Origin: an uncultured Prevotellaceae bacterium
Lineage (GTDB): Bacteria > Bacteroidota > Bacteroidia > Bacteroidales > Bacteroidaceae
Assembly (NCBI GenBank): GCA_902780635.1
Contig: CACZGH010000004.1
Span: 124,001 to 188,000, forward strand
Direction: 5' to 3'
DNA: 64,000 bases
Made by a program: the position numbers and the translations under genes. How positions within the stretch are numbered: the stretch's first letter is position 1; each line of letters begins with the position of its first letter. Of this stretch, positions 1 to 64,000 are shown in pieces. The notes under the pieces were generated by a model. The model had not been told where the DNA came from. It saw only the letters and a program-made list of their open reading frames with translations, and did no database searches.

Positions 1-233
1 CCGCCGTTGATGATGGTGCCTTTCAGCTGTGGTCCCTCAAAGGTGCCTCCTGTGATGGGGATGACGGTGCGCCTGCCATGCTGTGTGTTATTGATGCCAA
101 AAGCCTCGCCGAGGGTCACTTTCAGTTGTAGTGCGAACTCCAGTTGTGGTGCTTCTTTGGGGGGATAGGCCTGTGCACTGACATGGAGCAGGAAAGCAGT
201 CAGCAACAGGGTGAAACAAAGTCTTTTTTTCAT
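1..233 (-). CDS. DUF3237 family secreted protein (3' end outside window)
   Basis: The first 77 residues of a minus-strand gene that runs off the left edge. It begins MKKRLCFTLLL, a signal peptide ending near VSAQA, so the product is probably exported. The mature part, with QLEFALQLKVTLGEAF followed by HGRRTVIPITGGTFEGP and QLKGTIINGG, matches the start of the DUF3237 family (small beta-barrel proteins of unknown biochemical role). The start is the ATG at 231-233. A longer reading in another frame across 88-330 has no family resemblance. Its relation to the porin ending at 302 is unclear; it is the next gene downstream on the same strand, 68 bases away. Confidence 0.75.
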   Translation of the reverse strand, partial: MKKRLCFTLLLTAFLLHVSAQAYPPKEAPQLEFALQLKVTLGEAFGINNTQHGRRTVIPITGGTFEGPQLKGTIING

Positions 234-301
234 ATGATTGTTGATTGAAGGATGAAAGGTCGTCGGTGGAACAGCAGAGACATGATGTGTCTGCCCACTT
301 T

Positions 302-2542
302 TTAGTTAAAGAAGTTCCATGACACGCCAAAGCGGAACACCCGTTGGTTGGTGGGGTAGTGGGGTGTGAGGAAATAGTTGCCGCCGTCTCCGGAGCAGTT
401 GATGTGGCTCATCATCACGAAGAAGCGGGTGTGCTTCAGGAAGAAGTTGGCATACACATTAACGAAGGGATAGTTGCCCAGCTTCACTTTGCTGGCTGTG
501 TTTTCCTGTACGGCATACTGTGCCAGGCCGGGCACGAAGTCAGGGACATCGTATTTGGTGAAGTATCTCATGTCTGCCCCCATGTCACAGTCGAGCACGT
601 GGGCGATCTTGAAGCGCATAAACAAGTTGGCATACACGTTGAGCTCAGGCAGAGGGATGACCTTGTCGTCGCTCGACTTCTGATAGGTGAGCCGTGTCTC
701 AAGGTTCAGTGGTCCCAGTTTAAAGTCTTGCATCAGTTGTGCGGTGAAGACGCTGAGGTTCTTGCCGTGTTGTTTGAACATGGCGGTGTTGTTGAGCCGC
801 TGATAGTTCTCGCCCACGTCGTAGCTGTTGGTCAGATAGATATATTTCGTCAGGTCGTCAGCAGCCACACGCAGCGTGGTCTTGGTGCGTCGTAGCGTAA
901 ATAGTCCTTCGAGGTGGGTGTGGGTGCTTTTGTCAAATTGGTTGTCCCACCAGAAGTGCCTGGAGTGGTAGCTGTCCTGATAGTAAGAGGGGTTGGTCAG
1001 ATAGAATCCTCCCTTGGCTGCCAACTGCACCGTGTCGCCGAAAAGCCGGAAGTTGAGGTCGGCCTCCGCATCCAAATACATTTCACCGAAGTCGGCGCCC
1101 GCCACACCAAATTTGCCTGCGGCCTGATAGTGCAGGGTCTCTCCTTCCTGCTTGCTGATTTGTCCGCCTGCGAAGATGCTGTTCTCGTTGTGTGTACTTG
1201 ACATATGGAGTGTGTCAGGCAGGGTGAAATGCTTCATCTCGTGAGATACGAAAGCTTTCAGACCTGCCTTGGCATATTTATTGAAACCTTCCAAGAGCGC
1301 TACGGCGAAGGTGTTGCGCAGACAGTAGTGGGTGGTCTTGTCGTAGATGGAGTCGCCGGCAAACCTGGACAGCGTGTTGTAGGTGTGGGCGTAATAGTCT
1401 TGGGGTGTGTAGTAGGCCTGATAGATATGGCTGTAGTTGTCAAATTTGACGGTGTGGATGAAGCTCGTCACCGGCACATACTCATTTTTCAGCCAGGTGG
1501 TGTCGGCTTCGGCCACCGCGGCGTCTTCAGGTCGCGCGATGCCGTGGGCACGGTCATAGGCCAGCTGCTCGTCATATTCTTCCTCGTCGAAGGTGCGGCC
1601 TTCTTTCTCAGCCTGTTTGCGTGCCTCCTCCTTGGCTTTGTCGGCATTGTTTTCCTTCTGCGACTCGATGGCGAATTTCTTGGCCTTGATTTCCTCCTCG
1701 GTCATGGGCACTTTGCGGTTGAATCCCAGACTGTAGCGGTGGGTGTAGAAGATGTGCTGGAAGTCGTTGCGGTTCCAGTTTTCGGTCAGCATGGTGGGCA
1801 GCTCGCTGATGTTGTAATTGTCACTGAAACTTTCAGGGTGGGTGATAAAGTTGTCGTCGGTGATGCCGCCGTTTTCCGCCTGCTTGTGATGCACCGTGGT
1901 GAAGAGCAGGTGTGCTTGGTAGCGGTCGCCGATATAAGAGCCATAGAGGGTGTAATTGAAGAGGGCGGCACTGTTGTTCTGATAGTATCCACGCCCGTAG
2001 ATGTAGTCAAACTTCATTCCCACACCGATGGCCTTGCCTGCATTGACAGCGAAGAGTGCCTTGAAATGGTCCTCGCCATTGGTGCGGTTGCCGCAGGAGT
2101 TGAGGCTGACGTTGGTGATGGGTGAGTAGGTGTTGGTGAAATGGAAGTTGCCCACATCTGTGTTCATGTAGTCATACGGATGCACGAAGATGAAGTCGTC
2201 GCCTTGATAGCGGTCAGTGAAGATGCGGTTTTGCCGTGCTGCCCCTAAGTTGCCGGTGGTGTTGTACTCTCCGTAAAGCCCTGAGGTGAAGATGGTGTTC
2301 ATGTAGAGATGCGACATAGTGTCCGGCTCAGCCATGGTACGGTCACCGAAGTGCTCATCCACCGTCCACACTTTCAGCCCTTTTGGTATCTCCTTGTGTG
2401 TGTTCAGCGAGTCAGCCCCGCCTTTATTGCGCTTCCCGGCCATCCTCATGTTTCCACTCTCGTCGATGGAGTTGAAATCTTGGGCGGCCAGGCTGAGTGA
2501 CAGGCTGGCGAGAAAGACGAAGATGACGGTGTATTTGTTCAT
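302..2542 (-). CDS. Putative outer-membrane porin, Porin_10 family
   Basis: A 746-residue protein of the Bacteroidetes Porin_10 family, a large outer-membrane beta-barrel thought to allow passage of small solutes. A signal peptide (MNKYTVIFVFLASLSLSLAAQ) is followed by an acidic/lysine-rich stretch and then long alternating aromatic/polar beta-strand segments. A charged insertion near residues 285-345 is rich in E and K and could form an extracellular coiled loop. The protein ends in a terminal aromatic pair (WNFF-N), typical of outer-membrane insertion. The start at 2542 is chosen because it overlaps the stop of the upstream gene as ATGA; an earlier in-frame ATG at 2560 lies inside that gene. 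It is the last gene of a three-gene translationally coupled operon. Substrate unknown. Confidence 0.85.
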   Translation of the reverse strand: MNKYTVIFVFLASLSLSLAAQDFNSIDESGNMRMAGKRNKGGADSLNTHKEIPKGLKVWTVDEHFGDRTMAEPDTMSHLYMNTIFTSGLYGEYNTTGNLGAARQNRIFTDRYQGDDFIFVHPYDYMNTDVGNFHFTNTYSPITNVSLNSCGNRTNGEDHFKALFAVNAGKAIGVGMKFDYIYGRGYYQNNSAALFNYTLYGSYIGDRYQAHLLFTTVHHKQAENGGITDDNFITHPESFSDNYNISELPTMLTENWNRNDFQHIFYTHRYSLGFNRKVPMTEEEIKAKKFAIESQKENNADKAKEEARKQAEKEGRTFDEEEYDEQLAYDRAHGIARPEDAAVAEADTTWLKNEYVPVTSFIHTVKFDNYSHIYQAYYTPQDYYAHTYNTLSRFAGDSIYDKTTHYCLRNTFAVALLEGFNKYAKAGLKAFVSHEMKHFTLPDTLHMSSTHNENSIFAGGQISKQEGETLHYQAAGKFGVAGADFGEMYLDAEADLNFRLFGDTVQLAAKGGFYLTNPSYYQDSYHSRHFWWDNQFDKSTHTHLEGLFTLRRTKTTLRVAADDLTKYIYLTNSYDVGENYQRLNNTAMFKQHGKNLSVFTAQLMQDFKLGPLNLETRLTYQKSSDDKVIPLPELNVYANLFMRFKIAHVLDCDMGADMRYFTKYDVPDFVPGLAQYAVQENTASKVKLGNYPFVNVYANFFLKHTRFFVMMSHINCSGDGGNYFLTPHYPTNQRVFRFGVSWNFFN

Positions 2543-2763
2543 TTTAGCATGCGTATACAACTCTCCACCAGCTTGCAGGCCATGCCGGCGAAAATGATGT
2601 AGATACCTAAGTTGGTCTCAGGATAGAAATAATAGAGGGCCACACCGACAATGGCGAGCACCATGAAGATGATGTTGAGCGTGTTGCGCAGGGCAAACAT
2701 ATTGTCTCTCTCCGGCTTTTCTTTTCTATGATGCCGGCGAGGCTCCTGTAGGTCGGTGGTCAT
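2539..2763 (-). CDS. Small two-helix membrane protein
   Basis: A 74-residue protein with a basic N-terminus (MTTDLQEPRRHHRKEKPERD) followed by two hydrophobic segments, roughly residues 26-45 (LNIIFMVLAIVGVALYYF) and 50-68 (LGIYIIFAGMACKLVESC). It should sit in the inner membrane with the basic end in the cytoplasm. It is joined on both sides by 4-base ATGA overlaps, to the DUF4468 gene upstream and the porin downstream, so the three are almost certainly translated together. I do not recognise a functional family. The coupling suggests a role connected to the porin or the envelope. Confidence 0.75.
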   Translation of the reverse strand: MTTDLQEPRRHHRKEKPERDNMFALRNTLNIIFMVLAIVGVALYYFYPETNLGIYIIFAGMACKLVESCIRMLK

Positions 2764-3401
2764 GACTTCTGGTAGCTAATGATGATGTTGTTGAAGATCT
2801 CCTCCATTCGGTCTACGGTGCAGCGACGGAATTTGCCGGTGATTTTCATCAGACGGGTGTGCTTCTTGTTGAGGGCGTTCTCGTCGGTGATCCATTCCTC
2901 GGCTTTGTATCTGTTGCCGCCATCGCGCTCCTCTTCATACCAATAGGAGATGCGGAAGATTTTCACGTTCACCTTGTTGTCATAGCAGTCGCAGGTGAGG
3001 GTGTAGATCATGCGGGTACGGTCGAGGGAGAGAAATTTGTTGGTGAAGGTGAGCCATTCCTCAAAGTGGCATACTATTTTGTGTTCTGCCTTGTTGACGA
3101 TGGAGATTTTGCTGCTTTCAAACTGGATTTCCTCTTTGGTCATAGCGGTGAGAAACTCCAGCATGTGGTTGTAGTTCTCCTCGGCCGACAGGTTGTTGGT
3201 GAAGTCTTTCTCCCACATCACCTGACCGTCTACCACTGGCACCACGTTCCCACAATAGCGGGCGTAGACATATTCTTTGGTCGATGCGGCTTTGGTTTTT
3301 TGCGTTGTGGTTTTCTGTGAGTTGCTCTCCACGGTTTCCCAGTTTTGCGCCATAGCCAGCATGGGCAGGCACAGCAGTATCGAAACAAATATCTTCTTCA
3401 T
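2760..3401 (-). CDS. DUF4468 domain secreted protein
   Basis: A 213-residue protein with a signal peptide (MKKIFVSILLCLPMLAMAQ) and a DUF4468-type domain, a TBP-like fold found in Bacteroidetes exported proteins. The central part (GQVMWEKDFTNNLSAEENYNHM) and the C-terminus with its EEIFNNIII helix fit the family. Function is unknown; the domain is common in envelope proteins. It is the first gene of the operon with the small membrane protein and Porin_10. A TAAATTTG -7 box on the minus strand (3439-3446) lies about 40 bases upstream and probably drives all three genes. Confidence 0.8.
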   Translation of the reverse strand: MKKIFVSILLCLPMLAMAQNWETVESNSQKTTTQKTKAASTKEYVYARYCGNVVPVVDGQVMWEKDFTNNLSAEENYNHMLEFLTAMTKEEIQFESSKISIVNKAEHKIVCHFEEWLTFTNKFLSLDRTRMIYTLTCDCYDNKVNVKIFRISYWYEEERDGGNRYKAEEWITDENALNKKHTRLMKITGKFRRCTVDRMEEIFNNIIISYQKS

Positions 3402-3513
3402 AATCGGTTGTTTTTGTATCTTTCTACACTTTAACCTGCAAATTTAGATAAAAAATCCGATTAAGCGAGAGAAAAGCCAAAATATTTTGCAAGATGAGAA
3501 AAGTTCCGTTGAT

Positions 3514-3545
3514 TTTGGTTTGTCTCCTGATATTTTGTAATTTTG
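3514..3545 (+). promoter_or_regulatory. Bacteroidetes-type promoter abutting the GH28 start codon
   Basis: TTTG at 3514-3517, then 20 bases, then TAATTTTG at 3538-3545: a full match to the Bacteroidetes -33/-7 consensus. Transcription should begin about 4-7 bases after the -7 box, essentially at the ATG at 3550. This implies a leaderless or almost leaderless mRNA. Confidence 0.65.
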
Positions 3546-3549
3546 CCGT

Positions 3550-4977
3550 ATGAAGCGGTTTTCGTTGATATGGATAGTCCTCTTTCTTCTGACGCTGACG
3601 GTCGCAGCGCAGAAGTTTCGTGCTATGCCGGGTATGGATACGGCGGCACTGCAGGCCTTGATTGATAAGGCTAATGGCCGCGGCGGGGGTTGTGTCACGT
3701 TCAGCCCAGGACGATACTTGATTGGGCAATTAGAACTGAAGAGCGGTGTGGAACTTCATTTGGAAGCAGGAGCTATTTTGATGGGTAGCACATCACCCTA
3801 CGACTATGCGCCCTTGGAAACCAATCAAGTGGCAGGAGACCGTCTCAAGGACAACTCACACCGGGGACTGATTGTGTCAAAGGACGCCAAAAGCATCTCC
3901 ATCACAGGGGAGGGCACAATCGATGGTCAGGGGCTGGCTTTGGCATTGGCCGTTGATAGTTTGCACCATACAGGGGAGCTGAAAGACCCCAATTACAACG
4001 AGCGCAGGCAACGGCCTAGCGAGTTGGCTCGTCCCACATTGCTCAACATCATAGGTTGTGAGGATGTGCGCATCGAGGGGGTACGTCTGCGCAACAGTGC
4101 TGGTTGGGGGCTGTCTTTCAACCGCTGCAAGAAGATGGTGTTGAGCCATCTTGACATCCATAACCGTGCTTACTGGAACAACGACGGCATTGACTTGACC
4201 GACTGCCGTGACGTGAAGATAACCGACTGCTGTGTGAACAGTGCCGATGACGGCATCTGCCTGAAATCTTATGACCCGAATAGCGGCAACGAAGAAATCT
4301 TCATCAGTCACTGTGAGATCAGGAGCAGTGCCAGCGCCGTGAAATTTGGCTCAGCGTCCTACGGCGCTTTTCGCCGCATCCACATTCGTGGCATCCGTGT
4401 CTTCGACACGTTCCGTTCGGCCTTGGCCATAGAGAGCGTCGATGGAGCAACCATAGAAGACGTGGTGGTCGACAGCATCACCGCCGTCAATACGGGCAAT
4501 GCTTTGTTTATTCGTTTGGGGCAGCGTTCTGGCAACAGGAAGGGAGTCGTCAGGCACATCCGTGTCACCAATCTCTCTGTCCAGGTGCCTTTCGGACGGC
4601 CAGACATCGACTATGACCTTCGCGGTCCCGAAGTGGATTATTTCCATAACATCCATCCTGCACCCATCTGCGGCATCCCCGGCAACTGCATTGAGGATGT
4701 GCTGTTGGAAAACGTGCAAATCGTCTATCCCGGACGGGCATCCAAAGGCATGGCCTATATTCCATTATGGCGCAAGGGCGATGTGCCAGAACAGGTGCAG
4801 AAATACCCAGAGTACACGATGTTTGGTGAACTGCCTTCGTGGGGGTTCTATCTACGCCATATCCGGGGCATCACCATGAGAAATGTGCGGCTGTCATTAG
4901 AGGCGGAAGATTTCCGTCCTGCCATCGTAGAGGAGGATGTGGAAGGACTGGTTATGGAGAACTGTCTGACAGAATAG
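3550..4977 (+). CDS. Glycoside hydrolase family 28 (polygalacturonase-like)
   Basis: A 475-residue exported enzyme of the GH28 right-handed beta-helix family, which hydrolyses pectic galacturonan or rhamnogalacturonan backbones. The signal peptide is MKRFSLIWIVLFLLTLTVAAQ. The catalytic region is visible at residues 208-240: NND (usually NTD) at 210-212, the Asp pair in SADDGICLKS at 233-234, and a conserved Lys nearby. The usual GHG motif is replaced by SAVKFGS near 256-262, as in bacterial GH28 branches distant from plant and fungal enzymes, so the exact substrate cannot be assigned. It stands alone, divergent from the DUF4468 operon, with no SusC/SusD pair beside it. Its promoter lies only a few bases before the start codon. 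Confidence 0.85.
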   Translation: MKRFSLIWIVLFLLTLTVAAQKFRAMPGMDTAALQALIDKANGRGGGCVTFSPGRYLIGQLELKSGVELHLEAGAILMGSTSPYDYAPLETNQVAGDRLKDNSHRGLIVSKDAKSISITGEGTIDGQGLALALAVDSLHHTGELKDPNYNERRQRPSELARPTLLNIIGCEDVRIEGVRLRNSAGWGLSFNRCKKMVLSHLDIHNRAYWNNDGIDLTDCRDVKITDCCVNSADDGICLKSYDPNSGNEEIFISHCEIRSSASAVKFGSASYGAFRRIHIRGIRVFDTFRSALAIESVDGATIEDVVVDSITAVNTGNALFIRLGQRSGNRKGVVRHIRVTNLSVQVPFGRPDIDYDLRGPEVDYFHNIHPAPICGIPGNCIEDVLLENVQIVYPGRASKGMAYIPLWRKGDVPEQVQKYPEYTMFGELPSWGFYLRHIRGITMRNVRLSLEAEDFRPAIVEEDVEGLVMENCLTE

Positions 4978-5034
4978 ACCAATCCGAAAAACGCATCACA
5001 TACCATATATGTCCAGAGGGATTTTCCCCCACCA

Positions 5035-5102
5035 AATAGGGAAAAACCTCACCAGTTATAGGAACGTTCCCTTGGCTACCAGCAGAAATGATGCTACTTT
5101 TG
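5035..5102 (+). promoter_or_regulatory. Motif-2 promoter: paired 14-bp direct repeats plus -7 box
   Basis: Direct repeats AATAGGGAAAAACC (5035-5048) and TATAGGAACGTTCC (5057-5070), 22 bp start to start. The second begins 38 bp before the -7 box TACTTTTG (5095-5102). The same 22/38 geometry is present upstream of the gene starting at 61999 on the minus strand. Two-turn spacing suggests a dimeric activator binding one face of the DNA, as for LytTR-type regulators; the actual regulator is unknown. Confidence 0.6.
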
Positions 5103-5157
5103 CAACAGAAACAAGAAAGTTATTAACATCAAGTTGAACGTTTAAAGGATAACAATT

Positions 5158-5526
5158 ATGAAGAAGATGAACAAAGTGATCGCAGCCATGATGATGATGG
5201 CCATCACAGCAGTACCGGCTATGGCAGCCAATAGCGTAGACAAGAACGCAGACAAGAATGCTCGTCCCAACAAAAAAGAGATGCGGATGATGGACCGCAG
5301 GTATGACAGAGCGATGGATCGCCATCATTTCCGCCACGCCCCCGTCATCGAGATGACCACCTTCAAGGTGAGCCCTCGTGCAGCAAGACATAAGAATGTG
5401 GTCATGGCAGCCAAGTCCATCCACGGTGTGAAAGACGTAAGGTTTAATCCTCGCAATGGCATGATGACCGTGGTCTATGATGCCCGCTGCACCACCGCCC
5501 ACCACATCCGCGCTTTTGTCAATTGA
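5158..5526 (+). CDS. Small secreted HMA-like protein without a CXXC motif
   Basis: A 122-residue exported protein: signal peptide MKKMNKVIAAMMMMAITAVPAMAA, then a basic, Met/His/Arg-rich linker (residues 30-62), then a C-terminal domain of about 56 residues starting at MTTFKV. That domain has the strand-helix-strand-strand-helix-strand pattern of heavy-metal-associated (HMA) domains, with VVMAAKSIHGVKDVRF, MMTVVYDARCTT and a final helix. The metal-binding CXXC loop is replaced by SPRAARHK, leaving one Cys near the end. Metal binding, if any, would have to use the many His and Met residues. It is a single-gene unit with its own motif-2 promoter and a strong terminator (5679-5709). The fold call is inferred from pattern only. 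Confidence 0.7.
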   Translation: MKKMNKVIAAMMMMAITAVPAMAANSVDKNADKNARPNKKEMRMMDRRYDRAMDRHHFRHAPVIEMTTFKVSPRAARHKNVVMAAKSIHGVKDVRFNPRNGMMTVVYDARCTTAHHIRAFVN

Positions 5527-5529
5527 GGT

Positions 5530-5655
5530 GGAAAGATAGTTAGATGATTAGGTGAATAGATATTAAGGTAGTTAGGTTATTAGGTGATTAGGTGAAAAGG
5601 TAATTAGATTGAATAAGGTAATAAGGTGATTAGATTGATAAGGTAAAAGGTTGAT
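5530..5655 (+). repeat. Degenerate short tandem repeat (TTAGGTGA-like units)
   Basis: About 125 bp of degenerate units built on variants of GATTAGGTGA and TAAGGT, starting just after the stop codon at 5526. It is not coding. One of several intergenic short-period repeat tracts in the window. Confidence 0.75.
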
Positions 5656-5678
5656 TAGCATAAAAGTTTAGGTTGTGA

Positions 5679-5709
5679 GGACGCTCCCGAAACAGGAGCG
5701 TCCTTTTTT
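5679..5709 (+). terminator. Rho-independent terminator
   Basis: GGACGCTCC, a 7-base loop, GGAGCGTCC, then six T. A perfect 9-bp stem, terminating the HMA-like gene. Confidence 0.9.
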
Positions 5710-5749
5710 GTCATTCATTCTTTGTATTAACTGAACTATCCCACCCTTT

Positions 5750-5959
5750 TTTATCACGAATTAGAGAATTTGAGATTTTTCATTTATGATGGAATTGATA
5801 GGAATTTGAGATGAAATGACAGTCATTTCCTTACGCTATTGCGTAATGTTCGCGTCGCTTGCGACGATAATTCTTCATAATTCTTTTCATCTGCTTATGA
5901 ATTCTCAAATTACTGCGTTCCTCGTGGGTCTTCGACAAATCTCGTAAATTCGTGATAAA
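5750..5959. mobile_element. MITE-like palindromic element, 210 bp
   Basis: Perfect 13-bp terminal inverted repeats, TTTATCACGAATT at 5750-5762 and AATTCGTGATAAA at 5947-5959. Inside are further near-terminal complementarities (GAGAATTTGAG against GAATTCTCAAATT) and three perfect palindromes: GAAATGACAGTCATTTC (5813-5829), TTACGC-TATT-GCGTAA (5831-5846) and CGTCGC-TT-GCGACG (5853-5866). There is no ORF of note. It could be a miniature transposable element or a large structured repeat. No obvious target duplication was confirmed. Confidence 0.55.
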
Positions 5960-6025
5960 TAAAACTTTTACGTTGTTTGTGAGGGTGGGAAACTACAGAT
6001 ATTAACCAGGAAAGCTCAACGATCT

Positions 6026-6811
6026 TTATATCAGACGGTAGTGACGCAAGGCATTCAGGATGCCGTCTTCATCTACCGAGGTGGTGGTATAGTCAGCCGC
6101 TTGCTTCAGTGATGGAAGGGCGTTGCCCATTGCCACGCCTACCCCTGCCGCTTTTATCATGGCAGTGTCGTTGCCGCCGTCTCCGAAGGCAATCGTACAT
6201 TGTGGGTCGAGCCGCAGGTGTGCTGCCATGGCCAAGATCCCTTTTCCTTTGTCCGCACCCTGTGCGGTGATGTCGGTGAAGGCTGGGTGCCATCGTCCTG
6301 AGATACATCCTGGAATGCATGGCATCAGTGTCGCTTCGTAGTCCTCTGTGAAGAATGCCGTGAGTTGCAGGATACGTTGTGTGAGCACATGGTTCATGGG
6401 CTTCGCCTGATGGAGGTTCTCCACCGCCAGTTCCTGTCGGAAGATCCGGTCCACCTCGCCATGAGGGTCGTGCACCGCCATGTCATTCTCTCCTATGACG
6501 ATCAGTCCGTAGTCCTTGTTTCGGGCATCCTCCACCACCAACTGTGCCTCTTCGGGGGCGATCTCCCTGCATCTGACAGTCTCCTCGCCGATGAAACACA
6601 GCGCACCATTGATGGTCACGAAGCCGTCCACCAGGTGCTGGATGGCTCCAAGGTTGGTGATGATCAGCGGTGGCCTTCCCGTGGCGATCAACACCTTATG
6701 CCCATTGGCTTTGGCCTGTGTCAGTGCCAGTATGGTGGAAGGAGGTATCTGGTGAGTCTTGAAACTCACCAGTGTCCCGTCAATGTCAAAAAACAAGGCA
6801 TATCTCTTCAT
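6026..6811 (-). CDS. HAD-superfamily (Cof-type) sugar-phosphate/nucleotide phosphatase
   Basis: A 261-residue cytosolic HAD hydrolase of the Cof/IIB subfamily, which dephosphorylates sugar phosphates, FMN or other small phosphoesters. Motif I is FDIDGTLV with the nucleophile Asp at residue 9 and the acid/base Asp at 11. Motif II lies in KVLIATGRPP. Lys of motif III is in the DKGKGI segment. Motif IV is IAFGDGGNDTAMI near residues 207-219. The cap between motifs II and III has the IIB alpha/beta size. Length is typical. It is monocistronic. A weak -7 box lies upstream around 6866-6876. Substrate cannot be told from sequence. Confidence 0.88.
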   Translation of the reverse strand: MKRYALFFDIDGTLVSFKTHQIPPSTILALTQAKANGHKVLIATGRPPLIITNLGAIQHLVDGFVTINGALCFIGEETVRCREIAPEEAQLVVEDARNKDYGLIVIGENDMAVHDPHGEVDRIFRQELAVENLHQAKPMNHVLTQRILQLTAFFTEDYEATLMPCIPGCISGRWHPAFTDITAQGADKGKGILAMAAHLRLDPQCTIAFGDGGNDTAMIKAAGVGVAMGNALPSLKQAADYTTTSVDEDGILNALRHYRLI

Positions 6812-6972
6812 ACTATCCTTATCTGAGTGTTCATTAGTTGAACATATTTTGTATTATTTTGTGCGAAGATACGAAAAAAATCATATCCTTGCTTAATTTT
6901 TTTCTGAATTCTTCTTTAAAGAGATAAAGACTTGTAGAAAAAGAATTATTCACCAATTAAAAACTTACGATC

Positions 6973-7614
6973 ATGAAAACGAAAGAAGAAAAAGCAAGAG
7001 TTCACAACCTGATTATTGTTGACGAGAGCGGTTCCATGTCATGTATCCGCAAACAAGCCTTTACCGGTATGAACGAAACCCTGCAGACAGTCCGTATGAT
7101 GCAGAAGAAGTTCCCGAATCAAGAACAGCGCATCACCCTCATCACTTTTGACAGCGACCATACCAAACTGCACTACGACAACACTCCGGCTGACCAGACC
7201 AATGATTTGGCGTGGAAATCCTACAATCCCTGTGCTGCCACACCACTATACGATGCAATAGGCAAAGGGGTGTCGAAGGTGAACGCCCAAGTAGAGGATG
7301 GCGACCACGTCCTTGTGACCATCATCACCGACGGCTATGAGAACAGCAGCGAGGAGTGGACCTTGAAGATGGTTCGCACACTCATCGAGAAACTGAAGAA
7401 GCAGAACTGGACGTTCACGTTGATTGGCACCGACAACCTGGATGTGGAGGGGATGGCTCATTCCTTTGCCATTGATGAGCACCTTGAATTCCAGCAAGAT
7501 GAGGAAGGCACCAAGAAGATGTTCGCCCGTGAACGCAAATGCAGGGCGCGATTCAACTTCTGCGTGGCCGAATCCGCCCCTATGCCCAAAGGCTCGTTCT
7601 TTGATGAAAAGTAA
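6973..7614 (+). CDS. Cytosolic VWA-domain protein
   Basis: A 213-residue von Willebrand factor A domain protein without a signal peptide or membrane segment. The MIDAS metal site is intact: DESGS at residues 17-21, a Thr in the NPCAATPLYDAIG segment, and the Asp of IITDGYENSS. The domain fills most of the protein, followed by a basic tail ending KGSFFDEK. Stand-alone cytosolic VWA proteins usually act as scaffolds or partners for ATPases, but no MoxR-type ATPase lies nearby, so its partner is unknown. It has a long AT-rich leader. A 79-bp IS-end-like element lies 36 bases downstream. Confidence 0.8.
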   Translation: MKTKEEKARVHNLIIVDESGSMSCIRKQAFTGMNETLQTVRMMQKKFPNQEQRITLITFDSDHTKLHYDNTPADQTNDLAWKSYNPCAATPLYDAIGKGVSKVNAQVEDGDHVLVTIITDGYENSSEEWTLKMVRTLIEKLKKQNWTFTLIGTDNLDVEGMAHSFAIDEHLEFQQDEEGTKKMFARERKCRARFNFCVAESAPMPKGSFFDEK

Positions 7615-7650
7615 TACCCCCATTACAATAATCATAGGAATATCAAACTG

Positions 7651-7729
7651 GAGGGTGTGTCAAATGTAGTTTTATGCCTATAGGAGAGAGCAGCTGGCAC
7701 AATGAGACACATTATTTTGACACGCCCTC
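7651..7729. mobile_element. 79-bp element with IS-like inverted termini
   Basis: GAGGGTGTGTCAAA (7651-7664) faces its inverted copy TTTGACACGCCCTC (7716-7729), 14 bp with one mismatch. The inside is non-coding. The termini resemble IS ends, so this may be a minimal MITE or an IS deleted internally. Confidence 0.5.
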
Positions 7730-7786
7730 AGTGACCTACAACTCAGGGGAAAATGGATTCACATTTACTACAAATAAACACATTCA

Positions 7787-8341
7787 TTATCGATGCTGTT
7801 TGGGATGGAGCTTCTTATCCATCTTCATCTCCGAGCGGAGTTCCTTGACAACCGTCTTGGAGAGATAGGCATAAGTATCGTGCTTACCGCTGGTGAAGTA
7901 GAACTTCAGCCGTTTACCGCCCAACGGCTTCTTATCTACCACACAAGTAGAAATGTTATGCTCACCAAGGTGGCCATTGCCGTTTGTTGTGCGGCCCTTG
8001 AACTCCACAGAGGTTCCTAAATCTTTATCGAACAGATCGAGAATGTTGTCAAGCGTAGCATAGGCCTCATCGAAGGTAGCACCAAGCCAGATGCAAGTCT
8101 CTCTGACACCTTGAACCTGAACACCGAGGACTTCACCAGGATCCAAGAACCTGGGCGAGCGTAACAGACTCAAATAGTAACCGAAGGTTTCGTCATTGTC
8201 CTTGTAGGTGAAGACAGAGTACTCGCATTTGTCAACTTCTACCTCGGCCACTTCCATTCTCATACCAGTAGGCTGTTTCTGTGCCAGAACATTCACTGTA
8301 GTCATCATGGCGACTACAACCATCAAAAATACCTTTTTCAT
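7787..8341 (-). CDS. Secreted protein of unknown function (motif-1 regulon)
   Basis: A 184-residue protein with a signal peptide (MKKVFLMVVVAMMTTVNVLAQ). The mature part is mixed alpha/beta with two Cys residues (DKCEYSVFTY and NISTCVVDKK) and ends in a basic, His-containing tail (KMDKKLHPKQHR). I do not recognise a family. Its upstream region carries the TGCGACA/TGTCGCA element described at 8379-8495, shared with three other small genes. It is therefore likely to be co-regulated with the PepSY-like proteins at 18949 and 31134 and to act in the periplasm or outer envelope. Confidence 0.75.
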   Translation of the reverse strand: MKKVFLMVVVAMMTTVNVLAQKQPTGMRMEVAEVEVDKCEYSVFTYKDNDETFGYYLSLLRSPRFLDPGEVLGVQVQGVRETCIWLGATFDEAYATLDNILDLFDKDLGTSVEFKGRTTNGNGHLGEHNISTCVVDKKPLGGKRLKFYFTSGKHDTYAYLSKTVVKELRSEMKMDKKLHPKQHR

Positions 8342-8378
8342 TATTGCTATAGTTTTTAATTGTTTCTGATTTACGATG

Positions 8379-8495
8379 CAAAATTACAGCGAATACTGAT
8401 AAGGCGAATCTTATTTCCTGTTTTTTGTCAAAGCACATGCGACAGAGGGTTGTTTTTTGCGACACATCAGAGAAACAGCTGCTGAATCTGTCGCA
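8379..8495 (-). promoter_or_regulatory. Motif-1 promoter, copy A
   Basis: On the minus strand: TGCGACA (8495-8489), TGTCGCA (8464-8458), TGTCGCA (8444-8438), then the -7 box TAATTTTG (8386-8379). Start-to-start distances are 31, 20 and 58 bp, total 109. The leader of about 40 bases ends at the ATG at 8341. The pattern and total distance match copies B, C and D. Confidence 0.7.
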
Positions 8496-8512
8496 TACAT
8501 AGGGAATGTAGG

Positions 8513-8599
8513 GAGGCCAGCGTGGTCTATCCGCAGTATTTCGAGAGACAAGAATGGGGCTTCATCAATAACTGGTATTTGGGGTTGGCGCGCAAGTAG
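8513..8599 (+). pseudogene. C-terminal remnant of a duplicate of the 9171-9383 gene
   Basis: Reading from 8513 gives EASVVYPQYFERQEWGF and INNWYLGLARK then a stop. This matches the C-terminus of the downstream gene (EASEAYPQYLERQERDI, INNWYFGVARK). DNA identity is high through the stop codon and the following TGAGGTC. The first two-thirds of the gene and its plus-strand promoter are missing; in their place, just upstream, lies the motif-1 element of the divergent gene. No start codon is available, so it is a dead copy. Confidence 0.8.
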
Positions 8600-8920
8600 T
8601 GAGGTCTGGCTCTATGATTAATCAGTCCACAATGATCAGTATAGCAATCCAAATAGCCAGAGGGGTATCTTGTTGCCGTGACCTATATCAATGTTGTCGC
8701 TAAGAAGGAAGAAGGTAGATGGAAGAAGGAAGAGGGAAGGGGATTTTGGTTCATGGTTAAGGGTTGACAATTCTCTCCTATCCTCCTCAACTCCTTAGCC
8801 TAAATCAATCTCCATAGAGTGGAGTTTTCGTTCCTTTCGCTATTTCGGGCCTTTTCGGAATCTAAAAATTCTAAGGAGTCAAGGAGTTAAGGAGTTTTTT
8901 CCTTCAAACGTAACTATCAA
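8600..8920. other. Non-coding stretch after the dead copy
   Basis: No gene seen. It holds a decayed counterpart of the terminator region found after 9383: the inverted segments CTCCTCAACTCCTTAG (near 8785) and CTAAGGAGTCAAGGAG (near 8862) flank a GGAATCTAAAAA stretch that also occurs at about 9490-9500. This supports tandem duplication of a gene-plus-terminator unit. Confidence 0.5.
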
Positions 8921-8977
8921 CTCTCAACTCTCAATTCTCAACTCTCAATTCTCAATTCTCAACTCTCAACTCTCATC
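8921..8977 (+). repeat. AACTCTCA/ATTCTCA short tandem repeat
   Basis: About seven degenerate 7-8-bp units (CAACTCT, CAATTCT) immediately upstream of motif-1 copy B. Confidence 0.8.
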
Positions 8978-8983
8978 CGTCAA

Positions 8984-9100
8984 AGCGACAGCTTTCAAAG
9001 CCTTTTCCCATATTTGTCGCAAATGTGGGAATCTGTCGCGTGCTTTCCCATAAAAAAACGATATAATTTCTTGCCCGCTTTCAGAATCGCCCTACCTTTG
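8984..9100 (+). promoter_or_regulatory. Motif-1 promoter, copy B
   Basis: AGCGACA (8984-8990), TGTCGCA (9015-9021), TGTCGCG (9034-9040), -7 box TACCTTTG (9093-9100). Distances are 31, 19 and 59, total 109, identical to copy C. No convincing -33 TTTG is present, as expected for an activator-dependent promoter. Confidence 0.75.
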
Positions 9101-9115
9101 CATCAGAACAACAAA

Positions 9116-9131
9116 GACAGGCTCTCCTGTC
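9116..9131 (+). promoter_or_regulatory. 5'-UTR hairpin shared with 31070-31085
   Basis: GACAGG-CTCT-CCTGTC, a 6-bp stem just after the transcription start. The same stem with loop TTCA occurs in the leader of the gene at 31134, inside a conserved AACAACAAAGACAGG context. It may stabilise the mRNA 5' end. Confidence 0.5.
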
Positions 9132-9170
9132 ATGACAACAAAAATAATAATAACAAAAAAATATACGATT

Positions 9171-9383
9171 ATGAAAGCAATGGAATTAACCCAGATGACA
9201 TTTGCCCAGTACAATGTAACGTCAATGTCAACCAAAGTGAACAACTTCAAAACGGCCATAAAGAAATTCATCAAGGCCACGTACAGATTCATCAAAGAGG
9301 CCAGCGAGGCCTATCCACAATATCTCGAGAGACAGGAACGAGACATCATCAATAACTGGTATTTTGGGGTGGCGCGCAAATAG
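9171..9383 (+). CDS. Small basic protein of unknown function (motif-1 regulon)
   Basis: A 70-residue protein, MKAMELTQMTFAQYNVTS and onward, with no signal peptide. The middle (TKVNNFKTAIKKFIKATYRF) is a strongly basic amphipathic helix and the C-terminus (PQYLERQERDIINNWYFGVARK) is aromatic. The start at 9171 is preferred over an in-frame ATG at 9132 because the sister genes at 18949 and 31134 also start in an ATTATGAAA context at the same point of an AT-rich leader. It has its own motif-1 promoter and terminator. A truncated paralogue lies 570 bases upstream. It might bind membranes or nucleic acid, but nothing in the sequence decides this. Confidence 0.65.
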   Translation: MKAMELTQMTFAQYNVTSMSTKVNNFKTAIKKFIKATYRFIKEASEAYPQYLERQERDIINNWYFGVARK

Positions 9384-9412
9384 TGAGGTCGGCACCTGAC
9401 AAAACTCCTTTC

Positions 9413-9460
9413 CTCCCAGTCTCCTTAGATTCTTTTGGCCTAAGAAGACTGGGAGTTTTT
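9413..9460 (+). terminator. Rho-independent terminator
   Basis: CTCCCAGTCT...AGACTGGGAG stem with an extended CTTAG/CTAAG pairing, followed by five T. Confidence 0.85.
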
Positions 9461-9618
9461 CGTACATTTTCGTCTTTTCGGACCTTTACGGAATCTAAAA
9501 ATACTTCCTTGATTCACTTCATCGAATGCTTACGTTGAAAAATATTAAAATGACATTTCTATGTCAGATTTCCAGCTTTTCTTTGTCGTGAATTTAGAAA
9601 CCATCTCACACAAAGAAA

Positions 9619-10323
9619 ATGGAACAAGGATATATCATTTTGCAATGCACAGCATCTGACACAAGTCTTGGCACAGCATTTGGCACAGTTTCTGACACAA
9701 ACTCAGGCATAGGCATTCTTTATATAGAAAAGTTATGCAATAATCAGAATATCAGTCATTTATTTCCTAACGAAAACCATCTTGAATCTACGATTTCTGC
9801 TCCCCATCGGCACAAAAACGGCACACCATCCGACACGCCCTCCGGCACAAAGAAGAATAAAGATATAAATATATTCATCAACGACAACAACGCGCACGCG
9901 CATGAAAGCATTCAACAAGAAATCAACGAGATGAATGCCAATCAATCGTGGCAAGAGGCCATCTGTATGCGTCATCCATTTCACCCAACTATTCATCAAA
10001 CATCCATCATTATGCATCCCATCAGTGTCAACCAAGTTCTGCGGATTTCATCCGCGACGCCCAGCAGTGGGCTATCAGTCAGTCACAGCGTCTTATCAGA
10101 AAGACAGAGAGCCGACATGGCCACCTTCAAGAAGCTTTTCCCATCTGAGGAGCATGTCCTGGCTTTCTTCGCACCGGCGGGCATCCAAGCCCTGTATAGC
10201 TACTTGCGCCGTGAGTATGTCAGTCAGGGGCGTGATCCACGTGAGTCGTCCCTCTATCAATTGGGGAAAATCACTGATGAGCAACTGCAAATCGTCCTCA
10301 GTGAGGAAGAGTCTGCTTTTTGA
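9619..10323 (+). CDS. Putative DUF7833-like accessory protein, possibly frameshifted
   Basis: An open frame of 234 codons. The first half is low-complexity with Ser/Thr-Asp/Gly repeats (TASDTSLGTAFGTVSDTNSG and GTPSDTPSGTKKNKD) followed by NANQSWQEAICMRH, which resembles the linker and start of DUF7833-type proteins of Bacteroidetes mobile elements. The C-terminus (MATFKKLFPSEEHVLAFFAP and beyond) looks like normal protein. The middle (about 9965-10110) is Ser/Pro/His-rich in this frame but reads as natural protein in the next frame (SADFIRDAQQWAISQSQRL). Two compensating frameshifts are therefore possible. Function unknown; low confidence in the central sequence. Confidence 0.45.
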   Translation: MEQGYIILQCTASDTSLGTAFGTVSDTNSGIGILYIEKLCNNQNISHLFPNENHLESTISAPHRHKNGTPSDTPSGTKKNKDINIFINDNNAHAHESIQQEINEMNANQSWQEAICMRHPFHPTIHQTSIIMHPISVNQVLRISSATPSSGLSVSHSVLSERQRADMATFKKLFPSEEHVLAFFAPAGIQALYSYLRREYVSQGRDPRESSLYQLGKITDEQLQIVLSEEESAF

Positions 10324-10433
10324 GCAACAGGCTCTTATCTCTTGTTGGATTTCATCTGCGGCTTCAACCCTGCCACCATTCATTTCTTCGACCTCTTTGT
10401 CGTACCCAAAGGCCAAGAGATACTTTTGGATAA

Positions 10434-10460
10434 TGACGCACCGTTTTGAATGGTGCGTCA
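10434..10460 (+). terminator. Hairpin, probable weak terminator
   Basis: TGACGCACC - 9-base loop - GGTGCGTCA, a perfect 9-bp stem followed by a broken T-rich run. It lies between the gene ending at 10323 and the convergent restriction gene ending at 10546. Confidence 0.5.
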
Positions 10461-10545
10461 ATTGGTTTTGGATTGGGAGAAGGGTGTGAAGTGCGGAAAA
10501 CTTTCAAATTAGTTATTTGATGCCTGCCTCAATGATTTCTCGAAA

Positions 10546-11664
10546 TCATTTCGAGAATAAAAACGCAGGTTTATCTGTAATCCATTCTCTTAGAGGCACA
10601 TTATTTTCGTCTGCAAATTTACAGCAAATATTTAACCATGCCTCATACATATCCTCACTTTGAAGAAGAATCGGATTAAAGTCTTTAATCATCATATACA
10701 TTTCTGACGAAGGATGTCTTAACACCGCCTTAATTTCATCAGAATAATCCACGATTATATTGAATACCTGTGCAACAGGAGTTTCCAGGCGCTTTCCGTT
10801 TACATGTGTAATCTTACCTCCTGCAGAATAGATGTCTCGAATGTTAGGATTAACCACCTGATTATAAGCACACAACCAAAGTGTTGTATTATTATACTTT
10901 GTCATTATTCGAGCAGGATTCAGTGCTTCAGGAAATAGAATCATGCATTTAGTTTGCAATTCACGTTTTTCCCATATATCGAGCGAGTTCCATAATTTAA
11001 TATTGAAGGAATGTCCTGTTTCCACATTGTCTGAAGTAATCCACCATGGCATTTCTTGTCTATTTTGCTGACGAGCAAGTTCTCTATAATAATGTCTTAC
11101 CTTTGATATGCTATCAGGCGAAGTACGGAAATCATCATATGTTGTCCCCATCTTTGAAAATATGGTTTTATTCTTATCTAATTCCATATTTATCAGATAT
11201 CTAGGAGAGTGGGTGACAGCAATATCGTACAAAACGTCTTGATATGGTCTGCACTTAAATTGTGGCACATTTCCACCAAGTTTTCCAAATAGCATATATA
11301 TATCATCAACATTTTCAACACGGGTGGTTTCTACGATACTACTACCTGTGGACGTCCAGTGATCTTCTTTTGTTGATTTTACTTCAACGCCATAATATTT
11401 CTCAGCTATTATATCGGGGAATCTTTGTCCTGAAATTAACTTAACCTCATTTGCGTCAAAAGGTGAATCAGCACATGCCAGCTTAATCTTTTCAACTGCA
11501 CAAGGTTCTAATGTACTCGAATTTAATCGTTTGTACTCGTTAGGATTTGCTAAAGCTTCTTGATTTAGAATCTTTTCTGTTCTATCCATCAAATCAACAA
11601 AGGCTTGGTGAGCCAATGTAATATCTCTTTTCCTGATAGCGATGATATTATTACTTGTATCCAT
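10546..11664 (-). CDS. Type II restriction endonuclease
   Basis: A 372-residue cytosolic protein that begins two bases after the stop of the cytosine methyltransferase, the usual arrangement for a type II restriction pair. A PD-(D/E)XK nuclease core is visible: RFPDIIAEKYYGVEVKSTKE at residues 81-100, with Asp84, Glu94 and Lys96 as candidate catalytic residues. The rest is not recognised, which is normal for restriction enzymes. It should cut unmodified DNA at the site protected by the partner methylase; the specificity cannot be read from sequence. The cassette is noticeably more AT-rich than its surroundings, a sign of horizontal transfer. Confidence 0.85.
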   Translation of the reverse strand: MDTSNNIIAIRKRDITLAHQAFVDLMDRTEKILNQEALANPNEYKRLNSSTLEPCAVEKIKLACADSPFDANEVKLISGQRFPDIIAEKYYGVEVKSTKEDHWTSTGSSIVETTRVENVDDIYMLFGKLGGNVPQFKCRPYQDVLYDIAVTHSPRYLINMELDKNKTIFSKMGTTYDDFRTSPDSISKVRHYYRELARQQNRQEMPWWITSDNVETGHSFNIKLWNSLDIWEKRELQTKCMILFPEALNPARIMTKYNNTTLWLCAYNQVVNPNIRDIYSAGGKITHVNGKRLETPVAQVFNIIVDYSDEIKAVLRHPSSEMYMMIKDFNPILLQSEDMYEAWLNICCKFADENNVPLREWITDKPAFLFSK

Positions 11665-11666
11665 AT

Positions 11667-13019
11667 TTAATCAAAATATAAATGCCAAACTTCTTGAACT
11701 CTTCTTGCTATGTTGTAAGCTAACATAGGTGGTACTGCATTTCCAATTACTTTGTATGCTCCGGAAGGACTAACTGCATATCTTTTAGAAGCAAGTTTAT
11801 GGAACACAAAAGGATAATCAGGTGGAAATGTTTGGATCAGAGCGCATTCACGAGGTGTGAGCCTACGTTCAGCAAGTCCGTTGTTTAATTCATCCATGTT
11901 TTTACCACCATGTTCTGCTGATAATCTACGAAACTCTATATTCCCATGATGCTCAGATCGTATTGTAGGTCCTAGTCCATCCATATTTATCTCTGTTTGC
12001 CCTTGACTTCCATTACTAAGATACTGAGCACCAGAGAAGAATTTTTGAGCTAAATCTTTCGAATGTTCAGGCTCAGGTAATCCTCCTAATACGTCTCTAC
12101 AGGTAACAGGCGAAGGAAGTTCGTCGTTATCAACATTGAATTTGTGTGTTGGCAATGGATAAGGATAGTATTCTTGTGGGATATTCTCTTGCTCTAACGC
12201 TTCAATTGCCTGAGGAGATAATGCTGATCGCTTTATTCCTATGAAAAACACACGTTCACGTGTCTCTGGTACTCCATAATTTCCTGCATGCAGAACTTGT
12301 GGCTCAAGAACTATATAATCATTTCCGTTGGCAGTCGAGAAATCTCGTTGTATAATATCCTTAACATCACCAAGACTAACCAACCCCTTGACATTCTCTG
12401 CAATGAACATTTTAGGTTGGACAATATCGATGACTTGCTTCATCCACATATACAGTTTTCCTCTCGTTTCCTCTGATGGTTCATCATTAAGCCTTTTCTC
12501 TCCGTTATGTGATACCGCAGAATAAAAGCCTTTTCTTTTTCCTGCAACGCTGAAGTCCTGACAAGGGAATCCACCAGTTACAACATCAATATTGTGAGGA
12601 AATACCTCATGGCCTTCTCTTTGGAGTTTGACTAAATTGACAATACTTTCCAAATGGTAAATTTCAGGATTTACATGATAACGAGACATATAGTTCAACC
12701 ATGTTAATCGAGCTTCTTCCAAAATATCACAGGCAAATACTGTCCTAAAAAGATTACGATTGAGCATTACCCAGTTGTCATTAACTTGATAATCTATCCA
12801 ATCAGGATTTGTCACGGAATTGTGGTGACACATAAATCCACCTTCAAGACCTAAATCCATACCTCCACATCCAGAAAACAAGGATAACACTCTTAATGTA
12901 CCATCCTCATGTCGTTCATCGTCACCATTGTTGAAAAACAAATCAAATTGCGGTTCTGAGATTAAATCTGATTGTTGTTCTATTTCTATCTCGGTATATT
13001 TAATTGCTTTCTTTGCCAT
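11667..13019 (-). CDS. DNA (cytosine-5-)-methyltransferase
   Basis: A 450-residue C5 DNA methylase with the ordered motifs of the family: motif I VLSLFSGCGGMDLGLEGGF (about 45-62), motif IV GGFPCQDFSVAGKRKG with the catalytic Cys near residue 150, motif VI AENVKGL near 205, motif VIII-like NYGVPETRERVFFIGI, motif IX RRLTPRECALIQTFP and motif X YKVIGNAVPPMLAYNIARR. The region between VIII and IX is the target-recognition domain. It protects the host against the endonuclease encoded immediately downstream. The start ATG lies 6 bases after the stop of the HTH gene, so the order is controller, methylase, endonuclease in one transcript. Confidence 0.95.
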   Translation of the reverse strand: MAKKAIKYTEIEIEQQSDLISEPQFDLFFNNGDDERHEDGTLRVLSLFSGCGGMDLGLEGGFMCHHNSVTNPDWIDYQVNDNWVMLNRNLFRTVFACDILEEARLTWLNYMSRYHVNPEIYHLESIVNLVKLQREGHEVFPHNIDVVTGGFPCQDFSVAGKRKGFYSAVSHNGEKRLNDEPSEETRGKLYMWMKQVIDIVQPKMFIAENVKGLVSLGDVKDIIQRDFSTANGNDYIVLEPQVLHAGNYGVPETRERVFFIGIKRSALSPQAIEALEQENIPQEYYPYPLPTHKFNVDNDELPSPVTCRDVLGGLPEPEHSKDLAQKFFSGAQYLSNGSQGQTEINMDGLGPTIRSEHHGNIEFRRLSAEHGGKNMDELNNGLAERRLTPRECALIQTFPPDYPFVFHKLASKRYAVSPSGAYKVIGNAVPPMLAYNIARRVQEVWHLYFD

Positions 13020-13025
13020 GTGTGG

Positions 13026-13228
13026 TTATTGTTTGGTTGAAACGATTAAATCGCGAACATCAACGTCAAGGAGATTTGCAATCTTATTAAGGGTATTCAA
13101 ATCTGGTTGAACACTATTGCTGCACCACTTACTTATTGTACATGCAGACTTTCCAACTTGCTCAGCCAACCACTTACTTTTTTTTCTTGCTCGGCAAGAA
13201 CTGCTTTTATGCGATTCAATTTTGCCAT
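13026..13228 (-). pseudogene. Frameshifted XRE-family HTH controller of the RM cassette
   Basis: Read across a run of eight A (plus-strand T at 13178-13185), the sequence encodes MAKLNRIKAVLAEQEKK and then, after a one-base shift, SKWLAEQVGKSACTISKWCS, followed by PDLNTLNKIANLLDVDVRDL and IVSTKQ-stop. With one extra A the product would be a complete 67-residue XRE helix-turn-helix protein, typical of regulators beside Bacteroidetes cytosine methylases. As written, translation stops after about 31 residues. The length (203 bases) is one short of 68 codons. It may be a true mutation, slippage-based phase variation, or a sequencing error in the homopolymer. Confidence 0.8.
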
Positions 13229-13255
13229 GATAATCTATAATAATAAAGTTTGGTG

Positions 13256-13263
13256 CAAAGATA
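13256..13263 (-). promoter_or_regulatory. -7 box of the restriction-modification operon
   Basis: TATCTTTG on the minus strand, 28 bases before the HTH start codon. It matches TAnnTTTG and would drive the HTH-methylase-endonuclease transcript. Confidence 0.6.
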
Positions 13264-13320
13264 ATAAATGTCCATGAAAAAGATGGCTCTTACCAGTGAC
13301 AAATAATTTTAAGAAGTCTA

Positions 13321-13354
13321 GGAGGAAAGGAGTCTTTTTCATTTCTTTTCCTCC
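13321..13354 (-). terminator. Hairpin after the C10 protease gene
   Basis: GGAGGAAA (13321-13328) pairs with TTTCCTCC (13347-13354), 8 bp with an 18-base loop. It lies 26 bases past the protease stop. Weak. Confidence 0.45.
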
Positions 13355-13379
13355 CCTCCCATTACACCTATTCAGAAAA

Positions 13380-16300
13380 TCAATATCTTCCTAAGATGAT
13401 GTCAACGGTACTAAGGACATCGGAGATATCAATCTGTCCATCTTTATTGATGTCACTTTTGGCACGGATGAAGCCTTCTGGATTGCGCCCTAAAATATAA
13501 TCGACTATCAGTAATACATCAGAAATATCCACAATTTGATCATTGTTGACATCACCCAACGGCAGCAAAAAAGCACTTGATAAGTAGCCGGGGTTGTCGG
13601 GTCCGCCATCGATATGGGCATAATCCAAACCTGTATGTTCCTCACTAAATGTTGTTCCCTTTTCGCCTATAAGTTCAAAACAATAATAAAACATATCATC
13701 ACCATTTTCCACTTTTTCAGTATTCCAATCATCACCCACATAAATGGATTCAAGGGACCAACAACTGCTAAACATACCCGACATGTTGTTCACATTTGAT
13801 GTATTGAATGCAGAAAGATCAAGGTTTTTAATATACCAACAACCATTGAACATACCACTCATGTTATTCACGTTTGATGTGTTGAATGCAGAAAGATCAA
13901 GATTTTTCAATGAGAAACAATCCGTAAACATATAACTCATGTTAGTTACATTTGATGTATTGAAACTACTTAAATCTAAAGCATTAAGTTGATGGCACTC
14001 TCTAAAAAGGAAATCCATCTCTGATACTTTTTCAGTATTAAAGTTGTGGAGATTTAAGTTTTCCAATGAATTACATCCTAAGAACATATAATTCATATTT
14101 GTCAAATTCGATGTGTTGAAATTGCTCAAGTCAAGACTCTTTAATGAAATACAACGATTGAACATTCCGTTCATATTTGTTACGTTGTCTGTAATGAAAC
14201 TACCAAGATCAAGAGCAGTCAATGATTCACAGCTGTTAAACATATTGCTCATGTCTGTTACCTTTGAAGTATTAAAACCACTCAAATCAAGAATCTTTAA
14301 TGACCCGCAACCAAAAAATGTACCATTCATACTTTCCACATTCGATGTGTCAAAACTACTAAGGTCAAGGTGTTCCAACGACCCACAGCCACTAAATTGG
14401 TACCCCATTGTATTCACTTTTTTTGTATTAAAACTACTAAGATCGAGTTCCTTTAAAGATCCACACCCATTGAACATTGCATACATATTTGAGACATTTT
14501 CTGTGTTGAAATTGCTAAGATTCAGAGTTTTCAACGAGCTACAGCCATCGAACATCCCACTCATGTTTGTGACATTCGAAGTATTAAAACTACTCAAATC
14601 AAGTTTCTGCAACGAACTACAGCATGCGAACATCGCAAACATATCAGTTACCTTATCGGTGTAAAATCCACTAAGGTCAAGATTTTCCAATAAGCTACAT
14701 TCCCTAAACATATACTCCATGGAACCAGACACATTTGATGTATTAAAACTGCTTACGTCAAGTTTTTTTAAAGACCAACACATATCAAACATGTTATACA
14801 TGGAATTTACTTTCTCTGTATTAAAACTGCTTAAATCGAGACTATCTATAGAAGAACAACCTTGAAACATAGCCCACATACTTGTCACATTTTCGGTATT
14901 GAAATGGGAAAGATCAAGTTTCTTCAGCGAGGAGCAGTATCTAAATGTATAAGTCATTTCTTCTACTTTTTCAGTATTAAAACTACTTAAGTCTAATTCT
15001 GTCAACGAAGAGCAACCCTCGAACATGGAAAACATTGTTAGATTGTTCTTTGTATTAAAATTACTTAGATCGAGCCTTTCCAATGAGGAACATCCATCAA
15101 ACATATATTGCATCAATGCGGTGTTTTCTGTATTGAAACTGTTTATGTCCAGTTCTTTTAAAGAAGAACAATTTTCAAACATACCATCCATCATAATTAC
15201 GTGATTTGTGTTAAAACCACTTAGATTAAGAGCCTTTAAGGATATACAATCTTGAAACATCCAACCCATATCATGTACATGATCTGTACAAAAACCATTA
15301 AAGTCAATTGTTTCCAATGAAGAACACCCATAAAACATTCCCATCATCTCTGTTACATGAGAGGTATTCAAATTCTTCAGTCCTGTTATTGACTTAAGAT
15401 TTTCACATTGAGAAAAGAAACCATTTAATGACTCCAATTCATAATCAGCAAAGGACGAATCGATGATACAAGCTACCATTTCTGAATCCTGAGGACAATG
15501 AAGTAATTCTATTTCAGACGTAAAATTAGGATCTGTAGCCATCAAATCAGGAAAGACTTTCCCTGAACGATTCTTTTTTTCCGTATCGTAGTACAATGTC
15601 ATTGTTCCATTTTCAAGCACCCCATAGGTTTCAGGAAGAGCAGTGCTTGATGGCTTTATACCAATGATGGCACATTGGTCGTTGTTGTAATCAGGTAATA
15701 CCGATAAGAGATAGTTGCCGTTCATGTATCCTCCCCAGCCCCAATTGAGATGGAAGTAGTCATTTCCGTCATAGCCATCAACCACAAAGACATGCCCCAT
15801 CGTTTCATTACTACCTCCATATAAGACTGGACGATGGTTAGATAACTCATCATAAATGAGCTGATTCCATGTATTCTGTTCATAATCAGAATTATATACC
15901 ATAGAAATGTTTATGTCATACCCAAAATAGCGAGGAAGTGATTTTAGCACATTGTCAGCACGAGCTCCACTACCAGAAGCGTTATATTGCATTTTTACAG
16001 ATTCTCCACATAACACCATCAGTTTGGCCACTGCTTCGATTTGTTCTTGGGTAGGCTCTCCTTGATAATTGGGCAACATATTATCCCAGTCGATAGTTGT
16101 GATGGGATAATCAGAAGCTACAGACCCTTGTTCGTCATAAATATAGCCATGGATGATATTTCTTGTCTGTTCCGGCCACTTGTGATAATACATGATTTGT
16201 GCCATCGCTGTAGCAACGCAACCTGTCGGAGACTCATCAGGGCACATAGTATTATAAGGCCACCACTGATCCCATTCACAATCAAGCATTGGTGAAATAG

Positions 16301-16721
16301 AACTGCCCCGTTCCTTACGCTTTGATGCAATCTCAGTTTGAGGATTCTTTCGTAAATAATCAACCTGAGCGGCATATCCTTCCAACCACTCCCGAAGATT
16401 GTCTGGCAGTTGATCTGCAACAAAACTCCCTTCGAAAGAGTAGCCCAAAATGGCAGGCATTCGTTCGTCACCACTAACAATTACAAAACCGCCGTTAGAC
16501 TCATCATTGAAAATGTAAAACTCATCTCGGTTGTTGACAAGCTTCAACTGAGGATTCTTTCTCGGAACCTTCATTTTCATCGAGGATGGACTGTCGGGTT
16601 GACTGAGAAAAGACACGGCTTTTTGCATAGCCGCCTCTATTGATACTTGTTGAGCAGACATGGGCAGCACAGACAATAAAAATAATATGAAAAGGCTGTT
16701 GGAAGAGAACGGTTTTTGCAT
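13380..16721 (-). CDS. C10 (streptopain-type) cysteine protease with DUF285 repeats and dockerin
   Basis: A 1113-residue exported protein in four parts. Residues 1-24 are a signal peptide. About 25-140 resemble the C10 propeptide. About 145-350 form a peptidase C10 catalytic domain with Cys168 in SPTGCVATAMAQIMYYHKWP and His310 in TMGHVFVVDGYDG, followed by the family's HLNWGWGG motif. About 440-1030 hold 22 units of roughly 24-26 residues of the BspA-type DUF285 pattern (SSFNTSNVTNMSGMFDGCSS, LKTLDL). About 1053-1113 form a dockerin type I domain with two Asp-rich loops (GDVNNDQIVDISD and SDINKDGQIDISD). C10 proteases degrade host proteins and the repeats suggest adhesion, so a surface protease-adhesin is likely. 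No T9SS tail is seen. It is monocistronic. Confidence 0.9.
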   Translation of the reverse strand: MQKPFSSNSLFILFLLSVLPMSAQQVSIEAAMQKAVSFLSQPDSPSSMKMKVPRKNPQLKLVNNRDEFYIFNDESNGGFVIVSGDERMPAILGYSFEGSFVADQLPDNLREWLEGYAAQVDYLRKNPQTEIASKRKERGSSISPMLDCEWDQWWPYNTMCPDESPTGCVATAMAQIMYYHKWPEQTRNIIHGYIYDEQGSVASDYPITTIDWDNMLPNYQGEPTQEQIEAVAKLMVLCGESVKMQYNASGSGARADNVLKSLPRYFGYDINISMVYNSDYEQNTWNQLIYDELSNHRPVLYGGSNETMGHVFVVDGYDGNDYFHLNWGWGGYMNGNYLLSVLPDYNNDQCAIIGIKPSSTALPETYGVLENGTMTLYYDTEKKNRSGKVFPDLMATDPNFTSEIELLHCPQDSEMVACIIDSSFADYELESLNGFFSQCENLKSITGLKNLNTSHVTEMMGMFYGCSSLETIDFNGFCTDHVHDMGWMFQDCISLKALNLSGFNTNHVIMMDGMFENCSSLKELDINSFNTENTALMQYMFDGCSSLERLDLSNFNTKNNLTMFSMFEGCSSLTELDLSSFNTEKVEEMTYTFRYCSSLKKLDLSHFNTENVTSMWAMFQGCSSIDSLDLSSFNTEKVNSMYNMFDMCWSLKKLDVSSFNTSNVSGSMEYMFRECSLLENLDLSGFYTDKVTDMFAMFACCSSLQKLDLSSFNTSNVTNMSGMFDGCSSLKTLNLSNFNTENVSNMYAMFNGCGSLKELDLSSFNTKKVNTMGYQFSGCGSLEHLDLSSFDTSNVESMNGTFFGCGSLKILDLSGFNTSKVTDMSNMFNSCESLTALDLGSFITDNVTNMNGMFNRCISLKSLDLSNFNTSNLTNMNYMFLGCNSLENLNLHNFNTEKVSEMDFLFRECHQLNALDLSSFNTSNVTNMSYMFTDCFSLKNLDLSAFNTSNVNNMSGMFNGCWYIKNLDLSAFNTSNVNNMSGMFSSCWSLESIYVGDDWNTEKVENGDDMFYYCFELIGEKGTTFSEEHTGLDYAHIDGGPDNPGYLSSAFLLPLGDVNNDQIVDISDVLLIVDYILGRNPEGFIRAKSDINKDGQIDISDVLSTVDIILGRY
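13742..15400 (-). repeat. DUF285 coding repeat array
   Basis: Coding repeats of about 72-78 bp, about 22 units, within the C10 protease gene. The units nearest the 3' end (about 13750-13910) are nearly identical to each other, suggesting recent unit duplication. Confidence 0.8.
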
Positions 16722-16761
16722 GATTGTTAGGTATTTAAAATATGATGGTGTTCTTACTCTC

Positions 16762-16946
16762 TTATCTTTTATAATGCGTTTTCACATGCTGCTCCTGGAT
16801 TTTCGGAGAGCCGTATTCTTTCATCCCGAACTGGATGGACTTGATTAGGAACGCCATGTTAAGGGCGAGTTGCCGCATCGTCTGCATGCCCTCCTCGTCC
16901 TGGGTAACCTCGCCAGGGAGAGCTCCGTGTGCTATGCTCCAGTAGC
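16762..16946 (-). pseudogene. C-terminal fragment of a flavodoxin-family FMN reductase gene
   Basis: The minus strand reads RYWSIAHGALPGEVTQDEEG, then MQTMRQLALNMAFLIKSIQF and GMKEYGSPKIQEQHVKTHYK-R-stop. This resembles the C-terminus of NADPH-dependent FMN reductase/flavodoxin-family proteins (the GEV.QDEEGMQTMR pattern). An in-frame stop lies just upstream (near 16949) and no start is available, so only the tail survives. It abuts a uvrB fragment. Confidence 0.7.
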
Positions 16947-16956
16947 GGTTTTAGGG

Positions 16957-17059
16957 TTAAGGGCCTTCCTTCTTCCTTTGCTCCAAAAGGTCTTGCAACC
17001 GGATAATCTCGTCGCGGTACTGGGCGGCTTGCAGGAAGTCGAGGCTCTTGGCGGCCTCT
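16957..17059 (-). pseudogene. Fragment of uvrB 3' end
   Basis: The minus strand encodes EAAKSLDFLQAAQYRDEIIR followed by LQDLLEQRKKEGP-stop, the UVR tail of UvrB. It differs from the intact uvrB (31738-31827) at only about 4 of 84 aligned bases in the well-conserved part (16976-17059). Similarity stops abruptly at 17059, five bases before the end of the ATPase gene at 17064. Confidence 0.9.
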
Positions 17060-17063
17060 AATG

Positions 17064-18638
17064 TCAGCCTTGCCACTGCTCGATGAGGCATGTATGGGTC
17101 TTTGTGTCGCGGTCATAGCTGATGCCTACCAGCAAGAGGTTGGAGGTGTGTTGAACCACCTTGGCGGGGTATTGCCGACGGTGGATCTGGTCAATGGCGG
17201 AGTCTGCCTCTTTGTTGTATTTCAGTTCTACGATGATGGCGGGAGAGTTGACGTTTTTACGAGGGATGAGCACAATATCCGCAAAACCTTTACCGGAGGC
17301 CAATTCTCGGTGCATGACGTAGTCGTTACGGGCGTAGTAGTAGGCGAGGGAGAGCACACAGGCTAAGGAGTTCTCATTGTTGTAGGACAGGATGCTGGTG
17401 TTTTCGTCATGGGCGGCATCGATGCCTCTGGCTACGGCCTCGCTGTCACCGTTGAGGGTGGCCCGGAGCAGCTGCTCAGACTCCTGCAGGGCCTTGATGA
17501 CGTTGGTCCAGTTGGTGGCTTTCACCGCATTGACCATCTCTCCGGCTACCTCACGGTTGGGGATGTAGCATTTCTCTGTGTTCCAGTCGAAAGAGAGATA
17601 GCCCAGATGGATAAGTACGGTCAGCACATCATCGCGAGTGCGTATCACGGATAAGTCGTTCTGAAAGCCAGTGGGGTCCACGCTGCATCGTTCTCCACCC
17701 AACATACGGATCATATCATCTTTCAGACCTTCAAAGTTCAATTGGATATAGTCGGCCACAGTGTCAAAAGCGCCCGTTGAGGCCCAGTAACTACTGCAGC
17801 GGTGGCGGTTGACAGCTTGTATCACAGAGTTGGGATTGAAGATGGACTTCTCATTACCTATCTGATAGCCGTCGTACCATTTCTCCAACTCGTCAAAGTC
17901 AGTGTTGTATTTCTCAGCCAAGGCTTTCACCTCCTCTTTGGTGAATCCGAAATAGCCAGCCATGCCGCCAGGACTCACCATGGAGTACTCGATGAAGTTG
18001 TTAAGCGCTGACTGCGTCTTGTATTTTTTGATAGGAAGAATGCCAGTGAGATAAACACCAGCGAAAACCCTGGTGGCGAGTACGTCTTTGAACATACGCC
18101 GGAGCCATCCTATGTAGCTATCCATAGCTTGTGAGCCGGGTCTGAACTCGCGATAGATAGCATCCCACTCGTCGATGATGAAGATGAAGCGCTGGCCTGT
18201 CTGGTCGGCGATGCGGAAGAGGCAGTACATCAGGTCATCGGTTTCCTTTGTCTTCACGTCTGGATAGGTGTCGAGAATCTCTGTTTTCAGTTCATGCTCT
18301 ATATGGGTGACGATGCTCTCGTCCTTGTATCGCTCCACGAAAGATGTCATGTCGAGGTAGATGACAGGGTATTTGTTGAGGTGCTCCTCGAAGGAAGGAT
18401 GACGGGCTATTTTCAAGTCGGTGAAGAGTTGGCGCGAGTCACATGAGTGGTCATAATAGGCACAAAGCATCTTCGCCGCCATCGACTTGCCGAAACGTCG
18501 GCAACGGCTTACACAGGTGAAACTCCACTCTGAAAAGAGTGTTCCATTGACAGTGGCGATAAGATTCGATTTGTCCACGTATTCACCATTGCGGATTCTC
18601 TTAAATCCCTCGTTTCCTGTATTGATATAGATGCCCAT
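17064..18638 (-). CDS. AAA-ATPase-like / PD-(D/E)XK nuclease fusion protein
   Basis: A 524-residue cytosolic protein of the widespread Bacteroidetes AAA-ATPase-like (PF09820 type) plus PDDEXK_9 (PF08011 type) family. The P-loop is the family's variant RCRRFGKSMAAKML near residues 45-58, with Walker B in FIFIIDEWDAIYRE near 152-166. The C-terminal nuclease-like core shows GFADIVLIPRK followed by AIIVELKYNKEAD (Asp, then Glu-X-Lys). These proteins occur in many copies per genome and their role is not established; defence or mobile-element functions have been proposed. A TAATTTTG -7 box (minus, 18671-18664) lies 26 bases upstream. Its 3' end abuts gene fragments. Confidence 0.88.
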   Translation of the reverse strand: MGIYINTGNEGFKRIRNGEYVDKSNLIATVNGTLFSEWSFTCVSRCRRFGKSMAAKMLCAYYDHSCDSRQLFTDLKIARHPSFEEHLNKYPVIYLDMTSFVERYKDESIVTHIEHELKTEILDTYPDVKTKETDDLMYCLFRIADQTGQRFIFIIDEWDAIYREFRPGSQAMDSYIGWLRRMFKDVLATRVFAGVYLTGILPIKKYKTQSALNNFIEYSMVSPGGMAGYFGFTKEEVKALAEKYNTDFDELEKWYDGYQIGNEKSIFNPNSVIQAVNRHRCSSYWASTGAFDTVADYIQLNFEGLKDDMIRMLGGERCSVDPTGFQNDLSVIRTRDDVLTVLIHLGYLSFDWNTEKCYIPNREVAGEMVNAVKATNWTNVIKALQESEQLLRATLNGDSEAVARGIDAAHDENTSILSYNNENSLACVLSLAYYYARNDYVMHRELASGKGFADIVLIPRKNVNSPAIIVELKYNKEADSAIDQIHRRQYPAKVVQHTSNLLLVGISYDRDTKTHTCLIEQWQG

Positions 18639-18784
18639 GGTAGCGTACTTTGTGATTTCTATGCAAAATTAGTAAAAAAACACTATACTTGGTATATAAT
18701 AATATCGATTTGTTGATAGTGGTGCCTTTTTTTCGTCAACTAAATAATTAACTTGTCTACACATCGACTCGTCTACTAAACCAA

Positions 18785-18901
18785 TGCGACACTTTTCTAA
18801 GGCCTTTGTCGGGTATGTCGCATATAGAGGTTTGTGTCGCTACGTTTGAATTCAAAATAGGGCGAAAAACTTTTTTCGGGCCCAAAACCGGCTTAACTTT
18901 G
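18785..18901 (+). promoter_or_regulatory. Motif-1 promoter, copy C
   Basis: TGCGACA (18785-18791), TGTCGCA (18816-18822), TGTCGCT (18835-18841), -7 box TAACTTTG (18894-18901). Distances are 31, 19 and 59, total 109. An extra half-match TGTCGGG at 18807 is not positioned as in the other copies. Apart from this element, 18639-18948 holds only the ATPase promoter and the AT-rich leader. Confidence 0.75.
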
Positions 18902-18948
18902 CATCAGAAAATTAAAACAAAAAGAAATAACAACAAAAAAATACAATT

Positions 18949-19377
18949 ATGAAAAAGGCTAAAATGATGGTGTTCGCACTGATAGGTATGATGACAAAGT
19001 CAATGAGTAATAATGCAAGTGATAAAATGGTGTTCGCAAAGGATTTGCCCGCAGAAGTAAAGGCATTCGTACAGCAAAACTTCCCCCGTCAGTCTGTGGC
19101 TTATGCAAAGATGAAGTCCACTAGTGATACTGTATACGAGGTGAGCCTGAACGACGGCACAGAGGTGGTCTTCAACCAGGATGGCGCCTGGAGCATGGTG
19201 GACTGCAAGTCAGAGGCTGTACCTGCCTCCCTGATGCCCGCCTCAATGCCCTCCTTCCTCGGATCCCTGTTCTCCAGTAATAAGGTGGTCAAGCTCAACA
19301 GAACCATCAATGGTTATGTCGCAGCGCTCTCCAATGGCTACTCGATGAAGTTAGATCGGATGGGAATGGCAGCATAA
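18949..19377 (+). CDS. PepSY-like (DUF2874) protein (motif-1 regulon)
   Basis: A 142-residue protein with a hydrophobic N-terminus (MKKAKMMVFALIGMMTKSMS) that could be a short signal sequence, though no clear AXA cleavage site follows. One PepSY-like/DUF2874 unit is visible at about 30-85: DLPAEVKAFVQQNFPRQSVA, YEVSLNDGTEVVFNQDGAWS. A second, weaker strand pattern follows (VVKLNRTINGYVAALSNGYS). DUF2874 proteins are small periplasmic proteins of Bacteroidetes, related in fold to PepSY/BLIP domains, with no assigned activity. It is a single-gene unit with a motif-1 promoter and its own terminator. The gene at 31134 encodes a shorter relative. Confidence 0.8.
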   Translation: MKKAKMMVFALIGMMTKSMSNNASDKMVFAKDLPAEVKAFVQQNFPRQSVAYAKMKSTSDTVYEVSLNDGTEVVFNQDGAWSMVDCKSEAVPASLMPASMPSFLGSLFSSNKVVKLNRTINGYVAALSNGYSMKLDRMGMAA

Positions 19378-19378
19378 G

Positions 19379-19438
19379 TTGAAGGAGTTCAGGAGTATAG
19401 GAGTTCAGAAGTTCAGGAGTTCAGGAGTTGAGGAGTTA
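19379..19438 (+). repeat. AGGAGTTCA 9-bp tandem repeat
   Basis: About six degenerate 9-bp units (AGGAGTTCA and variants) directly after the PepSY-like gene stop. The same family is seen near 8861, 33782 and 44102. Confidence 0.8.
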
Positions 19439-19487
19439 AGCCAAAGGTTATTTTCAAGAAAGTGAAGTAAACGTCACTTGTATACCA

Positions 19488-19540
19488 AGAGCCGTATCGG
19501 AGCATGATGATTCATGCCACGGTACGGCTCTTTCTATTGT
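19488..19540 (+). terminator. Rho-independent terminator with nested palindrome
   Basis: AGAGCCGTA (19488-19496) pairs with TACGGCTCT (19523-19531). The loop contains a second hairpin (GCATGA-TGAT-TCATGC). A T-rich run follows. Confidence 0.75.
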
Positions 19541-19588
19541 AAACGCCTATGGTTGTCGGTAAACAGGGCGTAGAGTACGAATACTGTA

Positions 19589-19816
19589 TTACTCCTCTTT
19601 GTCCCAAATATTAGGGCTGTCGTCCTCGTCATCCCAAAAACGATGGTCTTCGTTGGCATTGCCACCATCACCCATGTTTCCGCTTCCGCTTCCGCTGCTC
19701 TGACAAATCATTTTGATTAGTTGAGACTTGCCCATCCAGATGTCGGGTGCCTGATAATTTTTGCGGTTGCCGAGCGGCGAGTGAGTAAAACTCAAACTGT
19801 TTTTGTTGATTTTCAT
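19589..19816 (-). CDS. Short acidic-tailed protein of unknown function
   Basis: A 75-residue protein with a conserved-looking layout: basic start (MKINKNSLSFTHSPLGNRKN), YQAPDIW segment, a single Cys followed by a Ser/Gly run (ICQSSGSGSGNMGDGG) and a very acidic aromatic tail (FWDDEDDSPNIWDKEE). There is no signal peptide. Similar short proteins with an APxI core, a single Cys and an acidic end are common in Prevotella and related genera, but I know of no function. It starts 15 bases after the stop of the giant exported protein and is probably the third gene of that operon. A modified-peptide precursor is a conceivable alternative, but no modification enzyme is nearby. Confidence 0.65.
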   Translation of the reverse strand: MKINKNSLSFTHSPLGNRKNYQAPDIWMGKSQLIKMICQSSGSGSGNMGDGGNANEDHRFWDDEDDSPNIWDKEE

Positions 19817-19831
19817 TGTTGTATGTTTTTT

Positions 19832-22800
19832 TTATTTGATGATCTTTTTACCATGGCTGATATATACTCCCTTTCTGGGGAGGCTGTTGAGCGGCCAGCC
19901 TTGCAAGTCGAAGTACTGATGTGAGCCGTTGTCGCCGATGACATGGATGATGCCGTCGGGATCGTCGTCGTACCCAGAGAAGTCGGCGTCGGGGTCATAG
20001 CTGTCGGTGGGGAAGTCGGTGATCGGATCGTCATCGCTGCCGGCAACATACTGCTTAAAGGAGATGGCGTAAGCATTGCGTCCCAGCGGATGGTCTGCGT
20101 AGAAGGCTGAACGGTATGAAGACAGCCATGCCTTACGATAAGCCTCCGTGTCATTGCGGAAGAGTCGGAACATGCCTCTGTCCATGCCCCATGTAGGCTG
20201 AGCATTACAATCATCATTGCTCATACACCTAAATGTGCCCTTCCATACACCTAAGGGTTCGCGGGGATTGTCCCAGTCGAAAATCTCCTGGCTCTCATCT
20301 ATCACGTCTGAAAGCATCACATTCTCGGCGTTGAACGAAATTTCTCCCTCGTTGACAACGATGACGTAGGCATATCCAGCTGAGAGTTCGGGAACGGTAT
20401 GGGAGAAGATAAACTCCTGGTTGTCCTTGATAAAGTAGAGTTGGCAGACTCTCACTTGACCACTATTGTGCAGGGCCGTGAGGTCGAAGTCGAATGGCAG
20501 GCACAAGGTAAAGGCTTTGGATGACCATGTGCCATCGTCATTTCGGGTGGCCGAGAACACACGATCGTACGTAGCCTCCTCTGCATAGAATTCGTAGGGT
20601 GGAGCAAAGTCCCATTTGTCGGTGAGCGAGAGCTTTTTGCATAGGGCGCCCACTACCACGTTGTCGGCCTCAGTGGCCTTGCCTTCAGGCAGGTAGATGA
20701 TGGTGCGGGGGTCAACACCGCAGAAGGGAGACGCGGCGGCTGTGCGGTCGGTGCTGACGGCCTCCATCTCGTCGAGGGCACTCATGTCGATGCTGTAGAT
20801 GGTGTTGTTGTTACGGCTGAAAACTCCTGCGCCCAACTTCGTGACTGGCACTTGCGACTGCTGCTCCCAATCGACGACGGGAGGCACGACGACGCAACCA
20901 CCCTGACCAGTGTATTCGGTGAGTGTGGCCAGATAGTCGTCGTTGGACTGTTTATGGATGATGCGATAGATGAAGTCGCCGTCGGAATGTTCGCCTGCCA
21001 TCTCGAGGTCGTAGACGACGTCGTAGTGCGACTGGCGGGCGGTTTCTTCGTCTTTGCCCACGGTGTTATAAGTAATATACGCTTGGTAGGGCGGCAGTTC
21101 GGATTGCTTGTCATAGAAGAATCCGAAGTGGTTGCCATTGCTCTGCGGAGTCAGGATGCTGCCCTGGGCAGAGTGCTGCTGATAGATGGGTTTCCCTTTA
21201 CGGTCGGTGCCGATGAGTTGGTTGGCCCACATAGGCCATTCGGCCACCTGCCAACCGAGGGGGTGAAGACGGTAAAGGCCTGGCTCTTTGGATAGTACAA
21301 CGACGGGCGACAGACGGGGCACCTGGCGTTCTTGCTCCAACAGATAGGCCTTGAAATTTGCTTCGTCGGCTTTGCTCACGATGAAGGGAGTCATGGTGGC
21401 GGGTAGTTCGGTATCGAAGCCGATGTAGAACGTACCGACGTAGCAACGCTGGCCATCGGGGCCGATGGTGGCGACGCTATTGTCGATCTTCAGCGGGTAG
21501 TAGCGGCTCAGCCGGCCTGCGCTGACGTAGGGGCTCCAAGTAGGTTCGCGACGGTAGGCGCGCAGCAGCACCGAGTCGTTGGTGGCGTCGCAGACGTAGA
21601 CGTTCATCATCTGTCCGTCGGCGGTTTCGATGCCGCCGTTCTCAAGCTGGGGAACGGTGGTGTAGTCGGTGGTGTCGAAATAGAGATCGCTGACGCCGGG
21701 CACCTTATAGACAGCGCCGCTGGCAATGCGCGAAACCGTGCCGGGGATGACCACCTCGCTGCGCCCGTTGGGGAAGGCGGCGAGCACGTTCTTCTCGTCG
21801 GCAATGGCATTGGCATCCTTGGCGAAGAGCATGCCGTCGCGCGACTCGAACTGGGCATTGAAGGGGTCGACGAAAATGCTGTCTACCGACGAACCATAGA
21901 AGGAACGGGGCTCTACGTCGGTCATCTTCGCCGGGATGGTCACCTCCTTCAGACTGCTGCAACCTTTGAAGGCTTCGGAGCCTAAGGTACGGAGGTTGTG
22001 AGGCAGTCGAACGTCCTTGAGTTTCTCAAGCCCGTTGAGTTGTGAGGTAAGCGTGCTGACGCTCTTGAAGAAGCGGAATTCGGGGAAACTGACGATTTTG
22101 CGTGCCGTCGCGGTCTGGAAAGCGGTCAGCGTCTGCTCATTGGTCACTGCCTTCAGTTCGGCCAGTGAGAGATACATGTCGTCATTGGTGTCGAAGGCTT
22201 CGAGGCAGGCATTCTGAGCGTTGACATCGACGAAAGTGATGCCTGGATTGACGGCTGCCTGGTCGGTGCGTGTCATGATGCGGTGGGTGAACTTACCCAG
22301 TTTGCCCTCAAAGACTTCGAGCCAGGTGAGTAGCCGATAGTGGGGCCTGTTGTGGAATTTACCGGGAATGATGGTGCTGTTCACAGGTACCACAACGCCC
22401 ATTTCGCTGTCCCACTCGATGGTGGATTCCGTACTGTCGTTGGTCTTCCAGTCAATGGATGTCGGCTCGAATGGAATCTGACGGCTGAAGCCCATGAGGA
22501 AGTTGTCGGACGTCTTACGGTAACTGTCGTAGTGATAGTCGATATCGGTGCGGAAAGGCACCGACATCAGTTTGCCCATGTCGGACTCGGCAAAGGTGCG
22601 GAGGGTGGGGAAGTAGTTGGGCGTGAAGGTCCACAGTTTGCGCTTGCCCAGTGTGGAGCAGATTTCGTCGAGGGTGTAGCCGGTGTTGGCTTGCTCGTAG
22701 CCTTTCAGCCAGTAGCAGTCCTTGATGTAGTCGCGGCCCGACATGCTGATGAGTTGCCCTGTGAATTCCAAATCGTCGGAGATGACCGACACCACGCTCA

Positions 22801-25393
22801 GGCAGTTGATGACTTTGCCCTTGTTCTCGTCGGTAAGGCTGACAAAGGGTGAGAAGTCGCTGAGGATGCTGGTGTGGAACACGCCCGAGATACAGTCTTC
22901 GATGGTGGCTTCGGGATTGCCGGTGCCTATCGTGGAGCAGAATCCGCCTGAGTAAGACTTGTCGCTGTCATCGCCGTAGTCAGGGTCGTTATAGGGGTCG
23001 AACGAAAAGCCCTGGGCAATGCAGTTGGTGATATGACCGTCCATCGTGCTGGCAAAGACACCTGAGTGGCGCTGGAAGTTGGCATCGACGACACCCAGGT
23101 TCTCTATCTCGGCCTTGCTTCCTACGTGGCCGAAGAGCCCCATGCCCTGGGATTCCATGTAGGGGCCGAGGATGAAGTGGCCGCATCCGTCGTAGTGGGC
23201 ATTGAAGTTGCCGTTGACCCACGGGTGGCAGCCATCTTTCACGAACATTGTACCTGTGTACACCTGGGGGTTGAGCGTGATGTCGCATATCTGCTCAAAG
23301 TGCTCGCCCGCCTTGTTGTTGAGCACGGCGTTGGCCAACTGTGCCCCGTTCTTGATGATGAACGGGTCTTCTGCCAATCCCTTACCATAGGCGTAGGCAG
23401 TGGCGACGGAGCCGTCCCACGGCTGGTCGACGGTGATGGTGAACTGCACCTGCTTGCTGCCGCCGATGGGTTTCGGGTGGTAGAGGTTGACATCGGGTGT
23501 GGAGACCGTGGAGGCGATGGTGAGCAGCGTGGTGCCGTTGCTCACGGCAGTGGCTGTCTTGTCCTTGATCTTCAGGATGTCGGAGGCGGGCATGGTGTGG
23601 TCGGTCCTCACCTCGATGGTGCGATTGGTGGAGGGCTCTTCGTAGGTCAGCTCCTTGCTGTTGAGCGAAACGGTGGAAACGAAGTCCCAGGCGCAGTCGC
23701 CTCGGCGTATGCCGGCAGGCAGGGCACAAAGCCATGCCCCCGGCTGGTAGAGGGTATTGGTCTTGTCCACGGTCTTGGGGTCGAACAGCAACTTGGTGGC
23801 GGTGCTCATCCCTTCGGACTTATTGGTAAAATAGTCTTTGCCCGTCCACTCGGTCTTGGTAAACACCATGGGATAGAGGCCTTCCTGCAGTTGGAATCCC
23901 ACGGTGGCGTCGTCGCTGACTTCGAGCAGTGGGACTTTGCCGGGGTCGCCGCTCGTCAGGTCATAGGTGGTGAGTGGTTTCACGGTGATGTGCGTGGTAT
24001 CGCTGCCCGTCACGAGGCCATCGAACATCAACTGGTCGTAATAGCAGTTGGCAATGGTCTCGACAGCCTTGCTGCACTGACCGATGATGGCTCCACTCAA
24101 TCCTGTGGAAGACTTTGCGAGGGTGCCCACCATGAGCGAATAAGAGACTTGCAAGTCGGTGTCGGACATGAAGCGTCCGCAAATGCCGCCAGCCGCCCGG
24201 GCTGATGTGCCGTCGACATGTCCTCCGAAAGTGCAGTATTTCACTTCGTTTCTTTCGAAGGTCGACCCTTCCATCAATCCTACAATGCCACCTCCGTAGT
24301 TGGTGGCGCTCAGCCGTGACGTACTGGAGCAGGCGATCAACTCACCTATGGGTTCGCCAATCCTCAACTGGCCACAAATGCCCCCCGTATTGTATCCGTT
24401 AATAGTACCCGACGAGGTGCAGCCTTCAATCTTATTGCCGCCTGAAGCATAACCCACGATACCTCCAACAGAGGACTTGCCCACATCGCCAAGGTTGATG
24501 TCGGCAGAGGCTGCGCAATCGTAGATGTCGGCATTCTTAGCCATTCTTCCGCAAATGCCACCCGCGTAAAAGGCTTCAAGACTGCGGATGGTCACCATGG
24601 CTGTGCTGTGGGCGATACCCTCAGCATACATTGCATACATTTCGCCTATGATGCCGCCGATGCAAACCGACAAGTTGGTTCCTTCGTCTCTGTTGGCTGT
24701 GATGGAACCCTCAACGGCAACGTTGTAGATTTGGTTGGGCAAATTGACGGAGAGAGAGCCGTCATTGGCTCCATTAAAAGCATTGTAATACGCCTCTCCG
24801 CACAGCAGGCCAATGGAGCACTGCATCATGGGTCGGCTTTGCTCTTTATAGCAATTATAGAAAGAGATTTCGGCGTCCTTGACGGTGAGGTTGCCCACAT
24901 AACCATTGATGCAACCAAAAAGGCCCAATGCCTTTACGGTGTTGGTGCTGGCTACGCCCTTCCAGTCGATGTACATGCCCGAGATGGTGTGGCTGTGCTC
25001 GGGTAGCCATTCCTTGGCTTCGTTGATTTTCGTGATGTCGACGCCAAGGAATGTGCCATAGAACTGATTACTTGACGAATATCCCTTGTAGCCGATGGGA
25101 ATCCACTGTACGCGGCGACCGTCGACTGTCTTGTTGAGGTCGATGTCGGCTCCAAGCACAAATACTTTGCCTTGGAGTTCCCATGCGTCTTCCTCATTGA
25201 CGATGTATGACAATTGTGCCAGTTGCTCGGGCGTGCTGATGACGATGGGGTTGTCGAGTGATCCCTGTCCGTCGATGGCGAGCGAGGTGTCGCGGTAGTC
25301 ATACCACGTGGGTCCGTCGAACCCTTCGACGGCACGTCCGGTTAGAGATGACAGCAACAGCAGCGCAAGGCTGAAAATCAATTTATTTCTCAT
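19832..25393 (-). CDS. Giant exported surface protein with GLUG-like and LRR_5 repeats
   Basis: An 1853-residue protein beginning MRNKLIFSLALLLLSSLTGRA. The start at 25393 gives a proper signal peptide; a longer frame to 25624 lies inside the upstream gene and has no such peptide. Residues about 40-600 and 720-950 are rich in GLUG-like beta-helix units (patterns such as GLFGCINGYVGNLTV and GGICGRMAKNADIYDCAA). About 1180-1320 contain BspA-type leucine-rich repeats (LGSEAFKGCSSLKEVTIPAK). The C-terminus (YFDLQGWPLNSLPRKGVYIS, HGKKIIK) is a short tail of the kind used by type IX secretion substrates. It is probably a surface adhesin or matrix protein. It overlaps the end of the upstream giant gene by 11 bases. 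Confidence 0.8.
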   Translation of the reverse strand: MRNKLIFSLALLLLSSLTGRAVEGFDGPTWYDYRDTSLAIDGQGSLDNPIVISTPEQLAQLSYIVNEEDAWELQGKVFVLGADIDLNKTVDGRRVQWIPIGYKGYSSSNQFYGTFLGVDITKINEAKEWLPEHSHTISGMYIDWKGVASTNTVKALGLFGCINGYVGNLTVKDAEISFYNCYKEQSRPMMQCSIGLLCGEAYYNAFNGANDGSLSVNLPNQIYNVAVEGSITANRDEGTNLSVCIGGIIGEMYAMYAEGIAHSTAMVTIRSLEAFYAGGICGRMAKNADIYDCAASADINLGDVGKSSVGGIVGYASGGNKIEGCTSSGTINGYNTGGICGQLRIGEPIGELIACSSTSRLSATNYGGGIVGLMEGSTFERNEVKYCTFGGHVDGTSARAAGGICGRFMSDTDLQVSYSLMVGTLAKSSTGLSGAIIGQCSKAVETIANCYYDQLMFDGLVTGSDTTHITVKPLTTYDLTSGDPGKVPLLEVSDDATVGFQLQEGLYPMVFTKTEWTGKDYFTNKSEGMSTATKLLFDPKTVDKTNTLYQPGAWLCALPAGIRRGDCAWDFVSTVSLNSKELTYEEPSTNRTIEVRTDHTMPASDILKIKDKTATAVSNGTTLLTIASTVSTPDVNLYHPKPIGGSKQVQFTITVDQPWDGSVATAYAYGKGLAEDPFIIKNGAQLANAVLNNKAGEHFEQICDITLNPQVYTGTMFVKDGCHPWVNGNFNAHYDGCGHFILGPYMESQGMGLFGHVGSKAEIENLGVVDANFQRHSGVFASTMDGHITNCIAQGFSFDPYNDPDYGDDSDKSYSGGFCSTIGTGNPEATIEDCISGVFHTSILSDFSPFVSLTDENKGKVINCLSVVSVISDDLEFTGQLISMSGRDYIKDCYWLKGYEQANTGYTLDEICSTLGKRKLWTFTPNYFPTLRTFAESDMGKLMSVPFRTDIDYHYDSYRKTSDNFLMGFSRQIPFEPTSIDWKTNDSTESTIEWDSEMGVVVPVNSTIIPGKFHNRPHYRLLTWLEVFEGKLGKFTHRIMTRTDQAAVNPGITFVDVNAQNACLEAFDTNDDMYLSLAELKAVTNEQTLTAFQTATARKIVSFPEFRFFKSVSTLTSQLNGLEKLKDVRLPHNLRTLGSEAFKGCSSLKEVTIPAKMTDVEPRSFYGSSVDSIFVDPFNAQFESRDGMLFAKDANAIADEKNVLAAFPNGRSEVVIPGTVSRIASGAVYKVPGVSDLYFDTTDYTTVPQLENGGIETADGQMMNVYVCDATNDSVLLRAYRREPTWSPYVSAGRLSRYYPLKIDNSVATIGPDGQRCYVGTFYIGFDTELPATMTPFIVSKADEANFKAYLLEQERQVPRLSPVVVLSKEPGLYRLHPLGWQVAEWPMWANQLIGTDRKGKPIYQQHSAQGSILTPQSNGNHFGFFYDKQSELPPYQAYITYNTVGKDEETARQSHYDVVYDLEMAGEHSDGDFIYRIIHKQSNDDYLATLTEYTGQGGCVVVPPVVDWEQQSQVPVTKLGAGVFSRNNNTIYSIDMSALDEMEAVSTDRTAAASPFCGVDPRTIIYLPEGKATEADNVVVGALCKKLSLTDKWDFAPPYEFYAEEATYDRVFSATRNDDGTWSSKAFTLCLPFDFDLTALHNSGQVRVCQLYFIKDNQEFIFSHTVPELSAGYAYVIVVNEGEISFNAENVMLSDVIDESQEIFDWDNPREPLGVWKGTFRCMSNDDCNAQPTWGMDRGMFRLFRNDTEAYRKAWLSSYRSAFYADHPLGRNAYAISFKQYVAGSDDDPITDFPTDSYDPDADFSGYDDDPDGIIHVIGDNGSHQYFDLQGWPLNSLPRKGVYISHGKKIIK

Positions 25394-28300
25394 AGCTATA
25401 CTTGAAGATTTCGTTTCCAGTGCTGATAATGTAGACTCCTCTGGTAGAAAGTGGAACATTGAGTGTGGTGCCGGCTGTCTTCGGCTCATTATAAACAAGA
25501 TAGCCGTTGATGCTGAACACGCGGACGTTGCTGCCTTCCTGAATGCCGGCCAGGCGGATGCCACCATCGTAGCGTTCCACCAGTGTATGGTGCGTGGGCA
25601 CGGCGCGTCCATAACGCAGGGCATCGATATAGGTGGGATCGTCGGAGGGGAAGAGGGTCACGGCTGAGGCGTTGCGCCCAGCAGTGGCATTCTCAATATA
25701 GGTGTGGTTGTTGCCGGTTTGCTTGAGTGTGATGATGGTGGGGAAGATGTAGCCATCGATGATCTCAGTGATGCCACTGACATAGACGGTGGCGTAGGCT
25801 TTGCGCATATTGCCCACCTGGTGGAAGTCGGCATCGGTGACCAGCGTCTGTGCCTGATGAGTGATGGTCTCTGTGACACCAAGGCGCGGATGAATGCCAA
25901 GAAGCAGTCCGGTGTTGGGCAGCAGACCGTATGTGGAGCGGTCGATCAGTTCGATGAGGAACGTGTTGGCACCATTCTCGGGATCGATGTGGCGGTTGAC
26001 GATGCGGCAGTCGATGTCGTTGAAGGCCACCAGTTCACGCTCAAACGCCTTTACACCACGACGAAGGTTGCGATGCTTGCCGACGCGGGTGGTCTGCGAG
26101 GGGCTCCTGAATACATTGTCGTAGAAAACGTGTACCTCGCTCTCCATATATCCGTCGAATTCGTCGGTCAGAGGGTAGTTGACAGTAAATGTCTTTTTCG
26201 TCAGCGGAGCCACGAAAGCATCTTCGATGGGGAGGGTTGTGCCGTTGATGACCACCTCGGCGCCGTTGATGGAAGAGGTGCCGGTATTGCGAATGGTGAC
26301 GTTGACGGGAAGTGTGGAACTGGCCAGGAGGGCTTCGCGTGAGTAGGTGACGTCGGCCTCAAAGCCATTGGTAAATACCTTCTCGTTCTTCATGATAACG
26401 GCACCACCGCCATTGGGGTCGGCCAGGGAGTAGACAACCGCCACACGGTCGTCGTTGAGGAAGCCGTCGAAGTCGATGAGTTGCAGCGAGTCGGTGGCGG
26501 CAGCAACGGTGAGGGGATAGGTGACGGCGGGCGTTTCGGACAAATGGATGCGCGAGGCATTGAGCACGGTGCCCAGACTGTCGGTGCTGTAACTGCCCTC
26601 GGCTGGGTCGCGGATCACATTGTTGGCCTCGGTCCAGAGTACGGCGAAATCCTGGGCATTGTCGTTGCTGCGGTCGCAGATAATCTTTACGCGGTCGGGG
26701 TTGCTATGGTCTACTCCGATGTCGCATCCGGCATGGCCGTCGCCGTGTCCGTCCATGGAGAGGGTCTTCACAAACACCTCACGCACACTGTCACTGCGCT
26801 CGTAGGCCATGGCTATGACGGCATGCTTACCCACGCGGTTCATGAAGAAACTATAGGGCGAGATTTGCTCGTCGACGTAAGTCACCTTGTTGCTCCTCAG
26901 GGGCTTCGAGGCATAGTACATGTGGACGCTGTCGGTGAGGGCATTGTAGACGCTGGCTCCCACGAGCACGGTGTCGCCACGCATGATGAGGTCGTAATGG
27001 TTAACGGCCTGCTGGGGGTTGATGTCAAATAGGTGGGTGGGCTCGCTCCATCCCGTGGCGGGCTCGTAGGTGCGGAGCAGCAATTCGCCCTGGAGGGCGT
27101 AACTGTACAAGGAGTCTTTGGGGAGGGTGTCGTTGATAAGCGTCATCTCACCATGCTCATAGACCAGGGCTGCCTTTCCGTCTTGCTGCACGGTCACCAC
27201 GGGGTTCTGGTCCAAGTAGCCGTCGTCGGGGGTGACAACGGTTTCCATCCATTCGTCGGCCCCTCGGCGCATGGCGGCCTTGATTTGGATGTGGCGGTTC
27301 TGCTCAAGGGTGCGCTGCAGCGCATTGTCATCGTTGATTTCCTCGCTGACTACGGTTGAGCATACTTGCTGATAGGCCACCACCTCTGGTTCGCCGCACT
27401 TGGAGCGCATTTGTTGGGCGGCAGCCAGACCGGGCGATGAAATATTGACACTATGTCCTTCTTCCTCCAGACAGCAGATGGCCACATGGTCGTCGTTGTA
27501 GTCGGAGGGGGAGCCCATGGCATTGTAGACCACGTGATGGTCGTCGATGAAATGGGGATTGGCATTGATAGCCACGTCGGTCACCAGAGGATAGCCCATG
27601 TCGGAAGCCTTGGGAGCCCTCACCGGGCGGTAGGCATTGGCAACGGTTGACTGGGTTGCATCTTTGGGAATCCAATAGGGGAAGTCCTTGTGGTAGGGAT
27701 TGCGGCCATCGTTGGGGATGAAGAATTGCTTGCCCCATTTCCAACCCATCTGATAGGACATGTGGCAGAAGAAACTGCGCAGGTAAATATGGGCTTCTAT
27801 CAGGGCAAGCAAGGTGAAGCGGGTTCCCAACCCATACTCCTTAAGCATGAATGGCTTGGCAACGCCTGCCTCGGCCGACAACTTGGCACCTGCACGCATA
27901 TTGATGCCGCAGTCGACTATAGGGTTGCGCTTGGCCTTGATGCCAAACCATCCGCCTGCCCTTGCCGAGGCTCCCAGACCGGCGAAGAAGCCCATGTTTT
28001 CCTTGCTCATGGCTTTTTTGTTGAACGACATGAGTGCTGCGTCGAGACGAACATTGAGATCGAAGACGGCACCAAAGTCGAGATCGAGGGGCACCAGTTT
28101 GGTGACTTTATTCACCGTGCCGAGTTTGCCGTTGGTTGGCGGTGTCCAGAACCAGCCGAAACCACCCTCAAGATAGCCTGAGAATTCGCTGATCTGGAAG
28201 TCGTTGAATTTCGGCAGTTTGGCCTGTATGGCAAACCTCGCGCCGCCGCCAAAGTACCAGCCAATGTGGTTGGCGTTGACCTGGAAGATGCGGTTGGCCT

Positions 28301-30329
28301 CCTTGGCAGCCCAGTCGTCAAGTTTCTCACTGCCACCTGCCAGGGTCATGGCTGCGCTCTCAAGAGGCTGGTTTTCTGATTCATCGAATTTGTATGTCGT
28401 CTTGTTCCAGTTGGAGTAGTTCTTGGCGGCGTCGCGGGCGGTTTTCTTCTTGCCTTGGTCTTGATCGGGGTCCACACCATTGTAGACGAGTTGGATATAC
28501 CATTGGAACAACTGCTGGGAGATGTCGATGATGCTGCCGGTCTTGATGGTGAATTTATTACTAATCTTGAGATTGAATTCGGGTGCGGTGCCCCAGCCGA
28601 AACCGCCGTCTTCGAACGCCCGGGATGCTTCGTCGGCATCATTGGGGGTATTGACGCTCTCCTGGGCATGTTCTTCCACCTCTTTCTCTTGCTCCTCCTG
28701 ATTGAAATACACATTGCAGAGACGAGGGAAGCCCTCATAGGTAGACGTCGGGGTTTGGAGCGTGAGCGCCACTTCGGTGTTGTAGGGCAGGTCATCGGTC
28801 AGGTCGTAGCGGGTGAAGAAATAGTCGCGGGTGAAGTGGGTGAACACCTTGCTGCTCACAATCTCCGAGCAAGAAGGTACAGCGCTTCCCTTAGGGCTGG
28901 AAAAGGCCACCTCCATCTGGGCAAACTTCTCGGTGGGATTGTTGTTGAACAGTTTGGGATACTCGGTTCCGCCATTGTCCATGAACGAGATGGTCTCAAC
29001 AGGCAAGCGCCCGGAGAGATTGAAATCTTGCTCCTCGCAGACGGCATAGTCGATGGAATCGCGTGTGACGGCCACATGCATGTCATCCATGTAGCGCAAG
29101 TATTGGTCGCTGATAGCAATGCCGCTGGCATCGGGCTGTCCTGCCTTCACCGTTAGTTTCGCCGTACAGAGTTCCTCATCGAGTATGCGTGAGTCGGCTG
29201 CGGCTGCACCCTTGTAGCGGTAGAGCATAGGCAGGCAGCCAGGCACGAGAATCTCGATGTAAGCATGATGAGCATAGGTGTGAATCAGGTGTGATTGGCT
29301 TGTGGCATCGTAACCCAGGTAGGACAGCGAGGCATCATCGACGTAGTGCCCTTTGCTGTCGACACGGTGGACGTTGATGTTGGCGTTGGTGATGCGTGTA
29401 CCGTCCTCGGTAAACAACTGCAGGAACAGTGTGTCGTACTTCTCAAACAGGCCGGTGCCCAACCAGTTGAAGTTCATCAACTCGCGGTTCTCATGCTTGG
29501 TGAGATTGAACATGGTCTCCAACCGGGGTAGCTCCATCTTGCTGTCGATGTCAATGCCCGAATGCATGAATTCCATGTTCATGCGCATCTTGTCAAAGCC
29601 TTCGTTTTCGTTGCCAGTGACGAAGTAGATGTCGGTCAAGTTGTGACCTTTGGGCACGTAAAAACTCTGGAAGTAGGTGGAGCGCAGTTGCAGTGTGTTG
29701 CGCTCTACCTGCGGCTTGCCTTCGGCATCGGTATAGGTGGTGACATACTCCATGCCGTAGGTGTTGCCTGTCGACTGTCGCTTCTGGTCGAGCTGGAAAA
29801 TGTAGACGTTTTCATTGTCCCAGTCATAAACCCAGTAACGGAATACGAAGGGCTTGTCCTTGCTGCCCTTTTTCTTGACGGTGACAGTGATGTTGCTCTC
29901 TGAAGAGAAGAGCGGCATGTTGGCAAAGAAATAGCTGCTGGTATTCAGCGTCAGCTTGTAGGGGTTGCCCTCGTCGGTCTTGACACCATAGTCTACCTCC
30001 ACCTCATAGATACCGGTTTTTCCACTACCGTCGTTGATACGGAAGGCGAGCAGCGTCTCGTCGCGCATACGCCAGAACAGCTGCTGGTCCTCCAGTCCTT
30101 TCATGCGGGTATCCTTCAGCATGTCTGTGACGGCCTTCACATCAGCGGCGTTGCCGTCGATGGCACCGTTTTTGATTTCCTTCCATGTCAGTTGTTGGGC
30201 TATCTTACGGGTGCTACTGAAATCAGTCACGTTGGTGACATCCTTCGCATAATATAGTTTGAAATCTTGAGCTGTCACATGTATGGCTGTCAGCCATAAA
30301 AATGACATTGCGTAAATGAATCTTCTCAT
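25383..30329 (-). CDS. Giant exported protein with type IX secretion C-terminal domain
   Basis: A 1648-residue protein with a signal peptide (MRRFIYAMSFLWLTAIHVTAQ). Most of it is beta-rich and not recognised. A coiled acidic stretch lies near 555-575 (EEQEKEVEEHAQES). A CARDB-like beta-sandwich is suggested near 1380-1470 (LPVNVTIRNTGTSSINGAEV). The end (GSNVRVFSINGYLVYNEPK, GVYIISTGNEIFKYSYEK) is a typical T9SS type A sorting domain, so the protein should be secreted across the outer membrane and anchored or released at the surface. It is the first gene of an operon with a second giant exported protein and a small acidic protein. No -7 box could be placed with confidence upstream. Confidence 0.8.
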   Translation of the reverse strand: MRRFIYAMSFLWLTAIHVTAQDFKLYYAKDVTNVTDFSSTRKIAQQLTWKEIKNGAIDGNAADVKAVTDMLKDTRMKGLEDQQLFWRMRDETLLAFRINDGSGKTGIYEVEVDYGVKTDEGNPYKLTLNTSSYFFANMPLFSSESNITVTVKKKGSKDKPFVFRYWVYDWDNENVYIFQLDQKRQSTGNTYGMEYVTTYTDAEGKPQVERNTLQLRSTYFQSFYVPKGHNLTDIYFVTGNENEGFDKMRMNMEFMHSGIDIDSKMELPRLETMFNLTKHENRELMNFNWLGTGLFEKYDTLFLQLFTEDGTRITNANINVHRVDSKGHYVDDASLSYLGYDATSQSHLIHTYAHHAYIEILVPGCLPMLYRYKGAAAADSRILDEELCTAKLTVKAGQPDASGIAISDQYLRYMDDMHVAVTRDSIDYAVCEEQDFNLSGRLPVETISFMDNGGTEYPKLFNNNPTEKFAQMEVAFSSPKGSAVPSCSEIVSSKVFTHFTRDYFFTRYDLTDDLPYNTEVALTLQTPTSTYEGFPRLCNVYFNQEEQEKEVEEHAQESVNTPNDADEASRAFEDGGFGWGTAPEFNLKISNKFTIKTGSIIDISQQLFQWYIQLVYNGVDPDQDQGKKKTARDAAKNYSNWNKTTYKFDESENQPLESAAMTLAGGSEKLDDWAAKEANRIFQVNANHIGWYFGGGARFAIQAKLPKFNDFQISEFSGYLEGGFGWFWTPPTNGKLGTVNKVTKLVPLDLDFGAVFDLNVRLDAALMSFNKKAMSKENMGFFAGLGASARAGGWFGIKAKRNPIVDCGINMRAGAKLSAEAGVAKPFMLKEYGLGTRFTLLALIEAHIYLRSFFCHMSYQMGWKWGKQFFIPNDGRNPYHKDFPYWIPKDATQSTVANAYRPVRAPKASDMGYPLVTDVAINANPHFIDDHHVVYNAMGSPSDYNDDHVAICCLEEEGHSVNISSPGLAAAQQMRSKCGEPEVVAYQQVCSTVVSEEINDDNALQRTLEQNRHIQIKAAMRRGADEWMETVVTPDDGYLDQNPVVTVQQDGKAALVYEHGEMTLINDTLPKDSLYSYALQGELLLRTYEPATGWSEPTHLFDINPQQAVNHYDLIMRGDTVLVGASVYNALTDSVHMYYASKPLRSNKVTYVDEQISPYSFFMNRVGKHAVIAMAYERSDSVREVFVKTLSMDGHGDGHAGCDIGVDHSNPDRVKIICDRSNDNAQDFAVLWTEANNVIRDPAEGSYSTDSLGTVLNASRIHLSETPAVTYPLTVAAATDSLQLIDFDGFLNDDRVAVVYSLADPNGGGAVIMKNEKVFTNGFEADVTYSREALLASSTLPVNVTIRNTGTSSINGAEVVINGTTLPIEDAFVAPLTKKTFTVNYPLTDEFDGYMESEVHVFYDNVFRSPSQTTRVGKHRNLRRGVKAFERELVAFNDIDCRIVNRHIDPENGANTFLIELIDRSTYGLLPNTGLLLGIHPRLGVTETITHQAQTLVTDADFHQVGNMRKAYATVYVSGITEIIDGYIFPTIITLKQTGNNHTYIENATAGRNASAVTLFPSDDPTYIDALRYGRAVPTHHTLVERYDGGIRLAGIQEGSNVRVFSINGYLVYNEPKTAGTTLNVPLSTRGVYIISTGNEIFKYSYEK

Positions 30330-30880
30330 ATATAGACTGAAATAGGTTCTTAGTTCTTCATTTGGGGATATACGCCGTAAAAGTAATAATTATTTCTGAA
30401 AATTACAAATAATCAAACAAAAATCAATTTTATACTATCCCAGACTTTCAATATATTGGGGAATCATGCTTGCCTATTTTGAAAGATAGTATCGCAAACG
30501 ATAACAAATGATCGCAAATAATCGCAAACATCGCTTAATGATAATGTAAATGATAATGTAAATGATAATGTTAATGTAAATGATAATGATATTAAAAAAA
30601 AGAAATATCCCTAACGGGATAGAAAGAAAAAAGTGTTTTTCTTTCCCCCTCTCTCCCGAAAAAAATACTTTAGTCATCTGCTTGTAGATGTCAATGCGGC
30701 AACTTGCCAACAAAACGTAGGAGGTCGGGCCTCCGAGCCCGACAAATAAATAGATTGCGGAAATATTGCAGAAAAGACGGAAATGATGCGGAAACTTTAT
30801 CGTCTATGATGACAATACCTAAACATGCAGGGGTAATCTCTAAGTTAGAGGTTGCTCTCCCTTGGGAAACGAGGGAGCCG
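30330..30880. other. Long AT-rich intergenic region
   Basis: No gene seen. It contains the presumed promoter of the giant-protein operon, a 12-bp-period ATGATAATGTAA repeat (30537-30592), the segment ATCCCTAACGGGAT (a near palindrome near 30607), and a hairpin GTCGGGC-CTCCGA-GCCCGAC at 30725-30744. The hairpin resembles a REP-type or terminator-like element. Confidence 0.55.
30537..30592 (+). repeat. ATGATAATGTAA tandem repeat
   Basis: Four to five degenerate 12-bp units in non-coding DNA. Confidence 0.8.
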
Positions 30881-30881
30881 G

Positions 30882-30929
30882 AGGGAGTGCCAGGGGGAGT
30901 GTGTTAGGGAGTGCCAGGGGGAGTGTGTG
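30882..30929 (+). repeat. 24-bp tandem duplication
   Basis: Two nearly identical 24-bp units (AGGGAGTGCCAGGGGGAGTG plus TGTT/TGTG) at 30882-30905 and 30906-30929, ending 8 bases before motif-1 copy D. Confidence 0.9.
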
Positions 30930-30936
30930 ATTGTAT

Positions 30937-31053
30937 TGCGACAAATATCAACGGCCTCGGGTGATATGTCGCAAATTCGGGCGTGTGTCTCATCCACTTC
31001 TCCAAAAAAACGCAAAAAAAAAATCCTCCTACACAAAATCGTCCCTATCTTTG
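30937..31053 (+). promoter_or_regulatory. Motif-1 promoter, copy D
   Basis: TGCGACA (30937-30943), TGTCGCA (30967-30973), TGTCTCA (30986-30992, one mismatch), -7 box TATCTTTG (31046-31053). Distances are 30, 19 and 60, total 109. Confidence 0.7.
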
Positions 31054-31069
31054 TATCAAGAACAACAAA

Positions 31070-31085
31070 GACAGGTTCACCTGTC
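31070..31085 (+). promoter_or_regulatory. 5'-UTR hairpin, sister of 9116-9131
   Basis: GACAGG-TTCA-CCTGTC, in the same AACAACAAAGACAGG context as the leader of the gene at 9171. The stem is conserved while the loop differs. Confidence 0.5.
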
Positions 31086-31133
31086 GAACAAAAAAAGAAA
31101 TAAAACAATTAAATAACAAAAAAAATTACAATT

Positions 31134-31496
31134 ATGAAGACGATTCAATTTTTCATGGCAGCACTCATGTGCTTGATGGTGTCCACGGCATGTTTCGCTG
31201 GCGACCGCGTCATTTCTCCCAATCAACTGCCCAAGGCAGCAAAAGTTTACATTCACCAACATTTCAAGGGTCAGCGCATCGCCTATGCCGAGGTGGACTA
31301 CGACTACGGCCGCAAAAAGTACGAGGTGAAACTCATGAATGGAGTGGAACTCAAGTTCGACGCTCGTGGCAGATGCTATGACATCGATTACGACGACAAT
31401 TACTACCGTCCAAGGGCAAAACACCCCAAAGGAAAAATCCATGTGAGAGTCTATCATGACGACGACGATGACGACGACGACTTTTACGATGACTGA
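31134..31496 (+). CDS. PepSY-like (DUF2874) protein with polyaspartate tail (motif-1 regulon)
   Basis: A 120-residue exported protein: signal peptide MKTIQFFMAALMCLMVSTACFA, one PepSY-like/DUF2874 unit (PNQLPKAAKVYIHQHFKGQR, KKYEVKLMNGVELKFDARGR) and a C-terminal tail rich in Tyr, His and Asp ending in eight consecutive Asp before FYDD. The tail could bind calcium or other cations. The protein aligns well by eye with the first domain of the protein at 18949. It is a single-gene unit with motif-1 promoter copy D and a terminator. Confidence 0.82.
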   Translation: MKTIQFFMAALMCLMVSTACFAGDRVISPNQLPKAAKVYIHQHFKGQRIAYAEVDYDYGRKKYEVKLMNGVELKFDARGRCYDIDYDDNYYRPRAKHPKGKIHVRVYHDDDDDDDDFYDD

Positions 31497-31522
31497 TTCC
31501 AACATCCCCACAACAATCCCAC

Positions 31523-31555
31523 AACTCCTCCGTCAAACTGGGGGAGTTTTTTGTT
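31523..31555 (+). terminator. Rho-independent terminator
   Basis: AACTCCTCC - 8-base loop - GGGGGAGTT (one G-T pair), followed by a T run. Confidence 0.85.
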
Positions 31556-31614
31556 AGATAACTCAACTTGTCAACTAAATATCAAAATGACATGATGGTA
31601 TGAATCAGAGGATA

Positions 31615-31622
31615 TAATTTTG
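31615..31622 (+). promoter_or_regulatory. Orphan -7 box pointing into the uvrB 3' end
   Basis: TAATTTTG followed by a short leader and ATG at 31649, but the frame that begins there runs antisense into uvrB. It may be the promoter and first codons of a gene lost by rearrangement, or an antisense promoter. Confidence 0.35.
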
Positions 31623-31723
31623 CCGCAGAAACTATAACCCCAAGGTTTATGAAAACTACAGCAATGAAAAGTCTTGTCCTCTATACTGACATCAACGTTA
31701 TTCTGCAAGTGCTTACTCTAAGA

Positions 31724-33763
31724 CTATTCCGATTCTTCTTTCTTCCTTTGTTCCAAAAGGTCTTGCAGTCGGATGATCTCGTCGCGGTACTGGGCGGCTT
31801 GCAGGAAGTCGAGGCTCTTGGCGGCCTCTTTCATCAGCTGGGTGCTGCGCTTGATGCTGACCTCGATCTGGTCGGCATTGAAATGCTCCAGGATGGGGTC
31901 TGCCACCATACGGCCTTTGTCTGGCTCGATGTACGCGTTGCCGTAGCTGGCGGTCTGTTGACTGGACGGTCTTCTGAGGGCACCTCCCTTGATTTCCTTG
32001 ACAATCTGCTGTGGGGTGATATGGTGCGTCTCATTGTATTGCATCTGGATGGTGCGGCGACGGATGGTCTCGTCGATGGTGCGACGCATACTGTCGGTGA
32101 TGGTGTCGGCATACATGATGACCTTGCCGTTGACATTGCGTGCGGCGCGGCCAGCCGTCTGGGTGAGGGAGCGGTGACTGCGGAGGAAACCCTCTTTGTC
32201 GGCGTCGATGATGGCCACGAGCGACACTTCGGGCAGGTCGAGACCCTCACGCAACAGGTTGACACCCACAAGCACGTCGAAACGTCCGGCGCGGAAGTCA
32301 CTCATGATTTGCACACGGTCGAGGGTGGCTACGTCACTGTGAATGTAGTTGGTGCGTATCTCATGGCGCAGCAGATACTCTGTCAGCTCCTCCGCCATGC
32401 GTTTGGTCAGTGTGGTCACCAGCACCCGCTCGTCACGCTCCACGCGAGTCTCTATCTCCGCCATCAGGTCGTCGATCTGGTTCTCGCTGGGGCGCACCTC
32501 AATCTCCGGGTCGAGCAGGCCGGTGGGCCGGATGAGTTGCTCGACGACAACACCCTCTGCCTCGCTCAACTCAAATTCGGCAGGTGTGGCGGAGACGTAG
32601 ATGACCTGATGGATCATGGCCTGAAACTCCTCGAAGCGAAGGGGACGGTTGTCGAAAGCGGCGGGCAGGCGGAAACCATACTCCACCAGGTTGGTCTTGC
32701 GGGCACGGTCGCCGCCATACATGGCGTTGAGCTGTGGCACGCTGACATGGCTCTCGTCGATGACCATCAGGAAGTCGTCGGGGAAGAAGTCGAGCAGACA
32801 GTAGGGCTGTTGTCCCGCCTCGCGCCCGTCGAAATAGCGTGAGTAGTTTTCGATGCCCGAGCAGTGGCCCAGTTCCTTGATCATCTCGATGTCGTACTCC
32901 ACCCGTTCCTTGATGCGCTGCGCCTTCATCGTGTCGCCCAAGGAGTTGAAAAACTCCACCTGTTTCACCAAGTCGTCCTGTATATGGCGGATGGCTACTT
33001 GCTGCTGGTCTTTGGTGGTGACAAAGAGGTTGGCGGGGTAGATCTGATAGTCCTCAAAAGAGGCCAGACGGTGGTAGTCGATGGCATCTACCTCCTCGAT
33101 AGCGTCGATGTCGTCGTCCCAGAACGTCACTCGGAGCACATTGTCGCTATAGGCCATGAAGATGTCGACAGTGTCGCCCTTGACCCGGAAATTGCCACGC
33201 TGCAGGTCGATGTCGTTGCGCACATAAAGGGCGTCGACGAGGCGCCGCAAAAACACGTTGCGGTCGAGTTTTTGTCCGCGCTGGATGCGGATGACGCTCT
33301 CTGACATGGCTGTGGGTCCGCCCATGCCATAGATGCACGACACCGACGACACCACCACCACATCTCTCCGGCCACTGAGCAGTGACGAGACGGCAGAGAG
33401 CCGCAGTTTGTCAATCTCCTCGTTGATGGCAAGGTCTTTTTCTATGTAGGTGTCGGTGTGGGGGATATATGCCTCGGGCTGATAGTAGTCATAGTAGGAG
33501 ACGTAGTACTCGACGGCGTTCTCCGGGAAGAATCCTTTCATCTCCTCGAAGAGTTGCGCCGCCAACGTCTTGTTGTGGCTCAGGATGAGGGTGGGACGGT
33601 TGATGTTGGCGATGACATTGGCCACGGTGAAGGTCTTGCCTGAGCCGGTGACGCCCAGCAGCACCTGGGCTTTGTCGCCACGCTGCAGGCCCTCGGTCAG
33701 TTGGCGGATCGCTTCGGGTTGGTCGCCAGTGGGGCTGTATTTTGAAGTCAGTTTGAAATCCAT
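31724..33763 (-). CDS. uvrB: Excinuclease ABC subunit B
   Basis: A 679-residue UvrB, the damage-verification helicase of nucleotide excision repair, which is loaded by UvrA and recruits UvrC. Walker A GVTGSGKT lies at 37-44. The DNA-inserting beta-hairpin region is YYVSYYDYYQPEAYIP near 93-108. The DExH-type motif is LMVIDESHVSVPQL near 327. Helicase motif VI is in QTAGRAARNVNGKV. The C-terminal UVR domain (FLQAAQYRDEIIRLQDLLEQ), which binds UvrC, ends at EESE. Length and motifs are complete. The 9-bp AGGAGTTCA repeat lies just upstream. A fragment of the same 3' end is present at 16957-17059. Confidence 0.97.
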   Translation of the reverse strand: MDFKLTSKYSPTGDQPEAIRQLTEGLQRGDKAQVLLGVTGSGKTFTVANVIANINRPTLILSHNKTLAAQLFEEMKGFFPENAVEYYVSYYDYYQPEAYIPHTDTYIEKDLAINEEIDKLRLSAVSSLLSGRRDVVVVSSVSCIYGMGGPTAMSESVIRIQRGQKLDRNVFLRRLVDALYVRNDIDLQRGNFRVKGDTVDIFMAYSDNVLRVTFWDDDIDAIEEVDAIDYHRLASFEDYQIYPANLFVTTKDQQQVAIRHIQDDLVKQVEFFNSLGDTMKAQRIKERVEYDIEMIKELGHCSGIENYSRYFDGREAGQQPYCLLDFFPDDFLMVIDESHVSVPQLNAMYGGDRARKTNLVEYGFRLPAAFDNRPLRFEEFQAMIHQVIYVSATPAEFELSEAEGVVVEQLIRPTGLLDPEIEVRPSENQIDDLMAEIETRVERDERVLVTTLTKRMAEELTEYLLRHEIRTNYIHSDVATLDRVQIMSDFRAGRFDVLVGVNLLREGLDLPEVSLVAIIDADKEGFLRSHRSLTQTAGRAARNVNGKVIMYADTITDSMRRTIDETIRRRTIQMQYNETHHITPQQIVKEIKGGALRRPSSQQTASYGNAYIEPDKGRMVADPILEHFNADQIEVSIKRSTQLMKEAAKSLDFLQAAQYRDEIIRLQDLLEQRKKEESE

Positions 33764-33781
33764 GATTTTCTTTCGTTTTTA

Positions 33782-33905
33782 TAGGAGTTCAGAAGTTGAG
33801 GAGTGGAGAAGTTCAGACAATAGAACTGTTTTACTCCTCGTAAATAGAGTCAGTCCGTATGCGAATGTAATGTCTGTACTCCTGAAACTCCTGCACTCCT
33901 TTCAA
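33782..33905. repeat. Inverted pair of 9-bp AGGAGTT repeats
   Basis: Plus-orientation units (AGGAGTTCAGAAGTTGAGGAG) at 33782-33815 face inverted units (ACTCCTGAAACTCCTGCACT) at 33880-33902. They could fold into a long imperfect hairpin between uvrB and bamD. Confidence 0.55.
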
Positions 33906-34050
33906 CTTGTGAAAGTTGAGCAATTGAACTACAAAAATAACAAAAAAACTGATGCCACAAGGGGTAGAATAGTGATTTTTTGCTAAAAAAAAGGCTGAAA
34001 CTTGGTGAATCGTGGAAATATATGTAATTTTGCAAGTCAAAGTACACAAT

Positions 34051-34887
34051 ATGAAGAAAAGTCTCATTATCTCTATATGCGCTTTGCTGCTGCTTTCGGG
34101 TTGTGCCAATGAGTTTAACAGGGTTTACAAATCCAGCAATTACGACTATAAATACGAGTATGCCAAAGAGTGCTTCGCCAATGGGAAGTACAATCGCGCC
34201 GTGCTCTTGTTGCAGGATATGTTTACGATGTTGAAAGGCTCGGAGAACGGGCAGGAGAGTCTTTATATGCTCGCCATGTCATGTTATTGCGCCAAAGACT
34301 ATGAGGCAGCATCACAGTATTTCAAAAAATATTACACCTCTTATCCTAAGGGCACTTTCGCCGAGATGGCTGCGTTTTATGTGGGGCAGAGCCTGTATAT
34401 GCTTACCCCTGAGCCACGCCTCGACCAGACACCTACCTTGGCCGCCATCTCCGCCTATCAGGAATATCTCGATATGTATCCCAACGCTCAGCTGAAGGAC
34501 GTGGCTCACACCCGCCTCTATGAGCTGCAAGACAAACTGGTGGAGAAAGAGTTGTACTCTGCCAAATTGTATTATGACCTGGGGTCGTATTTCGGCAACT
34601 GTCTCACGGGAGGCAGCAATTATGAGGCTTGTATCATCACTGCACAGAACGCCATCAGAGACTATCCCTACAGCCAGCGGCGAGAGGACTTCGCCCTGCT
34701 GGTGATGAAGAGCAAGTTTGAACTGGCGGAGAGCAGCGTAGAGTCGAAGCGGCTGGAGCGCTACCGCGACGCGGAGGACGAGTGCTACGGCTTCCTCAAC
34801 GAGTATCCTGACTCTAAGTACAAGCACACCGCCGAGAAGTATATCGAGACCTGCAAAAAACATACAGGGGAAGAGGAAGAAGATTAA
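34051..34887 (+). CDS. bamD: Outer membrane protein assembly factor BamD
   Basis: A 278-residue lipoprotein of the BAM complex, which inserts beta-barrel proteins into the outer membrane. The lipobox is LLLLSGC with Cys18. TPR-like helices follow (YEYAKECFANGKYNRAVLLL, ESLYMLAMSCYCAKDYEAAS, YFKKYYTSYPKGTFAEMAAF), matching the BamD/YfiO family. The start at 34051 gives a clean signal peptide; an in-frame ATG at 34012 overlaps the -7 box TAATTTTG (34025-34032), so it would not be transcribed. It heads a cluster with rpoZ and a DUF4293 gene, an order I recall as common in Bacteroidetes. A DNA repeat of the AAAGATGA type (34888-34960) follows the stop. Confidence 0.92.
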   Translation: MKKSLIISICALLLLSGCANEFNRVYKSSNYDYKYEYAKECFANGKYNRAVLLLQDMFTMLKGSENGQESLYMLAMSCYCAKDYEAASQYFKKYYTSYPKGTFAEMAAFYVGQSLYMLTPEPRLDQTPTLAAISAYQEYLDMYPNAQLKDVAHTRLYELQDKLVEKELYSAKLYYDLGSYFGNCLTGGSNYEACIITAQNAIRDYPYSQRREDFALLVMKSKFELAESSVESKRLERYRDAEDECYGFLNEYPDSKYKHTAEKYIETCKKHTGEEEED

Positions 34888-34960
34888 AGATGAAAGATGA
34901 AAAATTAAAGATGAAAGATTAAAAATGAGGATAAAAATGAAGATGAAAAGATGAAAGTGT
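34888..34960 (+). repeat. AAGATGAAA short-period repeat
   Basis: Degenerate repeats of AAAGATGAAA and ATTAAAGATG directly after the bamD stop codon. Confidence 0.75.
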
Positions 34961-35041
34961 CGTGATGACGCCATCAAGTAATAACGACCACTTTGACCTG
35001 ATCAACTTCAAAAAAACTTCAAATACTTATAAAAACAAGAT

Positions 35042-35371
35042 ATGGATTACAGAAAATCAAAAGCACCTGTCGACACCGTAACACGTAACATCATGGATCT
35101 CTGCGAGGAGACTGGCAATATCTATGAGAGTGTGGCCATCATCTCGAAGAGGGCCAACCAGATCTCTGTGGAGATCAAACAGGACCTGAGTAAAAAACTT
35201 CAGGAGTTCGCCTCTTACAATGACACTTTGGAGGAAGTATTCGAAAACCGTGAGCAGATCGAAATCTCACGTTACTACGAGAAGTTGCCAAAAGCCACCC
35301 TGCTGGCCACTCAGGAGTTTATCGAGGGGAATGTGTTCTGGCGTGACCCCTCTAAAGACCAGACATTATGA
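35042..35371 (+). CDS. rpoZ: DNA-directed RNA polymerase omega subunit (Bacteroidetes type)
   Basis: A 109-residue protein of the RNA polymerase Rpb6/omega family. The N-terminal DTVTRNIMDLCEETGNIYES and VAIISKRANQISVEIKQDL segment matches the omega fold (two helices that clamp the beta' C-terminus). Omega assists assembly and stability of RNA polymerase. It lies between bamD and a DUF4293 gene, overlapping the latter by ATGA, so the two are translationally coupled. No -7 box was seen just upstream, and expression probably continues from the bamD promoter. Confidence 0.85.
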   Translation: MDYRKSKAPVDTVTRNIMDLCEETGNIYESVAIISKRANQISVEIKQDLSKKLQEFASYNDTLEEVFENREQIEISRYYEKLPKATLLATQEFIEGNVFWRDPSKDQTL

Positions 35372-35823
35372 TACAGCGCATCCAGACGGTTTATCTCGCC
35401 CTCGCTTTCATCCTCTCAGCCGTGTGTCTGAGCCTGCCGGTAGGCGTGTTCAGTCCTGTGGGAATGGGGGCAGACACCGTGATGTACAATCTCTGGAAAG
35501 TGACTCCCGATGGGACGCTGGCATTCACGGTATGGCCTTTGTTTGTCATCCTGTTGCTGACCCTTCCCATCGCATTGGTGGCCATCTTCATGTATAAGAA
35601 CAGGATGTTGCAGAGCAAACTCTGTGTGTGCAATATTCTGCTGACATTGTGCTGGGTGGTTGTCTTTGTGCTCTTTGGATATGTGTTCAAAGACGAAAAC
35701 CTGGAGTTCCGTCCGGCCTTTGCGGCTTGTTTCCCCGTCATCTCCCTCATTTTGTATGTGCTTGCCCGCAGGGGTATCATCAAAGATGAGAAGTTGGTGA
35801 GGGCAGCAGACAGAATCAGATGA
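35368..35823 (+). CDS. DUF4293 integral membrane protein
   Basis: A 151-residue inner-membrane protein starting MIQRIQTVYLALAFILSAVC, the characteristic DUF4293 opening. Four transmembrane segments are apparent (about 5-25, 48-70, 78-102, 110-128), with an outward loop after the first. The family is restricted to Bacteroidetes and has no assigned function, but it sits regularly next to rpoZ. The ATG overlaps the rpoZ stop (ATGA). A strong bidirectional terminator follows. Confidence 0.85.
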   Translation: MIQRIQTVYLALAFILSAVCLSLPVGVFSPVGMGADTVMYNLWKVTPDGTLAFTVWPLFVILLLTLPIALVAIFMYKNRMLQSKLCVCNILLTLCWVVVFVLFGYVFKDENLEFRPAFAACFPVISLILYVLARRGIIKDEKLVRAADRIR

Positions 35824-35859
35824 AAAAGTTATTTCAGTCGGAAACCTAATTAACATACA

Positions 35860-35895
35860 AAAAAATCCGCAGGTCAGTTGGCCTGCGGATTTTTT
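35860..35895. terminator. Bidirectional rho-independent terminator
   Basis: AAAAAATCCGCAGG - 8-base loop - CCTGCGGATTTTTT. The A and T flanks allow it to end both the DUF4293 transcript and the convergent lipoprotein gene. Confidence 0.92.
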
Positions 35896-35922
35896 AATGG
35901 TTTTTGTCTATGGTTTCTCTGA

Positions 35923-36498
35923 TTATCTGCCAATGGCGCCCTTCAGTTTGTCAGCAGCGTTGTCCACAGCGTTAGCAGCGGCATCCTTTGCATCCTGAAC
36001 CTTCTCATTAGCAGCGTCCTTCACTTCCTCTACTTTCTCTGTGACGGCCTCTTTTGCGCCCTCAGCAGCCTCAGCAGCCTTGTCGGCAACGTCAGCAGCA
36101 GCGCCCTCAACAGCCTCCTGTGCAGCGTCAACTACATCGGGAACCTCAATCTCGGGAAGACTGGTCACCTGGTCAACGAGAGAAGCGATGGTACCTGTGC
36201 CAACGACAGCCTTGATCTTCTCAGCATTCTCTTTCAAGAAAGCCTGAACGTTTGCGAGATACTCCTTAGCCTTGGCGGGGTCAACATTTTTCAGATTCTC
36301 AATCTGCTCCTGTACGGTCTGCAGAAGTGAGCCGAGCTGGGTGCTGTCAGCAGCCTCAAGAACGGTGGCGAGAGAGTCGGTGCTGATCACCTCAATCTCT
36401 TCCTGCTCTGGTTCCACTACTGGTGCGGGCTTGTTGTCTGTACAGCTACCGAAGGTCATGGCAACAGCTGCCATAGCTACAAAAAATAATTTCTTCAT
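35923..36498 (-). CDS. Alanine-rich helical lipoprotein
   Basis: A 191-residue lipoprotein: MKKLFFVAMAAVAMTFGSCT has a lipobox with Cys19. The mature protein is acidic at first (VVEPEQEEIEVIST). It then has a helical region around 45-110, and a long Ala/Glu/Lys/Asp-rich tail (about 120-191) with 11-residue-like periodicity (AAEAAEGAKEAVTEKVEEVK), similar in style to LEA or apolipoprotein-like amphipathic helices. Such tails can form coiled coils or coat membranes. No enzyme domain is present. A TATCTTTG -7 box (minus, 36557-36550) lies about 55 bases upstream. Confidence 0.75.
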   Translation of the reverse strand: MKKLFFVAMAAVAMTFGSCTDNKPAPVVEPEQEEIEVISTDSLATVLEAADSTQLGSLLQTVQEQIENLKNVDPAKAKEYLANVQAFLKENAEKIKAVVGTGTIASLVDQVTSLPEIEVPDVVDAAQEAVEGAAADVADKAAEAAEGAKEAVTEKVEEVKDAANEKVQDAKDAAANAVDNAADKLKGAIGR

Positions 36499-36610
36499 TT
36501 CTTTGACTTAATTTAGTAAAACATAAAAGTTAGTAAAACAATTCGCCGGCAAAGATATGTATAATAATTGTCGGTTGTTACTTTTGTTTGAATTAATTAA
36601 CTAAAAATAT

Positions 36611-37417
36611 TCAAAAAGGGATGACCTCCAAATCGTAAGGCACGTAAATACAGCCTTTAAAGGCTTTTGCGGCCTCGAGGGTATACTTTTCTTTGCGGGT
36701 GGAGAGCGTTTTGTCCTCGGTGTGGTATATGATCAGATTTTTGACACCGAGCTGTGCGGCCAACCGTCCTGTGTCGAGCGCTGTGCTGTGATGTTTCTCA
36801 TAGGGCTTGAAGCGGTCGCGGTCGTCATAAAGGCAGAATGCCTCGCTCAGGAGCCAGTCGGCGCCCTCGACGTATGCCCGGTCGTGCTCGTTGAACGGCT
36901 CGTCGCCGAGGCAAGCCACCCGCTGCCCGTCGGAGGTCAGGGCTGTGAACCCATACTGTTTCTCTTTGGTAGAGAGGATGTCGAAGCACTGGATGTCCAT
37001 CTCGGCGGCGCGGAATCGGTCGCCGTCGGTCACCTCATGCATCAAGACAGTGTCGCCGATGCGGGCGTAGAATTTGGGCGTGAGCATCTCCTTGCACATC
37101 ATATCGAGGAGGCGCAGCACCTTTTCGTGGCTGTAGAGATGGAACAATCCCTCATATTTGCCTTTTGTCTGGAGACTGATGACCTTGCGGATGACCCAGA
37201 TGACACCAAGGATATGATCGGTGTGGGCGTGGGTGACAAACATGTCGTGGATGTCGGCAAAACTAATGCCTGCATCCTCCATCTGCCGGAGAATGCCGTT
37301 GCCTCCACCTGCGTCGACCAATAGGTTGTGGCCGTCGTTCTGGAGGATGAAACACGTGTTATAGCACCGCGTGACGAGGGCGTTGCCAGTGCCGAGGATG
37401 ATGAATCGGTTGTTCAT
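36611..37417 (-). CDS. Metallo-beta-lactamase-fold hydrolase (RNase Z-like)
   Basis: A 268-residue MBL-fold protein. The metal motif THAHTDHILGV (His63, His65, Asp67, His68) and an Asp-Gly-rich loop (VDAGGGNG) are intact. Further ligands lie in CLGDEPFN and near YHTEDKT. The overall layout resembles ribonuclease Z and related phosphodiesterases, but it is shorter and lacks a clear tRNA-binding exosite, so it may be a general metal-dependent phosphodiesterase. The start at 37417 is chosen because it lies one base after the stop of the upstream SH3 gene; a longer frame extends into that gene. It is the second gene of a two-gene operon. Confidence 0.8.
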   Translation of the reverse strand: MNNRFIILGTGNALVTRCYNTCFILQNDGHNLLVDAGGGNGILRQMEDAGISFADIHDMFVTHAHTDHILGVIWVIRKVISLQTKGKYEGLFHLYSHEKVLRLLDMMCKEMLTPKFYARIGDTVLMHEVTDGDRFRAAEMDIQCFDILSTKEKQYGFTALTSDGQRVACLGDEPFNEHDRAYVEGADWLLSEAFCLYDDRDRFKPYEKHHSTALDTGRLAAQLGVKNLIIYHTEDKTLSTRKEKYTLEAAKAFKGCIYVPYDLEVIPF

Positions 37418-37418
37418 A

Positions 37419-37916
37419 TTATTTAACAATCTTTGCGTCGGTTTTCTTGATGTACAGGTTGTCATGGGCAGTCATGAGGATGTAGTAGGTCTCGTCCTCA
37501 CTGAAAGTGTCGCCCAGGATGGTGCCCTTGCCCACTTTGCTGAATACTTGATGTTGAGAGCCGTCCTCGTAATTGTCGGTATAGAGAATGGTGGGCTCAC
37601 TGGTGGCCACCAGCCGGGGTGAGCCATCGCCTTTATACCAGTTCTGATAGCCGAGATATTTGGTGTAAGCCCAGCCGGTGATGTTTCTTACACTCACCTT
37701 GCTCCAGTTGCCGATTTTCTGTCCTCGGTCCACACCCTGGCCCAGTCCGTGACTGAACATCCACAACTGTGTAAGAATACGAGACTTACTCGACGGTTGC
37801 TGACGGACATTGAGGAATCCGTCGTCAGATGTGGCATAGACCACGGTGAGCACTTCTTGCGACCACATAGCACTGCTGAGGGTCAATGCTGTAAGGAAAA
37901 TCAATAATCTTTTCAT
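37419..37916 (-). CDS. Secreted SH3-domain protein
   Basis: A 165-residue exported protein with signal peptide MKRLLIFLTALTLSSAMWSQ and a bacterial SH3-like domain (DGFLNVRQQPSSKSRILTQL, then NWSKVSVRNITGWAYTKYLG). The C-terminal part (EPTILYTDNYEDGSQ and onward) forms further beta strands. Bacterial SH3 domains bind peptidoglycan or proteins, so a periplasmic binding role is likely. A -7 box TAACTTTG (minus, 37983-37976) precedes it, and the MBL hydrolase follows after one base. No catalytic domain is present. Confidence 0.75.
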   Translation of the reverse strand: MKRLLIFLTALTLSSAMWSQEVLTVVYATSDDGFLNVRQQPSSKSRILTQLWMFSHGLGQGVDRGQKIGNWSKVSVRNITGWAYTKYLGYQNWYKGDGSPRLVATSEPTILYTDNYEDGSQHQVFSKVGKGTILGDTFSEDETYYILMTAHDNLYIKKTDAKIVK

Positions 37917-38023
37917 AATGATATGATTTGAAAATACTTGAATGATTGTGAATCGTTTATGGACGATTCATCAGCCAAAGTTACGAATAAACGAAAGAAA
38001 AACCAAATTTATTTGAACTAAAA

Positions 38024-38053
38024 AATCCGGCACCTTCATGAGGGTGCCGGATT
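38024..38053 (-). terminator. Rho-independent terminator of nifJ
   Basis: On the minus strand, AATCCGGCACC - loop - GGTGCCGGATT followed by a T run. An 11-bp perfect stem. Confidence 0.9.
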
Positions 38054-38075
38054 GTTGATTATGTTGGTAAGAAGA

Positions 38076-41000
38076 TTACTCCTCCCAGTTCTCTTGTGTC
38101 TTGCGCACGTAGGTCTTGTAGCGGATCTGTGCCATCTTCTGTGCCTCTGCGAAGAGCTCTTCTGCCTCGTTGGGATAAGCCTTCTTGACAGAGAGGTAAC
38201 GCACCTCGCCCATAAGGAAGTCGTGGAACTTATCCCATGCCGGCTCCTTGGAGTCGAGAGAGAATGGGTTCTTGCCTTCGTCGGCCAGAGCGGGATTGAA
38301 GCGCCAGAGGTGCCAGTAACCACACTCGACAGCCTTCTTCTCCTCAGCCTGGCTCTTGCCCATGCCGCCCTTGGCTTTCAGACCGTGGTTGATACATGGA
38401 GCATAAGCGATGATGATAGAAGGTCCGTGCCATGCCTCAGCCTCGCGGATGGCCTTCAGACACTGAGCGTGGTCGGCGCCCATGGCGATCTGAGCCACAT
38501 AGACATAGCCGTAAGTGGTGGCGATCATACCAAGGTCTTTCTTGCGGATGCGCTTGCCCTGAGCAGCAAACTGTGCGATGGCGCCAAGTGGTGTGGCCTT
38601 GGAAGCCTGACCACCTGTGTTGGAGTACACCTCGGTGTCGAGCACCAGAATGTTGACATCCTCGCCAGAGGCGATCACATGGTCGAGACCACCGTAACCG
38701 ATGTCATAAGAAGCACCGTCACCACCGATGATCCACTGTGAGCGTTTCACTAAGTAGTGGTCGAGAGTCTGCAGTTCCTTGTTGATCTCGCAGCCAGCCT
38801 CAGCAGCAGCCTTGATGCACTCACGCAGCTTCGGAGCGATCTCCTTGGTCTTGTCTGCATCGTCCTTGTTGTCGATCCACTCCTGAGCCAGAGCCTTGTA
38901 CTCCTCTGGACAGTTAGGATTCTCGCATGCCTCAGCAAAGAGCTTGGCGATGCGCTCCTTCATCTTCTTCACACCGAGAGCCATACCGAGACCAAACTCG
39001 CAGAAGTCCTCGAAGAGAGAGTTGTTGAACACAGGACCCTGACCCTTCTCGTTCTTAGTATAAGGTGTGGAGGGGATAGAAGCAGAGTAGATGGAAGAAC
39101 AGCCAGTGGCGTTGGCAATCATCTGACGGTCGCCGAAGAGCTGAGAGATGAGCTTCACATAAGGTGTCTCACCGCAACCAGCACAAGCGCCGGAGAACTC
39201 GAAGAGTGGCTGTGCGAACTGTGAGTTCTTCACATTGCTCCTGATGTCTACGAGGTCTTGCTTTGACTTCACGTTCTTCACAGCATACTCCCAGTTGGCA
39301 GCCTCTTTCTTCATAGCCTCTGCGTCGGGGTTGAACGGAGCCATGGTGAGAGCCTTGCCCAGTTTCGGGTTGCCCGGACAGATGTCGGCGCAGTTGCCGC
39401 AGCCGAGACAGTCGAGCACAGACACTTGCATAGCGAAGTGCATACCCTTCATGGTCTTCGGAGCCTTCATCTCCAGAGTGGCACCGCCGTAGCCAGCCAG
39501 CTCCTCGTCGGTGAGGACGAACGGACGGATGGCAGCGTGAGGACAGATGTATGCACACTGGTTACACTGGATACAGTTGTCGGGATTCCATACAGGTACG
39601 AAAGCCTCTACGCCACGCTTCTCATAAGCGGCAGTGCCAACATCCCAAGAACCATCGGTGGTGCCGTGCTTGACGAATGCGCTGACGGGCAGCAGGTCGC
39701 CGGCTTGTGCGTTGATGGGGCGCACCACTTCCTTGACGAATGCGGGAGCGTCGTCCTCGACAACGGGATCATCGGGCAGGTTGGCCCATGCTGGGTCGAT
39801 GGCAAACTCCTTGTACTCACCACCACGGTCGACGGCAGCGTAGTTCTTGTCGACCACGTCCTGACCCTTCGAGCCGTAAGACTTGACGATGAATTTCTTC
39901 ATCTGCTCGACAGCCAGCTCTTCAGGTATCACCTGAGTGATGCGGAAGAATGCAGACTGGAGGATGGTGTTGGTGCGGTTGCCCAGACCGATCTCCTGTG
40001 CAATCTTGGTGGCGTTGATGGTATAGACGGTGATATTGTTCTCTGCGAAGTAGCGTTTCACCTTGTTAGGCATGAAGCGTGCCAGCTCCTCACCCTCGAA
40101 GATGGTGTTGAGCAGGAAGGTGCCGTTCTTCTGCAGACCACGGGTCACATCATACATGTGCAGGTAAGCCTGTACGTGGCAAGCCACGAAGTTAGGTGTG
40201 GTCACCAGGTAGGTGGAACGGATAGGATCGTCGCCGAAACGCAAGTGTGAGCAGGTGAAGCCGCCCGACTTCTTGGAGTCATAGGAGAAGTAAGCCTGGC
40301 AGTACTTGTCGGTGTTGTCGCCGATGATCTTCACAGAGTTCTTGTTGGCACCTACAGTACCGTCAGCACCCAAACCGTAGAACTTGGCCTGGAACATGCT
40401 CTTGCCGCCGAGAGCCAGCTCAGGAACCACGGGCAGAGAGGTGAAGGTCACGTCGTCTACGATACCGATGGTGAACTGGTCTTTGGGCTCTGGCATAGCC
40501 AGGTTGTTGAAGACAGAGATGATCTGTGCCGGTGTGGTGTCGTGTGAGCCGAGACCGTAGCGGCCGCCAACGATAAGTGGACGGTCCTCCACGTCGTAGT
40601 AGGCAGTCTTCACATCGAGATACAGAGGCTCGCCCTCTGAGCCTGGCTCCTTAGTGCGGTCGAGGGTGGCGATGCGCTTCACCGTCTTGGGCACTGCTGC
40701 GAGCAGGTGCTTGATGGAGAACGGACGATAGAGATGCACGCTGATCATACCCACCTTCTCGCCTTTGGCGTTGAGGTAGTCGATGGCCTCGCGGGCAGCG
40801 TCGGTGGCAGAACCCATGAGGATGATGATGCGATCGGCATCGTCGGCTCCGTAGTAAGAGAAGAGGTGATACTCACGGCCGGTGATCTTGCTGATCTTGC
40901 CTAAATACTCCTCTACTACCTCGGGCACTGCGTCGTAGTACTTGTTGCAGGCCTCACGGTGTGTGAAGAAGGTCTCGGGGTTCTCAGCAGTACCGCGTGT

Positions 41001-41648
41001 GACAGGGCGCTCGGGAGTGAGGGCACGGTCGCGGAAACGCTTGATGTCGGCCTCGTCGACGAGTGGCAGGATGTCCTCGTTGTCAAGACGCTCTATCTTG
41101 TGATACTCATGAGAGGTGCGGAAACCGTCGAAGAAGTTGATGAAGGGCACACAGGTCTTCAGAGAGGCCAGGTGAGCCACAGCGGTGAGGTCCATCACCT
41201 CCTGTACGCTGCCCTCGCAGAGCATGGCGAAACCGGTCTGGCGGCATGCCATCACATCCTGGTGGTCACCGAAGATACAGAGAGAGTGAGAGGCCAATGT
41301 ACGTGCTGACACGTCGAAGACGCAAGGCAGCAACTCACCGGCAATCTTGTACATGTTGGGGATCATCAGCAGCAGACCCTGCGATGCGGTGAAGGTGGTG
41401 GTGAGGGCACCAGCCTGCAGTGAGCCGTGTACGGCACCTGCGGCACCAGCCTCTGACTGCATCTCCTGTACGGAGACTGTCTGACCCCAGAGGTTCTTGC
41501 GGCCTCTTGCAGCCCACTCGTCCACATGCTCAGCCATGGGCGATGACGGAGTGATAGGATAGATGGCGGCTACTTCGCTGAACATATAGCTAATATGAGC
41601 AGCAGCCTCGTTACCATCACATGTGATAAACTTTTTTTCTTTTGCCAT
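38076..41648 (-). CDS. nifJ: Pyruvate:ferredoxin (flavodoxin) oxidoreductase
   Basis: A 1190-residue single-chain PFOR. It converts pyruvate and CoA to acetyl-CoA and CO2 with ferredoxin or flavodoxin as electron acceptor, the main route from pyruvate in anaerobes. Visible parts in order: pyruvate-binding YPITPSSPMAEH at 30-41; two ferredoxin-type 4Fe-4S motifs, CIQCNQCAYICP near 690 and CLGCGNCADICPGNP near 743; the proximal cluster Cys pair in GACAGCGETPYVKL near 823; and TPP-binding GDGASYDIGYGGLDH near 970 with VYSNTGGQASKATP. Domain order and length are normal for the family. It is monocistronic, strongly codon-biased as expected for a highly expressed enzyme, and ends in a strong terminator. 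Confidence 0.97.
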   Translation of the reverse strand: MAKEKKFITCDGNEAAAHISYMFSEVAAIYPITPSSPMAEHVDEWAARGRKNLWGQTVSVQEMQSEAGAAGAVHGSLQAGALTTTFTASQGLLLMIPNMYKIAGELLPCVFDVSARTLASHSLCIFGDHQDVMACRQTGFAMLCEGSVQEVMDLTAVAHLASLKTCVPFINFFDGFRTSHEYHKIERLDNEDILPLVDEADIKRFRDRALTPERPVTRGTAENPETFFTHREACNKYYDAVPEVVEEYLGKISKITGREYHLFSYYGADDADRIIILMGSATDAAREAIDYLNAKGEKVGMISVHLYRPFSIKHLLAAVPKTVKRIATLDRTKEPGSEGEPLYLDVKTAYYDVEDRPLIVGGRYGLGSHDTTPAQIISVFNNLAMPEPKDQFTIGIVDDVTFTSLPVVPELALGGKSMFQAKFYGLGADGTVGANKNSVKIIGDNTDKYCQAYFSYDSKKSGGFTCSHLRFGDDPIRSTYLVTTPNFVACHVQAYLHMYDVTRGLQKNGTFLLNTIFEGEELARFMPNKVKRYFAENNITVYTINATKIAQEIGLGNRTNTILQSAFFRITQVIPEELAVEQMKKFIVKSYGSKGQDVVDKNYAAVDRGGEYKEFAIDPAWANLPDDPVVEDDAPAFVKEVVRPINAQAGDLLPVSAFVKHGTTDGSWDVGTAAYEKRGVEAFVPVWNPDNCIQCNQCAYICPHAAIRPFVLTDEELAGYGGATLEMKAPKTMKGMHFAMQVSVLDCLGCGNCADICPGNPKLGKALTMAPFNPDAEAMKKEAANWEYAVKNVKSKQDLVDIRSNVKNSQFAQPLFEFSGACAGCGETPYVKLISQLFGDRQMIANATGCSSIYSASIPSTPYTKNEKGQGPVFNNSLFEDFCEFGLGMALGVKKMKERIAKLFAEACENPNCPEEYKALAQEWIDNKDDADKTKEIAPKLRECIKAAAEAGCEINKELQTLDHYLVKRSQWIIGGDGASYDIGYGGLDHVIASGEDVNILVLDTEVYSNTGGQASKATPLGAIAQFAAQGKRIRKKDLGMIATTYGYVYVAQIAMGADHAQCLKAIREAEAWHGPSIIIAYAPCINHGLKAKGGMGKSQAEEKKAVECGYWHLWRFNPALADEGKNPFSLDSKEPAWDKFHDFLMGEVRYLSVKKAYPNEAEELFAEAQKMAQIRYKTYVRKTQENWEE

Positions 41649-41710
41649 TTTGTAACAGGTTAAATGTTAAAAATTATAATAATGTTTGCATATATGACTT
41701 ATGTGCATTT

Positions 41711-42901
41711 CTAATAGAGGAACCCTAAGAGCCATAGTGGGATGGCGTTGCCTTTGCCCACCTCCGTGTTGTAGCGCGCGTAGATGGTGTCGCCCGTGTA
41801 GTGGTGCTTGTTGTCGTGGAGGATGGCGTCGCAAACACGGAATTTCTTGTCGTTGTCTACCAGGTAATATTTGTCGTGGCTGTTTTGGTTGACCTGATGG
41901 TCTTTCCAGAGTGCGTTGACAAAAAAAGTCTCCATCACATCTTGCTTGGACACCTCACTGGGATAGATGGCGAACATGAGGTTGGAGTTGTGAAGCATCA
42001 CCTTGGAGGGCTTCTTGGGGAAATGCTCGCCGGTGGGGTAAATCAAGTTGATGAGTCGGGCGTCAGCCAGGTACTTGATATAGTTCATCACCGTGGCACG
42101 GCTGGTCTTGATGTCGATGGCCAGTTGGCTGATGTTGGGTGTCTTAGGGCCGTCGACGGCCAGTTCATAGAAGAGTTTCTTGATCTTCGTGAGATATTTC
42201 AGCTCTATCTGCTTGATGAGCAGGATGTCCACTTCGGTCATCATGTTCATCGTCTTGAGCAGGTTCTCAGAGTAGTTGCGGTGCTCCTGGAAGAAAGGGT
42301 AGAAGCCATGGTGTACGTAGTCCTGGAAATAATCCATGGGTCGTACTTTGGGCAGGATCTCCCTGACGATGTGCTCATGGTCGGTGAGGATCTCGTCGAG
42401 CGTGTAAGGTCTGAAGTTATTACCCGTCAGCAGGTTGAGGAACTCCCTGAAGGAAAAGCCGCGCAGGTTGTAGCTCTTGGTGATATTGTTGAGCTCAGGG
42501 TTCTCCTCTTTCAGCCGCATGACGCTGGAGCCAGTGAAGACGATGTGCAGTTCGGGAAAATGGTCGTAGCATTTGCGGAGGTCTTTGCTCCAGGTGTTAT
42601 GCTTGAAGATCTGGTCGATAAGGAGCACACGCCCTCCGCCTTTGTAAAACTCGCTAGCAAACTCGTAGATGCCTCTCCCTTGGAAATAGAAGTTGTTCAG
42701 GTTGATGTAGAGGCATTGACGGTCGTGGATGTTGAAATGCTCTTTCGCATGCTGCAAAAGGAAGGTGGTCTTGCCCACACCCCTGGTGCCTTTGATGCCT
42801 ATCATCCGCGCGCTCCAGTCGATCTCGTCCATCAGTATACGACGGACGGGAGCATTGGTGTGCTCAACAAGATAAGCGTGTGTGCGAAAAAAGGCTTCCA
42901 T
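41711..42901 (-). CDS. AAA_14/DUF4143 family ATPase
   Basis: A 396-residue protein of the AAA_14 plus DUF4143 family, many copies of which occur in anaerobes. Walker A is GTRGVGKTT near 38-46. The Walker B position reads RVLLIDQIFKHNTW, with Gln in place of the usual Glu after the Asp, and sensor-like IVFTGSS follows. The C-terminal DUF4143 half carries a winged-helix-like segment (ISQLAIDIKTSRATVMNYIK) and a nuclease-like end. The role of the family is not established. A -7 box TATCTTTG (minus, 42966-42959) lies 58 bases upstream. It is monocistronic. Confidence 0.85.
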   Translation of the reverse strand: MEAFFRTHAYLVEHTNAPVRRILMDEIDWSARMIGIKGTRGVGKTTFLLQHAKEHFNIHDRQCLYINLNNFYFQGRGIYEFASEFYKGGGRVLLIDQIFKHNTWSKDLRKCYDHFPELHIVFTGSSVMRLKEENPELNNITKSYNLRGFSFREFLNLLTGNNFRPYTLDEILTDHEHIVREILPKVRPMDYFQDYVHHGFYPFFQEHRNYSENLLKTMNMMTEVDILLIKQIELKYLTKIKKLFYELAVDGPKTPNISQLAIDIKTSRATVMNYIKYLADARLINLIYPTGEHFPKKPSKVMLHNSNLMFAIYPSEVSKQDVMETFFVNALWKDHQVNQNSHDKYYLVDNDKKFRVCDAILHDNKHHYTGDTIYARYNTEVGKGNAIPLWLLGFLY

Positions 42902-43050
42902 TTATTAGTTTGTTTTTCCCTTGTCTAAGTGTGCTGTCTTTTCCAGTTGTTGAGAATGCAAAGATAACATTTTTTTCTCTATTTGCAAAGTCAAGTTTGC
43001 AAAATATGTTTTTTTTTGATATTTTTGCATTATCAACCTATTTTCTTGAT

Positions 43051-44109
43051 ATGAGGCTGCATGTTTTCAATCCTGAGCATGATTTGGCGCTCGCTTTTGG
43101 CGGTGAGCGGTTCACGGCACCAAGGGCAGGGCGCGAGATGCGGAGATGGCTGGGGTTTCTGCCAGCCTTCTGGGCTGCTGAGGGCGACCTAGTGATGGTG
43201 GACGACGTGGAGAAGGCCGCCGCGGCTTCCGCTCCATGGTGCAGGTATCTTCCCAGTGTGCACTTTGTGCCTTCTCCTGTGAACAAGATGAAGGTAAACT
43301 TCGAAAGGGTAGACCGTGTGGAGGTGTGGGGATGGGATGCGGCGATATGTAGCCAGCTGCTAAAATCAGGAGTAGACCGTAGACTGTTGCCTTCCGAGTC
43401 ACAACTTTCGGCCATGAGACGTCTTTCGTCTCGCCAAGCCACCATAGGTCTGCTTGACGAACTGGTGAGTGAGGTGCCGGGCACAGTAGGCTGGCGCCAA
43501 GTGCCGACCTCTTTGGAGGAGGTGTATGTACTGCTTGGCGAGCATCGTCGCATCGTGCTGAAGGCTCCTTGGAGCAGCAGCGGCAGGGGGGTGAGGTATG
43601 TGGATGGCGAGATGACGGCTAGTCTGGAAGGATTTGTGCGTAACACGATAGCGATGCAGGGATGTGTCATTGTGGAGCCTTTCTATGATAGAATCTTGGA
43701 TTTCGGTGTAGAATTGGTGGCCGATGGAGAGGGTAGGACAGACTATGCCGGACTGTCGGTATTCAATACCGTCAATGGGGCTTATACGGGCAATCTGTTG
43801 CACTCGGAGCAGATGAAGACCGAGATGCTGAAAACCTATATCAATGAAAGTCTGCTGCGAGAGACGATCTCACGGCTGCAGGCTCGATTGGGCACACTGA
43901 CGATGCAGGTGTATGCAGGGCCTTTAGGGATCGACATGATGATCGTAAAAGCGGCTGACCGATATCTGCTGCATCCGTGTGTGGAGGTCAACCTGCGCCG
44001 CACCATGGGGCATGTGGCGCTCGACATCATGCGCCGCACGCAGGGCGATTTCTCGCAGATGCGGATAGCCTATGATGGGAAAGGCTACTTTTTGGAGTTG
44101 AGGAGTTGA
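43051..44109 (+). CDS. Putative ATP-grasp-like protein
   Basis: A 352-residue cytosolic protein starting MRLHVFNPEHDLALAFGG. The start follows a -7 box TATTTTTG at 43020-43027; upstream in-frame ATGs lie before the promoter. The centre has an ATP-grasp-like nucleotide loop (RRIVLKAPWSSSGRGVRYVD, near 165-185) and downstream acidic/Asn residues (LHPCVEVNLRRTMGH) that fit metal binding in that fold. Such enzymes ligate carboxylates to amines or thiols using ATP. No pathway partner is nearby. The C-terminus (YFLELRS) runs into a 9-bp AGGAGTT repeat, so the true end may once have been slightly different. Confidence 0.6.
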   Translation: MRLHVFNPEHDLALAFGGERFTAPRAGREMRRWLGFLPAFWAAEGDLVMVDDVEKAAAASAPWCRYLPSVHFVPSPVNKMKVNFERVDRVEVWGWDAAICSQLLKSGVDRRLLPSESQLSAMRRLSSRQATIGLLDELVSEVPGTVGWRQVPTSLEEVYVLLGEHRRIVLKAPWSSSGRGVRYVDGEMTASLEGFVRNTIAMQGCVIVEPFYDRILDFGVELVADGEGRTDYAGLSVFNTVNGAYTGNLLHSEQMKTEMLKTYINESLLRETISRLQARLGTLTMQVYAGPLGIDMMIVKAADRYLLHPCVEVNLRRTMGHVALDIMRRTQGDFSQMRIAYDGKGYFLELRS

Positions 44110-44147
44110 GGAGTTAAGGAGTTAAGAAGTTAAGAAGTTAAGGAGTG
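44099..44147 (+). repeat. AGGAGTTAA 9-bp tandem repeat
   Basis: Five degenerate 9-bp units overlapping the stop codon of the preceding gene. The repeat supplies its last codons. Confidence 0.85.
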
Positions 44148-44238
44148 AATAATAAAAATACATCACTTCTCTGACGAAAAATATCTTTTTTTTGCTATAT
44201 TTGCAGTCAATATCAACTACTTAATAGCTATATCTAAA

Positions 44239-45894
44239 ATGAAGAAATCACTTTTTTTACTGGCACTGTCCTTGCTTCCATTGGTGGGACTAGCCCAAAG
44301 TACTGGTTATCGTTCGCAAGTGTGGTCGCCCGACAATGGAGACGGCACCTACACCAACCCCGTCATCAATGCTGACTATAGTGACCCCGATGTATGTGTG
44401 GCGGGCGATGACTATTATCTCACGGCCAGCTCCTTCCAGTGCATACCGGGTTTGCCTATCCTGCACTCCAAAGACTTGGTCAATTGGGAGATTATCGGCT
44501 ATGCCGTGAAAGAACTGAAACCCAAAGAGGTGTTTGACCAGCCTAGCCATGGAAATGGCATCTGGGCACCAAGCATCCGCTATCACGACGGTATGTTTTA
44601 TATTTATTGGGGAGACCCTGACTATGGCGTGTTTATGGTGAAGACCGATAATCCCGCAGGTGAATGGAGTGAGCCGCTCTGTGTGATACCAGGCAAGGGC
44701 ATGATTGACACCTGTCCGCTGTGGGACGAAGACGGACGCTGCTATCTGGTCAACGGATGGGCCAACAGTCGCTCACGTTTCGCCTCGGTGCTGACAGTGA
44801 GAGAGCTCAATGCTGAGGGCACCAAGCCCATCTCCGACCCGGTCATCGTCTTTGATGGCAACGGCACTGAAAACCGCACCTGCGAGGGACCGAAGTTTTA
44901 CAAGCGTGAGGGTTGGTACTGGATCATGTGTCCAGCGGGTGGCGTGCCTACCGGTTTCCAGCTGGCCATGCGCTCCAAGTCGCCTTATGGTCCCTATGAG
45001 TCGAAAGTGGTGCTCGCACAGGGCAAAACCGAGATCAACGGCCCGCATCAGGGTGGCTGGGTGCATACTGAGATGGGGGAGGACTGGTTTTTGCACTTCC
45101 AGGATAAAGAATGCTATGGGCGTGTGGTACACCTGCAGCCGGTGACATGGAAAGACAATTGGCCCGTGATGGGTGTGGACAAGGATGGCGACTATTGTGG
45201 CGACCCTGTGCTCCGATACCGCAAGCCTAAGACACGTGCGCCTTGGAAAGTGGTCAACCCAGTGGAAACGGACGAGTTTGATGCCCCCACATTAGGTAAG
45301 CAGTGGCAGTGGCACGCCAACTATCAGCAAAATTTCGGCATGCCTACCGCTTTTGGAACGTTCCGCCTGTTCACTTTCAAACATGATAAGCAGTCTGTCA
45401 ACCTTTGGGATGTGCCCAATATGTTGTTGCAGAAAACCCCTGCCGACAACTTCACAGCCACAGCGAAGATACGTTTTACCTCGAAGGCGGATAATCAGAT
45501 GGGCGGTGTCATCATGATGGGGTTGGACTATTCGGCCCTGATGGTGAAAAGAATAGGCGACGAGTTCCAACTCCTGAGGGCCACCTGTCAGGCTGCCGAC
45601 AAGGGCAAACCTGAGACCGTCAGCGTCATCACGACCCTGAAGCCTACAGCAAAGGATGTCATCGACTACAAGCCCGGCATTCATCTTGATATTTATCTCA
45701 GAATGACGGTCAAGGCAGGAAAGTGCTCTTTCGCTTATAGTCTTGACGGCAAGAAATATCATGACGCTGGCGAGACGTTCAAAATGCGTGAGGGAAAGTG
45801 GATTGGTGCCAAGATAGGACTGGTCAGCGTGGAGCCTGACGGCAACACCGACCGTGGCTGGGTGGAGGCTGACTGGTTTAGGATTAGTCGTTAG
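44239..45894 (+). CDS. Glycoside hydrolase family 43 (xylosidase/arabinofuranosidase-like)
   Basis: A 551-residue exported enzyme. Signal peptide MKKSLFLLALSLLPLVGLAQ. A five-bladed GH43 propeller spans about 30-330: the catalytic base Asp in NPVINADYSDPDV near 46-51, the pKa-modulating Asp in GMIDTCPLWDEDG near 157, and the acid Glu in TCEGPKFYKREG near 216. A C-terminal beta-sandwich (about 350-550) of the GH43 C2/concanavalin-like type completes the active site in this subfamily. It likely removes xylose or arabinose from hemicellulose. No SusC/D pair is adjacent. A -7 box TATATTTG at 44196-44203 drives it. Confidence 0.92.
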   Translation: MKKSLFLLALSLLPLVGLAQSTGYRSQVWSPDNGDGTYTNPVINADYSDPDVCVAGDDYYLTASSFQCIPGLPILHSKDLVNWEIIGYAVKELKPKEVFDQPSHGNGIWAPSIRYHDGMFYIYWGDPDYGVFMVKTDNPAGEWSEPLCVIPGKGMIDTCPLWDEDGRCYLVNGWANSRSRFASVLTVRELNAEGTKPISDPVIVFDGNGTENRTCEGPKFYKREGWYWIMCPAGGVPTGFQLAMRSKSPYGPYESKVVLAQGKTEINGPHQGGWVHTEMGEDWFLHFQDKECYGRVVHLQPVTWKDNWPVMGVDKDGDYCGDPVLRYRKPKTRAPWKVVNPVETDEFDAPTLGKQWQWHANYQQNFGMPTAFGTFRLFTFKHDKQSVNLWDVPNMLLQKTPADNFTATAKIRFTSKADNQMGGVIMMGLDYSALMVKRIGDEFQLLRATCQAADKGKPETVSVITTLKPTAKDVIDYKPGIHLDIYLRMTVKAGKCSFAYSLDGKKYHDAGETFKMREGKWIGAKIGLVSVEPDGNTDRGWVEADWFRISR

Positions 45895-45925
45895 TAATTA
45901 GTAATTAGTAGTTAGTAATTAGGAG
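45888..45925 (+). repeat. TTAGTAATTAG short repeat
   Basis: Degenerate TTAGTAATTAG units overlapping the GH43 stop codon. Confidence 0.7.
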
Positions 45926-45968
45926 TGCCGGGTGCGAAAAGCAAAGAGCGAACTGTGAAAAGCAAATA

Positions 45969-46010
45969 AAAAGCGGGGGCTTTGGAAATCATCCAAAGCC
46001 CCCGCTTTTA
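45969..46010. terminator. Strong bidirectional terminator
   Basis: AAAAGCGGGGGCTTTGGA - short loop - TCCAAAGCCCCCGCTTTT, an 18-bp perfect stem between two convergent genes. Confidence 0.93.
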
Positions 46011-46025
46011 GGCGTGTCTTACGGC

Positions 46026-46271
46026 CTAAGTATTCATATAAACATAAATGTATGCCAAAATAACACCTACAGCAATCACTTCAAGAAGTATCATCAGCCA
46101 TTTGGAAATCAATTTGCGCCGACGAATCGACGAGAGACCGTGACGCTTAAAGCGCTCAGAACCATCTAAGTGGTGCTTGTGCTTTTTACCGCTACTACTG
46201 TGATGATGATGGTGATGACTTCCTGAACTACTTGAATGAGAGCTGCTATGTGATACTTCTTCTGAACTCAT
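46026..46271 (-). CDS. Small membrane protein with Ser/His-rich cytosolic domain
   Basis: An 81-residue protein. The first half is almost only Ser and His (SHSSSSGSHHHHHHSSSGKK) with a natural run of six His, then a basic segment (RFKRHGLSSIRRRKLISK) and one C-terminal transmembrane helix (WLMILLEVIAVGVILAYIYV). The positive-inside rule places the His region in the cytoplasm. It might bind metal, but no known family is recognised. A -7 box TAATTTTG (minus, 46384-46377) lies about 105 bases upstream. A strong terminator follows. Confidence 0.7.
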   Translation of the reverse strand: MSSEEVSHSSSHSSSSGSHHHHHHSSSGKKHKHHLDGSERFKRHGLSSIRRRKLISKWLMILLEVIAVGVILAYIYVYMNT

Positions 46272-46460
46272 TTGCGTTAATGTTTATTGATTAAGCTTGA
46301 TTGTAATTGCATCCTGACACTTCAAAAACAATGAAAACCGGTTTGCCTGTAATGATATCTGAATGCTATTAGACTGCAAAATTACAACTATTCTGCATAT
46401 TATCGCACAAAGGAATTTTAAAATTTGTTAAAACGACGGTGAGGCCAAGGGTATACAACC

Positions 46461-46498
46461 ATTCAGGCGGGAAAAGCAACTGTTTTTCCCGCCTGAAT
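46461..46498. terminator. Rho-independent terminator of hppA
   Basis: ATTCAGGCGGGAAAA - loop - TTTTTCCCGCCTGAAT, a long perfect stem just after the hppA stop. Confidence 0.92.
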
Positions 46499-46512
46499 AG
46501 ATCATTGTGATA

Positions 46513-48708
46513 TTACATAAAGGCTACTGTCAGACCAGCCATCACGATGCTGACCATCGACATCAGCTTGATGAGGATGTTGAGGCTGGGGCCAGATGTA
46601 TCTTTGAAGGGGTCGCCCACGGTATCACCCACGATAGTGGCCTTATGGGCGAAGGAACCCTTGCCACCGAAGTTACCCTCCTCGACGTTCTTCTTGGCAT
46701 TGTCCCAGGCACCACCTGCGTTGGCCATGAAGACAGCCAGGGTGAAGCCGCCTGCCAGACCGCCCACGAGCAGTCCGAGCACACCCGCCACGCCAAGTAC
46801 GCAACCCACGATGATGGGGATGATGATAGCCAGAATAGACGGTAAAATCATTTCATGCTGAGCGGCACGAGTGGATATCTCAACGCAGCGTCCATAGTCA
46901 GGAGTACCAGTGCCTTCCAAAATGCCGGCGATCTCTTTAAACTGACGGCGTACCTCTTGTACCATCTTCTCGGCAGCACGGCCTACAGCCTCCATCGTCA
47001 TTCCACAGAACAGGAAGGCTGCCATAGCACCGATGAATGCACCCACGATAACCTTGGGATTCATCAGGTTGACCTGGAAGAAGTTCATGAAGTCGGGTAT
47101 GGTAGCTTGGGAAGCACTGATGGCCTCACCTGCCACATTGGTTAGTTCCTGACCACCACGAACCATCGCAATCTTGATCTCCTCAATGTATGATGCGAGG
47201 AGTGCAAGAGCTGTGAGAGCAGCAGAACCGATGGCAAAGCCCTTACCTGTGGCAGCAGTCGTGTTGCCCAGTGCGTCGAGCGCATCTGTACGATGGCGAA
47301 CCTCTTCTCCCAGACTGCACATTTCTGCGTTACCACCAGCATTGTCGGCAATCGGACCATAAGCATCAGTGGCGAGGGTAATACCCAGCGTGGAGAGCAT
47401 GCCCACAGCAGCGATACCGATGCCATAGAGGCCGTGTGAGAGGCTGGCTGATGACAGAGAGAGGTCAAAGCCGTTAGCACACATATAGCTGAGCATGATG
47501 GCCACACCAATGGTAATCACGGGAATGCATGTAGATATCATACCAGTACCGATACCTTTAATAATCACAGTAGCAGCACCCGTCAGTCCAGCCTCAGAAA
47601 TCTTCTGGGTCGGCTTATAAGAATGAGATGTGTAATATTCGGTAGCCTGTCCGATGATAACGCCGGCAGCCAGACCAGAGATAACAGAGAAGGAAAGACC
47701 CAGCCAGTTTTCGATACCCAAGAGGTAGAGGATGGCAAAGGTGGCGATGGCGATGAGTACGGCACTGACGTTCGTTCCAAGGGCCAGCGAACGGAGCAGA
47801 TCCTTCATCGTGGCACCTTCCTTCGTACGTACGAGGAAGATTCCAAAAAGTGAGAGGAACACACCCACGGAAGCAATCAGCATAGGAGCAATAACGGCTT
47901 TGAGCTGTATTTCGATGCCTGCGACACCAAAGGCAGCAGCACCAAGGGCAGCAGTTGAGAGGATAGAGCCGCAATAGCTCTCGTAAAGGTCGGCACCCAT
48001 ACCGGCCACGTCGCCTACGTTGTCGCCCACATTGTCGGCGATGGTGGCGGGGTTGCGTGGGTCATCCTCGGGGATGTCTGCCTCGACCTTACCCACGATG
48101 TCTGCGCCCACATCGGCAGCCTTGGTGTAGATACCACCGCCCACACGTGCGAAGAGAGCCTGTGTGGAGGCACCCATACCGAACGTAAGCATAGTAGTGG
48201 TGATGGTGATGAGGGCCATTTCGTCGCCCGAATAGAAGTGGTTGAGGACAAGGAACCAGATGGCGATGTCGAGCAGACCTAGACCAACCACGGTAAGGCC
48301 CATCACGGCGCCACTACGGAAAGCAATTTTCAAACCTGCGTCCATGCTTTGGCGAGCAGCATTGGCAGTACGAGCAGAGGCATAGGTGGCTGTCTTCATA
48401 CCGAAGAAACCTGCCAGTCCAGAGAAGAAACCTCCCGTCAGGAAGGCGAAGGGCACCCAGGGGTTCTGCACGTTCAGCCCGTATGCCATGAAGGCAAAGA
48501 GGGCACACAGCACCACGAAGACGATACATACTACTCTGTACTGCTGCTTTAAATAAGCCATAGCACCTTTGCGCACATAGAGCGCAATTTCTTTCATTCG
48601 AGGTGTTCCCTCGTCGGCCTTCATCATACTCTTGAAGAAGAACCACGCCATACTCAGGGCCACAATAGAGGCCACTGGCACGAGCCAAAATACTGCTGGA
48701 ATGTTCAT
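46513..48708 (-). CDS. hppA: Membrane-bound ion-translocating pyrophosphatase
   Basis: A 731-residue integral membrane enzyme with about 16 transmembrane helices. It couples hydrolysis of pyrophosphate to export of H+ and/or Na+. The catalytic signature is KVEADIPEDDPRNPATIADN then VGDNVGDVAG near 210-235; the second metal site is in GPIADNAGGNAEM. The segment GNTTAATGKGFAIGSA has Ala at the position that is Lys in K+-independent enzymes, so this should be a K+-dependent form, possibly Na+-pumping as described for Bacteroides relatives. Pyrophosphatases of this type save energy in anaerobes. A TAATTTTG -7 box (minus, 48755-48748) precedes it. Confidence 0.95.
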   Translation of the reverse strand: MNIPAVFWLVPVASIVALSMAWFFFKSMMKADEGTPRMKEIALYVRKGAMAYLKQQYRVVCIVFVVLCALFAFMAYGLNVQNPWVPFAFLTGGFFSGLAGFFGMKTATYASARTANAARQSMDAGLKIAFRSGAVMGLTVVGLGLLDIAIWFLVLNHFYSGDEMALITITTTMLTFGMGASTQALFARVGGGIYTKAADVGADIVGKVEADIPEDDPRNPATIADNVGDNVGDVAGMGADLYESYCGSILSTAALGAAAFGVAGIEIQLKAVIAPMLIASVGVFLSLFGIFLVRTKEGATMKDLLRSLALGTNVSAVLIAIATFAILYLLGIENWLGLSFSVISGLAAGVIIGQATEYYTSHSYKPTQKISEAGLTGAATVIIKGIGTGMISTCIPVITIGVAIMLSYMCANGFDLSLSSASLSHGLYGIGIAAVGMLSTLGITLATDAYGPIADNAGGNAEMCSLGEEVRHRTDALDALGNTTAATGKGFAIGSAALTALALLASYIEEIKIAMVRGGQELTNVAGEAISASQATIPDFMNFFQVNLMNPKVIVGAFIGAMAAFLFCGMTMEAVGRAAEKMVQEVRRQFKEIAGILEGTGTPDYGRCVEISTRAAQHEMILPSILAIIIPIIVGCVLGVAGVLGLLVGGLAGGFTLAVFMANAGGAWDNAKKNVEEGNFGGKGSFAHKATIVGDTVGDPFKDTSGPSLNILIKLMSMVSIVMAGLTVAFM

Positions 48709-48843
48709 TATTGAGTAAATAAAGTTGTAATTCTATGCTTTCTTGTGCAAAATTACAACAATTTAACTAAATAATGACACGGGTAGTGGTAATTAATGTT
48801 AATATATGTATTTTTGAGTGTTAAGATGACATTATAACATACA

Positions 48844-48956
48844 AGAGGTGAGAGGTCCTTTCATACCTCTCACCTCTGACGTCTATTTTCTGAGGTCAAA
48901 TCTCTTGCCTCTCACCACTCACCTCTCACCACTCACCTCTCACTACTTACTTTAGA
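48844..48956. repeat. GAGGTGAGAGGT inverted repeat plus CTCACCACTCAC tandem repeat
   Basis: A perfect 13-bp inverted repeat (48844-48856 with 48865-48877) followed by degenerate CTCACCACTCAC/CTCTCAC units (48905-48950). It may act as terminator for the porin gene ending at 48952; the T run is weak. Confidence 0.6.
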
Positions 48957-50037
48957 ACCTAAAGTCGAGCTCCATGTCCACTAAGTTGTAGTTGTGCTTG
49001 GCCAGATTACGGTCATTGACGCGTGAATACTCCAGATGCAGCTCCAGGTTTTTCGTGAAGAAATAGTTGAGACCGCATTCAACCTGGTTGACAGATGTTG
49101 CCCAGTCTTTCTGATTGCGATAAGACTGATAACGTGCCTTGGCGTGGAGTTTACTCTTGACTACTGGCACAATACCGAACACATACCAACCGTCGGCCTT
49201 GTCACCCTTCGAGTAGTCGATCTCACGCACGTTGTTGCCTGGAGAGGCGGCACCCCAACCCTGGCTGTGGATATACTCAGCACGGAAGGTGTACTCGTTC
49301 AAGTCGTACTCGGCAGAGATGGCGTAGCGGTTTTTCTCTACATTGCGCTTCTGGCCTGTGATCGGGTCCAGCATGCCACCACGGCTACCTGTCCATCCGA
49401 AGCCACCGATGCGTACGCCCTTGATAGGCATCACCCATGCACCAGCGATGATATCCTTGCGGTTGTCGACATCCTTTTGGTTAACACCCTCACCATTGTA
49501 GATACCTACCTGATAGTGGAACAGTCTGCGGCCATTGGCATTGGGGAAGAGATCACCGGCAATCTGGATACCGATATCACGACCACCTGATGACTTCTCA
49601 CCTGTACGGTCACCGAAAGCAGAGAGTTTGTTGATTACGTCAGCATAGCCTCTCCAGCCCTGTGTGATGGGGTGGGTGGGGTTCTCATAAGTGAATGCGC
49701 GCTTAAACTGACCTGCGCGGACCTTAAATTCCGGGAATTTCCTCCACTCAGCGTAGAGGTCAACAATTTGAACTGTAGGTTGACCAGGACCGGTGGCGTT
49801 GGTGCCCTGAATTTGTGCACGCCAGTCGAATTCGCCGATCTTACCGTCAAGGATGAAACGGGCCAGACGCAGGTTAAAAGAGTTGGAGTGGTTGCCCTCT
49901 GGGTCCTGTCCCTGATACTGCAGCATGCCATATCCGCTGAATTTAATGTTGTCGTACCATTTCTGGGTTTTTTCCTGTGCGTTGACACTGAGCACGGCCA
50001 GAGCCATCACGCAGATAATCATCAGTCTCTTTTTCAT
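48952..50037 (-). CDS. Phosphate-selective porin O/P family protein
   Basis: A 361-residue outer-membrane porin with signal peptide MKKRLMIICVMALAVLSVNA. Motifs of the OprP/OprO family are seen: IKFSGYGMLQYQ, FNLRLARFILDGKIGEFDWR and the conserved FPEFKVRAGQFKRAFTYENP. It ends in an aromatic barrel signature (LDFRF). In Bacteroidetes these porins are general or phosphate/polyphosphate channels; the Lys/Arg-rich constriction cannot be checked here. It begins 35 bases after rlmD and probably shares its transcript. Confidence 0.88.
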   Translation of the reverse strand: MKKRLMIICVMALAVLSVNAQEKTQKWYDNIKFSGYGMLQYQGQDPEGNHSNSFNLRLARFILDGKIGEFDWRAQIQGTNATGPGQPTVQIVDLYAEWRKFPEFKVRAGQFKRAFTYENPTHPITQGWRGYADVINKLSAFGDRTGEKSSGGRDIGIQIAGDLFPNANGRRLFHYQVGIYNGEGVNQKDVDNRKDIIAGAWVMPIKGVRIGGFGWTGSRGGMLDPITGQKRNVEKNRYAISAEYDLNEYTFRAEYIHSQGWGAASPGNNVREIDYSKGDKADGWYVFGIVPVVKSKLHAKARYQSYRNQKDWATSVNQVECGLNYFFTKNLELHLEYSRVNDRNLAKHNYNLVDMELDFRF

Positions 50038-50072
50038 AGTTGTTGGGTTTAGGTAAATATTTAAGAAGTGTA

Positions 50073-51497
50073 TTATTCTTCTCTGGCGTCGAGACGCACC
50101 ACATTCTCCACATGTGGCGTGTGGGGGAACATGTCGACAGGCTGCACGGCGGTGACCTGATAGTCGGCGTCAAGTGCCTGTAGGTCGCGGGCTTGTGTGG
50201 CGGGGTTGCAGCTCACGTAGACGATGCGCCGTGGGTGGGCGCGGAGGATGGTGCTGATGACGTCGGGGTGCATGCCAGCGCGGGGTGGGTCGGTGATGAT
50301 GACATCAGGACGGCCGTTGGTGGCGATGAACTCGTCGTTGAGGATGTCTTTCATGTCGCCGGCGTAAAAGGCTGTGTTGCTGATGCCGTTGATTTCTGAG
50401 TTGACTTTAGCGTCTTCGATCGCCTCGGGCACATATTCGATGCCGATGACTTTTCGGGCGCTGCGTGCCACGAAGTTGGCGATGGTACCCGTGCCGGTGT
50501 AGAGGTCATAGACCAGTTCGCTACCTGTGAGTCCAGCGAATTCTCTCGCCACGGAGTAGAGGGTGTGCGCCTGGTCGGTGTTGGTCTGATAGAAACTCTT
50601 GGGGCCTACTTTGAAGCGCAGTTGTTCCATCTCTTCGAAGATGTGGTCTTTGCCTTTGAAGGTGAAGACCTGGAGGTCGCCGAAAGTGTCGTTGCATTTG
50701 GGGTTGTCGACATAGAGCAGTGAGGTGATCTGCGGGAATCGATCGGCCACCTCTTGGAGCAGCCGTAGGGCCTGTTCTTTGTCGCCGTCGGCCTCGAAAT
50801 GGAACTGCACGAGCACCATCCACTCGCCGGTATTGGAGTTGCGTATCATGATGTCACGCAGCAGTCCGTGTTGCTGTCTGAGATCGAAGAAGGTCATGCC
50901 ATGCTCGCAGGCATATTGGAAGATGAAGTTGCGGATGTCGTTGTGCAGGTCGTCCATCAGCATGCATTTCTCGATGGGGAGTACTTTGTCGAAGGCACCG
51001 GTGATGTGCAGTCCGATGGCGTTCATATTGTCGAAAGTAGCGCCGCTCTCAATTTGTTCCCGGGTGAGCCAGCGTTTGTCGCAGCATTGGTATTCCATCT
51101 TGTTGCGGTAGGCCTGGGTCTTCTTGGAACCGATGATACGGCGGAATTCTGGCAACTGTACCTTTCCGATGCGTGTCAATTGGTCGAAAACTTGCCGGTG
51201 CTTCATGTCAAGCTGTGCCTCATAGGGCAGAATCTGCCATTTGCATCCGCCGCAGATGCCGAAGTGTGGGCACATCGGGGTGGTGCGCCGCTCGCTGTAG
51301 CTGATGAACCGAATGACCTCGGCCTCGCAATAGCTATGGCGCTTCTTGCGCACTTGCAGGTCGACCACATCTCCGGGCACCACAAAAGGTACAAACACCA
51401 CCATGTCGTCGACACGGGCTACACATTTGCCCTCGGCGGCGCAGTCGGCGATGGTCACATGCTCAAAGATGGGTAGTTGCTTCTTCTTTCTTGACAT
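50073..51497 (-). CDS. rlmD: 23S rRNA (uracil-C5)-methyltransferase, RlmD/RumA family
   Basis: A 474-residue SAM-dependent RNA methylase that makes m5U in 23S rRNA (U1939 in E. coli). The N-terminal TRAM domain is at 8-62. A 4Fe-4S site is suggested by CPHFGICGGC (Cys76, Cys82, Cys85) plus a Cys further on. The SAM-binding domain has LVYDLYTGTGTIANFVARSA, and the catalytic Cys is near 430 in VYVSCNPATQARDL. The length and Cys pattern fit the RlmD branch; the related RlmC lacks part of this layout. A TAAATTTG -7 box (minus, 51531-51524) lies 27 bases upstream. The phosphate-type porin follows. Confidence 0.92.
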   Translation of the reverse strand: MSRKKKQLPIFEHVTIADCAAEGKCVARVDDMVVFVPFVVPGDVVDLQVRKKRHSYCEAEVIRFISYSERRTTPMCPHFGICGGCKWQILPYEAQLDMKHRQVFDQLTRIGKVQLPEFRRIIGSKKTQAYRNKMEYQCCDKRWLTREQIESGATFDNMNAIGLHITGAFDKVLPIEKCMLMDDLHNDIRNFIFQYACEHGMTFFDLRQQHGLLRDIMIRNSNTGEWMVLVQFHFEADGDKEQALRLLQEVADRFPQITSLLYVDNPKCNDTFGDLQVFTFKGKDHIFEEMEQLRFKVGPKSFYQTNTDQAHTLYSVAREFAGLTGSELVYDLYTGTGTIANFVARSARKVIGIEYVPEAIEDAKVNSEINGISNTAFYAGDMKDILNDEFIATNGRPDVIITDPPRAGMHPDVISTILRAHPRRIVYVSCNPATQARDLQALDADYQVTAVQPVDMFPHTPHVENVVRLDAREE

Positions 51498-51694
51498 TTT
51501 GTGTAATTCATATCAGATTTTTGCAAATTTACACAAAAAATTGGATTTTTTCAGCTTTTTGTGATTTTTTTATTGATATTTCCTGTTTTTTTGACAAAGT
51601 AGAAGAAAAGATGATAAAGAGTTCTCATTTCTTCACTTTCTGCCATCAAAAAACCCCCTCTGGTCAGAGGGGGTATGGGGAAGTGTGTCTTTGC

Positions 51695-53385
51695 TTATGG
51701 TTTTGTGCCGATGTTCTTGCCGTCAATCTCGGCGTAGGTCACTGCTTTGACGCCAGGAGCACCGAAGTATTTCTCGATGTTGCCATAGAGCAGTACCTCT
51801 TTCTTAATGTTGCCAGGATTGTCCTGCAAATTGAGGCCTGTGCGTACATCGCCATTGGGCAGTTGTACTGGCATACACTTGCTGATGTCGGTCTCCGAGG
51901 CAGAGGCTGCGATGAGCATATTGCTCTTTACGTTGCATCCCTCGGCGGTGAAGTGAGCGCCTTCGGCCAGCACCTGACCCTCCACGTATCCCACGATATA
52001 GGCCTTGATGTAAACACCTGTGCCGCTGTTGGCAGCGATGGCGCCGGCCACGTCATATGGGTCACTGTAAGAGCCTTTGCCTGTAGGTGTGTCAGGGGTA
52101 TCTGATCCTCCGCCACCACCTTCTGTCTTGCCGTTGAGCGAGTAGAGGTATGCCTTGCCAGCCACTGTCTCTGGTGTGTTGCCGCGGTAATTCATCAGTT
52201 TGCCGAACACGATGACCTCGTCTCCAACCTTGATGTCTGTCTGGCCAGACTCGAACTTCTTATTTCCCAGATAAAGAATGCGGAAGCAGTAGAATTCGCC
52301 ATTCTCTGTGCCGTCTTCTGAGATGTAGAAGGATGCGTTGCCATAGGTGCCGCCATCTGTGAAGGTTCCTTTGTCTGCGAGATTCTTCACTGCTGCAGCG
52401 GCGCCTAACGGGTTGTACGGGTCGGCTAAGGTGCCGCTACCCTTGGCATCGCCAGCCGGTGTGTCAGAGCCACCGCCGCCACCTTCGGTCTTGCCATTGA
52501 GCGAGTAAACATATGCCTTGCCAGCCACAGTCTCGGGTGTGTTACCACGATAGTTCATCAGCTGACCGCAAATGATAACCTCGTCGCCCACCTTAATGTC
52601 GGTCTTGCCTGCTTCGAACTTCTTGTTACCCAGATAAAGAACGCGGAAGCAGTAGAATTCGCCATTCTCTGTGCCGTCTTCTGAGATGTAGAAGGATGCG
52701 TTGCCATAGGTGCCGCCATCTGTGAAGGTTCCTTTGTCTGCATATAAACATCGCCTGTGGTATCGTAGGTGTCATTGCTCGTCCAGGTGAGATTCTTCAC
52801 AGCAGCAGCAGCACCGACAGGGTTATACGGGTCGGCCAGTGTGCCGCTGCCCTTGGCATCGCCTGCCGGTGTGTCAGAACCACCGCCACCTTCGGTTTTA
52901 CCGTTGAGCGAGTAGAGGAAGGCCTTGTTTTGCTGTGTCTCTAAAGTTCCGTTATAATTGGTCACTTTACCGCAGATGATGACCTCGTCGCCCTCGTTGA
53001 GTAAGTCGCCAGAGGTGTATTTCTTGTTGCCAAGATAGAGTGCGCGATACACGAGGAAGCGGTTGTTGGCTGTGCCGTCATCAGAGACGTAGAATTTGGC
53101 GTTGCCATACTGAGTCGTGTAGTTCTCGTCGATGGAGACTACTTTTCCCTTGAAATAAATGTCCTGTGTGCTCTCTGTACCTGGTTCCAATTGTTGTGTG
53201 AATGCGATAACGGCAGCCACGTTGTAGGGGTCGGCCAGAGTGCCGCTTCCTGCCGGGTCGATGACCACGGCATTGGGGTCGTCAGTGGAGAATGGGATGT
53301 CGAACGGTGCGGGCACATCCTCACAACTGGTGAATGTCATGGCTGTCATAGCCAGGATGAACAATGAATAAAATAGCTTTTTCAT
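51695..53385 (-). pseudogene. DUF6359-type repeat lipoprotein, frameshifted
   Basis: Two overlapping frames, 53385-52558 and about 52741-51695, together encode one lipoprotein. The N-terminus MKKLFYSLFILAMTAMTFTSCEDVP has a lipobox. It then carries three tandem units of about 120 residues (GSGTLADPYNP, SFYISEDGTENGEFYCF, LYLGNKKFESG, GDEVIICGQLMNYRGNTPE, SLNGKTEGGGG) and a final DUF6359-like unit (KGSYSDPYDVAGAI). The units look like OB-fold domains. The reading frame breaks near 52740: the repeat there has 47 extra bases (52742-52788) compared with its sister at 52379. It is the third gene of the operon with the TonB receptor and DUF5689 lipoprotein. A stop lies at 51695 and a second, in-frame repeat continues to it. 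Confidence 0.75.
52266..52741 (-). repeat. 363-bp direct repeat inside the lipoprotein gene
   Basis: 52266-52378 and 52629-52741 are identical except for one base over 113 bp, 363 bp apart (121 codons). This is a recently duplicated coding repeat; the 47-base difference between the copies begins right at its edge. Confidence 0.9.
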
Positions 53386-53427
53386 ATTTCTTTTGTTTTT
53401 GTTTTGATCATTTGTAAGGGTGTGTGA

Positions 53428-54285
53428 TTACTGGGCAGGCTCGATGTCGTCGATGGTGCGCATGAGAATCTGCCAGGTGTCGCGGAAGCGGGTGAAAACA
53501 CCCGTGACGTTCACTTTTCCTGTCGGCATGATGTTGCCGGCGAAGTCGGCGTAAGTGCTGGTGCGCAGCACGAGGCTGCTGCTACTGATGCCCTTGAAGT
53601 TGCGGTTGGCGCAGTTGGCGGTGAGTGAGACGGTGCCGTCGTTGGGTGCGAAGACCGCCTTGCCATTGGCCGATGCGAGTTCCACGCCCTTAACGGTCAT
53701 GAGACGTCCGCAGTTTTGCTCTAAGTAAGCAGGGTCGGAGATGCGTTTGAGGTCAAACTCGATGGGTGTGACGCTCTGCGGGTTGGCGCTTCCGATGAGG
53801 CGGAAGTGCTGGTTCCAGAGGAATCGGCTCATACGGCTGACGTAGCTGGAGCCGCTGGCATTGGTGTAGGGTGTGCCTAGCTCACCTTGCTGTCCATAGG
53901 CTCCCACATAGAGTCCTTTGAGGTCGATGAGTATCTGCTGTCCCACGGGCAGGATTCCGTAGATGCCGCCTTGGGCGATGCAGACGATGAAAGCAGCGGT
54001 GCCATCGTCGATGACCACCTCATTATATATATTGCCCTCTATGTCGTTTCCGATGACAGTGCCTTTGATTTTGATGTTCTCCTCCACTTGCTCCATGCCG
54101 CTGTTGGCAATCACTGTGGCATATTTCTCTTTCAGTTGCGCGATGGAGATCACGTTTTCCTCGTTGATGGAGTTGTTGCCATAGGGTGCCTCGCCGGTGT
54201 CCTTAGGGGCGTCGTAGCTGTCTGCCATACACGATGCGAACAGTGCGCAGACGAGCGTCATAATGATATAATTAATGTGTTTCAT
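53428..54285 (-). CDS. DUF5689 domain lipoprotein
   Basis: A 285-residue lipoprotein: MKHINYIIMTLVCALFASCM with a lipobox Cys. Domain DUF5689 (OB-fold-like) is recognised from ISIAQLKEKYATVIANSGME, IKIKGTVIGNDIEGNIYNEV and the downstream ELGTPY and RLMTVKGVELASANGKAVF segments. DUF5689 proteins usually accompany a TonB receptor and secreted nucleases or phosphatases. It begins 12 bases after the TonB receptor stop and precedes the repeat lipoprotein, so it is probably a surface-exposed substrate-binding partner. Confidence 0.85.
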   Translation of the reverse strand: MKHINYIIMTLVCALFASCMADSYDAPKDTGEAPYGNNSINEENVISIAQLKEKYATVIANSGMEQVEENIKIKGTVIGNDIEGNIYNEVVIDDGTAAFIVCIAQGGIYGILPVGQQILIDLKGLYVGAYGQQGELGTPYTNASGSSYVSRMSRFLWNQHFRLIGSANPQSVTPIEFDLKRISDPAYLEQNCGRLMTVKGVELASANGKAVFAPNDGTVSLTANCANRNFKGISSSSLVLRTSTYADFAGNIMPTGKVNVTGVFTRFRDTWQILMRTIDDIEPAQ

Positions 54286-54297
54286 ATCGCGTATGTT

Positions 54298-56856
54298 TTA
54301 GAATCTGAGTGTGAGGTTGAGCATGCCGTTGAAGCCAAATGCATAGTATTTCTTCGGGTTGAGAGAGAACTTATAGGCGCGCACGTTGTTCATGGTGCCA
54401 TCGTCCTTGACGGTATAGTCGCTGCGGCTCTGCTCGTATCCACCTGTGCAGATGTTCTCTTTGTTGAGGATGTTAGTCAACATCAGGTTGATGGAGAGTT
54501 GTCTGCCGTGTTTGAGGCGGAGGGATTTTCCGATGGAGCCGTCGAGCATGAATCCTCCCTTGCCCTCAGCTTGGTCAGGCACGATATAGGAACCGTCGTT
54601 GTTGACATTGCCCATGGTGGTCAGCGTGCCCTGATAGCGGTAGCTGGGTGAGTAGGAGAGGTAGATGCGGTCGTAGTAGTTGCCTTTGAGGTCGAGGAAC
54701 CATCCATTGACGTGATAGTCGAGGATGATGCTCGCCGCGGTGAGAGGAGTGCTGGCCTCACGCATGCCTTTGTTCATCACGACGTCGTCGGTATAAATGG
54801 CCTTGGTGGAGTGCATGTAGCGCACTTTGGCATTGTTGAGGTATTTGGCGTCGCTGATGGTACCGATGGCCTTGATGTTGAAGGCGGATGAGATTTTGAA
54901 TGCCAGTCCGGCCTCAATGCCGTAATACCCTTTCTGTATGTCGGTCATTGACACGTAGGAGAAAGAGTTGATGTCGTCGAAATAGAAATTCTGCCACTCT
55001 GTGACCTTGTTGAGGAAACTATAGTAGGCGTTGATGTTGGCGTGGAGCCATGAGTTCTGGAACTGGTAGCTGATCTCGCTGCTGAAGACGCGCTCGTTGT
55101 GCAGGTTGTCGACGAAACTGTTGTTCATCTCCGGTGACACGAAGGCGGTGGTGATCAGCGGTGCGCGCATCTCATAGCCGATACCCAGCATGAGGGTGCT
55201 TCCAGGTGCCACGTTGATGTTGCTATTGAATTTGAAACCGCCGCTGAGGAAGTGTGCGGTCTCACTCTTGCCATAACTGCCGTCGGGGAACATACCGTTG
55301 CGCATCCTGCCTTCGCGCTGCATGTCGTCGTAGTTGAGACGGGCGGCGATGCTGTAGTGCAGCAGTCCGAAGTTCTCGGCGTAGTTGCCCCAGAGCACAC
55401 CGCGACGTGCGAGCAGATTGTAGTCATAGCCGAAGCGGTCGCCCTCTTTGATCAGTTTGCCGGCGCGGTCAGCTCCCATCGTGTTGAGGTCGTACTGCAC
55501 GGCGTCGGAGTTGCTGGCATAGTTGCCAAGGGCATAGCTGTTGATGTTGTGATAACTGGTGGCTCCGAGCATGTCGTCCATGGTCTGGTAGTGCATACCT
55601 TTGTTGGCTCCGAGCATGACACCCACGTTGATGAGCGATTTGTTGGTCAGCTGTGTGTGGAGTGTGGAGGACAGTGTGCCGAAGATGTTGTCGTTGTGCT
55701 TGGCCTGTACGAAGTACATCGCGTCGGAGCCTTGCAGGGCGGCGTTCTTGTTGGCCAGATAGAGGCGGTCCCAGTTGATCTGACGGTTGGCACGGCACTG
55801 CGAGAGGTAATCCCATGCAGAGTAGAAGTCGGAAAGACCTTGTTCGGTGCGGTTGCGGTAGTCGGTCTCATCCCACACGTCGAAGTAGCTGCTGGGCAAG
55901 TTCTTCCAGTAGTCGGGCTGTGGGTTGTCAGCGTTGTTGTAGTTGAGCTTGGTACTCTTATACATGCTGTATTTTCCCATGAGCGACGTAGTGAGACGCA
56001 TGTCGTCGCTGATGTTCCAGTCCCAGGTGAGCAGTGCGCTGGGTGCGAAGTCGTTGATCACACGTGAGTTGCGACGTTTCCCGTTCTGGTAGCCCCAGTA
56101 GGGGTTGTACTGGTAGTTGTTGGCGATGAAATAGCTCTCATCGGTGGCGGCACCTTGTGAGGCACGCTCTGTGGGGTTGCCCCAGGTGGAGAGAGAGAGG
56201 GAGTGCGACCGATTCCATACTTTTTCTATGCCGAAGTAGTAGGAGAGCGAGTTGTAGAAAGTACCCTCCACATAGCCGCGGCTGGCCCAGCGGTAGCCGA
56301 TACTCGCTGCCACCGCCCATCCTTTCAGGTTGAGGCCCGATCCATAGGTGTACATGGCACGCGCTGTATAGTTGCGGTTGGCTCCGCTCAGCGACAACTT
56401 GTTGCCGGCCGCCACATGGGAGGCGCGGAAGTCATAGTTGTTGCTGCCGCCCATGGCTGACATGGAGAAGTTGTTGTCCTCGAAGGGCAGCGCGGCGTCA
56501 TACTTACGTGTCATGTTGTTGATACCGCCGACGTTGGAGTAGCGGAACTGTCCAGTTTCCAGATCGTTGACAGGTGCACCATTGATGTAGATGTCGTTGT
56601 ATCTCTGGTTGAATCCGCGGTAGCGGAACCTTACAGGGGAGAAAAGGAACCCGACTTCACTGGCGTACACGTTGGAGTTGGAGTTGAGAATAGTGACGGT
56701 CTGTGACATGTCGTCATCCTCGCCCAGCTGGTCTTCCGTGAAGGTAAATACCGCCTCTTCCAACATGCCGGTTTGCTCCAATGAGTCTACCTCCTGTGCG
56801 AAAGCCAGGGGTGCGTAGCAGAGGGCAAACACTGCTAATTTCAGCTTTTTCTGCAT
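54298..56856 (-). CDS. TonB-dependent receptor
   Basis: An 852-residue outer-membrane receptor with signal peptide MQKKLKLAVFALCYAPLAFAQ. A plug domain lies at about 50-190 (PVRFRYRGFNQRYNDIYING, ALPFEDNNFSMSAMGGSNNY), and a 22-strand-type barrel ends in the aromatic signature NLTLRF. It is not SusC-like: it lacks the SusC N-terminal extension and its length is shorter. The start at 56856 gives a proper signal peptide; a longer frame to 56958 crosses the promoter box. It imports an unknown substrate with two lipoprotein partners and a divergent secreted EEP enzyme. A -7 box TATCTTTG (minus, 56894-56887) precedes it. Confidence 0.9.
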   Translation of the reverse strand: MQKKLKLAVFALCYAPLAFAQEVDSLEQTGMLEEAVFTFTEDQLGEDDDMSQTVTILNSNSNVYASEVGFLFSPVRFRYRGFNQRYNDIYINGAPVNDLETGQFRYSNVGGINNMTRKYDAALPFEDNNFSMSAMGGSNNYDFRASHVAAGNKLSLSGANRNYTARAMYTYGSGLNLKGWAVAASIGYRWASRGYVEGTFYNSLSYYFGIEKVWNRSHSLSLSTWGNPTERASQGAATDESYFIANNYQYNPYWGYQNGKRRNSRVINDFAPSALLTWDWNISDDMRLTTSLMGKYSMYKSTKLNYNNADNPQPDYWKNLPSSYFDVWDETDYRNRTEQGLSDFYSAWDYLSQCRANRQINWDRLYLANKNAALQGSDAMYFVQAKHNDNIFGTLSSTLHTQLTNKSLINVGVMLGANKGMHYQTMDDMLGATSYHNINSYALGNYASNSDAVQYDLNTMGADRAGKLIKEGDRFGYDYNLLARRGVLWGNYAENFGLLHYSIAARLNYDDMQREGRMRNGMFPDGSYGKSETAHFLSGGFKFNSNINVAPGSTLMLGIGYEMRAPLITTAFVSPEMNNSFVDNLHNERVFSSEISYQFQNSWLHANINAYYSFLNKVTEWQNFYFDDINSFSYVSMTDIQKGYYGIEAGLAFKISSAFNIKAIGTISDAKYLNNAKVRYMHSTKAIYTDDVVMNKGMREASTPLTAASIILDYHVNGWFLDLKGNYYDRIYLSYSPSYRYQGTLTTMGNVNNDGSYIVPDQAEGKGGFMLDGSIGKSLRLKHGRQLSINLMLTNILNKENICTGGYEQSRSDYTVKDDGTMNNVRAYKFSLNPKKYYAFGFNGMLNLTLRF

Positions 56857-56886
56857 ATTCAATTCGGTTAATGATTGTTTTATCAG

Positions 56887-56976
56887 CAAAGATACAAAAT
56901 ATTTTGAAAAATGTATCTTTTTGACGTATTTTTTTTCTACAAAATAGTAATTTATCATTTCTTTTTTCTATATTTG
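56887..56976. promoter_or_regulatory. Divergent promoter region of the TonB/EEP locus
   Basis: Minus -7 box TATCTTTG at 56894-56887 (for the TonB receptor) and plus -7 box TATATTTG at 56969-56976 (for the EEP enzyme). The 75-bp gap could hold a shared operator. Confidence 0.65.
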
Positions 56977-57009
56977 CAATTGAAATATGATAACTAAAAA
57001 CATAAATAC

Positions 57010-58050
57010 ATGAAAAGACTGATTTTTCTCGCCTCAATGTTTCTATTCGTGACACTCAGTGTGAGCGCTCAGAAAAAATACGCTGTCTATGGCGTCGGTT
57101 TTTATAATCAGGAAAACCTCTTCGACACCTGTCATGATGAGGGAAAAAATGATTACGACTTTTTGCCTGACGGGTCGTATAAGTGGGATAAGCTGAAATA
57201 CACCAACAAGTTGCACAATATGGCCCGCGCACTGGCTGATATGGGCACCGATATGTTGCCCAATGGCTGTGCGATCATTGGCCTGTCGGAGGTGGAGAAT
57301 AGTCGTGCCCTCGACGACCTCGTAAAAGAGCCAGAACTGGCAGCGAGAGGGTATCGCTTCGCCCACATCGAAGGCCCCGACCGTCGTGGTGTAGACTGCG
57401 CGATGCTTTATAACCCCTCGCTCTTCACGCTGCGTGACGTGAAACTGGTGCCCTATGTACCTGAGTTGGAGCAGGATAGTGCTTTCAAGACCCGTGGATT
57501 CCTGATCGTGAGCGGCCAGATGGCCGACGAGCATGTCACTGCGATTGTGTGCCACTGGCCCAGCCGCTTCTCAGGCTCGTTCTATCGTGAGTGTGCCGGC
57601 CGGCAGGTGAAGGTGGTGAAAGACTCGCTGCTGCGTGACGACCCCAACTGCAAGGTGTTGGTGATGGGTGATATGAACGACGACCCCATGAACCGCAGTA
57701 TGGCTGTGGAGCTGGGAGCCCGCAAGAGCATCAACGAGGTGGGTGATGGCGACATGTTCAACCCGTGGTGGAAAATCCTGGAAGGAGGTACCGGAACTCT
57801 CAGCTATCAGGGTAGCTGGAACCTCTTCGACCAGATCGTGATGTCTCCCAACCTGCTAGACCGTACAGGCACCAAAGACTATTCTCAACTGACTTACCTG
57901 AAATGCCAGATACAACGTCGCGACTATCTGTTGCAGAGCGAGGGAGCCTATAAGGGTTCACCCAAGCGTACTACCGCTGGTGGCGTGTGGCTCAATGGAT
58001 TCTCCGACCACCTGCCCGTAGTTGTCTATCTGGTGAAAGAGAAGAAATAA
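57010..58050 (+). CDS. Secreted endonuclease/exonuclease/phosphatase family enzyme
   Basis: A 346-residue exported protein with signal peptide MKRLIFLASMFLFVTLSVSA. EEP-fold motifs are clear: FYNQENLFDT near 31-40 (metal-binding Asn), GLSEVEN near 94-100 (metal Glu), IVCHWPSRFSG near 176 (catalytic His), VMGDMNDDP near 219 (Asp/Asn) and GFSDHLPVVVYL at the end (catalytic His). EEP enzymes cleave phosphodiester bonds of nucleic acids or lipid/inositol phosphates. It is divergent from a TonB receptor operon, fitting a nucleic-acid- or phosphoester-scavenging locus. The DNA glycosylase gene starts one base after its stop. Confidence 0.9.
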   Translation: MKRLIFLASMFLFVTLSVSAQKKYAVYGVGFYNQENLFDTCHDEGKNDYDFLPDGSYKWDKLKYTNKLHNMARALADMGTDMLPNGCAIIGLSEVENSRALDDLVKEPELAARGYRFAHIEGPDRRGVDCAMLYNPSLFTLRDVKLVPYVPELEQDSAFKTRGFLIVSGQMADEHVTAIVCHWPSRFSGSFYRECAGRQVKVVKDSLLRDDPNCKVLVMGDMNDDPMNRSMAVELGARKSINEVGDGDMFNPWWKILEGGTGTLSYQGSWNLFDQIVMSPNLLDRTGTKDYSQLTYLKCQIQRRDYLLQSEGAYKGSPKRTTAGGVWLNGFSDHLPVVVYLVKEKK

Positions 58051-58051
58051 T

Positions 58052-58651
58052 ATGGGGGAGATAGAGCATCACCCTTGGGAGCCTTTTTTGCCTGAAAACA
58101 CCCGCATCCTCTTCCTTGGCAGTTTTCCCCCCGCCAGGAAGCGCTGGTGTATGGACTTCTTCTACCCCAACTACACCAACGACTTTTGGCGCATCTTTGG
58201 CATCTGCCTGTATGGTGACAAGATGCGTTTCGTAGACGAGGCGAATAAAACTTTTCGCTTCAAGGAAATCTTGAACGAACTGGAGCAACATGGTGTGGGA
58301 CTGTATGATACAGCCATAGAAGTGATACGCACTAAGCAGACGGCATCAGACAAAGACTTGGAAGTGGTGACACCCACTGACCTCAGCGCACTGCTGCGCC
58401 GTGTGCCACAGTGCAGCGTGGTGGTCACAACAGGTCAGAAAGCGACCGACCTCTTCACGGCCCATTTCTCGATCCCTCAGCCCAAAGTGGGGGATTTTGT
58501 GGAGTTCGACTTTGAAGGCAGACCCATGCGGCTCTACCGCATGCCGAGTAGCAGTAGGGCATATCCCATGAAGGTGGAGAAAAAGGCGGAGTATTATGAA
58601 AACCTCCCCTTGACCCCGACACCTCCCCTTGACCCCGACACCTCCCCCTGA
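58052..58651 (+). CDS. Uracil-DNA-glycosylase superfamily protein
   Basis: A 199-residue protein of the UDG superfamily, closest in pattern to hypoxanthine/mismatch DNA glycosylases. Motif 1 is LFLGSFPPARKRW, followed by FYPNYTNDFWRIFG. The C-terminal motif is MPSSSRAYPM. It probably removes deaminated bases from DNA. It starts one base after the EEP gene. The last 15 residues (LPLTPTPPLDPDTSP) are encoded by a 19-bp tandem repeat (CCCCTTGACCCCGACACCT), so the natural C-terminus is likely near YYENL and the repeat has extended the frame. Confidence 0.8.
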   Translation: MGEIEHHPWEPFLPENTRILFLGSFPPARKRWCMDFFYPNYTNDFWRIFGICLYGDKMRFVDEANKTFRFKEILNELEQHGVGLYDTAIEVIRTKQTASDKDLEVVTPTDLSALLRRVPQCSVVVTTGQKATDLFTAHFSIPQPKVGDFVEFDFEGRPMRLYRMPSSSRAYPMKVEKKAEYYENLPLTPTPPLDPDTSP

Positions 58652-58668
58652 CCCCTCCAAAGGAGGGG
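58605..58668 (+). repeat. CCCCTTGACCCCGACACCT tandem repeat across a gene end
   Basis: About two and a half 19-bp units, overlapping the last codons of the glycosylase gene and ending in CCCCTCCAAAGGAGGGG. Confidence 0.85.
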
Positions 58669-58776
58669 AGTTAGAAACACTCCGTGACCTTCTAAAGGGG
58701 AAGATAAGCGAAAGGCGAAAAGCCAACAGCCAACAGCTAATAGCGAAACAAACCAACAGCGAAAAAAATATACAAC

Positions 58777-59394
58777 ATGACAATTATTGGAATTGCAGGA
58801 GGAACGGGGTCGGGCAAGACCACCGTAGTGAGGAAAATAGCACAGGCTTTGCCACCACATTATGTGGCGGTAGTGCCGCTCGACTCCTATTACAACGACA
58901 CTACTCACATGACGGATGAAGAGCGTCGTGCCATCAACTTCGACCACCCCGATGCATTCGACTGGAAGTTGCTCATCAAACAGATCAACATGTTGCGCAA
59001 CGGCGAGGCTATCGAACAACCTACCTATTCTTATATTCTGAGCAACCGTCTCAAGGAGACCGTGCATGTGGAGCCTAAGCCCGTCATCATCATTGAGGGC
59101 ATCATGACGCTGATCAATAAGAAATTGCGTGACATGATGGACTTGAAAATTTTTGTCGACACCGATAGCGATGAGCGACTCATCCGTAACATCCAGCGTG
59201 ACGTGGTGGAACGTGGACGCACCGTCGATATGGTGCTCGACCGCTATCTCAACGTGCTCAAGCCCATGCACGAGCAGTTTATCGAGCCTACCAAAAAATA
59301 CGCCGACCTGATTATTCCACAGGGCGGCGAGAACTTGAAGGGTATTGGTATCCTCTGTAAGTACATTGAGGGTTTGGTGCCCATGATACGTTAA
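58777..59394 (+). CDS. udk: Uridine kinase
   Basis: A 205-residue cytosolic kinase that phosphorylates uridine and cytidine with ATP or GTP in pyrimidine salvage. The P-loop GGTGSGKTT is at 8-16. Nucleoside-binding DSYYND, FDHPDAFDW and the lid segment with IQRDVVERGRTVDMVL follow. The protein is full length, ending YIEGLVPMIR. Upstream is a low-complexity stretch (58690-58775). Its stop TAA overlaps the stop of the convergent DUF308 gene within the shared TTAA at 59391-59394. Confidence 0.95.
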   Translation: MTIIGIAGGTGSGKTTVVRKIAQALPPHYVAVVPLDSYYNDTTHMTDEERRAINFDHPDAFDWKLLIKQINMLRNGEAIEQPTYSYILSNRLKETVHVEPKPVIIIEGIMTLINKKLRDMMDLKIFVDTDSDERLIRNIQRDVVERGRTVDMVLDRYLNVLKPMHEQFIEPTKKYADLIIPQGGENLKGIGILCKYIEGLVPMIR

Positions 59395-60014
59395 GGCTCC
59401 TCGGTATACTCCACATACTCACCCCGCTCAGCAGGCAGGTTGTTGAACGCCTGTTTGCGGCGGTTGTGGATGACAAGTGAGTTGACAAACTCCGATACAC
59501 CGTAGACAATCAAGCACACGCCAATGATGATAAGTGGCGTGGCGGCTACCGTCAGCGGCTTGACGAAGATGAAGATACCGGCGAGGAGGAGAAGCGTGGG
59601 CATGATCCAATAGCCTGCGCCCATGCTGCAGTACTTGCGGGCACTGATGAGCGCCATCAACTGATTGAGTGCTCCGAGGATGACCAGTGTGGCCAACACA
59701 TACATGAGCGACTTGACAAAAGCCCCTGGCATTAGCGCGAGGATGAATCCCAGAATGATGCTTCCTAACCCTACAATGGGAAACACGGGGCGACTGCTGA
59801 GCCGCACCTGTCCGTCGGGGCCTATGATTTTTGTCTGCTCATAGTTTCTGACAGTGTTGTACCAGCCAAGGCAAGAGATGACGCCTGAGATGAGAAACAA
59901 GACGCCGATGGCGATAGTGAGATACTCTACGGTGCTGTCAGGCGTTCTCAGGATCATTACACCGATGATGATGGCGCACAAGGCACGGAATAAGGATGAC
60001 TGGATGATTCTCAT
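59391..60014 (-). CDS. HdeD/DUF308 family membrane protein
   Basis: A 207-residue inner-membrane protein with six hydrophobic segments in three pairs, the DUF308/HdeD layout (FRALCAIIIGVMILRTPDST, YLTIAIGVLFLISGVISCLG, MPTLLLLAGIFIFVKPLTVA). The family is linked to acid or general stress in enterobacteria; here function is unknown. The N-terminus is taken at 60014 (MRIIQSSLF) because a longer frame crosses the -7 box TATTTTTG (minus, 60044-60037). The C-terminal tail is acidic (ERGEYVEYTEEP) and cytosolic. Its stop overlaps the udk stop. Confidence 0.85.
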   Translation of the reverse strand: MRIIQSSLFRALCAIIIGVMILRTPDSTVEYLTIAIGVLFLISGVISCLGWYNTVRNYEQTKIIGPDGQVRLSSRPVFPIVGLGSIILGFILALMPGAFVKSLMYVLATLVILGALNQLMALISARKYCSMGAGYWIMPTLLLLAGIFIFVKPLTVAATPLIIIGVCLIVYGVSEFVNSLVIHNRRKQAFNNLPAERGEYVEYTEEP

Positions 60015-60076
60015 AGTGTCTTTTCTTATGTTGATGCAAAAATAGTAAAAAAACACCTAAACCGCAAAATTTTTCA

Positions 60077-60583
60077 ATGACAAAATTACTTTTGGTGCGC
60101 CATGGCCAGACGGTAGACAACGTGAACCAGATCATGCAAGGGCAGACACAGGGAATGCTCAATGAGTATGGTGTGCGACAGGCCGAGGAAGTGGCGGAGA
60201 GACTGGCAGGAGAGTCCATAGACGCTTTCGTGTCATCCGACCTGAGACGAGCCTATGACACCTGTGTGATTATCGCACAGCCACACCAAGGAGAGGTGGT
60301 GACCACTCCGCTGCTTAGGGAGCGTGACTGGGGCGACTTTACTGGCCTGTATATCCCCGACTTGAAAGACAAGGTATGGCCTGCCAATGTGGAGACCATG
60401 GGGCATATGAAAGACCGCGCACGGCGTTTTCTCGAATGGGTGCGCAGTCATTATCCAGGGCAAGTCGTGCTGGCCGTGGGGCATGGTATCATCAACAAAG
60501 CCATCCAGTCTGTCTATTATGACAAACCCATGCATGAAGTGCCCAAGATGACCAATGCGGAGATACGTGTGCTGGAGTTGTGA
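60077..60583 (+). CDS. Histidine phosphatase (phosphoglycerate-mutase-like)
   Basis: A 168-residue histidine phosphatase. The catalytic RHG motif is LLVRHGQTVDN with His9, the second part of the active site is RERDWGDFTGL near 82-92, and the second His is in AVGHGIINKA near 137. Short length and the GpmB/PhoE-like arrangement suggest a broad-specificity phosphatase (for example alpha-ribazole phosphatase or a sugar phosphatase) rather than glycolytic mutase. It is monocistronic with a terminator at 60604-60630. Confidence 0.87.
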   Translation: MTKLLLVRHGQTVDNVNQIMQGQTQGMLNEYGVRQAEEVAERLAGESIDAFVSSDLRRAYDTCVIIAQPHQGEVVTTPLLRERDWGDFTGLYIPDLKDKVWPANVETMGHMKDRARRFLEWVRSHYPGQVVLAVGHGIINKAIQSVYYDKPMHEVPKMTNAEIRVLEL

Positions 60584-60603
60584 CAGTTTTTTTCAAATAC
60601 CAA

Positions 60604-60630
60604 AGAGGGCGGCATCACGCCGCCCTCTTC
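60604..60630 (+). terminator. Rho-independent terminator
   Basis: AGAGGGCGGC - ATCAC - GCCGCCCTCT, a 10-bp perfect stem, T-rich afterwards. Confidence 0.9.
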
Positions 60631-60757
60631 ATTCTGTTTCATTCGAATAACCTAAAACAATCTTAACCAAAAAACAACTAAATCTATTGAAAAATCGGGT
60701 CTGTAGATATGGTGTTACGCGTTTTGCTTTTAGCATTTCGCGTTGATGTACTTGTCT

Positions 60758-61999
60758 TTAGCGACGTCCACCGTGACCACCACCAGAGTGACCTCCACCA
60801 AAGGAGCCTCCTGAATGACCGCCGGAGGAACGGCTGCCGCCGAAGGAACCACCAGAGTGGCTGCTGCCAGAGGAACGTCCGCCACTGAAAGAGCTTGAGG
60901 AGCGTGAGGGGCTGCTGCTGAAACTGCGGCTGGAGGCGCCACGGCTGGAAGAGCTGCTGCTCGGTGCGCTGAAAGAGCGTGAGGGAGCTGAAACGCTGGA
61001 CTGACGGGTGGAGGGAGCGCCAAAGTTGCGGGAGGGGGTGCTGTTGCTTCTGCTGCCAGAGCCAACGCTTGACCCGCCATTGCTTCTGCTGCCAGAGCCT
61101 ACGCTTGATCCGCCATTGCTTCTGCTGCCAGAGCCTACACTAGGACCACTGGGGCGTGAGTCGCGGCCGAAGGTTCTCGATGGTGTCTGGTTGGGGCTGA
61201 TGGTGCCGCGTGACACTTTGTCTGCGCCGTTGGGCTTAACATCGATGTTGCCTCCCACAGACGGGGTGTTTTGCTGGTGACCGAAGTTTCTGCCGTTGTT
61301 GCCATTGCCTCTGCTACCGCCACGGTTGTTGCCGTTGCCAAAGCCTGGGTTGCGGCCGTTGCCATTCTGCATATTGTTGCCGGGGCCGTTGCCGCCATGG
61401 CCATTTCGCATATTGTCATTGCCGCGTCCTCTGCTACCATTGCCTCTGTTGCCGTGTCCGTTGTTGCCGAAGCCACGTCCGTAGTCACCGCGGTCGAATC
61501 TGTCGCGCATACCATTGTTATGGCTTCTGTGAGATCCGAAGCTGCGTCCGTGATACCAGCTGCGTCCGCCGTTCATTCTCCAGCTGTGTCCGCCACGGTA
61601 TACATTCCAGAAGTGTGGACGGCCGAAGTAGAAGTAGTCACGATAGGGATAGCGTGCGTAGATGCCGAAGTGCCAGTATCCAGCCTCCCAGTAGAGGGGG
61701 CGATAGAAGTAGGAGGCAGCGAGATAGGCCTGATATTGCCAGTCGAACAAGATGTAGCTCAGGTCGAGGTTGCGCTGCTGCCAGTAGACACCGTAGAGGT
61801 CGGCTTGGGTGTTGACACCCATCAAGTAGTCAAGGTTCACTTCGTAGGCGGCCTCGTACTGCTCCTCGGTCAAGTTGAGCTCGTAAGCCATCTTGTCGGT
61901 GAGGAACAACGCTTGCTGGCGTGCCTGCTCATAGCTCATGGCGCTGGTTGTCATTGTCATGGAGATCAGAGCTGTCAGGGCGATCAATATTCTCTTCAT
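60758..61999 (-). CDS. Gly/Ser/Arg-rich exported protein with LTxxQ motif (motif-2 promoter)
   Basis: A 413-residue exported protein. Signal peptide MKRILIALTALISMTMTTSA. A helical N-terminus (about 22-75) contains MAYELNLTEEQYEAAYEV, an LTxxQ-type motif as in CpxP/Spy periplasmic chaperones, then a Trp/Tyr-rich segment (ASYFYRPLYWEAGYWHFGIY) and a long low-complexity region (about 150-413) of Gly, Asn, Arg and Ser with three 12-residue repeats (SGSRSNGGSSVG) and a Gly/His-rich end. The low-complexity part is probably disordered and basic. The start at 61999 is preferred over 62077, which would read through the promoter. Upstream is the second copy of the motif-2 promoter. Confidence 0.75.
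   Translation of the reverse strand: MKRILIALTALISMTMTTSAMSYEQARQQALFLTDKMAYELNLTEEQYEAAYEVNLDYLMGVNTQADLYGVYWQQRNLDLSYILFDWQYQAYLAASYFYRPLYWEAGYWHFGIYARYPYRDYFYFGRPHFWNVYRGGHSWRMNGGRSWYHGRSFGSHRSHNNGMRDRFDRGDYGRGFGNNGHGNRGNGSRGRGNDNMRNGHGGNGPGNNMQNGNGRNPGFGNGNNRGGSRGNGNNGRNFGHQQNTPSVGGNIDVKPNGADKVSRGTISPNQTPSRTFGRDSRPSGPSVGSGSRSNGGSSVGSGSRSNGGSSVGSGSRSNSTPSRNFGAPSTRQSSVSAPSRSFSAPSSSSSSRGASSRSFSSSPSRSSSSFSGGRSSGSSHSGGSFGGSRSSGGHSGGSFGGGHSGGGHGGRR
61044..61140 (-). repeat. 36-bp coding tandem repeat
   Basis: About 2.7 units of 36 bp starting at 61044, 61080 and 61116, encoding the SGSRSNGGSSVG repeat. Confidence 0.85.
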
Positions 62000-62047
62000 A
62001 GCTGTATAGTTTTTATTGTTAATACTCTTTGTTATTGTTTCACGATG

Positions 62048-62115
62048 CAAAATTGCAAAGAAAATATAGCACTTCAAAAGGATTTTCCCTAAACAGGGAG
62101 GGGAATTTCCCTATT
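62048..62115 (-). promoter_or_regulatory. Motif-2 promoter, second copy
   Basis: On the minus strand: AATAGGGAAATTCC (62115-62102) and TTTAGGGAAAATCC (62093-62080), 22 bp start to start. The second begins 38 bp before the -7-like box CAATTTTG (62055-62048). The geometry matches 5035-5102 exactly. Confidence 0.6.
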
Positions 62116-62274
62116 GTGAGGTTTGGGGGTTCGGGCGTCATTTCTTTTGGGGGAGTGATTCTTTTTTCTCGTTATTACGAGATGGTGGGATGACTAGATG
62201 ACGAGACCATGAGATGGCGTGATAACGAAACTGTTTTTTTATAATAAAAGAAGTATTCTTGCGTTATAATAATA

Positions 62275-63846
62275 ATGAAAAAGCATTTTTTGTCATATAT
62301 GCTCTTTTGCTGCACGTTGGGCAGTTTTGCGCAGCATGTGGAGGAAAAGCCTGGCCCCCTCGACTTAATGCAAGGTTTGGAGTACCGGGTGGAGGCCCAG
62401 GGCTCATTGGCCAGTGGGAAGACCCCGCTATGGCTGAATGCCAACAAGCACGGCCTCTCTTCCTTGGAGGAGACCAATGGTTATCTGCGCGCTTCCGCCA
62501 TCCGTCCTATGAACACTGACACCCTGCGACGCTGGGGGGTGGGCTATGGGTTGGATGTGGCTGTGCCTTTCCATTACACTAGCCATGTGGTGGTGCAGCA
62601 AGCCTTTGCTGAGTTGAAATGGTTGCACGGCGCCCTGTCGGTGGGCAGTAAGGAATATCCCATGGAGATGAAAAACCAGACCCTCAGTTCTGGCGGACAG
62701 GCCCTCGGTATTAACGCACGGCCAGTTCCTCAGGTGCGAATCGCCTTTCATGACTATGCTCCTGTGCCTCTAACCAAAGGATGGGTGCATCTGAAAGGAC
62801 ATATCGCCTATGGCATGATGACCGACGAGAACTGGCAGCACGACTTCACCCAGAAACAGCATCAGTATACCGACGGACTGCTCTACCACAGCAAGGCGGG
62901 CTTCATCAAAATAGGCAAGGAAGAGTGTTTCTTCCCATTGTCTATGGAGATGGGTCTGGAGATGGCCACCATCTTTGGCGGCACTTCCTATCAGCCGATG
63001 AACGACGGAACCATGCGTGAAATTCGTTCCAAGAGAGGGTTCCTCTCTTTCTGGCATGCTTTCAAACCTGACGGAGGTGACGTGGAAGAAAACCTTTATA
63101 CCAATGCCGAGGGCGACTTGTTGGGCAGTTGGATGGCCCGTGTCAATTACGATGCTGACACCTGGCGTCTCGGTATCTATGCCGACAAATTCTTTGAAGA
63201 CCATTCATCGATGTTCCAGCTCGACTTCGACGGCAAAGGTGAGGGTGAGGAATGGCAGGTGAGTAAGAAGCGGCGATATATACTCTATGACTTCAAGGAT
63301 ATGCTTTTGGGTGCAGAGCTGACCTTCAAATACAGCAGCAAGATACGGCATCTGCTGCTTGAGTATATCTACACCAAATATCAGAGTGGCCCCATCTACC
63401 ACGACCATACCCCTCATCTCAGCGACCACATCGGCGGCAAGGACGACTACTACAACCATTACTTATTCTCCGGCTGGCAGCATTGGGGACAAGTGATAGG
63501 CAACCCGCTCTACCGTTCGCCTATCTATAACGATGACGGGACGCTAAAGATCCAAGACAACCGTTTCCGCGCCCTGCATTTCGGCATGGACGGCACTTTA
63601 AGGGATGTGGACTACCGGCTGCTGGCCACTTTCCAGGATGGAGTGGGCACCTACGACAACCCATATCCCAAAAAGCGCACCAACATAAGCGTGCTGGCTG
63701 AATGCGCCTATCAGATATCCCATGGTACACTGAAAGGCTGGCAAATAAAAGGAGCATATGGGATGGATCTAGGCTCTCTCTTGGGCCATAACTATGGTGC
63801 TCAGTTGACCGTCACCAAGCGGGGACTATTTAAAAACAAGAAATGA
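62275..63846 (+). CDS. Capsule assembly protein Wzi family (outer-membrane barrel)
   Basis: A 523-residue outer-membrane protein of the Wzi family (Caps_assemb_Wzi), beta-barrels that help attach or organise surface polysaccharide. Signal peptide MKKHFLSYMLFCCTLGSFAQ. Typical segments: PLWLNANKHGLSSLEETNGY, VGSKEYPMEMKNQTLSSGG, PRPVP-like NARPVPQVRIAF and barrel strands ending LTVTKRGLFKNKK. No other capsule genes lie in the window; a lipoprotein gene follows with overlapping ATGA, so they probably form an operon extending past the right edge. Confidence 0.9.
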   Translation: MKKHFLSYMLFCCTLGSFAQHVEEKPGPLDLMQGLEYRVEAQGSLASGKTPLWLNANKHGLSSLEETNGYLRASAIRPMNTDTLRRWGVGYGLDVAVPFHYTSHVVVQQAFAELKWLHGALSVGSKEYPMEMKNQTLSSGGQALGINARPVPQVRIAFHDYAPVPLTKGWVHLKGHIAYGMMTDENWQHDFTQKQHQYTDGLLYHSKAGFIKIGKEECFFPLSMEMGLEMATIFGGTSYQPMNDGTMREIRSKRGFLSFWHAFKPDGGDVEENLYTNAEGDLLGSWMARVNYDADTWRLGIYADKFFEDHSSMFQLDFDGKGEGEEWQVSKKRRYILYDFKDMLLGAELTFKYSSKIRHLLLEYIYTKYQSGPIYHDHTPHLSDHIGGKDDYYNHYLFSGWQHWGQVIGNPLYRSPIYNDDGTLKIQDNRFRALHFGMDGTLRDVDYRLLATFQDGVGTYDNPYPKKRTNISVLAECAYQISHGTLKGWQIKGAYGMDLGSLLGHNYGAQLTVTKRGLFKNKK

Positions 63847-63848
63847 AC

Positions 63849-64000
63849 ATGAGAAAGATACTACTACTCATATCCATCATGATGACCTTAGGATGGCTCT
63901 GCTCCTGCGAGATAGAGACCTCTTCCAAAGGCAATCTATACGGCTTTTGGCATCTGGTCAGTATAGACAGCCTATCTAATGAGACACCGGAAGGCAATAT
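63849..64000 (+). CDS. Lipocalin-like lipoprotein, N-terminal part (cut by window edge)
   Basis: Begins MRKILLLISIMMTLGWLCSC with a lipobox-type LCSC ending; an ATG two codons earlier (63843) overlaps the Wzi stop as ATGA and may be used instead. The mature start GNLYGFWHLVSIDSLSNETP resembles the opening of lipocalin-like domain proteins of Bacteroidetes. Only about 50 codons are visible. It is probably in an operon with the Wzi gene. Confidence 0.6.
   Translation, partial: MRKILLLISIMMTLGWLCSCEIETSSKGNLYGFWHLVSIDSLSNETPEGN

Follow-up and report, generated by a model that had tools for sequence, protein, structure and literature searches.

Several described systems resemble parts of the promoter and gene module reported here. 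LytTR response regulators are associated with direct repeats about 21 bp apart, and sigma-E-type envelope-stress regulons include the small RNAs MicA and RybB. Partner-switching modules are understood here as defined in the abstract of PMC11619594. For Bacteroides thetaiotaomicron, excerpts of PMC11697453 and PMC7366714 describe the small RNAs FopS and GibS, for both of which pairing with start regions is proposed; FopS is a multicopy family of 14 that responds to bile salts and has canonical sigma-ABfr promoters, and the GibS promoter, PM2, has elements at -10 and -30. Judged by titles and the first lines of abstracts, the open-access literature yielded no description of the promoter or the module reported below, an absence that carries little weight, and no open-access paper was found that brings SpoIIE, STAS, AraC and partner switching together.

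Results

A three-box element in the window

The window, i.e., the whole analysed stretch of 64,000 nucleotides from an uncultured Prevotellaceae bacterium, contains four copies of an element consisting of a TGCGACA box, two TGTCGCA boxes in direct repeat and the -7 box TAnnTTTG, which begin at 8495 (minus strand) and at 8984, 18785 and 30937 (plus strand). The initial annotation had proposed that the distances within this element are fixed, and every distance was found exactly as given there: start to start they are 31/20/58 at 8495, 31/19/59 at 8984 and at 18785, and 30/19/60 at 30937, each totalling 109, yet one-base deviations are present in four of the twelve boxes, which belong to three sites.

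All boxes are perfect in promoter A (8379..8495, minus strand; boxes 8489-8495, 8458-8464 and 8438-8444, -7 box 8379-8386; model match 8376-8495, E 5.9e-14), which has the gene of a 184-aa exported protein on its 3' side (7787..8341, minus strand) that belongs to no Pfam family at E 0.1. Promoter B (8984..9100, plus strand; boxes 8984-8990, 9015-9021 and 9034-9040, -7 box 9093-9100; model match 8985-9103, E 8.6e-18) has one-base variants as its first (AGCGACA) and third (TGTCGCG) boxes. It is followed by the gene of a small protein (9171..9383, plus strand; 70 aa from the ATG at 9171, the frame being open from an ATG at 9132), relatives of which also follow sites in other genomes, including G119 of another genus. 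The third box is TGTCGCT in promoter C (18785..18901, plus strand; boxes 18785-18791, 18816-18822 and 18835-18841, -7 box 18894-18901; model match E 2.2e-20) and TGTCTCA in promoter D (30937..31053, plus strand; boxes 30937-30943, 30967-30973 and 30986-30992, -7 box 31046-31053; model match E 9.2e-12). Two PepSY-like proteins of 142 aa (18949..19377, plus strand; PF11396, E 3.4e-20) and 120 aa (31134..31496, plus strand; PF11396, E 3.4e-7) are encoded downstream of promoters C and D, respectively. The four sites scored between 58 and 108 with a position matrix, and nothing scored above 5 in eight shuffles of the window in 2-base blocks (512 kb, both strands). Neither the matrix nor the sequence model R1, described below, found a fifth site in the window.

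The architecture is conserved across aligned sites

A profile of 44 sites was compiled from 47 candidates, three of which were dropped; an exact TAnnTTTG 48-63 bases after the third box was required, so that the invariance of the -7 box among these sites is given by construction. The gaps between the boxes were 24/12/52 in 31 of the 44 sites. The start-to-start distances added up to 109 in 35 sites, 110 in six, 108 in two and 107 in one, which supports the proposal that the spacing itself is under selection, and the direct repeat had a period of 19 in 42 sites and of 20 in the other two. In contrast, the proposal that the intervening sequence is unconserved failed for the family as a whole: a T stands immediately 5' of the second box in 35 of 40 sites, position 13 of the first spacer is a T in 33 of 40, and A-tracts are conserved as well. 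A weak -33 element was also recognized, as the bases T-T-G (in 32, 39 and 25 of the 44 sites) end 20 bases 5' of TAnnTTTG. The absence of a -33 box, claimed earlier for all four promoters, was thus not upheld for the family, in which the weak T-T-G is usual; among the four window sites, the TTG is seen by eye only at 8984. Gap-free alignment of 30 sites with identical spacing (31 before one near-duplicate was removed) provided the sequence-only model R1. The rigid architecture of three boxes and a -7 box is kept in different genomes and genera and before different gene families.

Distribution of the element and controls

The inverted pair TGCGACA-N21-27-TGTCGCA occurs at nine places in the window's genome (4.07 Mb in 57 contigs, 99.5% complete) and the direct pair alone at seven, with no match to the respective control, which for the inverted pair was the reversed pattern. 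Among 60 genomes of the genus, the strict three-box pattern matched 36 times in 15 genomes and its reversed control not at all. Searching the same 60 genomes with R1, under filters made stricter in view of their number, gave a bimodal outcome: sites at E <1e-6 were present in 19 genomes, and the best match in the remaining 41 had an E of 1.7e-5. The window's genome has 20 strong R1 sites, with E at most 5.7e-11. Within the family, where 301 genomes from 30 genera were surveyed and R1 was run on 18, the strict pattern was found in eight genomes belonging to four genera (control 0).

In named genome contigs, the strict pattern was present in at least 113 stretches. Of the 80 matches listed, 72 have Prevotella or Prevotellaceae in their titles and eight have Bacteroidales, Bacteroidaceae or Muribaculaceae; a ruminant stomach compartment is named in 21 of these 80 titles, and many others bear RUG names, which we take to denote rumen genomes.

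Genes downstream of the sites

Scanning 265 stretches with the position matrix identified 239 unique sites, 154 of them with exactly the model spacing. As downstream frames were chosen automatically and clustered by single linkage, the following counts are rough. PepSY-like genes follow 43 sites (family assigned by Pfam on the window genes), genes for exported lipoproteins or clostripains 32 (clostripain assigned on L299), Hcp/TssD genes 18 (Pfam on the related L307 protein), genes like that at 9171 seven, porin-like genes seven (by eye), phosphatase genes four, and TssC, SusC-like (by eye) and D-Ala-D-Ala-dipeptidase-like genes (by eye) two each; a further 66 targets are singletons, and 21 sites have no downstream frame. 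A MATE transporter gene, with an NRPS gene after it, stands downstream of one site in the window's genome (L058). The view that all targets are small proteins therefore does not apply generally, since type VI secretion (T6SS) components, clostripains and the MATE/NRPS genes are among them, whereas the PepSY-like nature of the two window genes was confirmed by PF11396.

Several local arrangements were observed among these loci. Five of the 20 sites of the window's genome lie within about 29 kb (G000:C3:6234-35279; L092, L093, L058), near the NRPS and MATE genes. Cationic peptides of 43-48 residues, several with aromatic ends, follow the sites L029:9054, L047:9241, L159:4611, L171:2610 and L212:6435, and those of L159 and L212 stand directly 3' of an AraC gene. 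Other sites (L229:3295, L211:7353, L141:2584, L243:3478) lie 5' of short peptides in which a double-glycine-like leader or GIRVK repeats were noticed by eye. Six sites occur on a single contig (G031:C87; L095-L097), most of them before tandem paralogous lipoprotein genes, and a phosphatase/AraC module stands among these. Finally, AraC-type genes of the same family are found inside type VI secretion loci (L307, L150, L207, L216), with a site between the AraC-type gene and TssC or before TssD.

As the element is found before recurring gene families in many genomes and across four genera, the earlier suggestion of an undescribed activator-type regulon is well supported as a reading of the recurrent element, and so is the selection on its spacing. 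The sites were neither randomly placed nor unconserved, the two outcomes that the initial annotation had named as speaking against it, but 22 sites, read as small-RNA promoters, do not stand before a start codon.

Apparent small RNAs

Filtering for a strong hairpin ahead of any likely frame retained 29 sites, some of them plainly belonging to protein genes. From these, 23 were kept by eye and six left out; four were added by eye (one of the window's genome and three of G019), giving 27, and setting five aside left 22 apparent small RNAs with three-box promoters, which occur in several genomes. A hairpin such as GGGCTTGCAGTGATGCAAGCCC stands at the end of many of them. The window's genome has one such RNA (C17:19434; L056 from 7934), and a SAM-I/IV riboswitch unrelated to the element lies elsewhere in that locus (L056:15854-15956, minus strand). 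Units in L099, L100, L101, L102, L228, L054, L234, L235 and L056 share a three-box promoter, a frameless stretch, TTTCATA, a C-poor tract and a terminator-like hairpin, and from their sequence they appear to form a multicopy small-RNA family.

TTTCATA is present in 15 of the 22 apparent RNAs, and TTTCAT in 16 of the 27 picks compared with a mean of 2.3 and a maximum of 7 in 300 shuffles; these counts are not independent, because the picks followed sight of the motif and near-copies occur in G019 and G024, and the four added RNAs, seen before TTTCAT was counted, lean the result upward. TATGAAA, the complement of TTTCATA, ranks first among the heptamers across starts (66 of 917; 387 occurrences in 3.4 Mb of strand). 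When duplex energies with 250 start regions were calculated, the median was more stable than for shuffled regions in 14 of the 22 RNAs, by at most 2.3 kcal/mol; the best-5% values were mixed. As the energies approach those of shuffled regions, RNA targets are unproven. A search of 12 loci against Rfam found no family at the sites, and two tRNAs and the SAM riboswitch elsewhere in the loci.

A candidate regulator encoded in a recurrent module

Unbiased clustering of the genes neighbouring the sites revealed a recurrent three-gene module that encodes a fusion of a Cache sensor with SpoIIE and HATPase domains, a STAS protein and, as its third product, an AraC-domain protein of about 186 aa. In L303 the gene set of partner switching is complete (SpoIIE, E 1.3e-47; HATPase_c_2, E 3.2e-21; STAS, E 1.5e-18), and the same gene order is repeated in L297, L299 and L302. 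The third gene encodes an AraC-type protein and no sigma factor, so that the sigma-factor target of partner switching is lacking. PF12833 and PF00165 were above cut-off on the proteins of L212, L014, L353 and L356, and AraC-type DNA-binding domains ranked top as the nearest solved structures in the fold and PDB search. The structural model of the AraC-type protein (monomer; mean pLDDT 89.6, pTM 0.60) comprises a single helix at residues 3-87 followed by the AraC domain; the N-terminal helix probably forms a coiled coil.

Sites lie 5' of the phosphatase gene in L096, L120, L167, L220 and L231 and 3' of the AraC gene in L134, L150, L159, L207, L212 and L231. In G043 (L299), a site heads an apparent operon of clostripain, phosphatase, STAS and AraC genes, and in G119 a site stands between an upstream AraC gene and a downstream 9171-like gene, all within 953 bases. 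In total, 13 of the 239 sites are at most 1 kb from a module gene, which is not significant against random positions in the same loci (mean 11.3; 13 or more in 295 of 1000 draws); this control is considered weak, since the sites had determined how the loci were cut. Seven sites lie within 1 kb of a canonical AraC gene, compared with about 0.3 expected by our own arithmetic (25 genes per 48 Mb, 14 genomes).

Co-occurrence of the AraC gene and the element

Using a profile (A3) of 11 AraC-type proteins, themselves picked for nearness to sites, and a cut-off of E <1e-48 fixed after the gap in the list had been seen, a canonical AraC gene was identified in 16 of the 60 genus genomes, i.e., in 14 of the 19 motif-bearing and two of the 41 others (Fisher p 6e-8, phylogeny ignored). 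The two carriers without strong sites have a partial gene (G013) and an in-frame stop (G047). Among 33 good-quality genomes, seven had both gene and motif, three the motif only, none the gene only and 23 neither (p 3e-5, phylogeny ignored). In the 301 family genomes, searched with E up to 1e-40, the AraC gene occurred in six, the strict motif in eight and both in five (p 1.7e-8, phylogeny ignored); the sixth carrier, G188, lacks the strict motif and has four sites by R1. When ten genomes of the same genera with neither gene nor motif were compared, nine had no site at E 1e-5 (G064, G092, G069, G097, G137, G202, G243, G103, G142), and the tenth, G215, had three R1 sites.

Genes for SpoIIE accompany the motif in all 19 genomes that bear it, but 17 of the 41 others of the genus have them too, and SpoIIE alone was set aside as a predictor of the motif. 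Sites without a canonical AraC gene were found in G040, G049, G055, G124, G159 and G215, some of which may be explained by incompleteness. This does not apply to the window's genome, in which the profile search found no canonical AraC gene despite 20 sites and near completeness. A phosphatase-STAS pair stands there without an AraC gene (L317), and the SpoIIE gene at L318, which is shorter than related ones, has neither STAS nor AraC gene adjoining; no complete module was found. G007 (94% complete, three strong sites) has neither a canonical AraC gene nor a paralogue of it at E 1e-12.

Discussion

The reading that we favour, and regard as fairly probable, is that the element marks the promoters of a regulon that some Prevotella-type bacteria possess, with TGTCGCA boxes read by an AraC-type activator under partner-switching control. 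The activator of about 186 aa would bind the boxes, join them and activate RNA polymerase from about 70 to 120 bases 5' of the start. With a transcription start about 13 bases past the first base of the -7 box, the three boxes would be centred near -69, -88 and -119. Tied together by a long coiled coil, activator molecules at these positions may span the direct pair and the inverted box and make contact with the polymerase, and such bridging would explain why the spacing is preserved while the spacers vary at most of their bases. Because its gene often follows those of the Cache/SpoIIE/HATPase fusion and the STAS protein, the activity of the activator is probably set by partner switching, which would release or restrain it; the AraC-type protein would then stand at the output of partner switching, in the usual place of a sigma factor. 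The regulon output would comprise envelope and secreted proteins, T6SS components, short peptides and apparent small RNAs, in which UUUCAUA is the complement of the most frequent start-codon context. For the window's genome, the activator would be one of two divergent paralogues or a gene not seen so far.

Other explanations have to be weighed against this reading. That the element merely represents chance matches or a dispersed repeat might be thought as it was first spotted by eye and near-copies occur within single genomes (G019, G024), but the reversed controls were empty in 60 genus and 301 family genomes, shuffles of the window yielded nothing comparable, and the distances are kept while spacer sequences differ and unrelated gene families lie downstream; this explanation is extremely improbable and is largely refuted. 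The promoter and regulon may also be real with the boxes bound by another regulator, the phosphatase/STAS/AraC module then being a target and perhaps an input. The sites 5' of the phosphatase gene would fit a mere target equally well, the window's genome and G007 have sites and no canonical AraC gene, and SpoIIE accompanies all 19 motif-bearing genomes while the AraC gene accompanies 14. We nevertheless regard another regulator as unlikely: the recognized DNA-binding proteins among the recurrent neighbours are AraC-type (12 loci) and ECF-sigma-like (eight loci, by sequence inspection), the ECF-sigma-like gene lies kilobases away where inspected (L032, L092), and in three genera every AraC carrier has sites. 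Two other candidates were set aside. LytTR proteins, for which the window's genome has five genes, were dropped as first-choice binders on account of the period of 19 and the inverted box. A hybrid two-component gene divergent from the L015 site was dismissed on its layout alone, which many glycan-locus regulators share.

For the window's genome itself, it is possible, if doubtful, that a membrane-anchored AraC paralogue reads the boxes, a one-component sensor having replaced the module. In that genome, the canonical profile matches two divergent paralogues best, L014:2737-3546 (C12:86260; E 2.4e-26) and L295:7529-8182 (C18:81657; E 1.2e-24); both proteins have an N-terminal hydrophobic segment, a coiled-coil-like stretch and an AraC domain, and the motif-bearing G040 encodes a similar protein (L356). 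On the other hand, relatives with similar scores occur in the motif-free G032 and G039, and neither gene adjoins a site, the nearest being 4.5 kb away in L014 and none being present in L295. Concerning the 22 apparent RNAs, it is rather unlikely that they are leaders or remnants of lost genes instead of regulators. Several are near-copies in a single genome, their pairing energies show no clear excess and no Rfam family was found in the 12 loci, which would fit such remnants; against this, RNAs of this kind are found in several genomes, with a terminator-like hairpin and no reading frame, and 15 carry TTTCATA.

Partner switching onto an AraC-type activator would extend this signalling mode beyond sigma factors, and the candidate regulator and signalling route named here can be tested directly. 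The promoter code can be recognized from sequence alone and thereby provides lists of targets for many Prevotella-type genomes in one step, linking the PepSY-like proteins, whose role is unknown, with type VI secretion, with peptides and with the apparent small RNAs. The full picture, i.e., partner switching with a coiled-coil AraC-type output that acts through a rigid three-box promoter on a programme of envelope functions and antagonism across Prevotella-type genera (PepSY-like proteins, T6SS, peptides and start-codon-masking RNAs), is put forward tentatively, as somewhat less probable than its converse.

With respect to known systems, the predicted module resembles the Rsb systems (RsbU/RsbV/RsbW with sigma-B, and Rsb of Chlamydia) in that a PP2C-type SpoIIE phosphatase, a HATPase (HATPase_c_2) and a STAS protein are encoded in one operon; it differs in that the phosphatase and kinase domains are fused and that the DNA-binding member is AraC-type instead of a sigma factor. 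The candidate activator shares the DNA-binding domain of AraC/XylS activators (SoxS, MarA, AdpA, AraC, the C-terminal domain of the YesN type) by Pfam, PDB sequence and fold. Unlike these, it has a lone long N-terminal helix and no sugar-binding or receiver domain, and it is predicted to bind three boxes of mixed orientation at fixed distances. Spaced direct repeats 5' of a weak promoter are also known from LytTR regulators, but the period here is 19, a third box is inverted, and the 21-bp repeat is not found. Like FopS, the apparent RNAs are multicopy, and pairing with start regions is proposed for them as it is for FopS and GibS; their three-box promoter differs from the sigma-ABfr promoters of FopS and from PM2 of GibS. 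The sigma-E regulons, finally, also mix exported envelope proteins with small RNAs in their output, but do so with another activator, another promoter and in other organisms.
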